Shown here: piece by piece, positions 1 to 64,000 of the stretch | Layout of the letters: every line of letters starts with the position of its first letter | How positions within the stretch are numbered: position 1 is the first letter of the stretch | NCBI GenBank assembly: GCA_963662175.1 | Contig: OY759214.1 | Span: 77,016,037 to 77,080,036, forward strand | Reading direction: 5' to 3' | Length of the DNA: 64,000 nucleotides | Origin: Aradus depressus | Lineage: Eukaryota > Arthropoda > Insecta > Hemiptera > Aradidae | Translations under genes and position numbers: made by a program | Notes under the pieces: model-generated | Database searches by the model: none | Told to the model about the DNA's origin: nothing | What the model saw: the letters and a program-made list of their open reading frames with translations, nothing else

Positions 1-240
1 ACTACGAGGTCATATCGCCTACTACCAGAGCGCTCTTTCGTCACTCTGGTGGACATGAGCCCGACTCTACTGTGGGAGTCCTAAATTTTGCCTACCCTAA
101 ATTTTTATTCATCTAGGGTAGGGGTCTTTAACGAGTACCTGACATCGTACAGACTCGGGACCATCGTTTAACGTTCCATCCGAAGGACGGCGTGCTTAAG
201 TTTATTTTACCTCCCAGATAAAATAAACTAAGGGCCTCGG
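1..240 (-). mobile_element. SINE-A copy, cut by the window edge
   Basis: Reverse-strand copy of the commonest short repeat here (SINE-A). The body is present up to the 'gggcctcgg' that follows the tRNA-like head in complete copies; the head itself is missing. Full copies at 11876 and 30277 define the family. Confidence 0.85.
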
Positions 241-925
241 ATATTGACATTGATGCGCTTTGATTGGCGCTGGAGTGGATTCGATATCACATTCCATTCT
301 TTCTTTTTAAAAATTGTGTAAAAATACTGTAGTGACCTTGAAACAAATTTATGTTGAACATTTTGATTTCTATTTTCGGACCCATTATAATAACTTTCCT
401 ATATGCTGGGAATAGTAACTAGTTATAATAATTATTAAAACGTAGATTCGACACACCTTAAAGAAGATATCTGTGGAGGAACTCTGCCAAAAAAATAAAA
501 ATAAAGCTAGGTGTGTATCAAATAATGTTTTTGAATATATACATGAAGAAAGATAACAAAAAATAAATAAAATACCCGAGAGAGGGAATACTCGCCTGAA
601 GGGTTGCTTCTTTGTGAAAATCCAGGAATATAATAAGTAAAAGGGGTGGGTTTGTGGTGCTTTTTAAACGGCCGTTAAAATAATGAGAGTCCTGGCTATC
701 TCTGTGAAGAATAGTCGTCATACTCAAGATCCGTCCGTCCTCAAAGTAAGCTCATCCGTCCTCGGGTACAGACCCATCATCAAGATGGACTTCACTATTC
801 TCTGATGGTTTTATCAATAGACGACGTTTACGTCCTGAAGGAGACATCATATAGCAGACTATCATCGTAATGGCTTCCAACAGGATTACGTACATTTCAA
901 ATTCGTCAACCATTTTAATCATTTT
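241..925. other. AT-rich spacer with one repeat fragment
   Basis: No gene recognised. Positions about 430-545 resemble the segment after the LINE tail at 25418 (seen there in reverse) and a piece at 39545-39620, so this is probably a dispersed LINE 3' UTR fragment. Short open frames here look fortuitous. Confidence 0.5.
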
Positions 926-1011
926 ACTTCCCCAGCTATACAATGTATAGGGGAAGTTATATAATCGGCCAAAAACTCGATTTCGGAGTTTCAACGGAAT
1001 TTCATGTTTTC
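926..1011 (+). repeat. Repeat H, hairpin end
   Basis: ACTTCCCC pairs with GGGGAAGT (926-957) around a second short stem, giving a bulged hairpin. It is followed by the conserved 'ttatataatcggccaaaaac' segment. The same hairpin recurs, intact or decayed, near 8640, 12500, 40700, 47740, 52975, 56505, 58620, 61215 and 62270. A LINE fragment interrupts the element after 1011. Confidence 0.7.
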
Positions 1012-1044
1012 CCCTAGATTCTAAATATGAAAAAAACATGGTAA

Positions 1045-1475
1045 GTCCCGATAAACAACAACAACATTTATTTGGTCTAGCGAAATACATGCTATACACA
1101 AATATATACAAGGGGTTTAAAATAAGAAATCCTGGTACAGTCTTTGTTTGAGCCACCTCCCAGGAGTAGGCGCACCAAGTTCTTCGTGGATTTTGTGATT
1201 CCTGACAAACCAGGGTGCGTTTGTTGCTATTCGGAGTACTTTGTTTTGAAATGTTTGTAGTCGTTTCATGTTAGTGTTGCTGGTACCGATCCAGGCAGGA
1301 CAGGAGTATGTTAGAAGTGGAAGTAGGAGTGTCTTGTATAGCAGAATAGTACATGTGTGTTTAAGTGGGGTGTTTCTGTTTATGGGAGGGTAGAGGGTGT
1401 TAAGTAGTGAGTATGCTAGCTGTAGTTTTCTGTTAAAGTGTCTATCCCATAGTACTCCAAGATAGCGTATAACTC
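1045..1475 (-). pseudogene. Jockey-like LINE, C-terminal RT fragment
   Basis: Read on the reverse strand, about 1475 to 1146 encodes the end of a non-LTR retrotransposon polymerase ORF. A 'LGVLWDRHFN' start is followed by 'LLYKTLLLPLLTYSCPAW', 'LQTFQNKVLRIATNAPWF' and 'VRNHKIHEELG'. This is the classic post-RT order of the Jockey clade. The RT catalytic motif lies upstream and is absent, so the copy is 5'-truncated. It continues into a 3' UTR with AATAAA and TTG repeats near 1050-1075. It sits between two halves of repeat H. Family membership is inferred from motif order. Confidence 0.75.
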
Positions 1476-1476
1476 C

Positions 1477-2085
1477 CGATAGAATGAAAGTATCAACTCA
1501 AAATTTTATATGTGAATTCAGAGCCCTCTAAAGACGAAATCTATTGTTATAGCCAAATCAATCAAAGGGAAGAAGGGATTCCGAGGGAGGCTTAACATAA
1601 AAGCTCTAATAACTACCGTTTGAATGAATTTATCCAAACAAAATTTGACATGTGCAACCAAAACCCCAAAGGACAACACCTATCAATTTTCAGCGAAATC
1701 AGCGAAAGCAAAGAGGGCGACTAGAGGAGAGGATTAACTCAAAAACTTTAATAATTACCGTTGTGATGGATGTATCGACACAACATTTCATATGTGAATT
1801 CAAAACCTCAGGAAGACATAACCTGTCATAGTTCAGCGATATCGGCCGAAGGGAAGGAGGGGGGAGGGGGAGGGGGGGCGGGGGTTCAGTGGACCCATTC
1901 ATAAACGCTAATAACTGTTGATATGATGAATTTATCGACACAAAATTTAGTAAGATGATTTAGGAGACCCTATGTAAGTCAAACTGTTGAATATTAGCGC
2001 AAACGGTCGACTGGTTTTGGAGGAGGAGCGAAAAGTGTATTGATTAATTCGTTCTGGGGAAGTACATTGCCGGTGATTCACCAAT
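1477..2085 (-). repeat. Repeat H, internal tandem units and outer end
   Basis: About four diverged units of roughly 120-140 bp. Each repeats a 'gatgaatttatcgacacaaaattt' type phrase, 'cagcgaaatcggccgaaggg' and a 'ggctcaactcaaaaacc' phrase. The block closes with the other conserved end of repeat H, 'attaattcgttctggggaag', near 2045-2075. Confidence 0.65.
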
Positions 2086-2262
2086 TTTTTTTATATTATA
2101 ATTTTTACTTTTTCATTTCTCTTTGTTAGTAAGAGGTTCACTGAAAACGTATTGACCATTATCGAAATGACGTCTGTCTCTGTGTGTGTATGTCATTGGA
2201 ACATTGTGAGGCCTCTAACACAGAAGCTAAGATCTAAGTGCTAAGATCTGATTAAATTGTGG

Positions 2263-2265
<3 letters not shown>
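2086..2265. other. Unassigned AT-rich spacer
   Basis: I see no gene or recognised repeat here. Confidence 0.4.
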
Positions 2266-2353
<88 letters not shown>

Positions 2354-2366
2354 ATATTTATATATT
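2266..2366. repeat. (TA)n microsatellite
   Basis: About 100 bp of nearly pure alternating TA with a few TTTA interruptions at the right end. Confidence 0.95.
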
Positions 2367-2374
2367 GAAAAAAT

Positions 2375-2450
2375 AGTTCCAACTAAAAATGTTCATTATT
2401 AAATTCCCAATCGGTGTTGTGTCCTTAGATTTAAAATACAAGCAATATTA
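2375..2450. repeat. Repeat F fragment
   Basis: The 'aaaaatgttcattattaaat' phrase and its following text match repeat F pieces at 44690-44735 and 60255-60310. Confidence 0.45.
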
Positions 2451-2452
2451 CT

Positions 2453-2456
<4 letters not shown>

Positions 2457-2485
<29 letters not shown>

Positions 2486-2690
2486 CTTTATGTACGGTGC
2501 ATATTAGCCATGTCAATGTGTTATATATAATTATTTAAGACATCCATGGCCCCGGGAGGGAGTTCTATCTACGAAATAAAACTCACTCCCGGACGGGATC
2601 CGAAACCGCAAACCATGGTGAAACCATGCGACCAAAGCCCTACGCTCTAGCCCGCACGGCCACCATGGCCCCCATTACTAAAGTTATTGT
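2457..2690 (-). mobile_element. SINE-B copy (tRNA-derived)
   Basis: The reverse strand reads from a tRNA-like head to a poly(A) tail, which appears here as a T run at 2455-2483. The head has an A-box-like 'tggccgtgcgggctag' and a B-box-like 'ggtttcggatccc'. The body contains 'ctccctcccggggccatgga'. A 5'-truncated second copy lies at 6843-7016. Both promoter boxes support a Pol III-transcribed SINE. Confidence 0.7.
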
Positions 2691-4375
2691 GCCCCAAAGA
2701 ATGTAACATAAATTTCCGAAGAATATATTTCAAAGTAATGTTTATATTAACAAACTTTATGTTAACCACTTTTGTGCACATAACTCTGCCTGCCCTTCCT
2801 TCCTCTCAAATTCGTTTCGTACTGGTGTAACCATCAGAATTACGCGGTGCAATGAAACTAGGAAAGCCGCTGTATTTACAAGTCATTATTGTTATCATGT
2901 TTCACATTATTATTCATACTTGTTTTTCTAATTTTTCTATTGTTATTCTTTTATTTCTCTTTATTATTATCCACTAGTTTATTATATTGTTTTACTGATT
3001 GCCTGTTTTTAACATTTAGTATTTACTTCTAGAGACCTCTTTTCTTTTATATTTATTCTTCTCAACTGGCTGATACTTGTACACTCTTGTTTATTTTTTA
3101 TGTTATTATTCTTAGGGTACGTATGTCCCAGAATAAAGATTTTTTTTTGTTTCATTTCATAATATACCCAGTAACGCCAAAATGAAAGACTATGGACGAT
3201 TTTTGATTTAAACTTTTTTCTATGATTTTTTGCCATCTGACCACATAAAACAAATGTTCACACCAATATTATTAACTTTCCATACTCGATTGTTAATCTA
3301 ATGCATTTTTCAGAATTAAAAACAAAAAATTCTGAATAGCCAAAAAATGTTTCTATGATTATGAAATTTTTCTGACTGTCGTCTCTTTTTGCCTTAATTG
3401 TTAAATAAAACCTGATTAACAGGGAAACATAGAAGCAAGATGAATATAGCAATTCCATAGACCTCCAATATAAATAGATAAAATCTATTATTTACACAAT
3501 TTCACTAATATATTTCATTATTTAAATTTCTCATCTCGGGATTAAATTAGCAATAATTACACGAGCGTAAAAACCTAAACAAAGAACCTGACATTAGTGT
3601 AAATTACTTTGGCTAACAATGGAGTCAATGTAGCTTGTAATTTAGTATTTTTCACTCACTAATTAATCTATATTAAAGATCACTTCGTGTGAAGAGTTTT
3701 TTTAATAGAATATAAAATTATCAATTTTAAAGTTGCATGTTTGAACGCATTGATGAAAGAAATATAAGATAAAAAAAATTGATCCATTATAATGTATAGA
3801 ATAGATTACATATTTTACGCTTGGTTGTAAAAAGGTTTTTCGTGATTAAATTATATTTATGTAGTCTACCTAATTTAATCTCACTGTATTTTCTAATCTG
3901 AGATGTGGCTGTTTGAATCTGGACTAGAGTTAATCGTTACATTTTTTTTGTGGATGATAAATTATCAGATGTTTATCATTGGGCAAGGACTCGTGTAATG
4001 ACGGTTCCTGACTAACTTGCAGAATTTTGGAAAACTTGGAGGCAGGGAAGGGGTGCAAGTCTTGGCAACGTTGCGTCTTTAGTACTTCAATCAACCTCCC
4101 TCTTGTTGCAATGATAAATCGGTCTACACAATTATTATTTATTTATTTTTTAATATGAATACATTTTTTCACCATTTACTTATCGGTGATGTAGAAATAA
4201 GGGAGAAGAAGGATACACATTTTTTCCGAGATCGGGAGAGATTGAATGAAAAAGTTTTTTTGTAGTTGTAGTGAATAAATAATAAACAATTCACCAATAC
4301 TTATGAAACAATATATGAAACTATAAAAAAAATAATTAATTTAAAATTGATGTTAATTTTTGAATATATATATAT
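2691..4375. other. AT-rich spacer with repeat G fragments
   Basis: No gene seen. Positions 2750-2830 and 3115-3195 resemble the two arms of repeat G ('ccacttttgt', 'ttcgtactgg'; 'acccagtaacgcc'). The remainder (3200-4375) shows nothing I recognise. Confidence 0.4.
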
Positions 4376-4640
4376 TTTTTTTTTTCCTTAGTTTTTATTT
4401 AAGGTCGCATCGACTTCAGGGTCATTAGCGACGACTATTGTGTCTACATGTCCTCGTAGAATGTTGTGTCTGAAGGAACTGGAGGGTAGACCTGCTACAT
4501 GAGGGTAGACTACCGCCCCTAAGGAAAGGGAGCAGTTCCGTCCCTAATTCTCCCGCTGTCCGCCCACCGGCCGACCCACCACCTCCCAGGAGACATCGTC
4601 TCCCTCAACTGTCTTCACGTACCTCCACGTGTTATTGCTT
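4376..4640 (-). mobile_element. Probable retroelement 3' end
   Basis: A T run (4373-4386) is followed by a GC-rich block unlike its AT-rich surroundings. Read in reverse it is a GC-rich 3' end finishing in poly(A), which suggests a 5'-truncated non-LTR retroelement. No coding motif recognised. Confidence 0.35.
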
Positions 4641-4851
4641 CAGCATCTAGAACTTACAACAGAAGAAACAACTTCTTTATTCAGTTTTTATTGGGTATAA
4701 CACAGTTATATGTTTCTCAAAGGGGGAGAAAGTTGGATTCTATAGATTGTCACAAAAGAAACAGATCCATAATGGCTGAAACTGACTTTGTTAAATTTAA
4801 TATGATAACTGGCGGAACAAAAGTTTGGTGAAATCTGTTTTTGTTTCCAAT

Positions 4852-5248
4852 AATCTTATTCATGAATACTCCGCAGAATCTACGACCTCATCCAGGAGGA
4901 GGGCGTTTGGCGCATCCGATACAACCAGAAGTTGTACGCACTTTATACAGAGCCAAAATTGTCGCACTGGATTAGAGTTGCCAGACTCCGTTGGGCTGGA
5001 CACGTAAGACGGATAGATGAGGAACTTACACCAAGGAAACTAGTGAATGTAACACCGGAGAGTAGGATAAGAGTGAGACGACCCAGAAGAAGATGGCTGG
5101 AGACCGTGAACAGAGACGCAAGACGGTTAGATGCGGTGGGCTGGTGGAGACTGGCCCAGGGCAGAGCTGCATGGGGACATTTCCTGGAGGAGGCCAAGGC
5201 TCTTGACGGGCTGTAGAGCCTATGATGATGATGATGAATCTTATTCAT
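4852..5248 (+). pseudogene. RTE-like LINE 3' end with 12-bp target duplication
   Basis: Positions 4866-5216 stay open and encode the C-terminal tail of a LINE polymerase: 'RIYDLIQEEGVWRIRYNQ', then 'RLRWAGHVRRID', 'RPRRRWLETV' and a terminal 'EEAKALDGL' before TAG. This tail follows the RT domain in RTE-type LINEs. The catalytic domain is missing because the copy is 5'-truncated. The copy ends in an ATG trinucleotide run (5221-5236), as RTE elements commonly do. AATCTTATTCAT occurs at 4852-4863 and again at 5237-5248, so the insertion boundaries are visible. It is more GC-rich than its surroundings. No stop breaks the tail, so it may be fairly young. Confidence 0.85.
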
Positions 5249-5254
5249 TTATTC

Positions 5255-5455
5255 AATATGTACTTCCCCAGCATACTGGCTAAAATCAATATTTAACTTA
5301 TATAGGCCCTTTCAATCCTCATACTAAAGGAGCCTGCTCCCCTGAACCCATCCATCCCTTCGGCCGATTTTGCTGAAACTTAACAGGTATCGTCTTTATC
5401 ATTATATTCAAAAGTAAAAAATCATTACATTGGGGGTATCGTTCTATTTGAGAAT
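5255..5455 (+). repeat. Repeat H fragment
   Basis: Starts at 'gtacttccccagcatactgg', continues with the 'cttatataggccctt' phrase and one tandem unit ('ccttcggccgattttgctga'). Confidence 0.6.
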
Positions 5456-5757
5456 TTGAAGGCAACATTTAGGACTCCCACAATACAGTCGGGCTCATGT
5501 CCACCATAGTAGGTGTGTTATTTCATATAACATTACAATAATATTAACAACTAATACAACATTCTATAAATATATCTTGAGCACGTCATCCTTCAGATAG
5601 GACGGTTAAGCAATGTTAATGACCCCTATCCCAGGTATCTAAACCTAGGAAGGCAACATTTAGGACTCACACAATACAGTCGGACTCATGTCCACCAGAG
5701 CGATGAGAGAGCACTCTAGTAGGCGATACCTCGCAGTAAAAACCCGGTATCGTACTA
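5456..5757 (+). mobile_element. Two partial SINE-A copies
   Basis: 5456-5512 carries the 'aggactcccacaatacagtc' body piece. 5580-5757 carries a longer body from the 'cacgtcatccttcagatagg' phrase to the 'gtaggcgatacctcg' end. Both are headless and diverged. Confidence 0.65.
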
Positions 5758-6295
5758 AAAAAAAAAACTTGAAAATTTCAAGCTAAGCCTCAAAGGTCAG
5801 TTGTTATTCGTCCATCTTTATGAAAGTAAATTTTTTTTAGTTAACAAAATGTTGCTATGTTGCTGTCTAGACAGATTACGTCTCATCTATAGAACCGATG
5901 GATATTATTTTTTAATCTTATCTATTATGGACAACATAAGACATTTTTAATAGTTTATTTTTTAGTTTGTTATTATTTAATTTTCAAAGTAAAATACCAG
6001 GTTAACATAAAACTTTAATTCAGTAGAGTGGCTATGAAGTGCTATTAACATTGAATTCCTTAGGAGTCCCCTTATCTTTGATATTCCCAATAAAATCCCA
6101 GGTTATCCTCCCATCAACCTTGAATGCTCCTAGAGAATCGTCCAATCCTGTTAGGGAGCTTTCATAAGGAATTAGCATCTTAGACACCTTGGGAGTTCTT
6201 CAGGAAAGGGAAAGAGAGACCCTTCTTAGAAAAGCTCGAAGGTCATAGAAAAAAGTTGGTTCGGCTACGTAATTCCAAAAAGTCCTTGGTGAAAA
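5758..6295. other. Unassigned spacer
   Basis: No gene or familiar repeat seen; moderately AT-rich with no long open frame. Confidence 0.4.
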
Positions 6296-6546
6296 CAGCA
6301 ATGTACTTCCCCAACACGAATTATTCAAAGAAGTTTTTGCTCTCCCACAAAACCATATCGACCGTATAGGCTAAAAATATGTAATTGACTTACATAGAGG
6401 CTTCTCATCCTCATACTAAATTTTGTTTCGATACATTCATTTCATCGTTAATAGGGTTTTTGAGTCGTGTCCTTCTCCTTTTATCCATCTATTCCCATTG
6501 ACGGATTTAACAATATAATAACTGCTGTCCATTCAGGATTTTTAAT
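6296..6546 (+). repeat. Repeat H fragment
   Basis: Begins 'aatgtacttccccaacacga', contains 'aattgacttacatagaggc' and one tandem unit. It is interrupted at 6547 by the TTAA of the piggyBac-like element and resumes at 7649. Confidence 0.6.
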
Positions 6547-6840
6547 TTAACCCTCCGTTGGTCGCGCCTCTCCCCCAACAAAACGACTCGCGCCGCATCT
6601 ACGAGATACAAGGACAACATTTCTAGTTTTTTGTAAATGTTATGTTGTATTTCGGGTTAAGAAGGTTAAAAATGTATAACACAACAATTTGATGATACGT
6701 TTATTAAAATAAAAACGTTCACATTCGAAAATAACCCACCTTTACTTTTTAAAATTACTTCACAGCCTAATTAATAGCAGTCTGTGTTTATAATTCACAT
6801 TAATTTTTATTTAAGATTTTTTTTAGGTTAAAAACACAAA

Positions 6841-6842
<2 letters not shown>

Positions 6843-6909
<67 letters not shown>

Positions 6910-7016
6910 CCTTATGTACGATGCATATTAGCCATGTCCAATGTGTTATCTAGTTATTTACGGCATCCATGGCCCCGGGAGGGAGTTCTATCTACGAAAT
7001 AAAACTCACTCCCGGA
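6843..7016 (-). mobile_element. Truncated SINE-B copy with long poly(T)
   Basis: T run at 6843-6907 (poly(A) tail on the reverse strand) followed by SINE-B body text including 'catccatggccccgggaggg'. It ends at the 'actcccgga' phrase before the tRNA-like head, so it is 5'-truncated. Nested in the piggyBac-like element. Confidence 0.75.
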
Positions 7017-7169
7017 AGTGTGTGTCAGGTGATGGCACAGGTGAACATTGATCGTACATTCAACACAAAAGTTATTAAACATTAAAATTAAACTAACAAA
7101 ACGTGAAAATAAAAAAGGTAAAATTTTATAGCTAAAACCAATAGAAGGTACGAACTTTCATTTTGACTG

Positions 7170-7577
7170 TTATTTTTCAGGAACTTCGTGGAAACACAAC
7201 AAAACATGCCCGATCATACTTCTTCTGCGCAATTTAGGCACATAAATGACGAGGCACAAATATTTGCCGCATTTTTGGCAGGTATATTTTGTGTACCTTC
7301 TTCGTTTGACGCTTTGTTGCCAGGATTTGCACAGTTTTCTTTTTCCTCTCTCCGTCGTCACACTTTCCGTTGGTTCTGAAGATTAACCTGTTACCTCAAA
7401 CAATATATTTTGGCGATTTATACCAATAAATAAATAAATTATAAAAAACTTACATCTTTGGTCGCGGTGCAGGAAGTTTTGGCCTGTGACGAGGGAGACT
7501 CGTGAAGGTTTGAGGAGGTATATGCACTGTTCTGTGAGTTGGAGGAAGTTAGGAAGGTAGACTGAAGAAGTCCCCAT
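7170..7577 (-). pseudogene. piggyBac transposase C-terminal remnant
   Basis: On the reverse strand, 7361-7170 encodes a short Cys-rich tail: 'KRKLCKSW', then 'YTCQKCGKYLCL', then 'CFHEV'. This spacing resembles the Cys-rich zinc domain that ends piggyBac transposases (C-x2-C, C-x2-C, LC, CF). The first C-x2-C has become C-x2-W and there is an insertion before the last Cys. An upstream open piece (7577-7383, 'KPSRVSLVTGQNFLHRDQR') may belong to the same gene. Between them lie GTAAGT and a final CAG, so a small intron is possible but unproven. The DDE catalytic domain is absent, so it cannot encode an active transposase. Confidence 0.5.
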
Positions 7578-7652
7578 CTAACATCCGTTCGTAGAACCAT
7601 AAAGAAAAGTAGACTTCACATCTCACAGGAGGCGCCACTAACGGAAGGTTAA

Positions 7653-8040
7653 ATATAAAATCGTGACAACATTTATTAGGGTTTTTGAGTCGTGCCCTTC
7701 TCCTCTTATCCACCTATTCCCATTGGCCGATTTAACATTATAATATCTGCTGTCCATTCAGGATTTTTAATTTAAATACAAAATTTCCTGTCGATACATT
7801 TATTAGGGTTTTTGAGTGGTGCCCTTCTCCTCCTTATCCACCTATTCCCATTGGCCAATTTAACATAATATCTGCTGTCCATTCAGGATTTTTTATTTAA
7901 ATATAAAATTTCGTGTCGATACATTTATTACGTCGGCAGTTATTAGGGTTTTCCAGTTACGCCTCCCCTCTAAACCTTTCCTTTGAGCGATTTGGCAGAG
8001 AATCAACATGTGTTGTCCTCATAGGGTTCTGGATACACAT
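7653..8040 (+). repeat. Repeat H, tandem units
   Basis: Three diverged units. The 'gtcgatacatttatt' phrase recurs about every 122 bp (7795, 7917), each time followed by 'agggtttttgagt' and a 'cattggcc' pyrimidine-rich stretch. Confidence 0.7.
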
Positions 8041-8370
8041 TTATTATTTGTTTATTTGGTATATTTACAATCAGTTATAATATAACTATAAGTAAATTTG
8101 ATGACAGTGAGTATAAAAAAATAATAATAAAAAAAAAAATAATAAAAAATAAAAAAATAATAAAAAAAATAAAATAATAATAATAATAAATGGCAATATA
8201 CACAAAATTAGATAAAATAAAATAATCTACAAAATAATACGGAAGGAAAGAAGAGCTGAAAGTACGAGTTCATGAGGGGAGAAGCTGGTCACTACCAGCA
8301 CTCCCAGTAATATATGCTATCTTGAGCTAGCAGGTCTCTCGGCCAGCACCGCCTCAGCGTGGATACACAT
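8041..8370. repeat. Dispersed repeat ending in a 'gagaagctggtcac' block
   Basis: A (TAA/A)-rich stretch is followed by 'catgaggggagaagctggtc' and 'caggtctctcggccag'. The same block occurs at 59275-59395, and related text in reverse order near 20145-20195. Probably the 3' end of a non-LTR element; orientation uncertain. Confidence 0.5.
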
Positions 8371-8530
8371 AATAATAATAATAGTCTTTTTATTTTCTTC
8401 CTTAAGGTTCACAATAATAATAGTTATACATATACTTCTATACAAATTGGAAACTAGGCCCATCTTTGGGCATACGCCTCTCCCATGTTATTCCATACAC
8501 CCCTGTTAATATACAATTTCAATTGATACA
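8371..8530 (-). mobile_element. Probable LINE 3' end
   Basis: Starts with a (TAA)n-like run; in reverse it reads into 'aacatgggagaggcgtatgc', resembling the 'HGRG(V/L)CP' end of some LINE ORFs. Short and diverged. Confidence 0.35.
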
Positions 8531-8574
8531 TTTATTTTTACGAGAATTATCTTACCCACAGAAGACACTCATAT

Positions 8575-8700
8575 AAACATGAAATTCTGTTAAAAACTCA
8601 TCATCGAATTTCTGATTGATTACATAACTTCTCTTATACTTCGTATAACTGGTAAAGGAAAAATGTTGAACTTTTCACTTAACAAAAACCATCAATTTAA
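8575..8700 (-). repeat. Repeat H, hairpin end (reverse)
   Basis: 'gattacataacttctcttat' followed by 'acttcgtataactgg', the reverse of the hairpin end at 926. Confidence 0.6.
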
Positions 8701-9099
8701 TTGGCAATTTTCATTTGACGTTCATCAATGAAAAATATTCTAGTTCAACAATTCACGATAATCACTGCCCGTGGTTCTGGGGCACTTCGACATCAATTAG
8801 ATTTGACTGGACAATTGTGGGTTGGAGAGTTGACAGCAAAATGATGTGGCCAAGCCGAGTCTTCTCTTTGTACTTCACACAAATTAACATCAATTCAACA
8901 GATAATTATTGATACAAACCACATCAAAGAAACAGTGAAAAAAAATACTGACACAAATGGATATCATTATCACAAGATCACAAATGTTATTTTACAAAAT
9001 TCTCGGATATTCTCTAAACTTTATTTGTTTTTAGTTTCCAAATAGGTACAAAAGAGCTGCTGTAATCAGTCAAAACAATCTATTTTGAATTATCACCAA
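8701..9099. other. Unassigned spacer
   Basis: I see no gene or recognised repeat. A 65-codon open frame at 8715 has no familiar motif and is probably chance. Confidence 0.4.
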
Positions 9100-9299
9100 A
9101 ATTTCATGTTTTTCCCTTGAATCGAAAAAATATAAGAAAAATTCAATAGTTGACTTACGTAGGTACTTCTGAATCACATATTAATTTTGAGTTGATAAAT
9201 TCAGATATTGAGATTTTAGGTTGAGACCCTTCCTCTGATCCCTTTTTCCGTTTGGCCAATTTTGCTGAAAATTATTAGTTTTTGTCCTAATGGAAATTT
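9100..9299 (+). repeat. Repeat H, interrupted by a LINE insertion
   Basis: Repeat H unit text runs to 'cctaatggaaattt' (9286-9299) and resumes with the same 14 bp at 11297, so the intervening 2 kb is an insertion. Confidence 0.65.
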
Positions 9300-9396
9300 T
9301 TTTTTTTTTTTTTCACCTTTATTACATAATTTCCAACTATGAAATATATCACAACAAGGAAATATAATCACAAAGAAAAACAGAAATACCACTTGA

Positions 9397-10660
9397 GTCA
9401 TCTCCAGCTTCCTCAGCGAGCGCTCTGCGACGGTGAGGCAGCAATTCACCAGCACTACAGCGAACGTCACCAGGGGGTGTCTCCAGGGCTCGGTCCTCGG
9501 ACCAACACTCTGGAACATCCTCTTTGACGGACTGCTTCGTGACCTCGAGACTCGTGGACTCAAGGCAATAGCCTATGTCGACGACCTAGTGGTCACGGTG
9601 CACGCTGACAGTCGAGCTACTATGACTGCCCGAGCCCAAGCCGCGATTGACGCTACGGACACATGGTGCCGACTGAACAAGTTAACCCTCTCTCCCAGCA
9701 AGACAGCGGCCATGCTGATGAGAGGAAAAACTGACGCCCGCCACCCCCTGGTTCTTGCAGTGTACGGCCGACGCGTTGAGTTTCCGGCCGTGGTCACGTA
9801 CCTAGGTGTGGGGATTGGGCCGGGATTCAACGTCACGCCCCACGCAGTTGCCATCAAGGATAAGACAGCTACCTTTAGCGCTCTGAGCTACCTAGCCCGA
9901 GCGACATGGGGCCTCGGTTACTCCGCGTGTAAAACTATTTACGCCGGGGTCTTCGAGGCCGTAGCAAGATACGCCGCTGCCGGATGGTGGCATCACCCCA
10001 CCAAACGGCAGCATACGTTGCCATTACAAGCTGAAAGAGCGGCCCTCCTCAGGGTTACCAAGGCCTACCGTACAGTTTCCACGGCTGCGCTGCAGGTGCT
10101 GGCGGGGGCTCCTCCCATAGACCTAGTCTTGGATGGAGCCGTCGCCTCTTACTTCTGTAGACGCGGCTTACCACTGGAAGCAGACACGGACGTGGCCTTG
10201 CGTCAAGCCTTAGAGGAGGGGATGCAAGGACAGGCGAGACCGGAGCGCCTGAGGGGCATTGTCCAGGCATGGATTGTGGAAAGATGGCAACGGCGTTGGG
10301 CGCAATCGACAGATGGCCGAACCACCTTCGCCTATTTCTCGAGCGTCCGGACGCGTCTTGACTCTCCATGGATACAACCAGACCACTGGATGTCACAGGT
10401 GCTATCAGGTCACGGTGACTTCAGCGCTAAGCTCTTCTTCTTTAACGAGGAAGAACAGCCCTGCCTGCTCGTGTGGCGGCGTCAAGACTGCGGAACACGT
10501 AGTCCTCGAATGCCCGCTATACGACGGGCCAAGGGCGGCGCTGATTCGCCGGACAGGATCGTACCTGGGACTGAATCTGCCGGGACTGATGACGGAGACT
10601 GGCTACCCGGCTTTTGGTCGGTTCGTCTCCTCCTTGCGAAAAATTAAGAAAGCCTTCTAA
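9397..10660 (+). pseudogene. R1-like LINE ORF2, RT C-terminal half, frameshifted
   Basis: Encodes the second half of a non-LTR reverse transcriptase. In order: 'FLSERSATV' (about 9409), 'GCLQGSVLGPTLWNILFD', the catalytic 'AYVDDLVV' near 9570, 'LTLSPSKTAAMLM', 'VTYLGV', then the post-RT region 'YAAAGWW' and 'VLAGAPPIDLVLDGAVA'. The C-terminal zinc knuckle 'CSCGG..TAEHVVLEC' and the tail to TAA at 10658-10660 are in another frame. Near 10443-10447 this copy has one extra base relative to the copy at 23080, which explains the shift. An open frame beginning GTG at 9433 starts inside the RT domain and is not a true start. The N-terminal endonuclease and RT motifs 0-3 are missing. GC-rich compared with its surroundings. 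R1/TRAS-type affinity is inferred from the motif set; no RNase H seen. Confidence 0.85.
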
Positions 10661-10967
10661 CCCGGTGCCGGGGGCCCCGCCGACCGCCGACAGGCGCAGC
10701 GGTGGCAGCCCCCGGCTCCGGGAGATAGGCAGACCAGAAGCCACCGAAGAGTTTCGAGCTCATTCGGCGCAATGAGGCGGCGAGGAACCAAGGACGACTG
10801 CCGACCGTAGCCATCGAGCCGGTCCACAGCCGTCCATAGCACCAAAAGTAAATTGTGAATAAAAACGGAGAAAGGTTACCCATTTCCCCGCCGAACAAAT
10901 AGGGTGATGTGACCGACCCCCCTCAGGGGGTCAGGGGCACCCTAAAAAAAAAAAAAAAAAAAAAAAA
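10661..10967 (+). mobile_element. LINE 3' UTR and poly(A)
   Basis: GC-rich UTR ending 'ctcagggggtcaggggcacc' and 24 A's. The palindromic 'ccccctcaggggg' recurs in the copy at 46068-46300, so it is a family feature. It could form a short terminal hairpin used for template recognition (inference). Confidence 0.7.
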
Positions 10968-11296
10968 GGGGGAGCAACCCTGGCAGTCGACGTGCGGCCC
11001 CAGTACCAGCACCAGTGACCAATGCGGGGAGCCGGCTGGTCACCGCCCCGCCTCCTCAGGTAAGTGGGTCTGTGGGAGGTCCTCGGGAGGCTGCCCGGCC
11101 CCATTTCTCCACCAACACCATACAACCCCCACTATCTTATGCACACGTCACCTCCCCACCCCCGCCTCCCCTCAAGAGGGTGCGGATGCAGCAACCCCGG
11201 GTTGACCCAGTACAGTCAGGGACCGAGCCAAACTCATTCCAAGGTATCAACGATCTTCTTTCATCCTTCATTTCTCAAATTCAAAACTTGGTCACC
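10968..11296 (+). pseudogene. Possible 5' end and ORF1 start of a second LINE unit
   Basis: Directly after the poly(A) run a GC-rich segment begins. An open frame from about 11015 encodes a proline-rich stretch with 'PPLSYAHVTSPPPPPLKRVR' and 'INDLLSSFISQIQNLV'. This resembles the N-terminal gag-like ORF1 of LINEs, which often has an 'SYA..V' motif and a short amphipathic helix. Frame and composition fit, but I cannot prove family identity. If right, 10661-11296 is a head-to-tail LINE junction. It is cut off at the target duplication; open frame past 11296 belongs to repeat H. Confidence 0.4.
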
Positions 11297-11310
11297 CCTA
11301 ATGGAAATTT

Positions 11311-11600
11311 GAAATTAAAATATTAAATTTCATGTTAATACATAACAACGGCAGTTATTAGTGTTTTTGAGTTCTGCCCCACTTCTGATCACCTATTTCC
11401 CCTCAGCAGATTAATCTGAAAAATGATAAGCGTCGCTCTTATGGGGTTTTGAGTTTAAATATAAAATTTCATACCAATACATTCATTAAATCGGCAGCTA
11501 TCAGAGTTTATGTGTTTAGCCCTTCTGATCTCCCTCTTCCCTTTGGTCGATTTCCCGGAAAATTAATAGATGTCATCCTTATAAGATTTTGAATTTTATT
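11311..11600 (+). repeat. Repeat H, resumed after insertion
   Basis: Two units with 'ggcagttattagtgtttttg' and 'caataca.tcattaaatcggc' phrases. Confidence 0.6.
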
Positions 11601-11875
11601 ATCTTATTGGAAAATATGTTACTCTTTTATATTGTTATAAGTTTTCCAGGGGGAAATCTTTGAACAAAAGTTGAGAAAAGGATTCTTGTCTGTAAGAAAT
11701 AGTAAGTTTTAATGTATAAAATACAGTTATTGCTCGTAAGAGCTTCAAGTTTTTTCAGAGTTCACTCCTCAAGACTCTTCTTTAGAGAAAAATAAGAAAA
11801 TGTTTGTACTTATTTATGAAATAGGATCAATAATATAAGTATAATATATAAGAATAATATATAAAATATAAAGAG
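11601..11875. other. Unassigned AT-rich spacer
   Basis: Ends in runs of 'ataatatat' text; no gene seen. Confidence 0.4.
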
Positions 11876-12222
11876 GGCGGCGGTAGGTCAGTGGTCTGCG
11901 TGCTTGACTTCTGAGCTCAAGAACGTGGGTTCGTAACCCGACCGAGGCCCTTAGTTTATTTTATCTGGGAGGTAAAATAAACTTAAGCACGCCGTCCTTC
12001 GGATGGGACGTTAAGCGATGGTCCCGAACCTGTACAATGTCGGGTACTCGTTAAAGACCCCTACCCTAGGTGAATAAAAATTTAGGGTAGGCAAAATTTA
12101 GGACTCTTATAAGAAGGGCTCATCTCCACCAGAGTGACGAAAGAGCGCTCTGGTAGTAGGCGATATGACCTCGTAGTTGAAGCCCGGGCATGAGTCATAA
12201 AACCAAACCTAACCTAACCTAA
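11876..12222 (+). mobile_element. SINE-A, near full length
   Basis: Reference copy. The tRNA-like head has an A box ('taggtcagtgg', usually 'tagctcagtgg') and a B box ('ggttcgtaacc'). The body contains 'cgccgtccttcggatgggac', a self-complementary 'accctaggtgaataaaaatttagggt' region and the 'agagcgctctggtagtaggc' phrase. It finishes in 'aaacctaacctaacctaa' (12204-12221), that is CCTAA units. SINEs are transcribed by Pol III and moved by LINE machinery. No internal ORF. Confidence 0.9.
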
Positions 12223-12239
12223 AATATAAATATAAAATG

Positions 12240-12830
12240 AGAGCTACGTCTTCAACGATTATAATTAAAGTGTTTGTGTAAAGCCCCCCAAATCCCCTCC
12301 TTCTCTGTGGCTGATTTGTCTGCTATCAATAGCTGTAGTTCTTAGGGGGCTCTGGATACACATATAAAAAATAATGATACATTCATTCTATCGGTAGTTG
12401 GCGTGCTCATGGAAATACATACACTCAATTTTTTTCATTTTTGAACCAGCGAGAGAAAAAATAAACTCAACATCGAATTTTTGGCCAATTATCCTTAGCT
12501 ATTCGTATAGGGGAAGTTATGTAATCGGGCAGTTTGTGCGAAGTTTTCAGAAGTATTTCAAAAATTCAAACCTCCAGATTCCAATTAAAATTAAAAATTC
12601 TGTACCTGGGAACACGATTACTCCGGATAGAATGAATATATCGACATAATTCATCATATGCAAATTCGAAATCCTATAAGAATGATAGTTATTAATTTTC
12701 AGGAAAATCAGCCGAAAGGGAGGGGGAGCACACGGGGCTCAACTCAAAAATTTCAATAACTGCGGATGTTATGAATGTACGACATGAAATTTTATATTTC
12801 CCACAAGAATTGCACCTATTAATTTTCTGC
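12240..12830. repeat. Repeat H, hairpin and tandem units
   Basis: A hairpin-end remnant near 12490-12530 ('tataggggaagttatgtaat') lies between unit sequence in opposite senses: reverse-type text at 12290-12400 and forward-type units at 12610-12800. Confidence 0.6.
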
Positions 12831-13441
12831 TATTTTTTTTTTTCATTAATTTGCAATCAATGGTTTAGATAACATTAAATTCCTGTGAAAACTGAACATC
12901 ATTCAATCTGTTTTCGAACAAGGAACGCCATTATCAGTGATTCATTAAAAATATTTCTTTTTTAATATCAGTCAAACAAGACATCAAGTTTCAAGGATTT
13001 TTTTTTTATGAAAAAACTTAAGTAATATCGCTAAGTGAGTAATTAAGAGCTAAGTCCTGAGAAGGGTGGCCAAGTAAACATGGACTTAGGCTTGGTAAGT
13101 TTCCAGAGTTGACTTGGATCTGCCCCAAAACTAATATTTCTTCAGAGCCCTCGGTCATTATGCCTCTCCCCATAAAAAAAAAAAAAAATCCTACCTATAA
13201 TCCTACCTTGTCATAAATTTGGTCACCTCTTATATATATATCATGTTTTCTTGGCGTTTTTATCTGACCAACTATTGTAGGGGATGAAAAACTATTATGG
13301 GTTTCCAGTGCATCAACAATCAGGTGACGATACTGACGCAGGAGGGTGGTACCTACCTTTTCTGTTATACGTTTCAGGTTATGTTAACTACACCCCAAAT
13401 CAATATAGAGTAGAAGTGAGGTAACCTCCCACTGAGGTTAT
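12831..13441. other. Unassigned AT-rich region
   Basis: No gene seen. 13310-13345 and 13445-13470 share a 'caggtg.cgatactga.gcag' phrase, so the fold-back's outer sequence may have a diverged repeat just outside it. Confidence 0.35.
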
Positions 13442-13510
13442 CTGTGTTCAGGTGCCGATACTGATGCAGAAACACAGTAATCTATTAATAAGAAGATGAA
13501 TGATGTAGTG

Positions 13511-14306
13511 TGTGATGTACACTACGGAACATTTTTTTTATGAATAAAAAGTAATTTTTTTTTTATTATAATCTAATATCATATATATATTAGATATATA
13601 TCAAGGTGTTTGAGAAACAAAACAAGAAAACATATAAAAAAACAGCTGTGAAATAGTGTTAAATGTAATGGAGTCGTGAGCTAGCTCTTAAACGGTGCAC
13701 TGTGGTTTGATATGTTTTAAATAAAAATGAAGTTGAACAATTAGATGAAAGTTGACTGGGATGGAATTAAAGTGTGAAGAGTTGACGGGGTCTGGTTTTT
13801 TGTGGTAGAGGCGTCGAGAAGGTACAATTAATAATATATATTTTTCAATATGCCCAAATAAAAAAAAGAAATAGTTTTTTTAAGTATTAATTTAATGTTT
13901 TTGTGCCATTGTAAATTTTTGTTTTGTTTGTTCAAATGTTAAGTTTTTTAAAAATTTAAATATGTAAATATAGATAATAAACCAATTATTTGTCCTCTTC
14001 AAATTCTATTCTATTCATCTTCCCTGTTGTCCCAGTAGTATCATTTGAAAAACCTTTGGATTAGAAATTAATATTATTTAAAATTATTAAAAATTGGTAT
14101 CTCTTTGTGAATCCAAGTGTAAAGTTTGTTTAATTGAATTTTTTTCGTTGTATACGTGTACTTTCTTAAAAATTGCACGTCTTAAATTATTGATAATATT
14201 TTTTTTAGGGCAATTTTCGGCAAACTACTGTAGAAATCAAAATTAAAATAAACAAAAGAGATCAAATTTCTACAGGAAATGTGGTAGCAAACAAGTTTTT
14301 ACCACA
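13511..14306 (+). repeat. 5' LTR of element 1
   Basis: 796 bp, TG...CA ends (TGATGTACAC to TTACCACA). It differs from the 3' LTR at only about three visible substitutions plus homopolymer indels, pointing to recent insertion. Confidence 0.9.
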
Positions 14307-14385
14307 TTTTTGGCATATCCCTTGTGTGGACGATTTTCGCCACAAAGCCCCATCATATTTTGGCAAAACCTTGATGGGAGAATTT
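14307..14385 (+). promoter_or_regulatory. Post-LTR leader with imperfect 40-bp direct repeat
   Basis: 'tttttggcatatcccttgtg' at 14305 and 'attttggcaaaaccttgatg' at 14357 begin two similar units. The primer-binding site is expected here. Each unit contains TGGCA, but neither matches a tRNA 3' end I know. Confidence 0.35.
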
Positions 14386-14566
14386 TTTTATATTAATTAA
14401 AGTAGGGAAATAGGTTGAAAAAGATGAAAAGGATAGAATAGAGACAAATAAGGGTTACATTTAATTTTGAGAAATAATATTTTTTTTTTGCCAACTTCAA
14501 AAGAAGGTTACTATTTTATATAACATTGTTTTTGTTTAGTAATTATATATTTAGTAAAGTAAGAAA

Positions 14567-15706
14567 ATGCCAATTACCAGAGGACAAGCGAGAAGATTAG
14601 AGGAGGAAAGTAGAGAGGAAGGGTCAAGTTCGGAGGAAAGATCCGATATGGAGTTATCGGAAGATAGAGAAAGGGAGACTCCAGCCGCAATAGAGTCCAT
14701 GCAGGGTACAGGTGAGGAGTCGCAAGGGGAGGGGGTAAATAAAGATAAAGAAAAAGAGGGCATTGCTGCTCCTGATATGGAATGGCTCCGTGTTGTGTTA
14801 ACAAAGTTAACTGGGGATATGGGGGATATGAATCAAAAAATGGAAGAGCAAAGTAATAAATTAGGAAATTTAGTAACAAAGTTAACTGGGGATATGGGGG
14901 ATATGAATCAAAAAATGGAAGAGCAAAGTAATAAATTAGGAAATTTAGTAACAAAGTTAACTGGGGAAATGGGGAATATCAATCAAAAAATAGAAGAACA
15001 AGGAAATGAATTAAAGGGAGAAATGGGAAATTTAAGAGGCGACATTAAAAATTTAGAAGTTAAATTAAATAATAATATGGACAATTTGAAGGACCAGATA
15101 GAGAATTTGCAGAAAGATAAACAATGTTTAGGAAATCGAATAGATAAAACAGGAGAAAACTTAGAAAAGCACTTAAATCAAAAAATTAACAAGTTGGATG
15201 AAGGGAATTCTGAAGTAGAAAAAGAGGTTCTTATTATTGACAGTCAGTCACAAGTTGATGAAGTAGAAGGAACAGAGAATAACAGTGGGGAGGAACAGAC
15301 CCAAATTTTAGAGAAAGATGTGGAGGAAGAGAGTCAAAATGTAGAAAAATTAGAATAAAGTGAAATTCAAGAAAATAGGATTAATATTGATGTGGATGGA
15401 CAGAGTGAAAGGAACATTTTGATGTTATTAGACAAAACAAACGAACAGACTGAGGACAACAAACGAAAGACAAATTTTAATTTTAAAGAAAATATAGTTA
15501 AAACTTACAGACAAACTGGAAATAGAAAGGAGGCTAATAAAAGTTATAAGAACAATTTTAAAAAAGGAGTAAGAGAATTTAAACAGGTATTAAGGACAAA
15601 ATTAACACTGAATAAATATTTAGAGAAGGGGGAGGGGATTTTTAAAGACATAATTCGCCGGGGCATCCGGAAAAAGAAAAAATTAAATTTGGGCTTTGCA
15701 ATATAA
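14567..15706 (+). pseudogene. gag-like coiled-coil ORF, one in-frame stop
   Basis: ATG at 14567 opens a 263-codon frame ending TAA at 15356-15358. The same frame stays open again to 15706, so the two open pieces are probably one ancestral gene. The start 'MPITRGQARRLEEE' is basic. An acidic low-complexity part follows (residues 15-70). Then come two exact 25-residue repeats beginning 'TKLTGDMGDMNQKMEEQ' (encoded at 14799-14873 and 14874-14948), a third diverged unit, and a long heptad-like coiled coil to about residue 210. The downstream piece is Lys-rich. This fits a multimerising gag of an insect Ty3-like element. No zinc knuckle seen, and the C-terminal capsid part may be deleted. Function is inferred from position and composition. 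Confidence 0.6.
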
Positions 15707-17864
15707 TTGCATTAGCCACTTCTTATGGTGAACATATTTTTTTTGCAACTCGGATGAGTTTGAGGAAATGACTGACAGACTAACATGACAGAATTAGGAT
15801 CAATTTAAAATATGACGAAGTGACATTGGACTAATATAATAGTATGAATGATACATTTATTTTTGGATGAGAAAATTTTGGTATATGAAGAGTATGGATG
15901 AATTTTGGTATAGTTCTGCGTTTAAATTAATTAGGATTTAAATTAATTAGGATTTACATTTTTTTTTAGGACTAGATTAGATGTTAGGATCAGTATAAAA
16001 TTAATCTAAGATTATATTTAGGGATTAGTCATCCAAATTTAACATATACAAATTATTTATTTTAGAAGTTACTTATTAATAATGATTATTGAAAATTAAA
16101 ACATATACATATAACTGATTGATTTTGAACGAACATAATATGGAAGAAGATAGATTTTTTTTATTATATTTTTTATTACAAATGTTAGAAAGATAAAATC
16201 AGCAGGCTGAGAGATGCCTAGATCTCTTTGGAGACATGACGAACTTCCTGAAGCCGAGTCAAGGGGACAGATTTTCTGTTTCGGAACTGTTCAGCTAGGA
16301 TACCGGACGTGACTAAATCATAATAATATTATAAATTAGAAAGACGAACGAAACTGTATAGAAGCCTTGGAAGGATAATATATTATATAAATTGTATGTA
16401 TGCATAGGTTACTAAATTTTTGTTATTATAAATTCTATTATTTAGACAATTTCATTTATTACTTTAAGTAACATGTTTTTCTACGTAAATTTTTTTATGT
16501 AGGGAGAGTAGATGAGAATGAGAAGAGTTGTAGGAGCACATTATATAACTTTAGGAATAGGAACAAACGAAGGGTAATATTAATTAGAGAAGTTTGAAAT
16601 TAAATTGCTGATGACATTCTTTTAGACGTCGGGATTATATAGATTTGTTTTGGGAGATATTATTTTTAATCCTAGTAAGAGATAGTGATTAATTAGAGAT
16701 ATATATTTTTTTGATCTGTGGGAGATGATTTTTTTTGTGTGTCGACTAGAAAGAACTAGCGATATATTGGAGATATATATTTTTTTTCTGCGTGGAAGAT
16801 GATTTTTGTATGTCGACTAGAAAGAACTAGCGATATTAATGGAGATTTATATTGTAGTGTTGGTTGCCTACCTGAGATAGGAGGAATCGTAATTTTGCTA
16901 CATCGACGAAAGTATTCTTAGGGTGTAATTAGTTAGGGAAGTAAATTGAATTGAAATATATGTGAGATACATTTTTTTTAGTTAGGAAGTATGAAGGACG
17001 TCTCAAAGAATTTAATACCTCAAAAGACAAGTACTATATATATTAAATAAATTAAATTTGTATTCCTTATTACCCGGCGTGAGGCCTAATTTTCATTGCT
17101 ATGATATATTTTGGAAGTGTGATGAAGTAAAACCGAAGGATTTATTTAATTTTTATTTCAAGTAAATTTTTTTTTATATACAATCTTTCTATATAATTAT
17201 TTTGAATACATACAAATGTTAAATTGATGGTAAAGGCGGAAAGTAAAATTAATTGGCAATTTCTTAAATCTATATGCAACTTGATTATTTCCAAACTTGA
17301 TTTCATGACTATGACTGATCCTGTAAATATGTAAAAATTTAGTATTATATTTTTTATGTTCAATTAGTTCAAATTTTTATAAATTTAAGTTAACATTTTC
17401 TTTAGGTTAAGGATTAATTGTAAATTTTTAGATTAAGATTTGTTTTTGTTTATTAGAAATTAAGTACGTATATATATATATATAAGTTTAATAATTGTAA
17501 ATAGTAATAAAAAAAAAAATAAAAAATGGGCATATATGTATAAAAAGAGCGTCGAATTGGGCATATAAAAATAAATCAGTGAGTGTGAGTGAGAGAGAGA
17601 CTTCGATACATCGTTGATCAATGAGTTGAAGACATCAAGGAGCCAGCCAACATGTGCGTTCGAGGAGGAGCCCATCATGTGAATTGGAGGAAGACGTTAA
17701 TCCATCTGTGTATTGAAGGAGGAAGCTTATCATGTGGATTCGAGGAAGAAGCTAATCAACCTGTGTGTAGGAAGGAATTAAATCTGAAAGAACTTATATA
17801 AAAAAAAAAAAAAAAAAATTTTGTGAACAAACATTTTTTTTTAAAAAGAAGGAAAAGGCAAATG
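15707..17864 (+). other. Noncoding interior of LTR element 1
   Basis: About 2.2 kb of AT-rich DNA with no pol motif and no long ORF. Two near-identical segments, 'gtcgactagaaagaactagc' at 16741 and 16808, each follow a 'ggagatatatatttttt' phrase: a roughly 65-bp tandem duplication. The purine tract lies at 17843-17864. Confidence 0.6.
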
Positions 17865-18656
17865 TGATGTACACTACGGAACATTTTTTTATGAATAAAA
17901 AGTATTTTTTTTTTATTATAATCTAATATCATATATATATTAGATATATATCAAGGTGTTTGAGAAACAAAACAAGAAAACATATAAAAAAACAGCTGTG
18001 AAATAGTGTTAAATGTAAGGGAGTCGTGAGCTAGCTCTTAAACGGTGCACTGTGGTTTGATATGTTTTAAATAAAAATGAAGTTGAACAATTAGATGAAA
18101 GTTGACTGGGATGGAATTAAAGTGTGAAGAGTTGACGGGGTCTGGTTTTTTGTGGTAGAGGCGTCGAGAAGTTACAATTAATAATATATATTTTTCAATA
18201 TGCCCAAATAAAAAAAAGAAATAGTTTTTTTAAGTATTAATTTAATGTTTTTGTGCCATTGTAAATTTTTGTTTTGTTTGTTCAAATGTTAAGTTTTTTA
18301 AAAATTTAAATATGTAAATATAGATAATAACCCAATTATTTGTCCTCTTCAAATTCTATTCTATTCATCTTCCCTGTTGTCCCAGTAGTATCATTTGAAA
18401 AACCTTTGGATTAGAAATTAATATTATTTAAAATTATTAAAAATTGGTATCTCTTTGTGAATCCAAGTGTAAAGTTTGTTTAATTGAATTTTTTTCGTTG
18501 TATACGTGTACTTTCTTAAAAATTGCACGTCTTAAATTATTGATAATATTTTTTTTAGGGCAATTTTCGGCAAACTACTGTAGAAATCAAAATTAAAATA
18601 AACAAAAGAGATCAAATTTCTACAGGAAATGTGGTAGCAAACAAGTTTTTACCACA
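17865..18656 (+). repeat. 3' LTR of element 1
   Basis: 792 bp, ends TGATG...CCACA, followed directly by AGTG of the target duplication. Confidence 0.9.
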
Positions 18657-18727
18657 AGTGAGAAGTGATTATTCCACAGGTTGTAAAATAACATATAGTC
18701 TTACCTCTCACATATTTTATTAATGTT

Positions 18728-18765
18728 TGCTAGCCGGCTTTTAAAGTTGCCCTCATCATCAGGCA
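18728..18765 (-). ncRNA. Hammerhead-like motif, family A left arm (decayed)
   Basis: On the reverse strand: TGC, CTGATGA, T, GAGG-GCAA-CTTT, AAA (GAA expected), AGCCGGCT, A, GCA. Stem I (TGC/GCA) and the palindromic stem III remain. Stem II's 3' side and the GAA have lost bases, so probably inactive. Confidence 0.5.
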
Positions 18766-19052
18766 GTCTGATAAAATGATTTTTTAAATAACATAATTTA
18801 GAATGTTTTAATAAATAGATTTTCATAAAAATAGAAATAAACGCACATGAAAAATAATTTAAAATTTCATGGGACATATATGTTAATTCTGTCCCCAACC
18901 TGGTTGTGACTCAGATGGGGGACAGGATTAACATATCCGCCCCCATCCATGAAATTTTAAATTGTTTTTATATGGGTTCATTTCTATTTTTACGAAAATC
19001 TATTTATTAAAACATTCTAAATTATGTTATTTTAAAAATCATTTCTTCAGAC

Positions 19053-19088
19053 TGCCGATGATGAGGGCAACCTCGAAAGCTGGCTAGT
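19053..19088 (+). ncRNA. Hammerhead-like motif, family A right arm (decayed)
   Basis: TGC, CGATGA (one base short of CTGATGA), T, GAGG-GCAA-CCTC, GAA, AGCTGGCT, A. Stem II with a GNRA-type GCAA loop is perfect here; the CTGATGA box is broken. Confidence 0.5.
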
Positions 19089-19215
19089 AAATATTAATAA
19101 GATCTGTGAGAAGTGAATCTATATCGTATTTTACAACCTGTGAAATAATAAGTTCTCACTAGATCATTCATCTTCTTATTAATAGATTACTGTGTTTCTG
19201 CATCAGTATCGGCGC

Positions 19216-19816
19216 ACCTGAACACAAATAATTACAATGGAAATTTGTTAACTCGATTTTGGATTTTTTTTTATTTATAAGAAGATAATTATTAATCTAT
19301 AGTCACAAATGGTAATTGGTTTATTGTTCTAACCTGTTTGCAACCGACGTTGTGGAATTCACGGTCGACACCAGGATACACCGATCTTTCTTATACCACG
19401 CATTGTATTTACTCAATTTTGAACAATAGAATATATTTCTTCCCCCCCCCCCTCTGCCAACAAAACAAATCCAACTTTTAAGAAATATGAGGTCGTGTTT
19501 TATTGTTTTGGTTCTTGTTGGTTTAATCCTCGAACACCTGGTTCTCCTATACTTCATTCGGGGCAATATAAGACTCCCTCTCCGTCCTAGGACGTGGTCA
19601 GGGTGTCACATATGTTGTGTTCTGTCTTAGGACAACCACACACACTCAAACACAATTACAGATATAGCAGACAACAACAATGTTGTTTGTCTCAAGTACT
19701 AGCAGGTTCATCCGGTGTTGTCCGGGCGTAAGTTTAGATGTTCACTTTTCTGTATATTCAGTTTATAAAATAGCAATGGAGATTATAGCATATACGAAAA
19801 TTTATTCCGCCGGTAA
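19216..19816. other. Mostly unassigned region
   Basis: Less repetitive than its surroundings. On the reverse strand, 19420-19330 contains 'WYKKDRCILVSTVNS', weakly like a piggyBac transposase segment; too short to call. A C-run lies at 19442-19451. Confidence 0.35.
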
Positions 19817-19863
19817 ACGAAAAACCCGACCAAGGCCCTTAGTTTATTTTATCTGGGAGGTAT
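19817..19863 (+). mobile_element. SINE-A fragment
   Basis: Carries only 'acccgaccaaggcccttagt' and 'tttatctgggaggta'. Confidence 0.6.
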
Positions 19864-20089
19864 TTTTACAGGAACTAAAGTCTTAGAAATAACATGATTA
19901 TCTGTTGCTAAATTTGTATTTTTTAGTCTTGCTTGAAGCATGGTTATCAATAATCATCTATTTGATTTGTGTAAATCTTCTAAAAACTATTCTCGATTAT
20001 GTTATCTTCAAAAGGCTAGAGCTAATAGTAAATAATTAATTTAAATAACAGTTAACTTCATGTCTAACTCGAGATCTACTGTCATTTGT

Positions 20090-20300
20090 ATTTTTAATTT
20101 TTATTTTTTAATGTATTTATTTATTGATTTTTCTCACGCAATTTTTAAGGGAGTGCTGGTGCTGACCGGATTCTCCCCTCATGCCTTTCAGTCCTTTTGA
20201 CGCCCCCCCCCCCCCCCCCCGCCACCTGGTCTTCCTCCACTGCTGGACGGATGGTTGGGCCGAGTGGTGGGAAGGTCAGTGCGGTCTCCCCTTCCCCCTC
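20090..20300. repeat. Dispersed repeat related to 8041-8370, with poly(C)
   Basis: 'gtgctggtgctgaccgga' and 'ctcccctcatg' are the reverse of the block at 8275. An 18-base C run lies at about 20203-20220. GC-rich flank. Confidence 0.45.
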
Positions 20301-20306
20301 TCCACT

Positions 20307-20483
20307 AGGTCAGTGGTATGCGTGCTTGACTTCTGAGCTCAAGTTCGTGGGTTCGTAACCCAACCGAGGCCCTTAGTAGAGTCGGGCTCATGTCCACCAG
20401 AGTGACGAAAGAGTACTCTGGTAGCAGGCGATATGACCTCGTAGTTAAAAGCCCGGGCATGAGTCATAAAACCTAACCTAACC
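20307..20483 (+). mobile_element. SINE-A with internal deletion
   Basis: The head ('ggtcagtggtatgcgtgctt') passes straight from 'gaggcccttag' to 'tagagtcgggctcatgtcca', skipping about 165 bp of body. It ends in 'aaacctaacctaacc'. Confidence 0.85.
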
Positions 20484-21589
20484 CCTATGTAAAAATAAAT
20501 AAATAAATATATTCAGAATTTCCTTACATAACCCAGAAGTGAGTATAGGGTACCACCTTAGAACCTGGAATACAAATTGGCTTGTGATAAAAAAAATTAA
20601 ATTAAATAAAAGCGAAGAAGATAAAAAAAGGCACAATAATAAATCGAATTTCAAGTAGCTGGAGTGAGGTACCCGTGGGTAATACGGTTGCAAGGATAGC
20701 AGATAAAATGCATATAGGTGCATAATATCAGGGTGCATCTCTTTAGTGGGTTAAGAAGATCACCCGGCCTCATCTACATGAAAATGAGATCAGAAGCAGT
20801 TACCTTCTTGATGTGGTTTTCCATTTACACTTTAGTGCATGAGTATATTTATCAGATCTCATAAATTCGCGAGTAAATTTTCATTCAAGAACTCATATAT
20901 TCTTTTTCTGACGTACTATTTTATGAAATTAGTCAGTTGAAGATTTGGGTAAAAATTATATCAGCCATTTTCACACATAACTGAAGAAAATCGATTTTCT
21001 AAAAAATCTATTTCAATAAAAGTCATTACGGAATTTCGTTTTTAATTTTTTAAACCTATAGTAGTTTACGTTTCTCGACCCATAACAAAAAAATTGGTTA
21101 TACATAAAAAAATAAGAATAAAAAAGAATAAAATAAATAAATATTGTCTATTCACAATTGTTCATAAGCAATTTCACCAAAGCACAGTTTTTTCTCCGCT
21201 CGTGAAAAACCGCAAGGTTGGAACGACTGGTACTTCAGCTAGATAACCGGTGATGAAGGTTCGCCAGTGTTTTCTTACCTATTACGTATTTCTAAGACGT
21301 CATTATTGGAGTGAATGAAGCTCAAATTTGAAATGAATATGTCACATGAGTTAACTTAGATGTGATTAGATTTTGGTTGAAATCGGACGAAAGTTTTATT
21401 TTCTGATGTCTTTTACCTGTGGGTAAAAGCGGCACTAGATAAAATTCCTACTTAAGAATTAACCATGGCAAAAGTAGTTCGGATAATCTAAAATTCGGGT
21501 AATAGTACAATAATTGTATTGTAGTAAAATATTGTACCAAGTATAATTATTCTACTATTGCCGTCGGAGGAAGGCATGTGGAAATCCAA
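20484..21589. other. AT-rich region with repeat F remnants
   Basis: No gene. 21320-21410 ('gttaacttagatgtgattag' and 'tttggttgaaatcgg') matches repeat F text at 51910-51955. Confidence 0.4.
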
Positions 21590-23040
21590 GTAGAAATTTA
21601 TTTCTTGGATGGTAGGCGGATGTAGTGGACTTACTTCCTAAATAAGTAATACAGAGGTATCAGTCCAACAATATATTTTATTTATACCACAACTAGTTTT
21701 GATAATCAACCTATTTTCTTGGTTGATAGGCGGATGTGGACTTACTTCCTAAATAAGTAATACAGAGGTATCAGTTCAACAATATATTTTATTTATACCA
21801 CAACTAGTTTTGATAATCAACCTATTTTCTTGGTTGATAGGCGGATGTGGACTTACTTCCTAAATAAGTAATACAGAGGTATCAGTTCAACAATATATTT
21901 TATTTATACCACAACTAGTTTTGATAATCAACCTATTTTCTTGGTTGATAGGCGGATGTGGACTTACTTCCTAAATAAGTAATACAGAGGTATCAGTCCA
22001 ACAATATATTTTATTTATACCACAACTAGTTTTGATAATCAACCTATTTTCTTGGTTGGTCGGCGGATATAGTGGACATACTTCTTAAATAAGTAATACA
22101 GAGGTATCAGTTCAACAATATATTTTATTTATACCACAACTAGTTTTGATAATCAACCTATTTTCTTGGTTGATAGGCGGATGTGGACTTACTTCCTAAA
22201 TAAGTAATACAGAGGTATCAGTCCAACAATATATTTTATTTATACCACAACTAGTTTTGATAATCAACCTATTTTCTTGGTTGATAGGCGGATGTGGACT
22301 TACTTCCTAAATAAGTAATACAGAGGTATCAGTCCAACAATATATTTTATTTATACCACAACTAGTTTTGATAATCAACCTATTTTCTTGGTTGGTCGGC
22401 GGATGTGGACTTTTTTCCTAAATAAGTAATACAGAGGTATCAGTCCAACAATATATTTTATTTATACCACAACTAGTTTTGATAATCAACCTATTTTCTT
22501 GGTTGATAGGCGGATGTGGACTTACTTCCTAAATAAGTAATACAGAGGTATCAGTCCAACAATATATTTTATTTATACCACAACTAGTTTTGATAATCAA
22601 CCTATTTTCTTGGTTGGTCGGCGGATATAGTGGACATACTTCTTAAATAAGTAATACAGAGGTATCAGTTCAACAATATATTTTATTTATACCACAACTA
22701 GTTTTGATAATCAACCTATTTTCTTGGTTGATAGGCGGATGTGGACTTACTTCCTAAATAAGTAATACAGAGGTATCAGTCCAACAATATATTTTATTTA
22801 TACCACAACTAGTTTTGATAATCAACCTATTTTCTTGGTTGATAGGCGGATGTGGACTTACTTCCTAAATAAGTAATACAGAGGTATCAGTCCAACAATA
22901 TATTTTATTTATACCACAACTAGTTTTGATAATCAACCTATTTTCTTGGTTGGTCGGCGGATATAGTGGACATACTTCTTAAATAAGTAATACGGAAGTA
23001 TCAGTTAAATATATTTTATTTAAACGACAACTAGTCCCGA
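21590..23040. repeat. Satellite-like array, 13 monomers of 111-114 bp
   Basis: 'gcggat' starts a monomer at 21617, 21730, 21841, 21952, 22063, 22177, 22288, 22399, 22510, 22621, 22735, 22846 and 22957. Monomers are nearly identical. Those at 22063, 22621 and 22957 share a variant ('cggatatagtggacatactt', 3 bp longer), and 22399 has its own variant, so the array grew partly by multi-monomer duplication. On the reverse strand each monomer is the family C arm plus tail (compare 44358-44544). It contains 'ACTAGTT' but has lost stem II of the hammerhead motif. Confidence 0.9.
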
Positions 23041-23445
23041 CAACCTCAACTGTAACTCCCAACTCTTTTTCTTTAGGAGGAAGAACAACCCAAACTGTTC
23101 ATGTGGGGGCATTGAGACTGCAGAACATGTAGTCCTAAATTATCCGCTGTATGACCAGGGTGGAGTTGATTCGCGGGACCTGAACATAACTGGGACTGAA
23201 TCCACCGCAGCTGGTGATGGAGACCGGCTACCCACCAGTGTTCAGCCGGTTTGTCGGCTGCAAAAAATAGCGGTATGACGGGCTGGGTCGACCACCGACC
23301 GCCGCACGTTGGTCGACCCCCGGCCCACCATAACCTCACTTTAAACACTAGTCAGATCCAGTGCTCCCTCTACAGACACGACGGGTGATATTGTACACCA
23401 AGGTGCACCCAACGCAATAAAGAGCAATAATAAAGGCAACCTCAG
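23041..23445 (+). pseudogene. R1-like LINE 3' end, subfamily 2
   Basis: Encodes the polymerase C-terminus only: 'LFFFRRKNNPNCSCGGIETAEHVV' split over the knuckle, then 'YPLYDQ' and a broken tail. The zinc knuckle C-x-C...H is intact. The 3' UTR ('ctccctctacagacacgac') and an 'aataaagagcaataataaag' tail match 42000-42085 and 54085-54205, defining a second subfamily distinct from 9397-10967. It is inserted at the end of the family C array. 'caacctca' occurs on both sides (about 23040 and 23438), a likely target duplication. Strongly 5'-truncated. Confidence 0.75.
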
Positions 23446-24646
23446 GTAGTGAATCTTAACATTATTAGAATGTAATTAGAAAATATCATAAGTTATAGAC
23501 GCACCTCAGGGCTAAATGGATGTTGACTGATTGGGGGCAAAGTATGTTGCCTCCAAAAAGGAAATATATATATATTTACAGGGCCCTCATTGTCAGTAAT
23601 TTCAGTTGTGATGTTTTTAATTTATATTTCACGAATTCGGAAGACGGGTATATTATATTGTGCGAACCATTCTATTTTATAGTCAAATTCCTCAATTTTG
23701 AGTTCTGTTTCTCATAGTGAATTCCCTTCTGAGTTTCCCCTTTTAAACTGTTTAAATTGCACAATTTATTTGATAACGAATATTTTGTGATAGCTGCAAA
23801 TTGTGAGGTTGGTACTAATTTTGTAATAATACTATTATACTAGTATACACTTTGATTACACTGAGGAAGGAGTCTTTACTTGTCTTTAAAAAAAAAAATT
23901 AATTGGCCAAAACCAGAGGTTGAACTGTGCTGACTGGTAGTATGAAAAATATGTGATCTCACGTAACTAAATAAATTGTGATACATAGTATTTATAGGGA
24001 GATAAATAAATATTGTAATAATATATAATGGATATATTTTAAATATTGTGATGGAATTTACATGACCTCAAGTAATTGAATATTGAATGAAGAATATGAG
24101 TATATTGAATGAAGAATATGTCATGTTTCTTAGCGAATTTACCTACCAGCCTGTTATTTTAAATTTATATTTGGATTGTTTTGACATTAAAATTTTATTG
24201 AAAATTAAATCTAGTTGCTATAATATGTACCTAAAACTGATTGAAATGCACGGGAAAAGTGTATTGGAGAAAGGATAGTCACGACGACTAGTTATATAAA
24301 TAACCAAAAAGTTCAATTAACTAGTAAAGAGCATTTTATTTTTATTTATGAATATTTGAATTTAGACTTTGACAAAATTATTATAATAAATGAATTTCAA
24401 CGATTTATATATATTTTAGGTAGGTTTTGAAAAAGTTGATCACAGCTTAATCTGCAAGCACATGTCATTAATCTGCCAGATGAATTGAAATTGAAATTTT
24501 AATTGATTAACTAAGAACCCTCATGCGTGGCCTACCTTTGAAATTCAATCATCATGGTGTAAGGATAGATCCTGATTTTTGTCAGAACTTGATTTCAACT
24601 TTTTTTGAACTGAAAACGTCAGGAGTTGCCCTTTCTGTGAAAATGA

Positions 24647-24649
<3 letters not shown>
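23446..24649. other. Unassigned AT-rich region
   Basis: Begins with a probable remnant of family C ('caggtagtgaatcttaaca'). No gene recognised; short open frames (23520, 24087) have no familiar motif. Confidence 0.4.

Positions 24650-24708
<59 letters not shown>
24650..24708. repeat. (TA)n microsatellite
   Basis: About 59 bp of pure TA. It generates apparent Tyr/Ile-repeat open frames on both strands, which are not genes. Confidence 0.95.
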
Positions 24709-24712
<4 letters not shown>

Positions 24713-24760
24713 GACTGATACCTCTTTATTACTTATTTCCAAGTAGAAATGTTGTAGGAT
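24709..24760 (+). repeat. Family C end fragment
   Basis: 'ttgttggactgatacctctt' followed by 'attacttatttccaagtag' is the family C arm seen at 44475 and, reversed, in the 21590 array. Confidence 0.7.
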
Positions 24761-25337
24761 ATTTGACGTCTAATATATAAGCTACATTTCAATAGTCTAC
24801 ATCTCATTTTATTTTCTTCTGAAAATTACAAATTCGAGACTTTTCTTTCGTAAGAAAAAAATATAAAAAAAAGGGTAGAAACCATTCGAAATGTATTGAA
24901 AAGGGGCAGGGCCACCAAGGAAAAAGATATTCTTTTCAGAGTTTTCCCAGGCGGGGTCTCATTGGTTGGAAGTTAATATTCGAGAGGTGGTGACTGTATT
25001 GTGTGGCCAGGCTCGATTTTGGCACCGAGTCAACCCTTCCTGGAGGTGGGGGGCCGCTCAAAGAATTTCAATTTATGGGTTAGGGGGCTCTACTTTCACC
25101 GACTTGAGAGAATTTCATTAAAGGAGGGGGGGGGGGGGGAGGGGGGGGCTTGGCCAAGAGTTGCCAAACACGGTGGCTTATCGGGAATTTATGTCAGGAG
25201 TTGGTAGGAGAGATGTCTTTGGACTATCAGGACCAAGTCTGCACGCAGCTCGCTGACAGCTTATGAAATATGAAAAGTACTCTTGAGAACTATAATAAGA
25301 GTTTTTTATTTTCTTATAACTATAGTAGTTAGTTATT
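24761..25337. other. Unassigned region with G-rich tract
   Basis: No gene seen. A G-rich tract at about 25125-25149 could form a G-quadruplex. Confidence 0.4.
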
Positions 25338-25420
25338 GTGACTCATGCTCGGGCTTTAACAACTATTTTGCCTACCCAAGTTTAGTTACCTCGGGTAGGG
25401 ATCTTTAATAATCTTTAATG
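25338..25420 (-). mobile_element. SINE-A fragment
   Basis: 'gactcatgctcgggctttaa' and 'cgggtagggatctttaa' in reverse orientation; middle and head missing. Confidence 0.65.
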
Positions 25421-25800
25421 GTTATTAGGAAAAATAAAAATATTTTCCCTCTCAACAATACTCATCACGATTACGATACCAGGAAGAAAGAAGACTTTCG
25501 AATAACTAAACATTGCTCTTCTCTTTTTGGAAAAAGTATAACTTATAAAGGAATTAATTTATTTAATGCCCTTCCCCACTTCTTAAAGTCAATAAGATAC
25601 AATAAAAAAATTTAAATTTCAACTAAAAATGTTCATGTTAGAGTAAACCCTTTACACGGAAACGGAATTTTATTCTCACTTTAAAAAATAATAATATAAT
25701 CACAGTAAAGAATCATGTTTCATATCCAAAAACATTATTTGATACAAAGCAGTCCTTTTTATTTTTTGGGCAGAGTTCCTCCACACCTTAAAGGTCAGTC
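25418..25800 (+). pseudogene. LINE ORF2 C-terminus and 3' UTR
   Basis: An open frame of 65 codons (25418-25615) encodes 'THHDYDTRKKEDFRI', then 'SITYKGINLFNALPHFLKSI'. These correspond to the 'Y.TR....' and 'sxxyxGxxLWNsLPxxIK' motifs closing many CR1/Jockey-type LINE polymerases. RT and endonuclease domains are absent, so it is 5'-truncated. Downstream text to about 25800 recurs at 430-545 and 39545-39620, fitting a 3' UTR shared by copies. Clade uncertain. Confidence 0.6.
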
Positions 25801-25859
25801 CAATGTACATTATTGTTTTATTTATTCATTTATAATTTTTTGTTTATTTAGACTTTTAT

Positions 25860-25883
25860 ATACATTCATTTATAATTGATTAA

Positions 25884-25942
<59 letters not shown>

Positions 25943-26337
25943 TTTCATATATTGTTATAGTTACATTGTTTTCTTTCTTTTCTATATCTCGCACATTGGG
26001 ACCTGATGATGGGACGTAAAGACGTCCCGAAAAACACTTCCGAAGAGTTTTTTTTGAAAAATAGTTATCTTCATTTTTATTAAATTGAAAAATGTGTCTA
26101 CTTATTATAAACGTATCATGTATTAATTTTGTTTATGTACTCATATATTTTCAAGTATTTATTTGTTCAGTTTTTATTAATTTCATTTTACTTTTTTTAA
26201 TAGTTTTGTTATTACTTCTAATCATAGATGTGTTAAGTAGTTATAAATCTAATTTATAAGCTATCTTAATGTATAAATTATTTTGACGTATCCTATTACC
26301 ATGTATTGGTTTAACGGAAATAAATTTATTATTTTTA
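25860..26337 (+). mobile_element. Family I repeat with hammerhead-like core
   Basis: Contains a (TA)n run (25887-25939), 'tctatatctcgcacattggg', the hammerhead-like core at 26003-26031, then 'ttgaaaaatagttatcttc' and an end 'ttggtttaacggaaataaat'. The reverse-orientation copy at 33870-34192 shows the same order. Confidence 0.65.
26003..26031 (+). ncRNA. Hammerhead-like core, family I
   Basis: CTGATGA, T, a perfect 7-bp stem GGGACGT/ACGTCCC with loop AAAG, then GAA. The other copy (about 34078-34106, reverse) keeps the stem but has a different loop (TCTC), so the pairing is conserved while the loop is not. Stem III here is damaged by a deletion of about 14 bp. Confidence 0.45.
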
Positions 26338-26420
26338 TTACGAGTACCTGACATCGTACAGATTAATTCGTTCTGGGGAAGTACATTGCCAGGGGTCCAC
26401 CGACATTTTTTTTTTTTAAT
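26338..26420. repeat. SINE-A scrap joined to repeat H end
   Basis: 'tacctgacatcgtacag' (SINE-A, reverse) abuts 'attaattcgttctggggaag' (repeat H outer end). Confidence 0.55.
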
Positions 26421-26779
26421 AACCAAATTTGAAACCCCTAGTTGTTAAATAATTAATAGTGAAATATAACCGAAAAGAAGGAAAGAGAAGGATTGGAAAT
26501 GAAATTCAGTGATTGCCACTGTCATGATATCATTGAGGAGGATATAAATCGTGATGACAGCCAGTGGAAGACGTCATTGGACTGGGCCGACTTCACCCGA
26601 ATAGTCCTCAATAGCCTATTTCATATTTCATTAGCCCATCTGACACTTCCCTGGTCCTTATGTCACATTTAGTCCGGGTAGACCGCTCCTTCTCCAATAT
26701 CCTGACACAAATTTACGATAAGTAGTCGTGTTTCGGAAACTTTATAATTTTCAAAAGAAAAAAAGTCGTCGGTTAATCG
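26421..26779. other. Unassigned spacer
   Basis: No gene or repeat recognised. Confidence 0.4.
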
Positions 26780-27180
26780 CCGGCAGAGTACTTCCCCAGA
26801 ATTAATAACGCTCCTAAATCATCATACCACATTTTTTTCTCGATAAATTCATTACATCGCCATTAGGGTTTTGAATTGAGCTTCTCTTCCCTTCTGCCGA
26901 TATCGCCGAAATTTGACAGGTTATAGTCCACGTTTTGACTTTAAATATTAAATTTCATGTCGATATATTCATTACATCGGCAGTTATGGGAGTTGTATGT
27001 GTTGTCCCCCTTCTGGTCCCCACATTGTCCGAAAGAGCATTTTGGTAGTAGGCGATATGTTTGACACAATAACTCCCAATACAATTGATTTTCAGCCAAA
27101 TCGGCCAAAGGAAAAGGGGGGTTTGGGGGAAGGCTTAATATATAAACTCGATTAACAGCCGGTAGAATGATTCTATCGAA
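26780..27180. repeat. Repeat H units in both orientations with a SINE-A scrap
   Basis: Forward-type units to 27000, a SINE-A piece ('ttggtagtaggcgatatg', 27043-27060), then reverse-type units. Confidence 0.55.
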
Positions 27181-27219
27181 ATGAAATTTTATATCCTATC
27201 AATTTATATCCAAATTGCC

Positions 27220-27371
27220 CAAAGACCCCTATTCCCGGTGAATAAACCTGGGGTAGACAAAATTTAGGCCTCGCATAGTAGAGTAGGGATCATTTCCACC
27301 AAAGCGACGAAACAGCCCTCTGGTAGTAGGCGATATGGCAGTTAAACCCCGGGCATCATAATAAGTAACTA
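27220..27371 (+). mobile_element. SINE-A, 3' half
   Basis: From 'cccctattcccggtgaat' to 'ccgggcatcataataag', ending in TAACTAAC rather than CCTAA. Confidence 0.75.
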
Positions 27372-27959
27372 ACTATATATTTTTTTAAATCATTATTGTT
27401 ATTATTATATTATGTTTCTATCCTAATATTTGATATCGGTTGATATATACAATTCATACGTTATTTTGATGTACAACATTTTTTGGCTTATCCAAATTTA
27501 CAGGTTACAGGTTATCGGAAATGAATACTTTTATTATTATCATATCAATTGTCAGATTATTGTAAAGTAAATTGTTAGGTAAGGTTCCAACCCTATGGTT
27601 AATAATGTTACTTCTCTTTGTTGAACAAATGAGGCATAAATGACGAAAAGTGCAATCAAAGCAGATATCTCACGACTGAATGGATAGATGCGATTGAATA
27701 GAACAGGTCAGCCGTCTGACTGGGAGAGTCTGAATTCACAAAGTTTAATTTTAGTCAGATCCAATCAGATGACAGCTCGGTGTCGTTTTGGATAATTTAA
27801 TTTGACACTAGAGAAAAGAATTAACAGGTGGAGAGCTCTCTAGGCCGAGTTAGTGAGCCAAAATCTTAATTTGGGAGTTATCTCAGACAATTATGGACCG
27901 AAATAGCAACAACAAAGGTGTCATGTCCACAAATATCCGTGGGCTTCTGGTAGCGGTTT
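27372..27959. other. Unassigned spacer
   Basis: 27470-27540 weakly resembles the outer end of family I. Otherwise nothing recognised. Confidence 0.35.
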
Positions 27960-28050
27960 AGGGTGAATCACCGGCAACATGTACATCCTCAGAAAAAAAA
28001 ATTAATCAATTAACTTTTCGACCCCCTCCAAAACCAGTACTTCTATCTGA
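27960..28050 (-). repeat. Repeat H outer end (reverse)
   Basis: 'gggtgaatcaccggcaacat' then 'attaatcaattaacttttcg', the reverse of the end near 2045. Confidence 0.6.
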
Positions 28051-28235
28051 GCTCTTATATGAACGTCGAAGAGTGGGAAGACTGAGGCTGCGGTGGTCTG
28101 ACTGCGTGGCAAAAGAAGCCAGGAGCATCGGAATCCGTAACTGGATGACAGCAGGACTAAACTGGGAACCGGCGATTGATGTTGGAGGAAGTCAAGACTC
28201 GTCAGCGGATTGTAGAGCTACACTAAGTACATAAG
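28045..28235 (+). pseudogene. LINE C-terminal tail fragment
   Basis: Encodes 'RRVGRLRLRWSDCVAKEARSIGIRNW' across the fragment: a Gly-Arg-x-Arg-x-Arg-Trp motif and a 'W..A' region typical of the polymerase tail of some LINEs and related to, but distinct from, the RTE-like tail at 4866. It decays after 'EEVKTRQRIVE'-type text that needs a frame change. No catalytic domain. Confidence 0.5.
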
Positions 28236-28264
28236 GGCACGCATACCGCTGAGCAAGGCAATAG

Positions 28265-28596
28265 GGCGCCTGTAGCTCAGAGGTTTGCGTGTTTACCTTC
28301 TGAGCTCAAGAACGTGGGTATGAAACCCGGTCGAGGCCCTTAGTTTATTTTATCTGGGAGGTAAAATAAACATAAGCACGCCGTCCTTCGGATGGGACGT
28401 TAAGCGATTGTCCCGAGCCTGTACGATGTCAGTTACTCGTTAAAGACCCCTAGGTGAATAAAAATTTAGGATAGGCAATATTTAGGACTCCCATAGTAGA
28501 GTCGGGCTCATGCCCACCAGAGTGACGAAAGAGCCTCTAGTAATAGGCGATATGACCTCGTAGTTAAAGCCCGGAATGAGTCATAATAACTAACTA
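28265..28596 (+). mobile_element. SINE-A, near full length
   Basis: The head 'gcctgtagctcagaggtttg' has an intact A box, and the B box is 'gggtatgaaaccc'. The body is complete except for small deletions near 28443 and 28530. Tail 'ataactaactaaaacc'. Confidence 0.85.
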
Positions 28597-28790
28597 AAAC
28601 CAGTCAACCGTTTATAATTAATAGTGGACTTACATAGGGCCTCTGAATCCTCATACTAAATTTCATGTCGATAAACACATTACATCGGGAGTTATTAGGG
28701 TTTTTGATTTAAGCCCCTCAACTGATCCCCCTTCCCTTCGACCGATTTCACTGAAAACTATGAGATATCGTCCTTATGGAAATTTGAAGG
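28597..28790 (+). repeat. Repeat H fragment
   Basis: 'gtggacttacatagggcctc' start and one unit with 'cttcgaccgatttcactga'. Confidence 0.6.
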
Positions 28791-28862
28791 CAAAATTTAA
28801 GACTCAGTACAGTCGGTATAGCATACCATATGACCTAGTAGTTATAGCCCGAGAATGAATCA
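28791..28862 (+). mobile_element. SINE-A scrap
   Basis: 'gaaggcaaaatttaagactc' to 'gcccgagaatgaatcaca'. Confidence 0.55.
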
Positions 28863-29668
28863 CATTCTAAAAAAGCTCTTATGTCTACCATTAACTACCC
28901 CTGATGCGTATGTCCAAATGGAGACCGGTAGGGTTCACACGAGTAGTAAAATCTTTAAAAAAATGATCAAATGGTGGACCAGTCTACTTAATCTAAGTGG
29001 TAAAATAATCCCTAAAATGTGCTACAATAGACTAATAGAGCTTTCAGATTCTTCTAATATGCCTTTTAATTGGACCCTTGAACTAAGAAATAGCCTGTCT
29101 TCTATAGGAGCTTATGACGTCTGGAAATCTCAAAATGCTAAAATTGTAGAAAATGAATTTAATAATATAATCCTTCATTCCAAAATAATCTCATCAGTAA
29201 AGATGTTGAAAAAATCCTCAACTCCAAGTATAACTTATATTATAGAAATATGTACTCTTTTGGTTCTGTGAGTTGCCATATGTTATTTAATTGTCATATC
29301 AATAAAATTAGAGCAGTAGGTCAGTTACGTTTGGCTTCTAAACACCATATCAATTTATATATATAGGTATATAAAGAAAAAATTATTTTTGAAAAGGATC
29401 AATGTAGATGTTGTTCCAGAGAACTCAAAGAAGATATTGTCCATTTTTTATTAAACTGTCCTTTGTATAATAATATTAGAGAAAGATATTTATCTAAATA
29501 TATTTAAAACTCCGATGAAGATGAAAGTAATGTTATTAGAATATTAGAGATTGTCTCTATAGAGCAAATTAATGATGTCTATTACTATATACTAAATGAT
29601 ATTAATTTAAAAAAGCAAACATTAAACAAAAAATCTAACTTAAATAAAAAAAAAAAAAAAAAAAAAAA
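28858..29668 (+). pseudogene. LINE ORF2 C-terminal region with poly(A)
   Basis: An open frame to 29271 encodes the far C-terminus of a non-LTR polymerase ('ETGRVHTSSKIFKKMIKWWTS', a 'KMCYNRLIEL' segment and 'AYDVWKSQNAKIV'). The gene continues in another frame ('MLFNCHINKIRAVGQLRLASKHHI') and ends with a zinc knuckle near 29403-29463 ('CRCC...EDIVHFLLNCPLY'). There is a frameshift near 29230-29260 and stops near 29365 and 29505. It closes with an A run at 29645-29668. RT motifs lie upstream and are missing (5'-truncated). AT-rich codon use matches the surroundings, unlike the GC-rich R1-like copies, so it belongs to another lineage. Clade not assigned. Confidence 0.65.
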
Positions 29669-29762
29669 TGAAATTAAAATTAAGAATAGAGGACAAAAAA
29701 ATAAAGATAATTGTAGGAATATTGAGGGTCAGTCAAAGATGGGAAAAAAACACTATTCAGAT

Positions 29763-29799
29763 GCCAACGTTTCGATATATTTTATATCATCATCAGGGC
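29763..29799 (-). ncRNA. Hammerhead-like ribozyme motif, family B left arm
   Basis: Reverse strand: stem I GCC/GGC, CTGATGA, extra T, stem II GATAT/ATATC, GAA, palindromic stem III ACGT, H base T. Every core position of a type I hammerhead is present apart from the extra T before stem II. Predicted cleavage would follow the T at 29766 (complement). Confidence 0.65.
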
Positions 29800-30276
29800 C
29801 TACAAACATGGGGGGGAAATCAAGATTAGAATCAAAAATAAACAAAAAAAAAAAAAATTTTTTGTTGATAAACATTACTGAACGTTAAAAATATACTATA
29901 ACAAGTTAAAAATTGAAACTGACTTACTATGAATAATTACTAAACATTAAAATTAAATATGAATACATTACTAAAAATAATCATTAATAATGGAAATAGA
30001 CAAATAGGTGGAACATAATAAAGAGTAAACATTAAAATGACTTACTATGAATAAGCAGGGTTGGGGAGAAGACATTGCAATGTAAGACTCCATCCAGTGT
30101 ACATGTCTTCTCCCCAACCCTGCTTATTCATAGTAAGTCATTTTAATATTTACTCTTTATTATGTTCCACCTATTTGTCTATTTCCATTATTAATGTTTA
30201 TGTTTAGTAATGCAATCATATTTAATTTTAATGTTTAGTAATTATTCATAGTAAATCAGTTTCAATTTTTAACTTT

Positions 30277-30627
30277 TTAGGTTAGGTTAGGTTTTATGAC
30301 TCATGCCCGGGCTTTAACTACGAGGTCATATCGCCTACTACCAGAGCGCTCTTTCGTCACTCTGGTGGACATGAGCCCGACTCTACTGTGGGAGTCCTAA
30401 ATTTTGTCTACCCTAAATTTTTATTCATCTAGGGTAGGGGTCTTTAACGAGTACCTGACATCGTACAGGCTCGGGACCATCGCTTAACGTCCCATCCGAA
30501 GGACGGCGTGCTTAAGTTTATTTTACTTCCCAGATAAAATAAACTAAGGGCCTCGGTCGGGCTACGAACCCACGACCTTGAGCTCAGAAGTCAAGCACGC
30601 ATACCACTGAGCTACCGGCGCCCTCTT
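30277..30627 (-). mobile_element. SINE-A, full length, nested
   Basis: Reverse copy from the 'ggttaggttaggttttatga' tail to 'gagctaccggcgccctc' at the head. The B box in reverse reads 'gggctacgaaccc'. It interrupts the right arm of fold-back B, so it is younger than that element. Confidence 0.9.
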
Positions 30628-30727
30628 AACTTGTGTATTTTTAACGTTCAGTAATGTTTATCAACAAAAATTTTTTTTTTTTTTGTTTATTTTTGATTCT
30701 AATCTTGATTTCCCCCCATGTTTGTAG

Positions 30728-30764
30728 GCCCTGATGATGAAATAAAATATATCGAAACGTTGGC
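30728..30764 (+). ncRNA. Hammerhead-like ribozyme motif, family B right arm
   Basis: GCC, CTGATGA, T, stem II region 30739-30753, GAA, ACGT, T, GGC. One stem II base differs from the left arm; the core is intact. Confidence 0.65.
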
Positions 30765-30860
30765 ATCTGAATAGTGTTTTTTTTTCCATCTTTGACTGAC
30801 CCTCAATATTCCTACAATTAGAATCTACAGTCGCTAATCAACATCTACAATAAAGATAAT

Positions 30861-31199
30861 GAAAAATGAATTAAAGTTGAGATTTTCATATTAAGTTATC
30901 GTTTAATACTTGTTATTTGCAGTTTAAGTACAAAGTGGTTCGACTTAATGTTTATTACTTTGGTTTTATTTAAATATGTACCTATATGTGTATGTATGTA
31001 TATAAAAGTATATATTTTTTCTTTTTGCATTTCTCTCGCTGTTTGTATAAAAGTAAATCTCCGCATTTATTATAATATTTAGATATTTAGAAATTTATTA
31101 AGCTGTAATATTCTTACTTTATTATTATCGGATGTATATTCAAATTGTACCCCAACTCTCTACAATAAGCCTTAATAGGCTTCAATGTAGTAATAAATA
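30861..31199. other. Unassigned AT-rich spacer
   Basis: Nothing recognised. Confidence 0.4.
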
Positions 31200-31325
31200 A
31201 ATAAAATATAAAAATATGATAAATTCATTACTTCGGCAGGGGTTTTGAAACGAGCCCCCTTTCTCTGATCCCCCCCTTCCCTTCTGCCGATTTCGCAGAA
31301 AATTTATACATGCCGTCTTCATTAT
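31200..31325 (+). repeat. Repeat H unit
   Basis: 'gataaattcattacttcggc' to 'gcagaaaatttatacatgcc'. Confidence 0.55.
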
Positions 31326-32115
31326 TTATTCTAAAGGTATAAGGAAATAAGTGACATTTGTGTAAATTGGTCTGGATTGAGGATAGAGTGACTTCATTAG
31401 CCTGTATGGTCCCCGATACATGTAGATAGATAGAAGAGGAATGTATTGAGACTGTAGCGCTAGGTAGGTGAGACGAACTAATCAATAGCGTCCCAACTTG
31501 GCAATGTGTCTACCAGCCATCTTCTTAATTGATTTCCTCTCCTTACCTTGGAATAGGCTAGTTCATTCATTAACTTGTCTTGATGGATGTTGTACATAGT
31601 GCACTCTATCGACCTACAGCTCTACTTGTATACTACCCATTCATGGAAAAAAATAAAAATAAAATAGAATAGCTCTTTGTAAATCAAAAAAAATATATGT
31701 GATGTGGCCCATTACAGGACTTTCTTATACAAACAACTTTTGTACAGAATACTCTTCCAACTCTCCACCCCTCTCAAATTCAATTCATACTGGCACTACT
31801 GACTACATGAAAATAATTTAATGGCGTCAGCCACATATTAATATATATATATATATGAAGAGCATGGGGAAAGAACCAGGTTTGTTACTTTTTTCTCGAA
31901 TGTGAGATATGGCCACTACAGTATAGTATATTAAACATATTTCACGATTCACCATCGTTACGGGCTTCAAAAAGATGGTTTGTCACTACGAAAACGGAAG
32001 CTGAAAATATGACGTGCGGGGAATTGATAGATACGGGCTTTCAAACATTAAATTTCAGTTTTCTCAATTTCAACATCTGATGACAAACCTGGTTCTTTGC
32101 CCGTGCTCTTCATAT
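31326..32115. other. Spacer with repeat G fragment
   Basis: 31705-31800 matches a repeat G arm ('acaggactttcttatacaaa'). 31855-32115 shares a phrase at each end: 'gaagagcatggggaaagaac' near 31857 is roughly the reverse of text near 32090, and TA runs lie on both sides, suggesting a further fold-back around 31975. Confidence 0.4.
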
Positions 32116-32121
32116 AATATA

Positions 32122-32207
<86 letters not shown>
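32116..32207. repeat. (TA)n microsatellite with TATACA interruptions
   Basis: About 90 bp of alternating AT. Confidence 0.9.
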
Positions 32208-32212
<5 letters not shown>

Positions 32213-32239
32213 TCAAATTGAAACTACCAATAAATATAT

Positions 32240-33560
32240 AAATAAAATCATAAAATTAATTAGGAACATTTTTGTTTTGCACTAATTTTTCGATAGGACT
32301 GACCGTTTTCGCGTGAATTAAGCAGAAAAGTAAAAAAAAAATGTATTTCAAGACGATGTTGTACTTCAAGATTTTTTTTTTTTATAAATTTTATTTAGAA
32401 TCTAATAATTAAAAAAAACATATTTTAAAATTCGTTGCAATGCGTTACAGTTTAAAAATTACTTAAGAATATTTCCTACAGAAATATATTTCACATTTTT
32501 TAAAGCGCTATAACTTTGGTCGGTTTAATAAGAAACATTTTTGATGAGAAACATTTTTTTTTTTCTATAGGTTTAACTGTTTTCGCGAAAGTCGAGAAAA
32601 AGTCCTAAAGTGTCGTTCTGATATATTTTTTTTATAACTAAATACATTTTACAAGATACTACTTATATTTATGACCTGATCAAAACTCTCTTTAAATAAA
32701 AATTGTAGAGAAAATTGGACGACACATTTATATGAAATACGATTTTTTGAAGGTTGCCCGGTTTGCGAAATAAATGCGGAAAACCATCCTATAGTGTCGT
32801 TCTGGAACCTATTTTTTTGGACGGTTTTCCGCCTGTATCTCGCAAAATGGACAAGCTGCGAAATATCCTAATTCATATAAAATGTGACTATTAGTATTTT
32901 CTATAATTTTTATTTGAAGAGATTGTTGATTGGGTCATAAATACCAAGACCTCGAAGTAAAGTGGTCTTGATTTTCGTCTGATTACGGCTAAAATTTAGT
33001 CAGATTTTAAGGCATGTGACATCTCTTCATATCAAATATCAAGTTCATAGCTACGGTCGTTTCTGAGTTTGAACGCTCACAAATTTTCAATCACATACAC
33101 ACACACAGACATCATCGAGAAAATGGTCGAAACCTTGTGAAATTCCATTGAAAACTCGATCTCGAATTTTCGTACGAAACAATATTTTCTTGTTTTAAGG
33201 GTGTGGAAATATTTCATACACAAATTATACATTTATCATCATTTTATTATTTTTATGTTACATTGTTTGTGGTGCTATAACATTGATCGTAATTATCCTA
33301 TCTCAAATCTGAGGAAAACATTGGAGATTGGAAATTCTATAGGAAACATTTTTCGATAGGACTAACCGTAACAAGATCATTTTAGGACGGTTTTCGGCAT
33401 ATATCTCACAAACCGAGCGAACTTCGAAAAATTGTATTACATAAAAAACGTGCCTTCTCGTTTTATCTATAACTTAACGATATGAGTAATAACAAAATGT
33501 ACAACTTCTTTAACATAACTGCTAAAAGTTTGCAAAGTAAATATTTTTCCGGCGGCGCAT
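32240..33560. repeat. Repeat F, long copy
   Basis: Recurring phrases such as 'ttcgataggactgaccgtt', 'gttttccgc.t.tatctcgcaaa' and 'tttcatataaaatgt' appear several times in both senses, with an inner inverted repeat around 32820. Related pieces: 2375, 21320, 44560, 49180, 50160, 51900, 60130. Noncoding; class unknown. Confidence 0.55.
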
Positions 33561-33869
33561 TGACCGAGCGGAACGAGGTCTGTATTGACTAGAATGCCTC
33601 CAAGTTTGTTTTGTGTAACCCAATATAAGACGCACTCGGGCTCAGACCCTCACAAAGTCCAGCTTGAACCTTTATTATTTTCCGGGGTGAGTTTTAGATA
33701 AAAATCCATCACGGGAAAGTCAGCCATTAACAAATATCCATAATATAATATGAGAGCTTAACATAAAAACCTTAATAACTGCCGATGGCTACCTGGGTTC
33801 TATCTGGATAGTAGACTTACCTGGAACCCACTTACGAGACTTGAGAGAATAGAACTTAATCGACGATAA
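33561..33869. other. Unassigned spacer
   Basis: No gene. 33755-33795 has a repeat H phrase ('cttaacataaaaaccttaat'). Confidence 0.4.
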
Positions 33870-34192
33870 CAATAAATTTATTTCCGTTAAACCAATACAT
33901 GGTAATAGGATACTTCAAAAGAATTTATACATTAAGATGATTAGATTTATAACGACTTGAGTAACAAAATTAATACATATATACATTTTTTAAGTAGACA
34001 CATTTTTCAATTTAATAAAAATTAAGATAACTATTTTTCAAAAACTCTTCGGAAGTGTCTATATCCGAACGATGTTTCGGGACGTGAGAACGTCCCTTTA
34101 TCAGGTCCCAATGTGCGGGATATAGAAAAGGAAAAGAATACAATGTAACTATAACAGTATATACATATGTAAATATAAATATATATATATAT
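33870..34192 (-). mobile_element. Family I repeat (reverse)
   Basis: Mirror of 25860-26337: starts 'aaatttatttccgttaaacc', holds the hammerhead-like core near 34078-34106 and runs into a TA stretch. That stretch was the target of LTR element 2. Confidence 0.65.
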
Positions 34193-35474
34193 ATTGTAGC
34201 ATGTCTACCCTATAGATAATGCTCAGAACTGGCGATGTCTATGAGAGGATCGCGATCGCTAGGAGCAAAGTATGGGTTGTGTGGTGTTGAATAAACGAGA
34301 ATTGCATTTGGAAGAGAATGCTCGGAACCAATGATGCCTGCGAGAGAATCGCGATCGCTGGGAGCGAAAATAAAGAATAATAGAGACACAATGGAAAGGA
34401 AGCCAAGATAATTGTCTTTTTTTTTTTTTTTTTTTTTTTTTTATTTAATGCCTTTAGATAATTACAAATAACAGATAAATATTACAGGATAAATAGGCTA
34501 CCTCCTATGTACATCCGGTGTATAAGGAATAAGCAGTAAAGGTTTTTTTTCTTACTCCAGGTTTTCACACAACTAGAGGCAGATGTTAATTGGTAATATG
34601 CGATTGGCTGGAAATAAAATGGGCGGAGTCCGACGACCAATCAAGCCTGGAGAACTGTCCCCTACCACGGTCAGATATCGGAAGCCACTCCCCGTTTTAC
34701 TCATTCTTCGCTCATGTCTTGGCTGGTCACCACGTTCTTTTTATATTGTACAGTTGAGTTTAAATATGTGAATTGAGTTTTCTTCGTTCATGTCTTGGGT
34801 GATCACCACGTATCTTTTCTATAAGTAATATCAGTTAGAATATGTGAAATTAACATTCTTTGCTCATGTCTTGGTGGATCACCACGTATCTTTTCTATAA
34901 GTAATATCAGTTTGAATATGTGAATTAGTCGTAGAGACACACCTTGATTTTGGACGGTGCAAAGTCAGTGGGGGTGTAACTTCTGGTGTGCCCTCGAAAC
35001 TACGCAGATCTTCAGGGACTATGTGAATAGACGATTTCTACGGGAAGTCCAGAAAGGGTGATCACGCCGTCATTCGCCATGGATATCGTATCGAGGTACC
35101 TCGTAATTAAGTTATAATACAGTCCTTCAGACACACGGCCAAATTATATATATATTCAATTGTTGTTTTGTAAATATGTTCTCATTGAAATAAATATGTT
35201 AAAGTTATAGGTTTGATTCATTTCATTCCCCCCCACTCATGCTTCTTCTGGTTGACAACAGTAATTAATTATTGTTAATTACTGATGTCAACTAACCGTT
35301 AGGATCTTGTAACCGTTCTTCCCGTGGGAGTGCTTTCAGCTATTCAGGCATTGTTTAATTAAAGTCGCGATTTAAATAATTTTCAATTTTAATAATTTTT
35401 CGATCTCAATTTTATTTATTTTATTAATTACGTGATTTGCACTCACACAGGGAGGAATAATGAATGGTTATAAT
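34193..35474 (+). repeat. 5' LTR of element 2
   Basis: Matches the 3' LTR almost base for base except for about 92 extra bases at 34418-34509. The LTR holds three diverged repeats of a 'gctcatgtcttgg.tgatcaccacgt' phrase (34711, 34789, 34862). Confidence 0.9.
34418..34509 (-). mobile_element. Poly(T)-headed insertion inside the 5' LTR
   Basis: Begins with about 25 T's and 'atttaatgcctttagataat'. It is absent from the 3' LTR, where 'attgtc' joins 'tacatccgg' directly. It looks like a short 5'-truncated retro-insertion on the reverse strand that postdates the LTR element. Confidence 0.75.
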
Positions 35475-35492
35475 TGGCGCCCGAACAGGGAC
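35475..35492 (+). promoter_or_regulatory. Primer-binding site, tRNA-Lys type
   Basis: TGGCGCCCGAACAGGGAC directly follows the 5' LTR. All 18 bases match the complement of the 3' end of the lysine tRNA used by many retroviruses. Confidence 0.85.
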
Positions 35493-35579
35493 TTGATTTG
35501 TTTATTAATTATGCCAATTAGTATAATTAATGAACCCCACTAATCGGTCCCTTATTAATTAATTAATTTTTTTAATTTA

Positions 35580-35920
35580 AAAAAAAAAAAAAAAAAAAAA
35601 TTTTTTTTTTTTGCTTTTTAACGTAGATTCCAGCCTATTAGGCCACAATGTTATATTTTCACTTAAAGTCGGTATTTAGAATCAAAACTGAAGAAGGATG
35701 GGTGAGGGTAGGGACAATGAATGACATCATTTATTGAAATAATTTTATTTTTTTTGTTTTTGATTTTTTTTTCCTTATGTAGATTTAGTAGGCATTTATT
35801 TTACATATTATAACTATTGTTGTATTGTAATGCCATCTGACAGGTCACCATAGAAATTAGGTTAGCACCAGACCTCCCGTATAATTCATTTAATTGTTTT
35901 GATATATATTTCTTATCAGA
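35580..35920 (+). other. Leader of LTR element 2
   Basis: Begins with an A20/T12 palindromic homopolymer pair (35579-35612), then AT-rich leader to the ORF. No gene. Confidence 0.5.
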
Positions 35921-36769
35921 ATGGAAGGGAAAGGGAAGTCGGACTTAGAGCCGATACAGACACGGTCTAGGAAAACTATTCGCACTCCCCCGGAGTCCCC
36001 GGTAGAAAATCCTAAATTTGACCTAGAGGCGATGTTTAAGGCCATGCAGGAACAGATAGGACAGCAGGGAAAGGCCATGCAGGAACAGATGGGAAACTTG
36101 GGAAATTCCCTAGGACAGCAGACTTCGGAGATAAAGGAACAAATTTCGGCAATGGCAAATAATATCGAATCCATTAAACGTAATATGGGTACCGTACAAT
36201 CTGAATCTAGGCAGGACAATTCAGAAGAGAGATATGATAAGCCTACTTCTAAAGTTAGGGACATGGTAGGTGTCAGTTATCATGAAGTTACAGGTGGGAT
36301 CGTGTCAGAAACACAGCATCTAGATAAGGAGGTCGAAGAAATAAATTCGGACCAAAATATTATTAGTACCGATTGTGAGAAGAGATTCGCCGATATCTCG
36401 AAGAGAATAGATACTGTTTCGGGTCAAACTCAGATCTCAACCCCAAAACAAGATGACCGAATGACATTTACCGTACCCGAAGGACATAGGAATTGGCCTA
36501 CGAACCAGACTTTTGCTCGCGAACAGCCTAGCAATGTCACCTTCCAAGATGTCTACGTGAAAAATTACGAACGTGGTGAGGTGGCGTTACGTAATAGCGT
36601 TTTGGATTTGCCCAACCATTTTGTATTTAAATTCTTACTATTCTGGGAAGGACCTTACCAGATTTTAGACAAGGAAAGTCCTCAAATTTTTATTTTAGGA
36701 CACCTCGGCAGTAACGATGTGAGAGGGACATTCAATATTACCTCTTTAAAGCCGTATATTAGCGGATAA
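35921..36769 (+). CDS. gag-like / integrase C-terminus fusion ORF
   Basis: ATG at 35921, 282 codons, stop at 36767-36769. The N-terminal two thirds look like an insect Ty3-type gag start: basic and proline-rich 'TRSRKTIRTPPESP', then an 'AMQEQ' repeat and coiled coil (residues 45-95). From about residue 205 the text changes to the tail of a pol integrase: 'YERGEVALRN', 'FKFLLFWEGPYQIL', and a closing 'GTFNITSLKPYI'. In intact elements these parts are separated by protease, RT, RNase H and most of the integrase. The frame is preserved across the deletion. It may be translated, but no enzyme is left: no D-D-E residues or RT motif are present. Whether it packages RNA in trans is unknown. Confidence 0.75.
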   Translation: MEGKGKSDLEPIQTRSRKTIRTPPESPVENPKFDLEAMFKAMQEQIGQQGKAMQEQMGNLGNSLGQQTSEIKEQISAMANNIESIKRNMGTVQSESRQDNSEERYDKPTSKVRDMVGVSYHEVTGGIVSETQHLDKEVEEINSDQNIISTDCEKRFADISKRIDTVSGQTQISTPKQDDRMTFTVPEGHRNWPTNQTFAREQPSNVTFQDVYVKNYERGEVALRNSVLDLPNHFVFKFLLFWEGPYQILDKESPQIFILGHLGSNDVRGTFNITSLKPYISG

Positions 36770-38117
36770 ATTTACAAGCAGGCTAGAGAAGCGCTAGGGC
36801 TCTCTTTGAGATTAACGATCTTACTTCAGCCGAGTTAGGGGGGCGATTATTGCAGACGAGATCGCGGCCCTAGAGTCAGGGAAGAGATTTGTGACGTCTC
36901 TATGGGTGTCCATCCCCAGCTATCCCAGGAACAGTTAGACAAAGTCACACACACATAAAACAGACACTATTCTTTATTATTTGGGAATTATTTATTATTT
37001 TACACTAACGGCCAACACCTCATTATACAACAACACACAAAGAATCACACATACACATTTATTGGGGACACGGGATTTATTATTTAATTTTTTTTTTTGT
37101 AAATAGAATAAGGCAGACGGGGACATTCTGGCACTCCCCTGGGGCTTAACATCGAGCATACCCCCCTTAGTCGAGCTCAAAGATTCCAAAGTGAATCGCC
37201 AGGTTGTAAATAGTAATTTTAGATAATAAGTTAGGGTTAGTTTTTTTTAAATTCTAGATATTAAGTTAGGATAATTTTTTGTTTATATTTGGCATAGGAT
37301 ATTTTTTTATTAGTATTACGTTTTTTTTTTGATGTTGGGATAATTTAGTTTAGATAGGTTTGTGGCTTCATTTTAATTTAACGTAATTATAGGACGGGGC
37401 AGACGGCATATGGACTGGCCATCCATAGGAATTTACCTACGTATTTAAATTTGATTAGGAGACGCGGATCTGAGCCACTCCATTGATGCTTGTAGAATCC
37501 ATTTAAAGGGGCGGGAGTTGTTTAATTATTTTTTATGCCATGAACTGACTGTTGAACTGAAGAAAGGGTTTCGCTACTTGATTAATGCGGATGCCGGAAT
37601 TTACATATATTTATGAAACTGAGATGGGATTTGAGTGGGCTTATTTTTCTATTTTATATTTCGTCGTCGTTCCGGCAGAAGGTAAATACCTGTCGAAGGC
37701 CTAAGGAGGCATATGGTTAGGGTTTGGTCAACCCAAATTTTTGTTGAAGCGGATTAGGTATATGGGAATTCAGTTGAAACATTGTCGAGGCGTGGGATCT
37801 TTTTGGATGTTTTAACTAGTCAGTGAATGTATGCTAGAAATAGAATCATCGTTATTTGCCAATGGAGAGGGTTAACTCCAAGAAGTACAGCGTAAAGTAA
37901 AATCATGCTTTGGTCACGCATGCATAGGCAAGCCATGCCGATTCGAAAGGAAATTTAAAATCATGTTTTGGTCACGCATGATAATGAGGTCGATACCTGA
38001 GTATTTGGTTAAGTGTATATGCTCAGTGAACGAGCAAGTGTTAAGTGAAACTAATAAAATATGTGACTTCCAATGGTCATTTAGCCGACATATTTTATTT
38101 TAACGGGAACGGGGGAT
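36770..38117 (+). other. 3' noncoding interior of LTR element 2
   Basis: No ORF with recognised motif. Around 37905-37985 the phrase 'aaatcatg.tttggtcacgca' occurs twice. The purine tract lies at 38103-38117. Confidence 0.55.
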
Positions 38118-39294
38118 ATTGTAGCATGTCTACCCTATAGATAATGCTCAGAACTGGCGATGTCTATGAGAGGATCGCGATCGCTAGGAGCAAAGTATGG
38201 GTTGTGTGGTGTTGAATAAACGAGAATTGCATTTGGAAGAGAATGCTCGGAACCAATGATGCCTGCGAGAGAATCGCGATCGCTGGGAGCGAAAATAAAG
38301 AATAATAGAGACACAATGGAAAGGAAGCCAAGATAATTGTCTACATCCGGTGTATAAGGAATAAGCAGTAAAGGTTTTTTTTCTTACTCCAGGTTTTCAC
38401 ACAACTAGAGGCAGATGTTAATTGGTAATATGCGATTGGCTGGAAATAAAATGGGCGGAGTCCGACGACCAATCAAGCCTGGAGAACTGTCCCCTACCAC
38501 GGTCAGATATCGGAAGCCACTCCCCGTTTTACTCATTCTTCGCTCATGTCTTGGCTGGTCACCACGTTCTTTTTATATTGTACAGTTGAGTTTAAATATG
38601 TGAATTGAGTTTTCTTCGTTCATGTCTTGGGTGATCACCACGTATCTTTTCTATAAGTAATATCAGTTAGAATATGTGAAATTAACATTCTTTGCTCATG
38701 TCTTGGTGGATCACCACGTATCTTTTCTATAAGTAATATCAGTTTGAATATGTGAATTAGTCGTAGAGACACACCTTGATTTTGGACGGTGCAAAGTCAG
38801 TGGGGGTGTAACTTCTGGTGTGCCCTCGAAACTACGCAGATCTTCAGGGACTATGTGAATAGACGATTTCTACGGGAAGTCCAGAAAGGGTGATCACGCC
38901 GTCATTCGCCATGGATATCGTATCGAGGTACCTCGTAATTAAGTTATAATACAGTCCTTCAGACACACGGCCAAATTATATATATATTCAATTGTTGTTT
39001 TGTAAATATGTTCTCATTGAAATAAATATGTTAAAGTTATAGGTTTGATTCATTTCATTCCCCCCCACTCATGCTTCTTCTGGTTGACAACAGTAATTAA
39101 TTATTGTTAATTACTGATGTCAACTAACCGTTAGGATCTTGTAACCGTTCTTCCCGTGGGAGTGCTTTCAGCTATTCAGGCATTGTTTAATTAAAGTCGC
39201 GATTTAAATAATTTTCAATTTTAATAATTTTTCGATCTCAATTTTATTTATTTTATTAATTACGTGATTTGCACTCACACAGGGAGGGAAATGG

Positions 39295-39301
<7 letters not shown>
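38118..39301 (+). repeat. 3' LTR of element 2
   Basis: 1184 bp; lacks the poly(T) insertion. Its last bases differ slightly from the 5' LTR ('agggaggg' against 'agggaggaataatg'). Confidence 0.9.

Positions 39302-39352
<51 letters not shown>
39298..39352. repeat. (TA)n microsatellite
   Basis: Right-hand part of the TA tract into which LTR element 2 inserted. Confidence 0.9.
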
Positions 39353-39353
<1 letters not shown>

Positions 39354-39860
39354 TTGATTTATATCAATTATAAATGAATGAATAAAAAAGTCTAAATGAA
39401 TAAATAAATAAATATATAAATAAAAAATATATATAAATGAATGAATAAAAATAAAAGAAATAATAAACAAAAAAAATACATTAAATAATATATCAAGAGA
39501 AATAAAATAAATTAGTACACAAGTAGTGAAAAATAGTGATTAAACATAATGTAGATTCGACAGACCTTTAAGGTGTAGAGGAACTATGTCCAAAAAATAA
39601 ATTAATGCTTTGTATTATAAGAATGTCACTTTCAGAACTATGTAATAATGTAACCCATCCAAAGCATTACTTTCATATACTCACCGGTAAAGCCAGTATG
39701 AAATTAATTTGAGAGAGGAAAGAGGGAGATATTTAATTTGTGTTTTGATGACAACTTATTATTGTTAGACCCAATTCAACTTCAACGTGAAAAAGCACAA
39801 AAAAAAACATTGTTGAAGACACTGAAAAAATCGCAAATAGGATTCCGATTCAAGAGACAT
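39353..39860. other. AT-rich spacer with repeat fragments
   Basis: 39545-39620 resembles the LINE 3' UTR text at 430 and 25700. 39620-39740 resembles a repeat G arm. Confidence 0.4.
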
Positions 39861-39861
39861 G

Positions 39862-40510
39862 TATTTTCAAATTATTGAAGGTATTATATCAAATAATATT
39901 AAAAGCCTTTTTAGTCTCAAAATATTTCATATTTTCTTTCATTTTTATTTTCACCAATTGTAGAACAATATTTCGTCCATTACAGACATTATCAAGTTCA
40001 CATATATCTGAAAATTATATTATGATACAATTACTTAACTGTTCATCCTTTCTTTATTATTCTCATTACAATCAATACTGGTTAATAACTAATTTTATAT
40101 ATACTATTATAATTAGATACATTAATATCTCCTTACCTTACATAGGTATATGTAATCATTGTTATAAAAATAAATCTACTTTAGTTAGTAAAGTTTTCCT
40201 AGAACAATTAGATCAATGCATCTTCATACTCACTAACAACCATAATCACCAAAACATATATTATTATATATTATTATTTTAATATAATTCAATTATTACC
40301 AAAAAATTGAGGACCCCATTCCTACTTCACCACGCTCTTGGGTAACCTAATATGAAGGTAATCAAATCATCGATATCAAAAAGATAAAAAAAAAATAATT
40401 TCAATTATTATTATTTTTTTTTTTTTAAATGTCTCCCAAACATTGTTAATTAAGGGACTAAAAAGGCTTTTAATATTATTTTATATAATACCTTCAATAA
40501 ATGGTTGAAG
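39862..40510. mobile_element. Fold-back element, family G-hh
   Basis: Left arm 39871-39914 ('gaaggtattatatc', 'aaaagcctttttagt') is the reverse complement of 40457-40501. The interior is very AT-rich and holds a hammerhead-like motif. A 135-codon open frame at 39875 starts inside the arm and looks fortuitous. Confidence 0.6.
39963..39999 (-). ncRNA. Hammerhead-like motif, family G-hh
   Basis: Reverse strand: stem I GAAC/GUUC (4 bp), TTGATAA (CTGANGA with two transitions), T, stem II GTC/GAC, GAA, palindrome ATAT, H base T. Confidence 0.5.
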
Positions 40511-41224
40511 ACTTAAACAGTTCCAAATTTCACCCTAAAATGTTTTTAAAATTTCCCGAATTTTAAATCTAATTATATGTATTTTATTAGGTTTTTGATA
40601 CGATTTTTTCTACTTTTAGCGATTTTCCTAGAATGAGTTAAAGTTCAGTGAGTGGTTTATAAAAGTACCACTTCCCTGTACTCCAACTAGTTTTTTTTAT
40701 TTCACTTCCCAGTTATACGAAGTTCAGAAGATGTTATGTAATTGTTCAGAAGATTCGATCTTGAATTTCATGTTTTACGACCCCCTCATTCAAAAATTGC
40801 ATGTCTTTCTGTGTGTGTGTGGTTGCTCCAGTTTGCTCCTACCATTGAAGCAGTTCTACTTCCGTCTGTGCCGTCTTTTCCTGGCAGTCCTTAGGAAGAT
40901 CCTGAAATGGGACTATCTAGTCGGAGAGAAACCTACTTTTAGAATAATTTAAAAGGATTCATTTACCTGAGAAAACATTCATTGTTTATTCACACTTTGA
41001 AAGGGACTCTAAAATATTTATAGCTTCTTAGGTAATCAGAAACACGATTTCTCCACATACTGACGGACTATCCAATGACTTGATTATTTCAATCAATATA
41101 CCAGAATATTTGTTCTGAAATAGATAATTCTTTTATTTTTAGCTTAGCAAACTGATCGATGGAACCATATACGCCGTAAGGTTTCTTTGTTCAGCTCAGT
41201 TTCTCCACGAAGCAAGTATATTAT
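40511..41224. other. Spacer with repeat H hairpin end
   Basis: 40700-40830 carries a decayed repeat H hairpin ('cacttcccagttatacgaag') and its 'tctttctgtgtgtgtgtgg' segment. The rest is unassigned. Confidence 0.45.
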
Positions 41225-42085
41225 TTGTTTTATCTGAGTAAACCTTCCATAGTGTGCCTTCTAATGAGGTACGTTGGAAATATATTTGAGAGCATGGCTG
41301 TGATTACGTACCTTAAGGTGCGAATTGCGCCGGGCCTGAAAGTGACGCCGCACGTTGTAGCCCATAAAGGACAACAGCCACTTTCTACGTCCTCAGCCCG
41401 CGCGACAGGGGGCCTCGGCTATTCTGCGTATAAGACAATCTTCACCTGAATATTCGTAGCTGTAGCAAGGTACGCTGCTGCTGGTTGGTGGCATCGCGCC
41501 ACGTAAGGGCAGCTCATAATTCTGTTGCAAGCCCTTTTAAGCGTTACAAGAGCTTATTGCACTGTTTCTACGGCTGCGCTACAAGTATTGGCCGGAGCTC
41601 TGCCCATAGACTTGGTCTTGGACGGTGCTGTTGCCTCGTACTACTATAGACGCAATATATATTTAGGAGCAAATATTGATGAGCCCTTACGCGGACAATC
41701 CAGACCAAAGCGTTGCCCAGGAATGGACAATGGAAAAAACGAAGTTCGGATAGCCGAACGACTTACGCATACTTTCTGGTTGTTCGGGTACGCCTCGACT
41801 CGACGTGGGTGCAGCCATGCCTAGATTGCTCGCTGTATGACCAGGCTAGGGTGGAGTTGATTCGCGGGACCGGATCATACCTGGGACTGAATCTGAGGCA
41901 GTTGGTGACGGAGACCGGCTACCCAGTGTTCAGCCGGTTTGTCGGCTCCTGGTGGCAGCAGAAAAATGCTAGGTCGCCCTCGGGTCGCCATAACCTCTCC
42001 TAAGCAATAGTCAGATCCCGAGCTCCCTCTACAAACACAAGCAAGGTGCACCCGAAACAATAAAAAGCAATAATAATAGTATCTT
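41225..42085 (+). pseudogene. R1-like LINE, decayed C-terminal copy, subfamily 2
   Basis: Three frames together follow the copy at 9397: 'AVITYLKVRIAPGLKVTPH', 'ATGGLGYSAYKTIF' (first frame, to 41449); 'VTRAYCTVSTAALQVLAGALPIDLVLDGAVASYY' (second); 'SLYDQARVELIRGTGSYLGLNL' and 'TETGYPVFSRFVGS' (third). Stops and frameshifts occur near 41447 and 41700. About 80 codons, including the zinc knuckle, are deleted near 41820. The 3' UTR and 'aataaaaagcaataataata' tail match 23440 and 54190. The YVDD-containing RT core is absent. Non-functional. Confidence 0.75.
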
Positions 42086-42470
42086 ATTACCATGTTCTAA
42101 TTTAACGGAAATAAATATTATTACAATAATATTAACAATCTTCCCTCCGGAGTAGCCTATTCGGTACATCAAGGTATTAAATGCTTTAGAAAATCATTAA
42201 AAGTTGCTCAGGAGACCACATGTCCACTTTGGCAGAGTTCAGGTTGCCAAGTTAGGAGCAGTTCGGAGGAGGTCTGGTGTGCCGAGAGATAAATGACAGA
42301 ACAGAAATGGGCCATGGACTCTCTTCAGCCCACAAATAAACCAAATTTGACACAAAGAACAACCTGCAGAGTTTTGGAGAAGGAGCGAAATGTTAATTGA
42401 TTAATTTGTGATTCCTCGACAACTTTTTTAATATTCATAAAAGTGAAAGTAAATTGTTGTCGGACGAAAC
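42086..42470. other. Spacer with family I and repeat H ends
   Basis: 42085-42120 matches the outer end of family I ('atttaacggaaataaat'). 42380-42410 matches repeat H ('agcgaaatgttaattgatta'). Confidence 0.4.
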
Positions 42471-42473
42471 TTC

Positions 42474-42620
42474 TTTCATTGTTTTCAGAACCGGTTCCAA
42501 TACTGCGTCATCATCAGTGGCACATCGTTAATGGTCTAATAGTGTTCGATTAGACACTATATTATGATGACGCATTTGAAAATTCTTTCTGATCGAAAAA
42601 AAAAAATAGGCAAGATAACT
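42474..42620 (-). mobile_element. Family H-hh repeat, copy 1
   Basis: 'ttttcagaaccggttccaat', 'gcgtcatcatcagtggcaca', then an inner inverted repeat around 42545 ('ggtctaatagtgttcgatta'). Second copy about 520 bp downstream in the same orientation. The hammerhead-like core (42485-42521, reverse) is damaged at GAA. Confidence 0.5.
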
Positions 42621-42639
42621 TCTTTCATTTCTATGAAAG

Positions 42640-42975
42640 AAATTGAAGTTTGTCTGTGCGTGTGTGAGCTTGTGAATACGATATCTCCTGACAGAATGAA
42701 CGTATCGATACGTAATTTTATATGTGTGCCCAAAACCCCATACGAACAACACCTATCATATTTCAGCCAAATCGGCCATGGGAAAGAGGAGGATTAGGGT
42801 AGAGGCTCAACTCATAAACCCCAATAACTGCCAATATAATGAACGTATCGACATGAAATTACATATTACACATCATAAGGATAATACCTGTATAATTTTT
42901 ATCGAAGTGAGCCGAAGAGAAGGGGGTTTCGGGAAGGGGGTAAATTCAAAAACCCTATAACTGTCAATGTAATAA
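42640..42975. repeat. Repeat H units between the two family H-hh copies
   Basis: 'tctgtgcgtgtgtgagcttg', 'gatatctcctgacagaatga' and two units ending near 42975. Confidence 0.6.
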
Positions 42976-42999
42976 TTTCATAAATAAATTTTTCCCAAT

Positions 43000-43115
43000 C
43001 TTTTCAGAACCGGTTTTCAATACAACTGCGTCATCATCAGTGGCACATCACTCGTACGGTGTCTAATAAAGTTCGGTTTGACACAACACTATGATGACCC
43101 ATTTGCATTGAAATT
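43000..43115 (-). mobile_element. Family H-hh repeat, copy 2, hammerhead-like core
   Basis: Reverse strand 43042-43005: CA, CTGATGA, T, weak stem II, GAA, palindrome AACCGGTT, C, TG. Stem II is poor, so activity is doubtful. Confidence 0.4.
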
Positions 43116-44100
43116 AATTTTTGATCAAAAATAACATTGGGAAAACAACACATTTAATTTCTATGTTTGCGCATAATATGTGGTTGACAAAGTGAAGTTA
43201 GTCTGAAGATTTGCCCTCCAACTATTCAACGTGTTGATTGGTTTCTTAGTCAAGCCCTGCACTCCCTTCTCCAAGTTGTCCAATACAAGTTTTAATTGAT
43301 TGTTCTCCGCTTTCAACTAAACTCGATAAGTTCTTCAGGTGGCCCAACTCTGGAGTTTTAAACAGGTTAATGCATTAACAGAGGGAACAGACTCCAGACA
43401 AGTCAAACTTTTGTCAAATAGGAGGAAAGAGCTGTTTTTCAGACGCTCCTAGAAACGTCTTAATCGGGCCCTCTAACATTTAACTGAAACACTTATAAGT
43501 AGATCCCTGATTTAGTGCAGTAAAATATTAAAAAACGTGCAAGAAAAAGGCCAAAAAGTGCAACTAAAAATAAAGTGCTGCCATTAACTGTTGTCCTGGA
43601 AAAAAAAAATTGGATCTAATTTGTAAACTATTACAAAAGCATATATGTATAAAATGTTGATTAAAGAAATACTAGAGATATGCAAAATACAAAACCAGTT
43701 CACTACATTACTCGAAACCGAGAATTTGACTTCAATTAAATTGATATATATTTTCTACTTAAGCATATGATGTGGTGAGGAGGCATTTTTTGTAGCTGCT
43801 TATAATGTCAGGTTGTAAATCCAATCCAATACCTTCACCATTTATGACCGAATTGTAGATATTTTTTGAGTTGGTCGTATCTCAAATATGTTATAAATTT
43901 GTCTATTAACAAACTAACTTACAATTAAATTATCTAATTACGAAAAAATATGCAATTTTGTGCAGTTAGGTTTTTACTTCAACCTGCAAGTTTTATTTAA
44001 TTTATGTATATTATTCAGGATGAATTAATTCGTAAAAATAAATTGTTATTTAATGATTTCAAGCAAGCGAAAGAAAAAGAAAAAGAAAAAAAAAGAAATG
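43116..44100. other. Unassigned AT-rich region
   Basis: No gene or familiar repeat seen. Confidence 0.4.
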
Positions 44101-44300
44101 AGATAGCGCTCTTGCTTATTGAGCTCAAGATGGTTCGAAACCCGGCCGAGGTCCTAAGTTTAAGCTATGGTCCCGAGCCTTTTCCAGGCAACTAAACATG
44201 GGTAGGCAAAATTTAGGACTCTCATATTAGAATCGGGCTCATGGCCACCAGACGAAAGAGCGCTCTGGTTGTAGGCGATATGCCCTCGTAGTTAAAATCA
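44101..44300 (+). mobile_element. SINE-A, internally deleted
   Basis: From 'cttgcttattgagctcaaga' to 'gtaggcgatatgccctcgta'; part of the body and tail missing. Confidence 0.7.
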
Positions 44301-44345
44301 AAAAAATCAGAGCTCACTTCAAATAAAATCTGAAAAAACTGAAAC

Positions 44346-44556
44346 ATTTTAGTTTGAATAAGTAATTAGATGTGTCAGTCCAACAATTTTTTGTTTAAAC
44401 CACAACTAGTTTCGGCAATTTGCCATCTTCAGGTGGTGAAACTGAACATACATACACCAAAAATAAAAAAAATTGTTGGACTGATACATCTAATTACTTA
44501 TTTAACAAGTTAATCCACTAAATCTGCCTACCACCAAGAAATATATTTTAGTTTGA
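44346..44556. mobile_element. Family C element, complete, 12-bp target duplication
   Basis: ATTTTAGTTTGA at 44346-44357 and 44545-44556. Inverted arms run 44358-44393 and 44467-44501 ('taagtaattagatg' / 'catctaattactta'). A 43-bp tail (44502-44544) lies only on the right. The only other content is one hammerhead-like motif and a 30-bp spacer. At 187 bp it is the smallest complete member of this class here. Confidence 0.9.
44399..44437 (-). ncRNA. Hammerhead ribozyme-like motif, family C (best copy)
   Basis: Reverse strand: stem I ACCAC/GTGGT (5 bp), CTGAAGA, extra T, stem II GGC/GCC with loop AAATT, GAA, palindrome ACTAGT as stem III, H base T. All conserved core positions fit CTGANGA...GAA A...U H. 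The one departure from the textbook form is the extra base between A9 and stem II, a variation known in some natural hammerheads. The stem III loop has zero length, so catalysis would probably need two motifs pairing as a dimer. Confidence 0.7.
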
Positions 44557-44740
44557 TATTAATCTTTCGAAGGCCGTTTGGTTGTCAAAACACATTCTTA
44601 AAACCGAATAAAAAATTTTAAAAAAATATTTGTTAAGGACATATGCTTGATTTATTCGAAAACCTTAAGTCCTATTAGAAAATTGGATTCTACCAAAAAT
44701 GTTCCTTATTAAATTTCCAATTTCGTATTCAAAAATAAAA
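44557..44740. repeat. Repeat F fragment
   Basis: 'aaaatgttccttattaaatt' and 'tccaatttcgtattcaaaaa' phrases. Confidence 0.5.
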
Positions 44741-44744
44741 ACGA

Positions 44745-44800
44745 AAATCAGGGGCGTAGCCAGGGGGGAGCAGGCGGGGGCACGTGCCCCCCCCCCCCTG
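44745..44800. repeat. hAT-like terminus with poly(C)
   Basis: 'caggggcgtagccagggggg' is a terminus often seen on hAT-type elements, followed by a 14-C run. The matching other end was not found, although 45340-45378 ('tttgcccccc...') may be its decayed partner. Confidence 0.35.
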
Positions 44801-45054
44801 GCCAGAGCAAAATACCAAGATAAAAATTAAATAAACTAAAAAAATTGTTTTTATTAAAAATGGATTGCTTGCAAGTTACCAATAAGATCTTCCCGTGCGT
44901 CTGATCCATAAATCAGGAATCAGCTGTATATAACTTGTTAGCTGTATATAACAAAACAAGTCATATTACATTTATTTAAATATAGGTACATGAAATCGAT
45001 CATTTCATTTCCTCGCTCAAAATCGTCATTTATGTTATACTTTATACTCTTAAA

Positions 45055-45205
45055 GCTGATTTTACATGCGCAGTAAAAATGCAAAGCGCAGCAGCAGCAA
45101 ATGCACGCTATTAGATGTGAGTCATTTAATTCTAAAAGCACAGAAACCACAGCGTGCCTTTGCTGCTCCTGCGCTTTGCATTTTTGCTGCTCATGTAAAG
45201 TCAAT
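45055..45205. repeat. Short fold-back (hairpin MITE-like)
   Basis: 'gattttacatgcgcagtaaa' / 'aatgcaaagcgcagcagcag' on the left pairs with 'ctcctgcgctttgcattttt' / 'gctgctcatgtaaagtc' on the right; arms about 60 bp. Confidence 0.7.
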
Positions 45206-45506
45206 TTAAGTAGTACAGTCAGTGGTTACCTCAGGGGGAGCTTATAGAGGTCCGAGTCTCCCAAATTAATAACAAAAAGTCTGCAACGCTAACCACGGAA
45301 ATTGCGGGCTGTGCCCCCGGGAGTCTATAGTCCCCACCCTAGTAGTCTAACTTTGCCCCCCCCCCCCCCCCCCCCCCCGCTCAGAATCTCAGAAAGAAAA
45401 GAAAACGAAAGATTATTTCGAACTGGGGAAGTACATTGTGAGTGATTCACCCACAATTTTTGTATTTCTGGACGGAATATTATAAATTTTGTAATAAGCC
45501 GTAATA

Positions 45507-45507
<1 letters not shown>
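45206..45507. other. Spacer with long C run
   Basis: C run at about 45355-45378. A repeat H end phrase at 45421-45450 ('aactggggaagtacattgtg'). Confidence 0.45.

Positions 45508-45557
<50 letters not shown>
45508..45557. repeat. (TA)n microsatellite
   Basis: About 50 bp. Confidence 0.9.
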
Positions 45558-45558
<1 letters not shown>

Positions 45559-46067
45559 ACGTAATTAATAGAGTCTAATGTTATCTTAACTCATACTTCT
45601 TTCTGTCTGTTTGTGACTCATGCCCAGTTTAGAAAAAAGAAATGAGAATTGTGTATGATAAATGTCTCGTTACATTCAATTGCTCCATTGATAAATGCCA
45701 TTTTTTTTTTTTTTTTTTTCTGTCGAAGAGAGGCGGAACATATCGTTAGTGCTGTGAGTAGCAGAATAAACAGTGAGAGAGACATACGAACAACAAGATG
45801 TGTACATACAATTCTCCTTTAACAAGACGACACAGAAAAGAGGGACGTCCTCCTTCTTTGGATCTGTTTGTCACAACTCATTTTTCAAAATAAATAATTC
45901 TTTTGATTAAGTATTATAAAATATCTTATGTGTCCATAATAGGACTTACTTTACGTTTGTACATATCACACTCCCTCACCCCCATCCTCCTCAAATATGT
46001 CCCAAGTTGACATTATTGGGTACACCAAAGTAACCTATTATTATCATCGGTTTTCTTTGTTTCATAT
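45558..46067. other. Unassigned spacer with repeat G fragment
   Basis: 45935-46050 resembles a repeat G arm. A T run lies at 45702-45719. No gene. Confidence 0.4.
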
Positions 46068-46300
46068 GACTTTTTTTTTTCTTTTTTTTTTGGTGCACCT
46101 GATCCCCTGAAGGGGGGTCGGTCACATCACCCTTTTATATCGGTAACCTTCTCCGGTTTATTTGCACTTTTTTTATTTAATTGTTGCTGTAGACGGTTGT
46201 GGACCGGCTCGATGACAACGGTCCACAGTCGTCCTTGTTTTCCACGAGTGACTTTGTGAGTGGTTTCCTTGTAGCTAGTAGTCAGTAGCGTAGACTTTTT
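46068..46300 (-). mobile_element. R1-like LINE 3' UTR, subfamily 1
   Basis: T-rich tail (46070-46091), then 'ggtgcacctgatcccctgaa' and 'gggtcggtcacatcaccctt', the reverse of 10900-10943. Only UTR remains. Confidence 0.75.
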
Positions 46301-46782
46301 TTTAACTTCCAAGCATATAGTGTAGTTATTGTAATTTGTCCGAAAATCGAAATCAACATTTTCAACATATTTTTACGTTTCAAGATCATTACAGTATTTT
46401 AACACTATTTTTGGAAAGAAGTATGTGTGTGTGCGTGTACCATAAAAATTGTAGGAACCCATTAACGGATAATCGGATTGTAATGAAATTAAACATGTAG
46501 TATTCTTAAAAGCCAAATTGAAAAAAAGAGTGTGTGACGTCTCAAAAATCTTATCAGGAGTGGGGACTGTGAGTGGAGGTTGAGCATAAAAATGGTTCAA
46601 CCTCATTAACGGATTATAGGATTGTCATGAAAATTTACATGTAGTAGTTTTAAAAGCAAAATAAAAAAAATAGGCCATGTGACCTATGTGCATTTGCATA
46701 TCAATTAAAAATCGATGTAATAGATTAAATTAAATTAAATGAATAAATAATTATGTACTGAATAAAATGCCTAATTTTGTGA
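46301..46782. other. Unassigned spacer with a local duplication
   Basis: Two related segments: 'acccattaacggataatcgg' (46458) and 'cctcattaacggattatagg' (46602), each followed by 'attgt.atgaaa' and 'catgtagta', about 145 bp apart. Confidence 0.45.
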
Positions 46783-47106
46783 TAGGTTAGGTTGGGTTTT
46801 CTGACTCATGCCCGGGGTTTAACTACGAGGTCATATCGCTTACTACCAGAGCGCTCTTTCGTCACTCTGGTGGACATGAGCCCGACTCTACTGTGGGAGT
46901 CCTCAATTTTACCTACCCTAAATTTTTATTCACCTAGGGCAGGGGTCTTTAACGAGTACCTGAGTACAGGCTCGGGACTATCGCTTAACGTCCCATCCGA
47001 AGGACGGCGTGCTTAAATTTATTTTACCTCTCAGATAAAATAAACTAAGGACCAAGGTCGGGTTTCGAATCCACGATCTTGAGTTCAGAAGGCAAGCACG
47101 CATATA
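46783..47106 (-). mobile_element. SINE-A, near full length
   Basis: From 'ggttaggttgggttttctga' to 'caagcacgcatata', lacking the first bases of the head. Confidence 0.85.
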
Positions 47107-48504
47107 AGATGTATTGGGTGTTAATAACAAGTTGACTCAAAAACTACTGAATTGATTTTGATGGAAAAGTTCACTTAGTTAGAAATGCCACCTTTGTAGT
47201 CTTAAAATACGGCTCAGTAATTTCCTCTGATTTAGGGTGCAAAGAGGCGAAACACACACAGCCTGCTTGTATTTTTCTACAATCTGTACAAAATTTACAA
47301 TAGGTAGAAGTGAACATGAAATAAAAATGTACAATTGATGGGAGAAGCCAGCTAGTGCTGACACTCCCTTAGACAGTCTCGTTATTTATTCAAAGAAGAT
47401 CGCGAGGCCAGCGTCATCTTAGGCGGCGTGGAGGGTTGTCGGGATGGGACTGAAAATGAAATGACTTGAAATGGAATTTCTGGAAGCGGAGTTGAATTAG
47501 GTCTTGGACATAGGCGACTCAAACAAAGGCTGTACCAGGACTTAGTATTTAAACCCTTTATTTTATTATATATTTGTGTATAGCATCTTGTATCTTGCTG
47601 GTCCAAATAAATGTTGTTGTCCGGGAATCGTGTTCACAAACACACAAACATTCTTTTTTAATTTTTTTTTTGGAATTTGTAGGTCGGAATATATAAAATT
47701 CTGCTGAAAACTCAGCATCGAATTTCTAACCGATTACATAACTTCTCATATACTTTGGCAAAGTAAAAGACTGTCTATAATCCATTCGAGGACAAATTGA
47801 CACCGTTCTCAGAGTGTTATTATTGAGGAGAGCTAGAATTGATTAGGAAGCTCATGGAACAGAGCCCCAGTTAAATTTTCATCTGGTCCCCTGAAAAGAG
47901 GCTGCAGTACAAATTCCTTCGTTTCAAGGTAACTGACAGAAACCATTTTCACTTGGCTCCCTCCCCTTTGCCTCTCTGATAAATTATTCACTTTTTCATT
48001 TAAAACACTTACATTTCTACTTTCCTGTTCAACACAGTAAATCCTACACTTTTCATACAAATTCTCTTATTTCGTTTTTCCCATTTTTTTTTTCTTTTGT
48101 AAAATGAACAACTAATAAACATAAATAATGAGTAACTGATCAAAAATTGAAAATCCGTATGTATTGACTTGACAACCCTCTCCAGTCATTTCTCAAGCAG
48201 CCATTACAAGACATTTCACTCGTTACAACTTAAAACGTATTTTAGAAAAAAATTTCAAATCAATAAATGCCGTTAGTTACTTTATAGATTGATTTGCCCT
48301 GAATAGAATGACATCTTGTACGTTCACGTATGTTCAATAGAATCGTCGGCATCGTTTGCAAACGACTAAACAATGGGAAAGATTGAATTCCTGGAACCGG
48401 GCTGTGCGGAATTTAGTCCCACGATCAATCAATCAATATTCAATTTATATCGAACAAAGGAAGTAGAAATATATTATTTTAAATAATTAATTAATTAAAT
48501 AATA
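47107..48504. other. Mostly unassigned region
   Basis: 47695-47770 is a reverse repeat H hairpin end. Elsewhere no gene is recognised; open frames near 47382 and 47833 show no known motif. Confidence 0.4.
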
Positions 48505-48780
48505 ACAGGACTTACTTATACCAACCACTTTTGTACAGATCACCCTCTCTCCCTTCTCCTCAATTCATTTCATACTGAGTATATGAAAGTTTTATTTTTT
48601 TTAAATTATTTATTGTATTTAAGCAATTTCTTCTTTATCTCATTGTATAATGTAATTTTGAGAGTGACTTTCTTATTCCCAGTGAAACCAGCATGAAATG
48701 AATTTGAGAAATGGGAGGTGGAGAGAGAGTGATCAGTAAAAATATGTTGATATAAGAAAGTCCTGTTATGGACACATCAA
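48505..48780. mobile_element. Repeat G, fold-back MITE-like copy
   Basis: 'aggacttacttataccaacc' at 48508 pairs with 'ttgatataagaaagtcct' near 48765, and 'ctcaattcatttcatactg' with 'catgaaatgaatttgag'. Half-copies occur near 2750, 31705, 39620, 45935, 51120 and 61085. Confidence 0.65.
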
Positions 48781-48807
48781 TTATACATTTTTCCTTTTTT
48801 TTTTTAT

Positions 48808-49148
48808 AGGTTAGGTTAGGTTTTATGGCTCATGCCCGGGCTTTTAACTACGAGGTCATATCGCCTACTACCAGACAGCTATTTCGTCACTCTGGTGGAC
48901 ATAAGCCCGACTCTACTGTGGGAGTTCTAAATTTTTATTCACCTAGGGCAGGGGTCTTTAACGAATACCTGACATCGAACAGGCTCGGGACCATCGCTTA
49001 ACGTCCCATCCGAAGGACGGCGTGGTTAAGTTTATTTTACTTCCCAGATAATATACTATGGGTCTCGGTGGGTTTCGAACCCACGTTCTTGAGCTCAGAA
49101 GCCAAGCACGCATACCACTGAGCTACCGGCGCGCCGCGGCGCCCTCTC
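48808..49148 (-). mobile_element. SINE-A, near full length
   Basis: Tail 'ggttaggttaggttttatgg' to head 'gagctaccggcgcgccgcgg'; lacks about 15 bp in the 'agagcgctc' part. Confidence 0.85.
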
Positions 49149-49179
49149 CACTTTTATATAAATTTTATTTAAAATCAAC

Positions 49180-50620
49180 CAATAAATTTTTTTTTTTTTA
49201 ATTCGCTGCAATGCGTTACAGTTTAAAAATTACTTTAAAATATTTCCTACAGAAATATATTTCACATTTCTTAAAGCACTACAACTTTGGTCGGAAATTT
49301 TATAAGAAACGTTTTGATGAGTCAATTTTTTTTTTCGATAGGTTAAACTGTTTTTCGCGAAAGTCGAGAAAAAGTCCTAAAATGTCGTTCTGATACTTTT
49401 TTTTAAACTAAGTACATTTTACAAGACACTACTTACATTTATGACATGGCCACAACTCTCTTCAAATAAAAATTGTAGAGAAAATTTAACGACAAATTTT
49501 ATATGGAATACGATTTTTTGAAAGTTGCCCAGTTTACGAAATTAATGCGGAAAACCATCCTATAATATCATTCTGGAGCCTATTTTTTTGGATGGTTTTC
49601 CGCATTAATTTCGTAAACTGGGCAACTTTCAAAAAATCATATTTCATATAAAATGTATCGTACGATTTTCTCTAAAATTTTTATCTAAAAAGAATTCTGA
49701 TCAAATCATAAATATATGTAGTATCTTGTAAAATGTACTTAGGTTCTGAAATAAGTGGTCTCAATTTTCGATCTACTTTAGCGCATGTGCACACAGACAG
49801 ACATCATAGCGAAAACGCTGAAGGCATATTCAGAAGATCTTGGAACGTGAAAAACCAAAAAAAAAACACAGGAAAGGAAGTAAGAATAGTTCACTTAGAA
49901 AATTGAATTGTAACTGGAATCAATATGAAAGATAAAAAAAAAAAAAAACGAGAAAGAGGAGGCTAAATTTTTTTCTTATATGTCTCTGGCCAATGCTATT
50001 GGTAGTATTGGAGTACCTTATGAAAATGAAATTGGTAAAGTAAAACCTGTTGCAGTATTTTGCTGGGGGGAGATCGAATGAAATTGGACCAATAAAGAAA
50101 TTTAATAAAGTCAATTTGTAAAATGAAAAATGACAGACATTGCTCGTATAGATCCCATGTTTGGTTTAATAAGTAACATTTTTTAATGAATTATAAAAAA
50201 ATTTAAGCATCGGTCTTCTGATAGGACGAATCGTCTTCGCGTAAATCATGCGAAGGTCTAAAAAAAATGGGTTTCGAGATGTCGTTTTAGGACTATTTTC
50301 AAATAAAATGTCGGTTCAGTCATAAATAAGCGTTATCTTGTAAAACGTACTTAGCGCTTGAAGTATAGTAGTCTCAATTTTCGTATGATTTCGGTCAAAA
50401 TCTATTCAGGCGTAAGTTACCACCTGTGACGTCCTCATCTCAAATTTCACGTTCATTGCTACAATCGTTTAAGGGCGCTCCAAAGTGCAACATACAATCA
50501 TCACGAAAATGATCAAAATGTTCAAGGTACATAGTAAAATTCCATTAAAAACTCGATCTCGAATTTTTTCACAATTTCAATATTTTCTTATAATAAAGGA
50601 GAACTGCTGACCTCTATCGA
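49180..50620. repeat. Repeat F copies
   Basis: Two or more units with 'gcgaaagtcgagaaaaagtc' and 'ttcgataggttaaactg'. An inverted repeat at about 49490-49665 has arms of about 70 bp ('ttgaaagttgcccagtttac' and its reverse). 49920-50120 is an unrelated spacer. Confidence 0.5.
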
Positions 50621-50979
50621 AAGATAAAAAAAAAAATAATCTCAAGCAGCAAACAGGCTAAAACAATAATACTATTTCTCTGGTCACAGGGAATAATTTG
50701 GTAAGTCTAAATTCGTAACTGATCAGGGCAACACTTTTTTTTACTTTTGCATTAATCGTGTAAGTCCAGTTTTTGGAATAAATAAATTATTTTTGCATCA
50801 TTATTAATCACATACCTTCTAAATCTATAGATTCATTCTTCCTATAGGACTGAATGAAAATGAATATTTTTGGAATTTTCCCTTAGTTACCTACCTAATC
50901 ATTCCCCATTACTTGCCTAATTATTTACCATACTTTTCGAAATACTCGTGAATGATGCCTCTTTAAAGTTGATTTAACC
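50621..50979. other. Unassigned spacer
   Basis: No gene or repeat recognised. Confidence 0.4.
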
Positions 50980-51130
50980 GAAACGCCCTCATGCAAGACG
51001 CTGTGCATCTCGTGGAGGTAAGCTGTATTTGAGCATACTCACCGACATCTGTTGCAGCTTCATTGGCAGCGGAGTCTGCCAGTTCGTTACCCTGGAGACC
51101 TACGAGTCTCACAATACTTTCATGTACCCA
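50980..51130 (-). pseudogene. LINE RNase H-like fragment
   Basis: Reverse strand encodes 'VGLQGNELADSAANEAATDV', matching the 'HvGi.GNe.AD..A..A' motif that closes the RNase H domain of I- and Jockey-type LINEs. The upstream catalytic residues are not seen and the left flank has turned into other sequence. Short relic. Confidence 0.5.
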
Positions 51131-52680
51131 GTAATGCCAGTAAAAAGTAAATTTAAGACGGGTGAGGAAGAGGAAGAGTGACTTGTACATTAGTGATGGG
51201 TATAAGAAAAGGATATTATGGTCATATCACATATTTTTATATGTCAATAGAACTATCAAGAATAATATGTCTCTATGTCGATTTGTTACGGATCTTTCAC
51301 TTGGAAACTATATAGGTTTATACCACGGTAAGTTATCAAGCAGCTGAGAAACAAGACAAATTGTACGTCACAGTACACTAAGGTGCCGTCTGTACCGCAG
51401 CAGTGTACAATAAATTTGCGAGGTTAACGTACACATAATTGTCATTTTTTGGCGCATGAGACAGAATAAAAATGGATATTCAAAAACAGGTAACAATATC
51501 AGAAACCTTGGATGGACCTTTGCCAGGAGGTCTAATTTTGTATCCTATTTTTAAATTTATAATAAAAAATTTGCATCTATTCTTCTCCACAATATTAAGT
51601 TTTAAACTGGTTTCTAGAAGATCGTGAACTTTTTACATTTTTATTTTTCCATTTTTTTAAAGGATACAAAATATCTGACAAAGATATATGATAATCACTA
51701 TTCAGTTATATATCAGCTGTGTTACGAAGTCTCTAATAGTTTTTCCAGTTTCACAGGAACAATTTGAAATTTATTTAAAAACATCTGCCAACCACCCAAA
51801 GAAGTATTGTAACCATGCGAAAACTCGAATGTGTATGTGTTTGGAAAGTTGTGAGCGCTCTAATAAAAAAAACCTTTGTAGCTATGAACTTACAATTTGG
51901 AATGTAGAGGTCACATGTACTAACTTAGATCTGATTAGATTTTGGCTGAAATCGGACAAGGCATTTCAAAATACCTCTTATATGAATTTACGATCGAATC
52001 AAAAATCTTTTAAGTAAAAGTTGTGAAGAAGAGATCCATTTTATATGAAATACGAGTTTTTGCTGGTCGCCCGGTTTGCGAGATACATACCGAAAATTGT
52101 TCTGAAAAAGAAAAACAAATATTTGGCCATTAAAAGACTTTATTACACCAACCACGCTTTTACAGATCACACTCACCAGTTGTCTGCGGTACATCACATA
52201 TATTTAATACGTCACCTTAATACTACAACTAGATAGTATGGGATAATTGTACCATTAGTTGTATTTTGCAGGTAACTTTGTTGTACTAGAAGTAGACAAC
52301 TCTAAGAAAATATGTTAAGAACTTATGTAAAAAAGTCAGTAGTTCAATTTGGATCATTCTACTACTGATCATATACAACAATGTACACTTTTTGTTAGTA
52401 AAAACATTATTCTACGTAGATATAGAAAACAAACACAAATCACTAATAAAACTAACAAATAAAACTAATAAAACTAATGAGAGGGGCGTAAATGACCATA
52501 GCAGTTGAGCGCCCTCATTCCCTAATTCTTCTTCTTCTTCTACAACAGCTGATTCAAAAAAAAAAAAAAGTTGCGTTTTTCTCAAAACTTTTTTCTCAAA
52601 ACTAAATTTCGAGATGTCTGTTTCTATTATAGAAACTATATTTAAACATTACTTATTTTTTACTAAATTATGTTTCTTTA
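51131..52680. other. Repeat G and F fragments in spacer
   Basis: 51120-51230 is repeat G-like. 51890-52110 is repeat F-like ('ctgattagattttggctgaa'). Remaining stretches are unassigned, with no gene. Confidence 0.4.
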
Positions 52681-52685
52681 AGATA

Positions 52686-52721
52686 GCCTGACGATGAGGG
52701 CAATCTCGAAAGCTGGCTAGC
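52686..52721 (+). ncRNA. Hammerhead-like motif, family A solo copy
   Basis: GC, CTGACGA, T, GAGG-GCAA-TCTC, GAA, AGCTGGCT, A, GC. Core intact; stem II pairs with one G-U; stem I only 2 bp. It lies in a partial family A arm that continues to about 52800. Confidence 0.55.
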
Positions 52722-52800
52722 AAATAACATCTGTGAGAGAGACTACATTTCTATTTTGCTTCACAGGTTGCAGGTATTATGACAAGTGAAAACTAATTAA

Positions 52801-52969
52801 CTGTCATTATTGCAGAGATATTGTGAAATAATTCAAATGAAATAAAACTCGTTTATTTGTGTTTACTTCATTAGTCAATAATCACTTGACTGTCTGTCGG
52901 GTTGGACCATACTCTCCCTCTCCTAGCTTCTGTCAGTATTATGGTTAACATTGGTGGCATTTTTATTAC
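52801..52969. other. Unassigned spacer
   Basis: Nothing recognised. Confidence 0.4.
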
Positions 52970-53152
52970 ATCCCCAGCTATATGACGTATAAGAGAAGTT
53001 ATGTAATCGGTCAAAAATTCCATGCAAAGTTTTCAACATAACAACTTCTAAGTTGAGGAACGCGGACATATTGTGGAATTTGTAATAAATAAATAAAACA
53101 AGCTTATTTTTTGAAATGTTGTCTATTCCACTAAAGATATCTATAAAAATAC

Positions 53153-53187
53153 AACTACCGGTTTCGGCTTCACACCATCGTCAGGTC
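53153..53187 (-). ncRNA. Hammerhead-like motif, family D left arm
   Basis: Reverse strand: GAC, CTGACGA, T, GG...CC, GAA, palindrome ACCGGT, A, GTT. Core intact; stem I has a G-U pair and stem II only two firm pairs. Confidence 0.55.
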
Positions 53188-53644
53188 TAGTTATGAACTA
53201 AGTTAGTTTGCAGAGTGTGACCCCTCCAATACCTCTCTGGTGAAAGGTGCCACTTCAATTAGGGAATCCCCCGGCTTAACCGTTAGCTACATCATGAAAT
53301 ATTTGACAGAACACTAATTTTTCTTAATTTACATAAAATAACATCTTGCCCCTTTGCTATAACCCTGAACTAGTTCTATTTCCACATATACCTATGTTTG
53401 TTATTATCTGTTATTATTATAGGTTTCCATATATATGTTATTATCTGTTATGTTTTTTAGTTTTATTTTTTACTTATTAGTCAAAAGATGTTATTTTATG
53501 TAAATTAAGAAAAATTAGTGTTTTGTCAAATATTTCATAATGTAGCTAACGGTTAAGCCGGGGGATTCCCTAATTGAAGTGGCACCTTTCACCAGAGAGG
53601 TATTGGAGGGGTCGCACTCTGCAAACTAACTTAGTTCATAACTA

Positions 53645-53679
53645 GACCTGACGATGGTGTGAAGCCGAAACCGGTAGTT
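53645..53679 (+). ncRNA. Hammerhead-like motif, family D right arm
   Basis: Same sequence as the left arm on the opposite strand, so transcripts from either strand would carry it. Confidence 0.55.
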
Positions 53680-54082
53680 GTATTTTTATAAATATCTTTA
53701 GTGGAATAGACAACATTTCAAAAAATAAGCTTGTTTTATTTATTTTTCAACATAATTTCATGTTTTCCAACCTCCTCTTTGTATTGGTAGGAAATCCGAA
53801 CCCCCCTAACGACAACATCTATCAATTTTCGACCCAATCGTCCAAAGAATAGAATGAAAGTATCAACACAAAATTTCATGAATTCAAAACATTGACAGCA
53901 CATTGATTTTCAGCGGAGGGAAGAAGGGATCAGAGACGGGGCTCTATTCACAAACTCCAATAACTGCCAATGTAATGAATTTAACGGAGCCCATATGTAA
54001 GTCAACTATTGAATATTAGCGCAAAGTCAATGGTTCATTTTAATTGAATATTAGCGCAATACGTATTATTTACCTGTGGTCG

Positions 54083-54205
54083 CCCCCGACCCGCCATAGC
54101 CTCACTAAAGCACTTTCCCAGATCTCGAGCTCCCTTCACAAAGATGAAGATGGGGTAATGATGCACACGTGCAAGGTGCATCCAAAAACAATAAAAGGGT
54201 AAAGG
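54083..54205 (+). mobile_element. R1-like LINE 3' UTR, subfamily 2
   Basis: 'ccgccatagcctcact', 'gatctcgagctccctt' and the tail 'ccaaaaacaataaaagg' match 23320-23430 and 41990-42065. Confidence 0.65.
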
Positions 54206-55197
54206 TTGGTTTGTTGAGAGGGTGGTTTGTGTGGGTTGCCTCCCCGCTAGAATGTGGCTGATGTACTACCCCCACATCATTACGGGTCCTGTACCAACCC
54301 TAATTTGGTTTATTGGCCTGGCCCGCTTTATTACCTTCATATTTCCCTATCCAACAGAGGACATAATAACGAACTAACTATAGTTTTGTCTAGGTGTTTA
54401 TGTATAGAAGTCGACTCAATAAATATGTTAAAAGGAAGATTCTAATTGATAGAAGGAACAATAAACCTAAAGAACTGGTCGGTATGAAAATCGACCCTGA
54501 CACCATTCCTGCTGATTCTTATGTAAAATGACCCCCGTTTTCCCCCATCACCCACCGTTTTCGGGGGAGGCCCCCCTCCCCCCCCCCCCCCCCCCCCCCC
54601 CACCACCTATTTTTATCACTTTTTGATAATTTGGAGGGATGAAAAGGATTATTTTAGCCTTAAGTTTAAGTTCTAAAACATGAACATTTGTAGAAAGGAG
54701 GTTGATTTAGGGGGGGGGGGGGGGGGGGGGGGGGGATTTGCCTCCTCAAATTGAAAAAAAATCATTAAATTGATCGATTTTTCCGTTTTTTCGCAATTTT
54801 TTCACTTATTTTCTACATATTCCAGCCTCCATCCCCCGTCATACGCTCAAAAACGCCCCCAAATAATAAAAATATATAGCAACAGTTCGGAGGATTCACT
54901 GTATCACGCTGGTGCTCTCAATACTTCGCGCGCACAGATTTGCACAGGAATTTTCAAGTTGCCTATAGTCCTGCACTGTAATCCTTATCTTCCATCAGTA
55001 CATCTCTAGCGATCGTAGAGTCAACTTGACTATGTTCTAGCCGGGGATTCTTTGTTTCCAAGTTGTTACACAATTTATTGTGTAAAACAGTAGACATTTT
55101 TTTTTAAAATTATAACTGGAGTGCTTCTCGAAACTTTTGTAATTGCTATTTGTTTATAGGACAAAAGAAAAATTGGAGAATTGCTGTGTGTATTAAT
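54206..55197. other. Unassigned region with poly(C) and poly(G)
   Basis: C run 54575-54600 and G run 54711-54735 lie about 110 bp apart and could pair or form quadruplex structures. No gene seen. Confidence 0.45.
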
Positions 55198-55514
55198 ATA
55201 TTACATATTTAAGTATTGAACTGATTCCAGGTCTACTTTGTGAAAATTCATAATGAACAGGAAAAAGGAATATACACACACTAAGGAATATAAACTCCAC
55301 ACACTACTTGTCAATATTTTCACTATATTGGTCAAAATTACACGACTATAGTTTCGCCTGTTACGGCATCATCTCTGTTTAGTTCACTTGATGATGCCGA
55401 AACAGGCAAAACTATAGTCGTGAAATTTTGACATATATACTGAAAATATTGACAAGTAGTGTGTGGAGTTTATATTCCTTAGTGTGTGTATATTCCTTTA
55501 TCCTGTATATTACA
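55198..55514. mobile_element. Fold-back element, family E
   Basis: Arms 55256-55379 and 55385-55506 are near-perfect and the centre is only a few bases. ATATTACA at 55198-55205 and 55507-55514 is a likely (partly decayed) target duplication. A tail of about 50 bp lies on the left only. Confidence 0.75.
55383..55424 (+). ncRNA. Hammerhead-like motif, family E
   Basis: Stem I TTCAC/GTGAA (5 bp), TTGATGA (first C changed to T), T, stem II GCC/GGC, AAA (GAA in the left arm), palindrome ACTATAGT, C. The left arm (about 55336-55375, reverse) keeps GAA. Together the two arms give an almost complete consensus. Confidence 0.55.
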
Positions 55515-56069
55515 CATTATTTAAAAAAAATAAATGCTTGTCCCGGGCCATGTTAGATCCAATAATGAATACATGAAATTTCCAAAAATAAATAATTCAG
55601 TTCCTAACTAAAGTTTAGTAGAGAATAAATTATAAAATATTTCAATAGTCTGCTGTCCTATAGGGCTTTTTTCTGTTTTTTTTCCGACTTTGAAGACAGG
55701 AGGCTGTTGAGGAGTGAGGCTTCCTACAAGGAAGTCATGGGAAGCACATTGAGCTCCAACGGAGCGAAAATGGTGGGGAGATGTTGGGGTCGTTGTCGAG
55801 CTCTGAGGCACTCTAATTAGCATTTAGCCAAGTAACTCCGCCTTAGTCACAGGCAAGCGACCTCACTACATCTAGGGACAAAGAGCCTACCATCAGTCTG
55901 GAGGAAATGGAACACCGACCATGTAGGTTAGACCAGGTTGGATCAACTAGCCTGCTCAATCGTAATATGGCTGTCGCAAAAAACTGGTTTTGTATAAGAA
56001 CGTCGTCGGTGAATCATTTCCCTAGATTATCTTTGCACTACCTCTTTTATAATCATCAACATTTGACTT
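55515..56069. other. Unassigned spacer
   Basis: No gene or known repeat. Confidence 0.4.
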
Positions 56070-56725
56070 ATAGGGCCTTCTAAAACCTCATACTAAATTT
56101 TGTGTCGATAAATTTATTAAATCGGCAGTTATTAGGATTTTTGGGTTAAGTCCCCTCCCCTGAACCTCTCCTTTCCTTCGGCAGATTTTGCTAACATTTT
56201 ACAGGTTATGTCCTCATTGGGTTTTGACTTTATATATGAAATTTCAAGTAGATACATTCATTATTTCGGCAGTTATCAGGGTTTTTGAGTTGTGACCCCC
56301 TTTGATTCCTCCTTCCCTTTTGCAGGATTCAGCTGAAAATGGAAAAATGTCGTCCTTATGGGGTTCTAGTCACACATATGAAATTTCATGTCGATACATT
56401 CATTATAACGGCAGTTATTACAGTTTTTGAGTTGAGCCATCCTTCCTTTGGTTGATTTGACGTATGTGAAAGCCCTGTAGCTGCCACTTCACATATATTA
56501 CTTGCCCAGCTGTACGAAGTATAGAGGAAGTTATGTAAGCGGCCAACAATGCGATGCGGAGTTTTCAACGGAATTTCATATTTTCCGACCTAATTCCAAA
56601 TAGGTTTGTCAGGTTCTGTGTGTCTGTGAACATGATATCCCAGATAGAATAAATATATTGACACAAAATTTTATATATAAATTGTACGCCCTATAAAGAC
56701 GAATTTTCAGCGGAATCAACCAAAG
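56070..56725 (+). repeat. Repeat H, three units and hairpin end
   Basis: 'gtcgataaatttattaaatc' (56102), 'gtagatacattcattatttc' (56249) and 'gtcgatacattcattataac' (56391) mark units 142-147 bp apart. The hairpin end is at 56503-56535. This is the clearest view of the unit length. Confidence 0.75.
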
Positions 56726-57194
56726 GAAAAAAGAAAACTCACTGACGAATTTTTTTTTTTCAAGATTGGCCATCTGGCCAATGTGGGTCACATTCTATAG
56801 AAATTAGCAAAAATAAAAAAACTTAATAAAAAAACAATTTATTTAAAATAATGAAAAAATATAAATCAAAAAAAACGTTTTGTAAGGTAAGAAATATATA
56901 TTAAAAAATTAATTGTACTCAAATTAATGATAAGGATTAAATGTAAGCCAAAATGACAAAATGGCATGGTGTTAGTTATAGGTAATTGTATGTTATTGTT
57001 TTTCAGAAAATTTTAATGAATTTGAAAATGTTTATTAAAAAGACGAAATATTGTTCGAAAAATGAAAAATAAAGAATGAAAATTAATTGAGACTAAATGG
57101 CTTGATGGTTTATTCGTGAATAATACCCTAAAATAAGATGAAACAATGTCTCTAAAATAGGAAATAATTTTGTGATCTTTAACATAAAAAAATA
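56726..57194. other. Unassigned AT-rich spacer
   Basis: No gene seen. Confidence 0.4.
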
Positions 57195-57402
57195 AAATAC
57201 TACTAATCATAAACACTTAAAACAAGTCAAAAAATTTCACTATATTTATATAAAATACACAATATATTTCGCTGGTTAGAGCATTGTCAAGTGTACAGGA
57301 TACAGATAATGCTCTAACCAGCGAAATATATTGTGTATTTTATATAAATATAGTGGAATTGTTTGGCTTGTTCTAAGAGTTTTTATTCAGTAGTATTTAC
57401 AA
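57195..57402. mobile_element. Fold-back element, family F-hh
   Basis: Arms 57195-57289 and 57309-57402, near-perfect towards the centre ('aatatatttcgctggttaga' and its reverse) and diverged at the outer ends. Confidence 0.75.
57255..57296 (-). ncRNA. Hammerhead-like motif, family F-hh
   Basis: Reverse strand: stem I GTACAC/GTGTAT (6 bp), TTGACAA (two transitions from CTGANGA), T, stem II GCT/AGC with loop CTAACC, GAA, palindrome ATATAT, T. The architecture is complete but the first box has decayed. Confidence 0.5.
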
Positions 57403-57735
57403 TGAACTTCCACAAGATCTCTGGCGAAAATATCTCTAAAAATAAAATAGTTTTTTGCCACAAATAATCAACGTTAACATAGAAAATACAAATAAATCTA
57501 AAAAATAAATAAAGAAAAATAAATATATATACGTGTAAGGTTTTAGTGAGGAGACTGAGGTGGGGTGAGATAAGCGGTTTACGTCTGCTTAACTGTACAG
57601 ATGTTTGTACAGGGCTATATATCAGTCTTTGGCAGGGGAAGGTTGGTTCAGTGTCTGTTGAGGCCTCTGGTGAATAAGTGGCCGATGTGGATCGTTGGGT
57701 ACAGTGGTCAATTCTAGGTGTACACAATATACATC
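57403..57735. other. Unassigned spacer
   Basis: No gene or repeat recognised. Confidence 0.4.
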
Positions 57736-58000
57736 TCAGGGTGGCGGTAGCTCAGTGGTGGCGTGCTTGTCTATAGAGCTCAAGAACGTTGGTTACAAAC
57801 CCGGCTGAGGCTCTCATCTGGGAGATGAAAAAACCTTGAGCATACCGTACTTCGTTAAGCTAAGGTCCCGAGCCTGTACGATGTCAGGTACTCGTCAAAG
57901 ACCCCTACACTAAGTGAATAAATCAGGGTAGGCAACATTTCGTATTCTGACTGTAGAATCGGGCTCATATTCACCAGAGCGACGAGAGAACCCTGACGGA
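57736..58000 (+). mobile_element. SINE-A, diverged
   Basis: Head 'cggtagctcagtggtggcgt' and B box 'ggttacaaaccc'. Body shortened after 'gggctcatattcaccagagc'. Confidence 0.8.
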
Positions 58001-58310
58001 CAGCATCTAGAGGATCTTGAGAAAGTACAAAATCAGGACCATCTTTAACTACTGAAGAAAGTGTCGGAGATGTTGAGCTCCACAAAGGAGGCTGAGCCAC
58101 ATGAAGGGAGGGGTTCAGCTGTTTGTACAAGGCGGTCAGAGTTACCTGGGCTAAACAGAAAGAAATGTGTCCACGCGACTGGCAAACATCTAATGGAAGC
58201 GAAACACAACTGGATAGTAGAAAATCAAAATCAGTGGGGCACCAACATGAGCGCCGCCTGGTGGTGAACTCGGTAGGGGAATGAATTTTGGGATTGGTCG
58301 ATGCTTCTAT
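58001..58310. other. Unassigned, less repetitive segment
   Basis: GC content near 50% and no match to the local repeats. The reverse-strand open frame through here is assembled from SINE-A, this segment and repeat H. Confidence 0.4.
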
Positions 58311-58645
58311 AATGACTCTTATATTCAACAGTTGACTTACATAGAGACTCCTAAAACCTAATACAAATTTTGTGTCGATACATTTACTACATCGACAGTT
58401 ATTAGGGTATTTCAGTTGAGTCCCCTCCCCTGAATCTCTAGCCGATGTCGCTGAAATTTGACAGGTTATGTCCTCATATGGTTTCGACTTCAAATATGAA
58501 ATTCCATGTCGATACATTATATCGATAGGAGTGTTTGAGTTGAGCCCCAAATTATTTTTGTTCACCGGAATGGTCGGAAAACATGAAATTCCCTTCATCA
58601 AATTTCTAACCGATTACCTAACTTCCCCTATACTTCGTATAGCAG
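58311..58645 (+). repeat. Repeat H units, then reverse hairpin end
   Basis: 'ttgacttacatagagactcc' then units at 58370 and 58505, closing with 'ccgattacctaacttcccct' and 'acttcgtatagc'. Confidence 0.65.
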
Positions 58646-58941
58646 TAAAAAAAAAAAGACATGGACATAATTCAAGTAACGTAATTACTGTTTTAAATTT
58701 GAAACAGAGGAGTTTCCTTTGTAGGACGTATAAAAAGAATATAGGACTGTGTGTGTAGGGCTGGTCCTGGGTAGCACACAGTTTTATGACGGTGGCCAGA
58801 GTCAAGTGGATACCTTCACCCGGTTTTCTATAAATTTTCAATGCTCCCCCCCCCCCCCCCCCCCCCCCCCCCACCTTTATATACCAGAATATCTGAACTG
58901 TTCCTGGATGTTGTCCCTTCTCAACTATGTCTCTGACAAAA
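58646..58941. other. Spacer with 25-C run
   Basis: C run at about 58848-58872. No gene. Confidence 0.5.
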
Positions 58942-59205
58942 TGGTTAGAAGATAGAAACTATCAGGTTTTTTATCGGGGAAATGAAAAAATGTTCAGCAT
59001 GCTGTCCGGACGGGACGTTAACCGATGGTCCCGAACCTGTACAATGTCGGGTACTGGTTAATGACCCCTACCCAAGGTGAATAAAAATTTAGTGTAGGCG
59101 AAAGTGGAATGGGGCTCAAGTTCACCAGAGCGCCAAAAGAACGCTCTGGTAGTAGGCAATATGATCTCGTAGTTAAAACACAGGCATGAGTCCCAAAAAC
59201 TAATT
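58942..59205 (+). mobile_element. SINE-A, headless
   Basis: From 'atcggggaaatgaaaaaatg' to 'gcatgagtcccaaaaac'; TAATTAACTA tail. Confidence 0.75.
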
Positions 59206-59734
59206 AACTAGAAACTAAGTCATCATAAATTTCAAAAAACAAACCACTACACCGAAAGACCAAGAAAGAAAGGGGAGCAGAAGGTGAGAGGAGCACATGA
59301 GGGGAGAAGCTGGTCACCACCAGTACCCCCTAAATATTTTTGCTAAATTATAGTAGCAGGTCTCTCGGCCAGTGCCGCCTCAGTCTTCGGTAAGGACATA
59401 TATTTTTAAATATCAAATGAAAATGAGTGAACAAAAAACTTTATTCTTCCAATTGTATTTAAATTGTCTTCCTTAGGGCTCCTAAGGAAGCTTCAACGTG
59501 TAATTCTAATGCACTCCATCATCCACAAAGAAACACGATAAGTAGGGCTAATCTCTAACGGTGTTTGTCTTCCTGAGAACTTTTCAAAATTACGAGCTCC
59601 AAGAACAGTAGTTTATTTTAAAGAGTTCTTATATATTTCATTACGAATATAAATTACTTTAATTCGAAGTTTGAGTAATAAATGAGCGTCCATGAGTTCC
59701 AATTACAAACAGACAGACGCAGAAAGCGTAGGTT
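59206..59734. other. Dispersed repeat 8041-type and spacer
   Basis: 59275-59395 repeats the 'gaggggagaagctggtcacc' and 'caggtctctcggccagtgcc' block. 59400-59734 is unassigned. Confidence 0.5.
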
Positions 59735-60035
59735 GCTCAGAGTAAGCGCACTAGCTTACTGAACACAAGATCGCGATTTTGAAAGTCGGCTGAGGCCTAT
59801 AGTCTTTTATCTGGGACCTCTCAAAACCTTCCTTCGGGTGGAATGTTAAGCAATGGTCCCGAGCCTGTACGATGTCAAGTACTCGGTAAGACCCCAACCC
59901 TGTATAACTAAACCTAGGTTGGCAAAATTTAGGACTCCCACTAAAGAGTCGTGCTCATGTCCAACAGAGCGACGAAAGAGCGTTCTGGTAGTATGCGATA
60001 TAATCTCGTACTCAGCCCAGACATTGGTTACAGTA
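59735..60035 (+). mobile_element. SINE-A, diverged
   Basis: From 'taagcgcactagcttactga' through 'gagcctgtacgatgtcaagt' to 'ggttacagtaactaac'. Head decayed. Confidence 0.7.
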
Positions 60036-60385
60036 ACTAACAAAAGTTTCATTACAGAAAATAAGTAAAATTCCTGTTAGACTAGAGAAAAAGTAAGTTG
60101 AGAAACACGGACATATTGACGAAACTTATAATAAATAAATAACTTGTCAGGAAAAAATTGTTAGTCGCAGGTCATTCCGTTTTCGGGATGCATGGCATTT
60201 TGAAGCTATTTTGACTTGATTTACCCGAAAACAGTAGGCCCTATCGGAAAATTGGTTCTCACAAGAAATGTTCCTTATTAAATTTCCAACCGATTTAAAG
60301 TCCTCAGATTTGAGATAAGGTTTATACGACCAAAGTTATAGCGCCTCATAGAATGTAAAATAAATTTCCGTATGAAACATGTCAA
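60036..60385. repeat. Family D tail fragment, then repeat F fragment
   Basis: 60097-60145 ('aagttgagaaacacggacat') matches the family D tail at 53052. 60150-60370 is repeat F ('gaaatgttccttattaaatt'). Confidence 0.55.
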
Positions 60386-60733
60386 AGGTTAAGTTTTATG
60401 ACTCATGCCCAGGCTTTAACTACGAGATCAAATCGCCTACTACCAGAGCGATCTTGTGTCACTCTGGTGGACATGAGCCCGACTCTACTGTGGGAGTCCT
60501 AAATTTTGCCTACCCCAAAATGTTTATTAACCTAGGGCCTACCCCTAGGTCTTTAACGAGTACCTGACATCGTACAGGCTCTGGACCATCGCTTAACGTC
60601 CCATCCAAAGGACGGCGTACTTAAGTTTATTTTACCTCCCACATAAAATGAACTAAGGACCTCGGTCGGGTTTCGAACCCACGATCTTGAGTTCAGAAGA
60701 CAAGCACGCATACCACTGAGCTACCGGCGCTAT
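60386..60733 (-). mobile_element. SINE-A, full length
   Basis: From 'aggttaagttttatgactca' to head 'ctgagctaccggcgct'. B box in reverse 'gggtttcgaaccc'. Confidence 0.9.
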
Positions 60734-60812
60734 CAGGAAAAATGTCAAAATAATGTTAAAATTGTATCGCATAGCAACGAATTATAAAATATATTTTTAT
60801 TATTCGTAGTAG

Positions 60813-61075
60813 AGGGAGCCGGTAGCTCAGTGGTATGCATGCTTGCTTACTTGGCTCAAGATCGCAGGGTCGAAACTCCTAGTTTATTTTGTCTGAGGGG
60901 TAAGAAAAACTTAAGCATGTCGTTCTTCGGATGGGACGTTAAGCGATGATCCAGAGCCTGTATATACACAATTTAGGACTCCCATAGTAGACTCGGGCTC
61001 ATGTCCAACAGAGTGACGAAAGAGCGCTCTGGTAGTAAGCGTTATGAACTTGTAGTTAAAGCCCGGGCATCTGTC
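60813..61075 (+). mobile_element. SINE-A, internally deleted
   Basis: Head 'gccggtagctcagtggtatg', B box 'gggtcgaaact'; body skips from 'cagagcctgta' to 'tttaggactcccatagtaga'. Lies about 80 bp from the opposite-strand copy at 60386, giving an inverted pair. Confidence 0.85.
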
Positions 61076-61330
61076 CTTGGTGGGTATAAGAAAGCCACTC
61101 TCAGAATTTCACTGTACAATGTAATGTCAGTATGAAAATTTTGAGAAGGGGGAGAGAGAGTGATCTGTAAGTATGCTTGGTATAAGAAAGTCCTGTATTG
61201 GTCACATACATTTTCACTTCCCCATTTACACGAAGTATAAGGGAAGTTATGTAATCGGTAATTTATTTTCAAAAAGTAAATAAACTGAGAGTGGGGAGTT
61301 TCAATGCTGCGGCGGGTAAAGTAACCGAAC
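61076..61330. repeat. Repeat G copy and repeat H hairpin end
   Basis: 61085-61205 is a repeat G arm pair. 61212-61250 is the hairpin ('acttccccatttacacgaag'). Confidence 0.5.
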
Positions 61331-61468
61331 AAAGAAACAAAGAGTTTCATTGAAACTTTGTTACGAATAAAACATGATCTTTTTGAAAGTTATATTATTT
61401 GAAACTCAGGTTTATTGGATGAAAAATATGCATTTCAGTTCTCCATTAAATTGATTTTTTTTTTTTTT

Positions 61469-61558
61469 AACCCGGGCTTAAACTATGAGGTTATATCGCC
61501 CACTACCAGAGCTCATATCACTCTGGTGGACATGAGCCGAACTCTACAGTGGGAACCT
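61469..61558 (-). mobile_element. SINE-A fragment
   Basis: 'cccgggcttaaactatgagg' to 'gccgaactctacagtggg'. Confidence 0.65.
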
Positions 61559-62264
61559 GAGATGTAATACAAAATTTACTACTCACTAAGAAGTATTCAA
61601 AAGTCACTAATTGTAAGTCTAATATTAATTTTTAGAACAAATGGTTTCTGGAAAGAGAGCGAAAATTTAATTGATTAATTCGTCCTGGGGAGGGGGGGTG
61701 GGGGGGGGGGGGGGGTACATTACCGACGTCGTTTTTAGTTTCCAATCTCGGAGAGGAACAGGAAAAAGATCTTTCACCGAATAACGTTTACTCAAAGGAG
61801 CTCATTCTCAGATTGTTTCCAGTCAAAACACATAGCACGTTTTGGATAGAGTCCATAACCCATTAAGATTTCCTGTTTGCGTATACAGTTTCATGTCTAC
61901 AGGAGAACATAAAGTTCAAAACGGATGTGTTATAATAATTCACATTTAATGTGTGTGGATTTTGAAAGGCAACAATGGCGTGAGGTATTAACAACAAACT
62001 TGGGGTTGGATTTGGTCCAATACAAGCGTTGGCACGTAATTAGAAATAGTTTTGACAGTTGTGACTTGTTGACAGGGTTTGGTGTGAGCCAAGCCAAAAG
62101 ACAACAAAAATCCAAATCATTCAAAAACTTTTTTCCAGGAAAAAGGTACAGGATAAGAGAAATTCCCTTTTGAAAGGGAAAGCGACTGGAAAGCCATTGA
62201 GTACAAAAAGGTCTCATCAGCGACTCTCTTTACATTTTTGAGAAATTAGCGTTAAAATTTAACA
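61559..62264. other. Mostly unassigned region
   Basis: 61660-61730 holds the repeat H outer end broken by a G run (61688-61714). 61730-62260 is less repetitive with no recognised coding motif. Confidence 0.4.
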
Positions 62265-62335
62265 TTTTTATTACTTTCCCAGTTTAACGAAGTATAGGGA
62301 AAGTTATGTAATCAGTCAAAAACTCGAAAAAACAA
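62265..62335 (+). repeat. Repeat H hairpin end
   Basis: 'actttcccagtttaacgaag' to 'tatgtaatcagtcaaaaac'. Confidence 0.6.
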
Positions 62336-62362
62336 ATTCTGTGACTTTAATACGAAGATGGC

Positions 62363-62668
62363 TGATGTAGTGAGAAGTGATTATTTCAAAGGTTGTAAAA
62401 TAAACTAAAGTCTAATCTGTCACAGATTTTATTAATTCTTGCTAGCCGGCTTTCGAGGTTGCTCTCATCATCAGGCAGTATACAAAAAAAAATCATTTAG
62501 CAACAAAGAAACAGGGGGATAGGTTTGTCCAGTCTCATGTACTCCGATCTCCCAGTTGTGACTCAGATGGGGAACAGGAATAACATATCTGTCCCCATCC
62601 AGCCGGCTAGCAAAAATTAATAAAATCTATGAAAGGTGAGACTATATTTTATTTTACAACCTGTAAAA
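62363..62668. mobile_element. Fold-back element, family A, short copy
   Basis: Starts 'gtagtgagaagtgattattt' as at 18655 and ends in the reversed 'ttttacaacctgt'. The right arm lacks the hammerhead-like core: 'catccagccggctag' joins directly. Confidence 0.75.
62440..62477 (-). ncRNA. Hammerhead-like motif, family A (best copy of the family)
   Basis: Reverse strand: TGC, CTGATGA, T, GAGA-GCAA-CCTC (one A.C mismatch), GAA, palindrome AGCCGGCT, A, GCA. All core bases intact and stem I pairs over 3 bp. Confidence 0.6.
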
Positions 62669-62669
62669 T

Positions 62670-62812
62670 TCCCTAATGATTATCAGCCAAATCGACAAAA
62701 GGGACAGGGGGTTTAGGGGAGGGGGCTCAATTCGAAATCCCTAATAACTGCCGATGTAATCAATTTATCGACACAAAATGTAGAATGATGGATGGAATTA
62801 GGGAGGAGGCTT
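62670..62812 (-). repeat. Repeat H unit
   Basis: 'cctaatgattatcagccaaa' to 'taatcaatttatcgacacaa'. Confidence 0.6.
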
Positions 62813-63520
62813 AGCATAAAAACTACCCTTGTCATGAATGTATTCACATGATATTTCATATACAGAACCCCATAATGACGACACGTCTTGATTTTGAAGA
62901 GAAGAGAAGGGGGAATTAGGGAGGAGGCAGCATAAAAACTATTCTTGTCATGAATGTATTGACATGATATTTCATATCCAGAACCCCAAAATGACACATT
63001 GATTTTGAAGAGAAGGGAATTTGGGAGGAGACAGCATAAAAACTGCCCTTGTCATGATATTGACATGAAATTCCATGTCCAGAACCTATAATGACGACAC
63101 TTCTTGATTTTGAGGAGAAGGGAAGGGGGAATTAGGGAGGAGACAGCATAAAAACTACCCTTGTCATGAATGTATTGACATGATATTTCATATACAGAAC
63201 CCCATAATGACGACACTACTTGATTTTGAGGAGAAGGGAAGGGGGAATTAGGGAGGAGGCTTAGCATAAAAACTACCCTTGTCATGAATGTATTGACATG
63301 ATATTTCATATACAGAACCCCATAATGACGACACTTCTTGATTTTGAAGAGAAGAGAAGGGGGAATTAGGGAGGAGGCAGCATAAAAACTACCCTTGTCA
63401 TGAATGTATTGACATGATATTTCATATTCAGAACCCCAAAAAGACACATTGATTTTGAGGAGAAGGGAAGGGGGAATTAGGGAGGAGGCATAGCATAAAA
63501 ACTGCCCTTGTCATGAATAT
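62813..63520 (-). repeat. Seven-unit tandem array derived from repeat H
   Basis: 'gcataaaaac' starts units at 62814, 62930, 63034, 63146, 63264, 63380 and 63493 (spacing 104-118 bp). Each carries 'ccttgtcatgaatgtattga', 'atatttcatatacagaaccc' and a 'gaattagggaggagg' phrase. The units are much more alike than in other H copies, so this array expanded recently. Confidence 0.85.
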
Positions 63521-64000
63521 AATGTTACGAACATTCACTCGTAAATTCAAAACTCCGTTTCATCTATGAATTTTCAATGGAAAGTCCAGTTATCTATCGA
63601 TAGATCTTATTTTTTTTCCCCGTTTCAGAAGCGTGTGCCATTATCTTCGTTTAGTGGCGACATCAGAAATAGCGGCAGAGAACCCGGCCATGGCACACAC
63701 TGATATATAAATGAAGCAAGGATATATTGGAGAAGAGAAGGTCCGATGGTAAATGGATGAAGAGAATCGATGAGTTAGGTTTTCTGTTATGAACAGGGGA
63801 GCGATGTGATGTAATGTATTCCATATGGGGGCGGTCTGAATACCAATCCTGCCCAGGGAATATATCACGGCTCTGAGACGTGTCTCATCATCCCTATCAG
63901 AGGATACCACCAAATTCGGCTCAAGGCAGCAAAAAGGGCCTACTTCAGAAAGATCTTCACTCCAATTGCTAAAAGAACTACTTCTAGAGTTTAGAATTTT
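63521..64000. other. Unassigned end of window
   Basis: Less AT-rich and no repeat recognised. A 90-codon reverse open frame (63913-63641) has no motif I know. It could be part of something beyond the window. Confidence 0.35.

What the first reader, a model, noticed from the sequence alone, without database searches (positions are those of the whole stretch)
18657..62668. A hammerhead-ribozyme-like core recurs in nine unrelated repeat families
Different repeats share one architecture: (C/T)TGANGA, one extra T, a short hairpin of variable sequence, GAA, a palindrome that starts with A and ends with T, then one H base, with outer flanks able to pair. The palindrome differs by family: AGCCGGCT (A), ACGT (B), ACTAGT (C), ACCGGT (D), ACTATAGT (E), ATATAT (F-hh), ATAT (G-hh), AACCGGTT (H-hh); family I has AC/GT. 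That is the type I hammerhead layout with stem III closed to a loopless palindrome. Stems vary in sequence but keep pairing. It is established that hammerheads occur in Penelope-like elements, retrozymes and some satellites. Nine types in 64 kb, all with an extra base before stem II, is not something I can match to a described system.
Basis: partly seen in the sequence, partly recalled or inferred. Interest (0 to 1): 0.92.

Follow-up and report, generated by a model that had tools for sequence, protein, structure and literature searches.

The report
Dimer-type hammerhead ribozymes in insect repeats
Seven different repeat families in this probably insect DNA carry a small RNA-cutting motif, the hammerhead ribozyme, in a form that seems to work only in pairs; it closely resembles ribozymes already known from Penelope-like jumping genes, so it is real and tidy but not a new kind of system.

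Summary
The motif is real. A scan that fixed only TGA, A9, a hairpin, GAA, an A...T palindrome and H found 8 sites with one extra base before stem II. All 8 also had a stem I of at least 3 bp and a Watson-Crick 3-8 pair, neither required (60 shuffles: mean 0.72 sites, 0.03 with such a stem I). Seven families (A-G, 12 sites) hold up; H and I do not. Bases 3 and 8 switch together from C-G to U-A between families, as reported for natural hammerheads (PMC3088659). Loopless palindromes can close stem III between two molecules, as in the minimal dimeric hammerheads of Penelope-like elements. Six families lie in inverted dimers whose motifs read outward, Penelope's head-to-head layout. The extra base has company: phage contigs hold complete hammerheads with one, and it is T in 35 of 39, as in all 12 sites here. 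Rfam reported no hammerhead in the window or in 17 phage loci tried. Best reading: decayed non-autonomous Penelope-type elements with dimeric type I hammerheads; new members of a known kind. Cleavage untested, no Penelope protein found in the frames scanned, host genome unreachable.

The parts
62443..62474 (-). Family A hammerhead core, copy A1_L; palindrome AGCCGGCT; intact
18731..18762 (-). Family A core, copy A2_L; G12 lost (AAA for GAA)
19049..19093 (+). Family A, right-arm copy of element A2; degraded (reads CCGATGA), 28.7 bits with model R1
52688..52719 (+). Family A core, copy A3; imperfect palindrome AGCTGGCT
29766..29796 (-). Family B core, left arm; palindrome ACGT; intact
30731..30761 (+). 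Family B core, right arm; intact catalytic bases, weaker stem II
44404..44432 (-). Family C core; palindrome ACTAGT; stem I 5 bp; intact; found by a model trained without it (36.7 bits)
53156..53184 (-). Family D core, left arm; palindrome ACCGGT; intact
53648..53676 (+). Family D core, right arm; palindrome ACCGGT; intact
55388..55419 (+). Family E core, right arm; palindrome ACTATAGT; U3-G8 and G12 lost in this copy (the left arm, 55337-55383 -, keeps GAA but lacks the YU of the core; 20.7 bits)
57261..57290 (-). Family F core; U3-A8; palindrome ATATAT; stem I 6 bp; intact (right arm 57297-57339 + is partial, 22.5 bits)
57022..57052 (+). Family G core, copy G1; U3-A8; palindrome ATAT; intact
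39967..39995 (-). Family G core, copy G2; U3-A8; palindrome ATAT; intact
18657..19231 (.). Main part of the palindromic element A2; its outer left end lies at 13438-13510, cut off by an LTR retrotransposon
62347..62694 (.). Element A1, inverted dimer; the right copy starts at A15.1 of the motif
29708..30820 (.). Element B: inverted arms 29708-29896 and 30633-30820, interrupted by a palindrome and a dispersed (SINE-like) repeat
44354..44505 (.). Element C, inverted; the right copy starts downstream of the core
53087..53745 (.). Element D: 261-nt arms, 98% complementary, 137 nt apart
55251..55512 (.). Element E: 123-nt arms around a 16-nt spacer that ends between U4 and G5 of the core
57195..57398 (.). 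Element F: 94-nt arms around a 16-nt spacer that ends between U4 and G5 of the core

Best explanation
These are minimal type I hammerhead ribozymes that cleave as dimers, carried by short, non-coding, mostly decayed elements of the Penelope-like retroelement kind (pseudo-LTR derivatives). Shown by sequence: a conserved core, covarying stems I, II and III, a covarying 3-8 pair, one extra U before stem II, and inverted dimers with outward-reading motifs. Inferred: in a transcript with two copies, or between two transcripts, the palindromes pair with each other, so that A15.1 of one copy meets U16.1 of the other and closes stem III for both cores; the RNA is then cut after H17, freeing element RNA with a defined end. 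The inverted dimers would arise later, by self-priming of reverse transcription, as proposed for Penelope elements. The extra U is probably a bulge that the core tolerates.
For: Unselected features agree: 8 of 8 one-insert sites have stem I >=3 bp and a Watson-Crick 3-8 pair (C-G at 5 sites, U-A at 3; six families); shuffle means 0.72 sites and 0.03 with such a stem I. On 11 distinct rows 88.6% of cells are paired and 44 cells change on both sides, against 62.1% and 15.9 in shuffles; sliding the partner drops pairing to 24-50%. The 10.1-11.1 pair is G-C in 10 of 11 rows; its identity was not selected. A model from families B, E, F and G finds held-out C (36.7 bits), both D copies (23.2) and A3 (21.7) ahead of everything outside the seven families. 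A model from the window alone, run on 56 chosen viral loci, has 20 of 25 matches on hammerheads already identified there. The double-hammerhead fold is more stable than two single-molecule hammerhead folds in 8 of 10 sequences and is almost exactly the dimer MFE fold for E and F. At the window's own thresholds, 475 viral loci (4.15 Mb) hold 2 one-insert palindromic rows with stem I >=3 bp, one of them with a 3-8 pair, against 8 in 64 kb here. Inverted dimers with outward motifs in six families match the head-to-head layout with palindromic junctions described for Penelope (PMC3846280, passages read).
Against: No Penelope reverse transcriptase or GIY-YIG domain in the 30 of 85 stop-to-stop frames of >=75 aa that were scanned. 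No convincing target-site duplication at seven elements. The double-hammerhead fold beats two free monomer MFE folds in only 5 of 10 sequences (A1, A2, C, E, F); against two monomer hammerhead folds it loses for G1 and G2 and wins for B by only 0.5 kcal/mol; for most families the dimer MFE is another fold. The leave-out test is weak for A1 (13.0 bits, rank 15), and A2_L is not listed to E 10. A shared element downstream of the cores is at best marginal. Long inverted repeats would fold a read-through transcript back on itself and mask the ribozyme (inference). Cleavage was not tested.
Confidence: 0.65

Rival explanations
1. Fold-back DNA transposons (MITEs with long inverted repeats): the arms are terminal inverted repeats moved by a transposase, and the hammerhead rides in the arm or was captured from a retroelement.
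For: Six families lie in inverted repeats with arms up to 261 nt; element A2 has matching outer ends; other palindromes without the motif exist at 49405-49745 and 29899-30279.
Against: No convincing target-site duplication; the motif reads outward in all six inverted families; inner junctions lie inside the motif in E, F and A1, which fits truncated copies better than TIRs; family G copies are not in inverted pairs.
Confidence: 0.2
2. Metazoan retrozymes: small tandem repeats with type I hammerheads that move through circular RNAs.
For: Type I hammerheads in short non-coding repeats; amphibian retrozymes also have a weak helix III and act as dimers (PMC7229834, passages read); a 111-bp array related to family C lies at 21601-23035.
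Against: No array in this window contains the motif; the C-derived array lacks the 5' half (12.5 bits or less); the inverted layout is not that described for retrozymes.
Confidence: 0.1
3. No ribozyme function: palindromic repeats that look like hammerheads because the search kept what fits.
For: The first list was made by eye; A2_L and E_R have lost G12; families H and I dissolve on inspection.
Against: Features that were not selected (stem I, 3-8 pair, G-C at 10.1-11.1) hold in nearly all families and not in shuffles; held-out families C, D and one copy of A are found by a model trained on others.
Confidence: 0.05

Closest known systems
Minimal type I hammerheads of Penelope-like elements (Cervera and de la Pena 2014; Lunse et al. 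2017; neither held; known here through passages of PMC7761336, PMC6466107, PMC6155905)
   Same: Core, reduced stem III, dimer formation, dispersed non-coding copies, link with retroelements that form inverted repeats
   Different: Whether those also carry the extra U before stem II could not be read; no Penelope coding sequence found in the frames scanned here
Penelope pseudo-LTRs of Adineta vaga (PMC3846280, passages read)
   Same: Head-to-head inverted repeats with palindromes at the junction; solo non-coding pLTR copies
   Different: No 8-10 bp target-site duplication found here (some published copies lack one too); no ORF
Newt and axolotl satellite hammerheads (PMC7229834, passages read)
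   Same: Type I, very weak helix III with a palindromic tetraloop in one group, active as dimers
   Different: Tandem 330-350 bp repeats, not inverted dispersed elements
Chrysanthemum chlorotic mottle viroid plus-strand hammerhead (PMC3705267, passage read)
   Same: One extra nucleotide in the hammerhead core
   Different: The extra base is A; that it lies between A9 and 10.1 is recalled, not read
Phage type I hammerheads in IMG/VR contigs (e.g. L003, L010, L027)
   Same: Extra base between A9 and stem II, T in 35 of 39 complete matches with an extra base
   Different: Closed, longer stem III, so presumably active as single molecules; loopless palindromes are rare there

Membership tests
Hammerhead ribozyme, type I | Core CUGANGA ... 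GAA with A15.1-U16.1 and H17 | tested here: met
   Catalytic bases intact in 10 of 12 sites with U3-A8 allowed; A2_L and E_R lost G12. These features were part of the search, so they count less.
Hammerhead ribozyme, type I | 3-8 Watson-Crick pair in the core | tested here: met
   Left free in the scan: C-G or U-A in 8 of 8 one-insert sites; E_R, outside that scan, is U-G
Hammerhead ribozyme, type I | G10.1-C11.1 closes stem II | tested here: met
   GC in 10 and GU in 1 of 11 distinct rows
Hammerhead ribozyme, type I | No extra base between A9 and 10.1 in the standard consensus | tested here: not met
   Extra T in 12 of 12; complete phage hammerheads share it, so it is taken as a variant, not as exclusion
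Hammerhead ribozyme, type I | Match to Rfam hammerhead models | tested here: inconclusive
   No hammerhead match in the window; but the gathering search also reported none in 7 phage loci with insert-free three-stem hammerheads, so the negative says little
Hammerhead ribozyme, type I | Self-cleavage after H17 | not testable with these tools
   Needs transcripts
Hammerhead ribozyme, type I | Loop-loop tertiary contacts between stems I and II | not tested
   Minimal variants are said to lack them (PMC7761336, passage)
Minimal dimeric hammerhead of Penelope-like elements | Stem III too short for a monomer, self-complementary between two copies | tested here: met
   Loopless palindromes of 4-8 nt; double fold more stable than two monomer hammerhead folds in 8 of 10 sequences, not in G1 and G2
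Minimal dimeric hammerhead of Penelope-like elements | Head-to-head inverted copies | tested here: met
   Families A-F, motif reads outward in each; not seen for G
Minimal dimeric hammerhead of Penelope-like elements | Linked Penelope RT/GIY-YIG ORF | tested here: inconclusive
   None in 30 of 85 frames scanned; the one RT found looks like R1
Minimal dimeric hammerhead of Penelope-like elements | Short target-site duplication | tested here: not met
   None convincing at seven elements; A1 has a 9-bp repeat with one mismatch. Some published Penelope copies also lack one
Metazoan retrozyme | Tandem repeats of about 170-400 nt with the hammerhead in each unit | tested here: not met
   The only related array, 21601-23035, has 111-bp units without the 5' half of the motif

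The most novel reading that the evidence does not exclude
Hammerheads with one bulged U between A9 and stem II form a distinct natural subclass, shared by complete phage type I ribozymes and by dimeric insect-element ribozymes and poorly seen by current models, in which the bulge has a structural role rather than being tolerated noise.
Probability: 0.2. Interest if true: 0.55.

Novelty: new member of a known kind. Interest (0 to 1): 0.38.

Why it matters
It shows one stretch of an animal genome with at least seven separate hammerhead families, each with its own dimer-forming palindrome, and natural C3-G8/U3-A8 switching between families. That is good material for asking how dimer-only ribozymes diversify and whether their palindromes keep families apart. 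The extra U, in all 12 sites here and mostly T in the phage sample, is a concrete and easily tested point about the hammerhead core. It also suggests that Rfam's hammerhead models, at gathering score, overlook likely ribozymes: none was reported in the 17 phage loci tried.

Tried and rejected
Strict single-molecule descriptor with perfect stem I: finds only C and one probable chance match; too strict. Rfam: no hammerhead; shown uninformative by phage controls. Nearly all Rfam hits in the window at E up to 10 are microRNA models lying on long hairpins, AT repeats or poly-C/poly-G, all below their gathering scores. Shared downstream motif across families: best score above all 30 shuffled controls for width 8, below the highest control for widths 12 and 16; not claimed. 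Target-site duplications: none convincing. Penelope protein: none in 30 of 85 frames. Loopless palindromes in viral loci: none with stems I and II >=4 bp in 475 loci, but that test was stricter than the window scan (the window itself has 3 such sites), so it was repeated at the window's thresholds: 40 one-insert rows, 2 with stem I >=3 bp. Alignments A2 and A3 misplaced GAA and were not used for models; A1 and A4 were. Families H and I and the 111-bp array were examined and dropped. Primary papers on Penelope hammerheads (PMC4209133, PMC5785218) and terminons (PMC5850863) are not held.
Full report
What is there. The window looks like arthropod, probably insect, DNA: its longest ORF (9397-10644) matches RVT_1, and the named relatives in the search listing are insect proteins, several called R1-type. 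The host genome could not be searched (14 tries). Twelve sites in seven families hold up (coordinates); in the first 18 kb model R1 finds one match to E 1, at 11.8 bits.

More than chance. With core, hairpin, GAA and palindrome exact, five sites have exactly one inserted base and none has zero or two; 20 shuffles gave no one-insert site at that stringency. One search is the fairer test: it left stem I and nucleotides 3 and 8 free. Of its 18 window rows, 8 have one inserted base, 4 none, 1 two and 5 three. All 8 one-insert rows have stem I of at least 3 bp and a Watson-Crick 3-8 pair; of the other 10 rows only an alternative reading of one of the same sites has stem I >=3 bp. Sixty dinucleotide shuffles average 0.72 one-insert rows and 0.03 with stem I >=3 bp. 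The 8 rows stand for six families (two rows are arms of one element D, two are family G).

Covariation. On alignment A1 (12 rows, 11 distinct) 88.6% of pair cells are standard pairs, against 62.1% in column shuffles, and 44 cells differ on both sides, against 15.9 (0 of 500 shuffles reach either). Sliding the partner by 1-3 columns drops pairing to 24-50%. The rows were chosen partly by stems II and III, so those stems are favoured; stem I and the 3-8 pair were not selected. The 3-8 pair is C-G in seven rows, U-A in three and U-G in one. In the hammerhead these bases pair, and U3-A8 is reported in nature and active in vitro (PMC3088659, section 8 read). So families F and G, which the plain YTGANGA rule would call broken, fit a working core.

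Model tests. Model R2, built from families B, E, F and G only, was run on the window. Held-out family C scored 36.7 bits (E 1.3e-5), both D copies 23.2, A3 21.7; A1 only 13.0 (rank 15), and A2_L was not listed to E 10. The other matches above A1 are training sites, the second arms of F and E, family I (14.0) and one unrelated site (13.3). Model R1 (all 12 sites) also picks up the second arms of A2, F and E at 28.7, 22.5 and 20.7 bits. R1 was run on 56 of the viral loci, picked by me: 35 mostly hammerhead-bearing and 21 decoys that only match the short pattern. Of 25 matches to E 1, 20 lie on hammerheads already identified, four lie elsewhere in the first group and were not checked, and one is a decoy. 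The loci were chosen with patterns that share the core, so this test is not fully independent.

The extra T. Viral contigs hold complete three-stem type I hammerheads with the same extra T. One search had fixed the T, so the tally uses, in which the extra base was free (a capped scan, 120 stretches): of 124 pattern matches, 39 have all three stems, and the extra base there is T in 35, G in 3 and A in 1 (same figures). In the 92 loci new to it is T in 15 of 19. Contigs L027, L042 and L155 carry forms with and without an extra base. Rfam at gathering score reports no hammerhead in 11 loci chosen for T-bearing candidates, at least 8 of them complete in the printed part, and none in 7 loci with insert-free forms; at E up to 10 it reports none in 4 loci. 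So its silence on the window means little. An extra A in a viroid hammerhead is known (PMC3705267, passage); its exact position is recalled.

Why dimers. A loopless palindrome of 4 or 6 nt leaves at most one pair in a single molecule. Two copies can pair their palindromes, which gives each core an A15.1-U16.1 and a stem III of 4-8 bp. In one search this double fold is more stable than two single-molecule hammerhead folds in 8 of 10 sequences (B by only 0.5 kcal/mol; not G1 and G2), more stable than two free monomer MFE folds in 5 of 10, and nearly the dimer MFE structure for E and F; for the others another dimer fold is better. At the window's thresholds 475 viral loci (4.15 Mb) give 40 one-insert palindromic rows, of which 2 have stem I >=3 bp and 1 of these a Watson-Crick 3-8 pair, so the form is rare there. 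Dimeric hammerheads with self-complementary stem III or loop III are described for newts and axolotl, viroids, Penelope-like elements and, as a hypothesis, Aedes aegypti (PMC6466107, PMC7229834, PMC3088659; passages and a legend read).

What carries them. Families A-F lie in inverted dimers, and in each the motif reads outward from the centre; the two G copies do not. Head-to-head inverted pseudo-LTRs with palindromes at the junction are reported for Penelope elements and were ascribed to self-priming (PMC3846280, passages read). In E and F, unrelated in sequence, the arms start at the same place, between U4 and G5, and the spacer is 16 nt in both. PMC7761336 (passages) states that many animal genomes hold thousands of minimal type I hammerheads, mostly dispersed, some in Penelope pseudo-LTRs. 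I therefore read these as decayed, non-autonomous Penelope-type elements. What is missing is a Penelope protein (none in 30 of 85 frames) and target-site duplications.

Verdict. The interpretation as hammerheads is well supported by sequence but not by experiment. It is not an unknown system: it fits the dimeric minimal hammerheads of Penelope-like elements. Interest lies in the number of families in one place, the U3-A8 families and the constant extra U, whose status in the primary Penelope papers I could not check.

Noticed in passing
13511-18656: LTR retrotransposon with 99.4% identical LTRs of about 796 bp (13511-14306 and 17863-18656) and a 266-aa repetitive, possibly gag-like ORF at 14558-15355, inserted into the left arm of hammerhead element A2.
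   Followed up: partly
34191-34417 with 38116-38342, and 34510-34809 with 38342-38641: Direct repeat blocks, 100% identical and 3.8-3.9 kb apart, on both sides of a 288-aa ORF (35903-36766): perhaps the LTRs of a second young LTR element.
   Followed up: no
21601-23035: Tandem array of 111-bp units related to the downstream part of family C; keeps ACTAGT but lacks the 5' half of the hammerhead.
   Followed up: partly
49405-49745 and 29899-30279: Long palindromes without a convincing hammerhead; the first draws microRNA-model hits below gathering score in Rfam.
   Followed up: no
55374-55389 and 57289-57304: Elements E and F share the same inner junction (between U4 and G5 of the core) and the same 16-nt spacer length, as if the inverted copy starts at one point.
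   Followed up: partly
30278-30633, 46783-47122, 48795-49135, 60380-60730, 28254-28594 and others: Abundant dispersed repeat, SINE-like; one copy holds a GGGTTTCGAACCC box.
   Followed up: no
L025, L027, L042, L154, L155, L157: Phage contigs with several type I hammerhead candidates each; L027, L042 and L155 have forms with and without an extra base in one contig. L175 also has a pistol ribozyme.
   Followed up: partly
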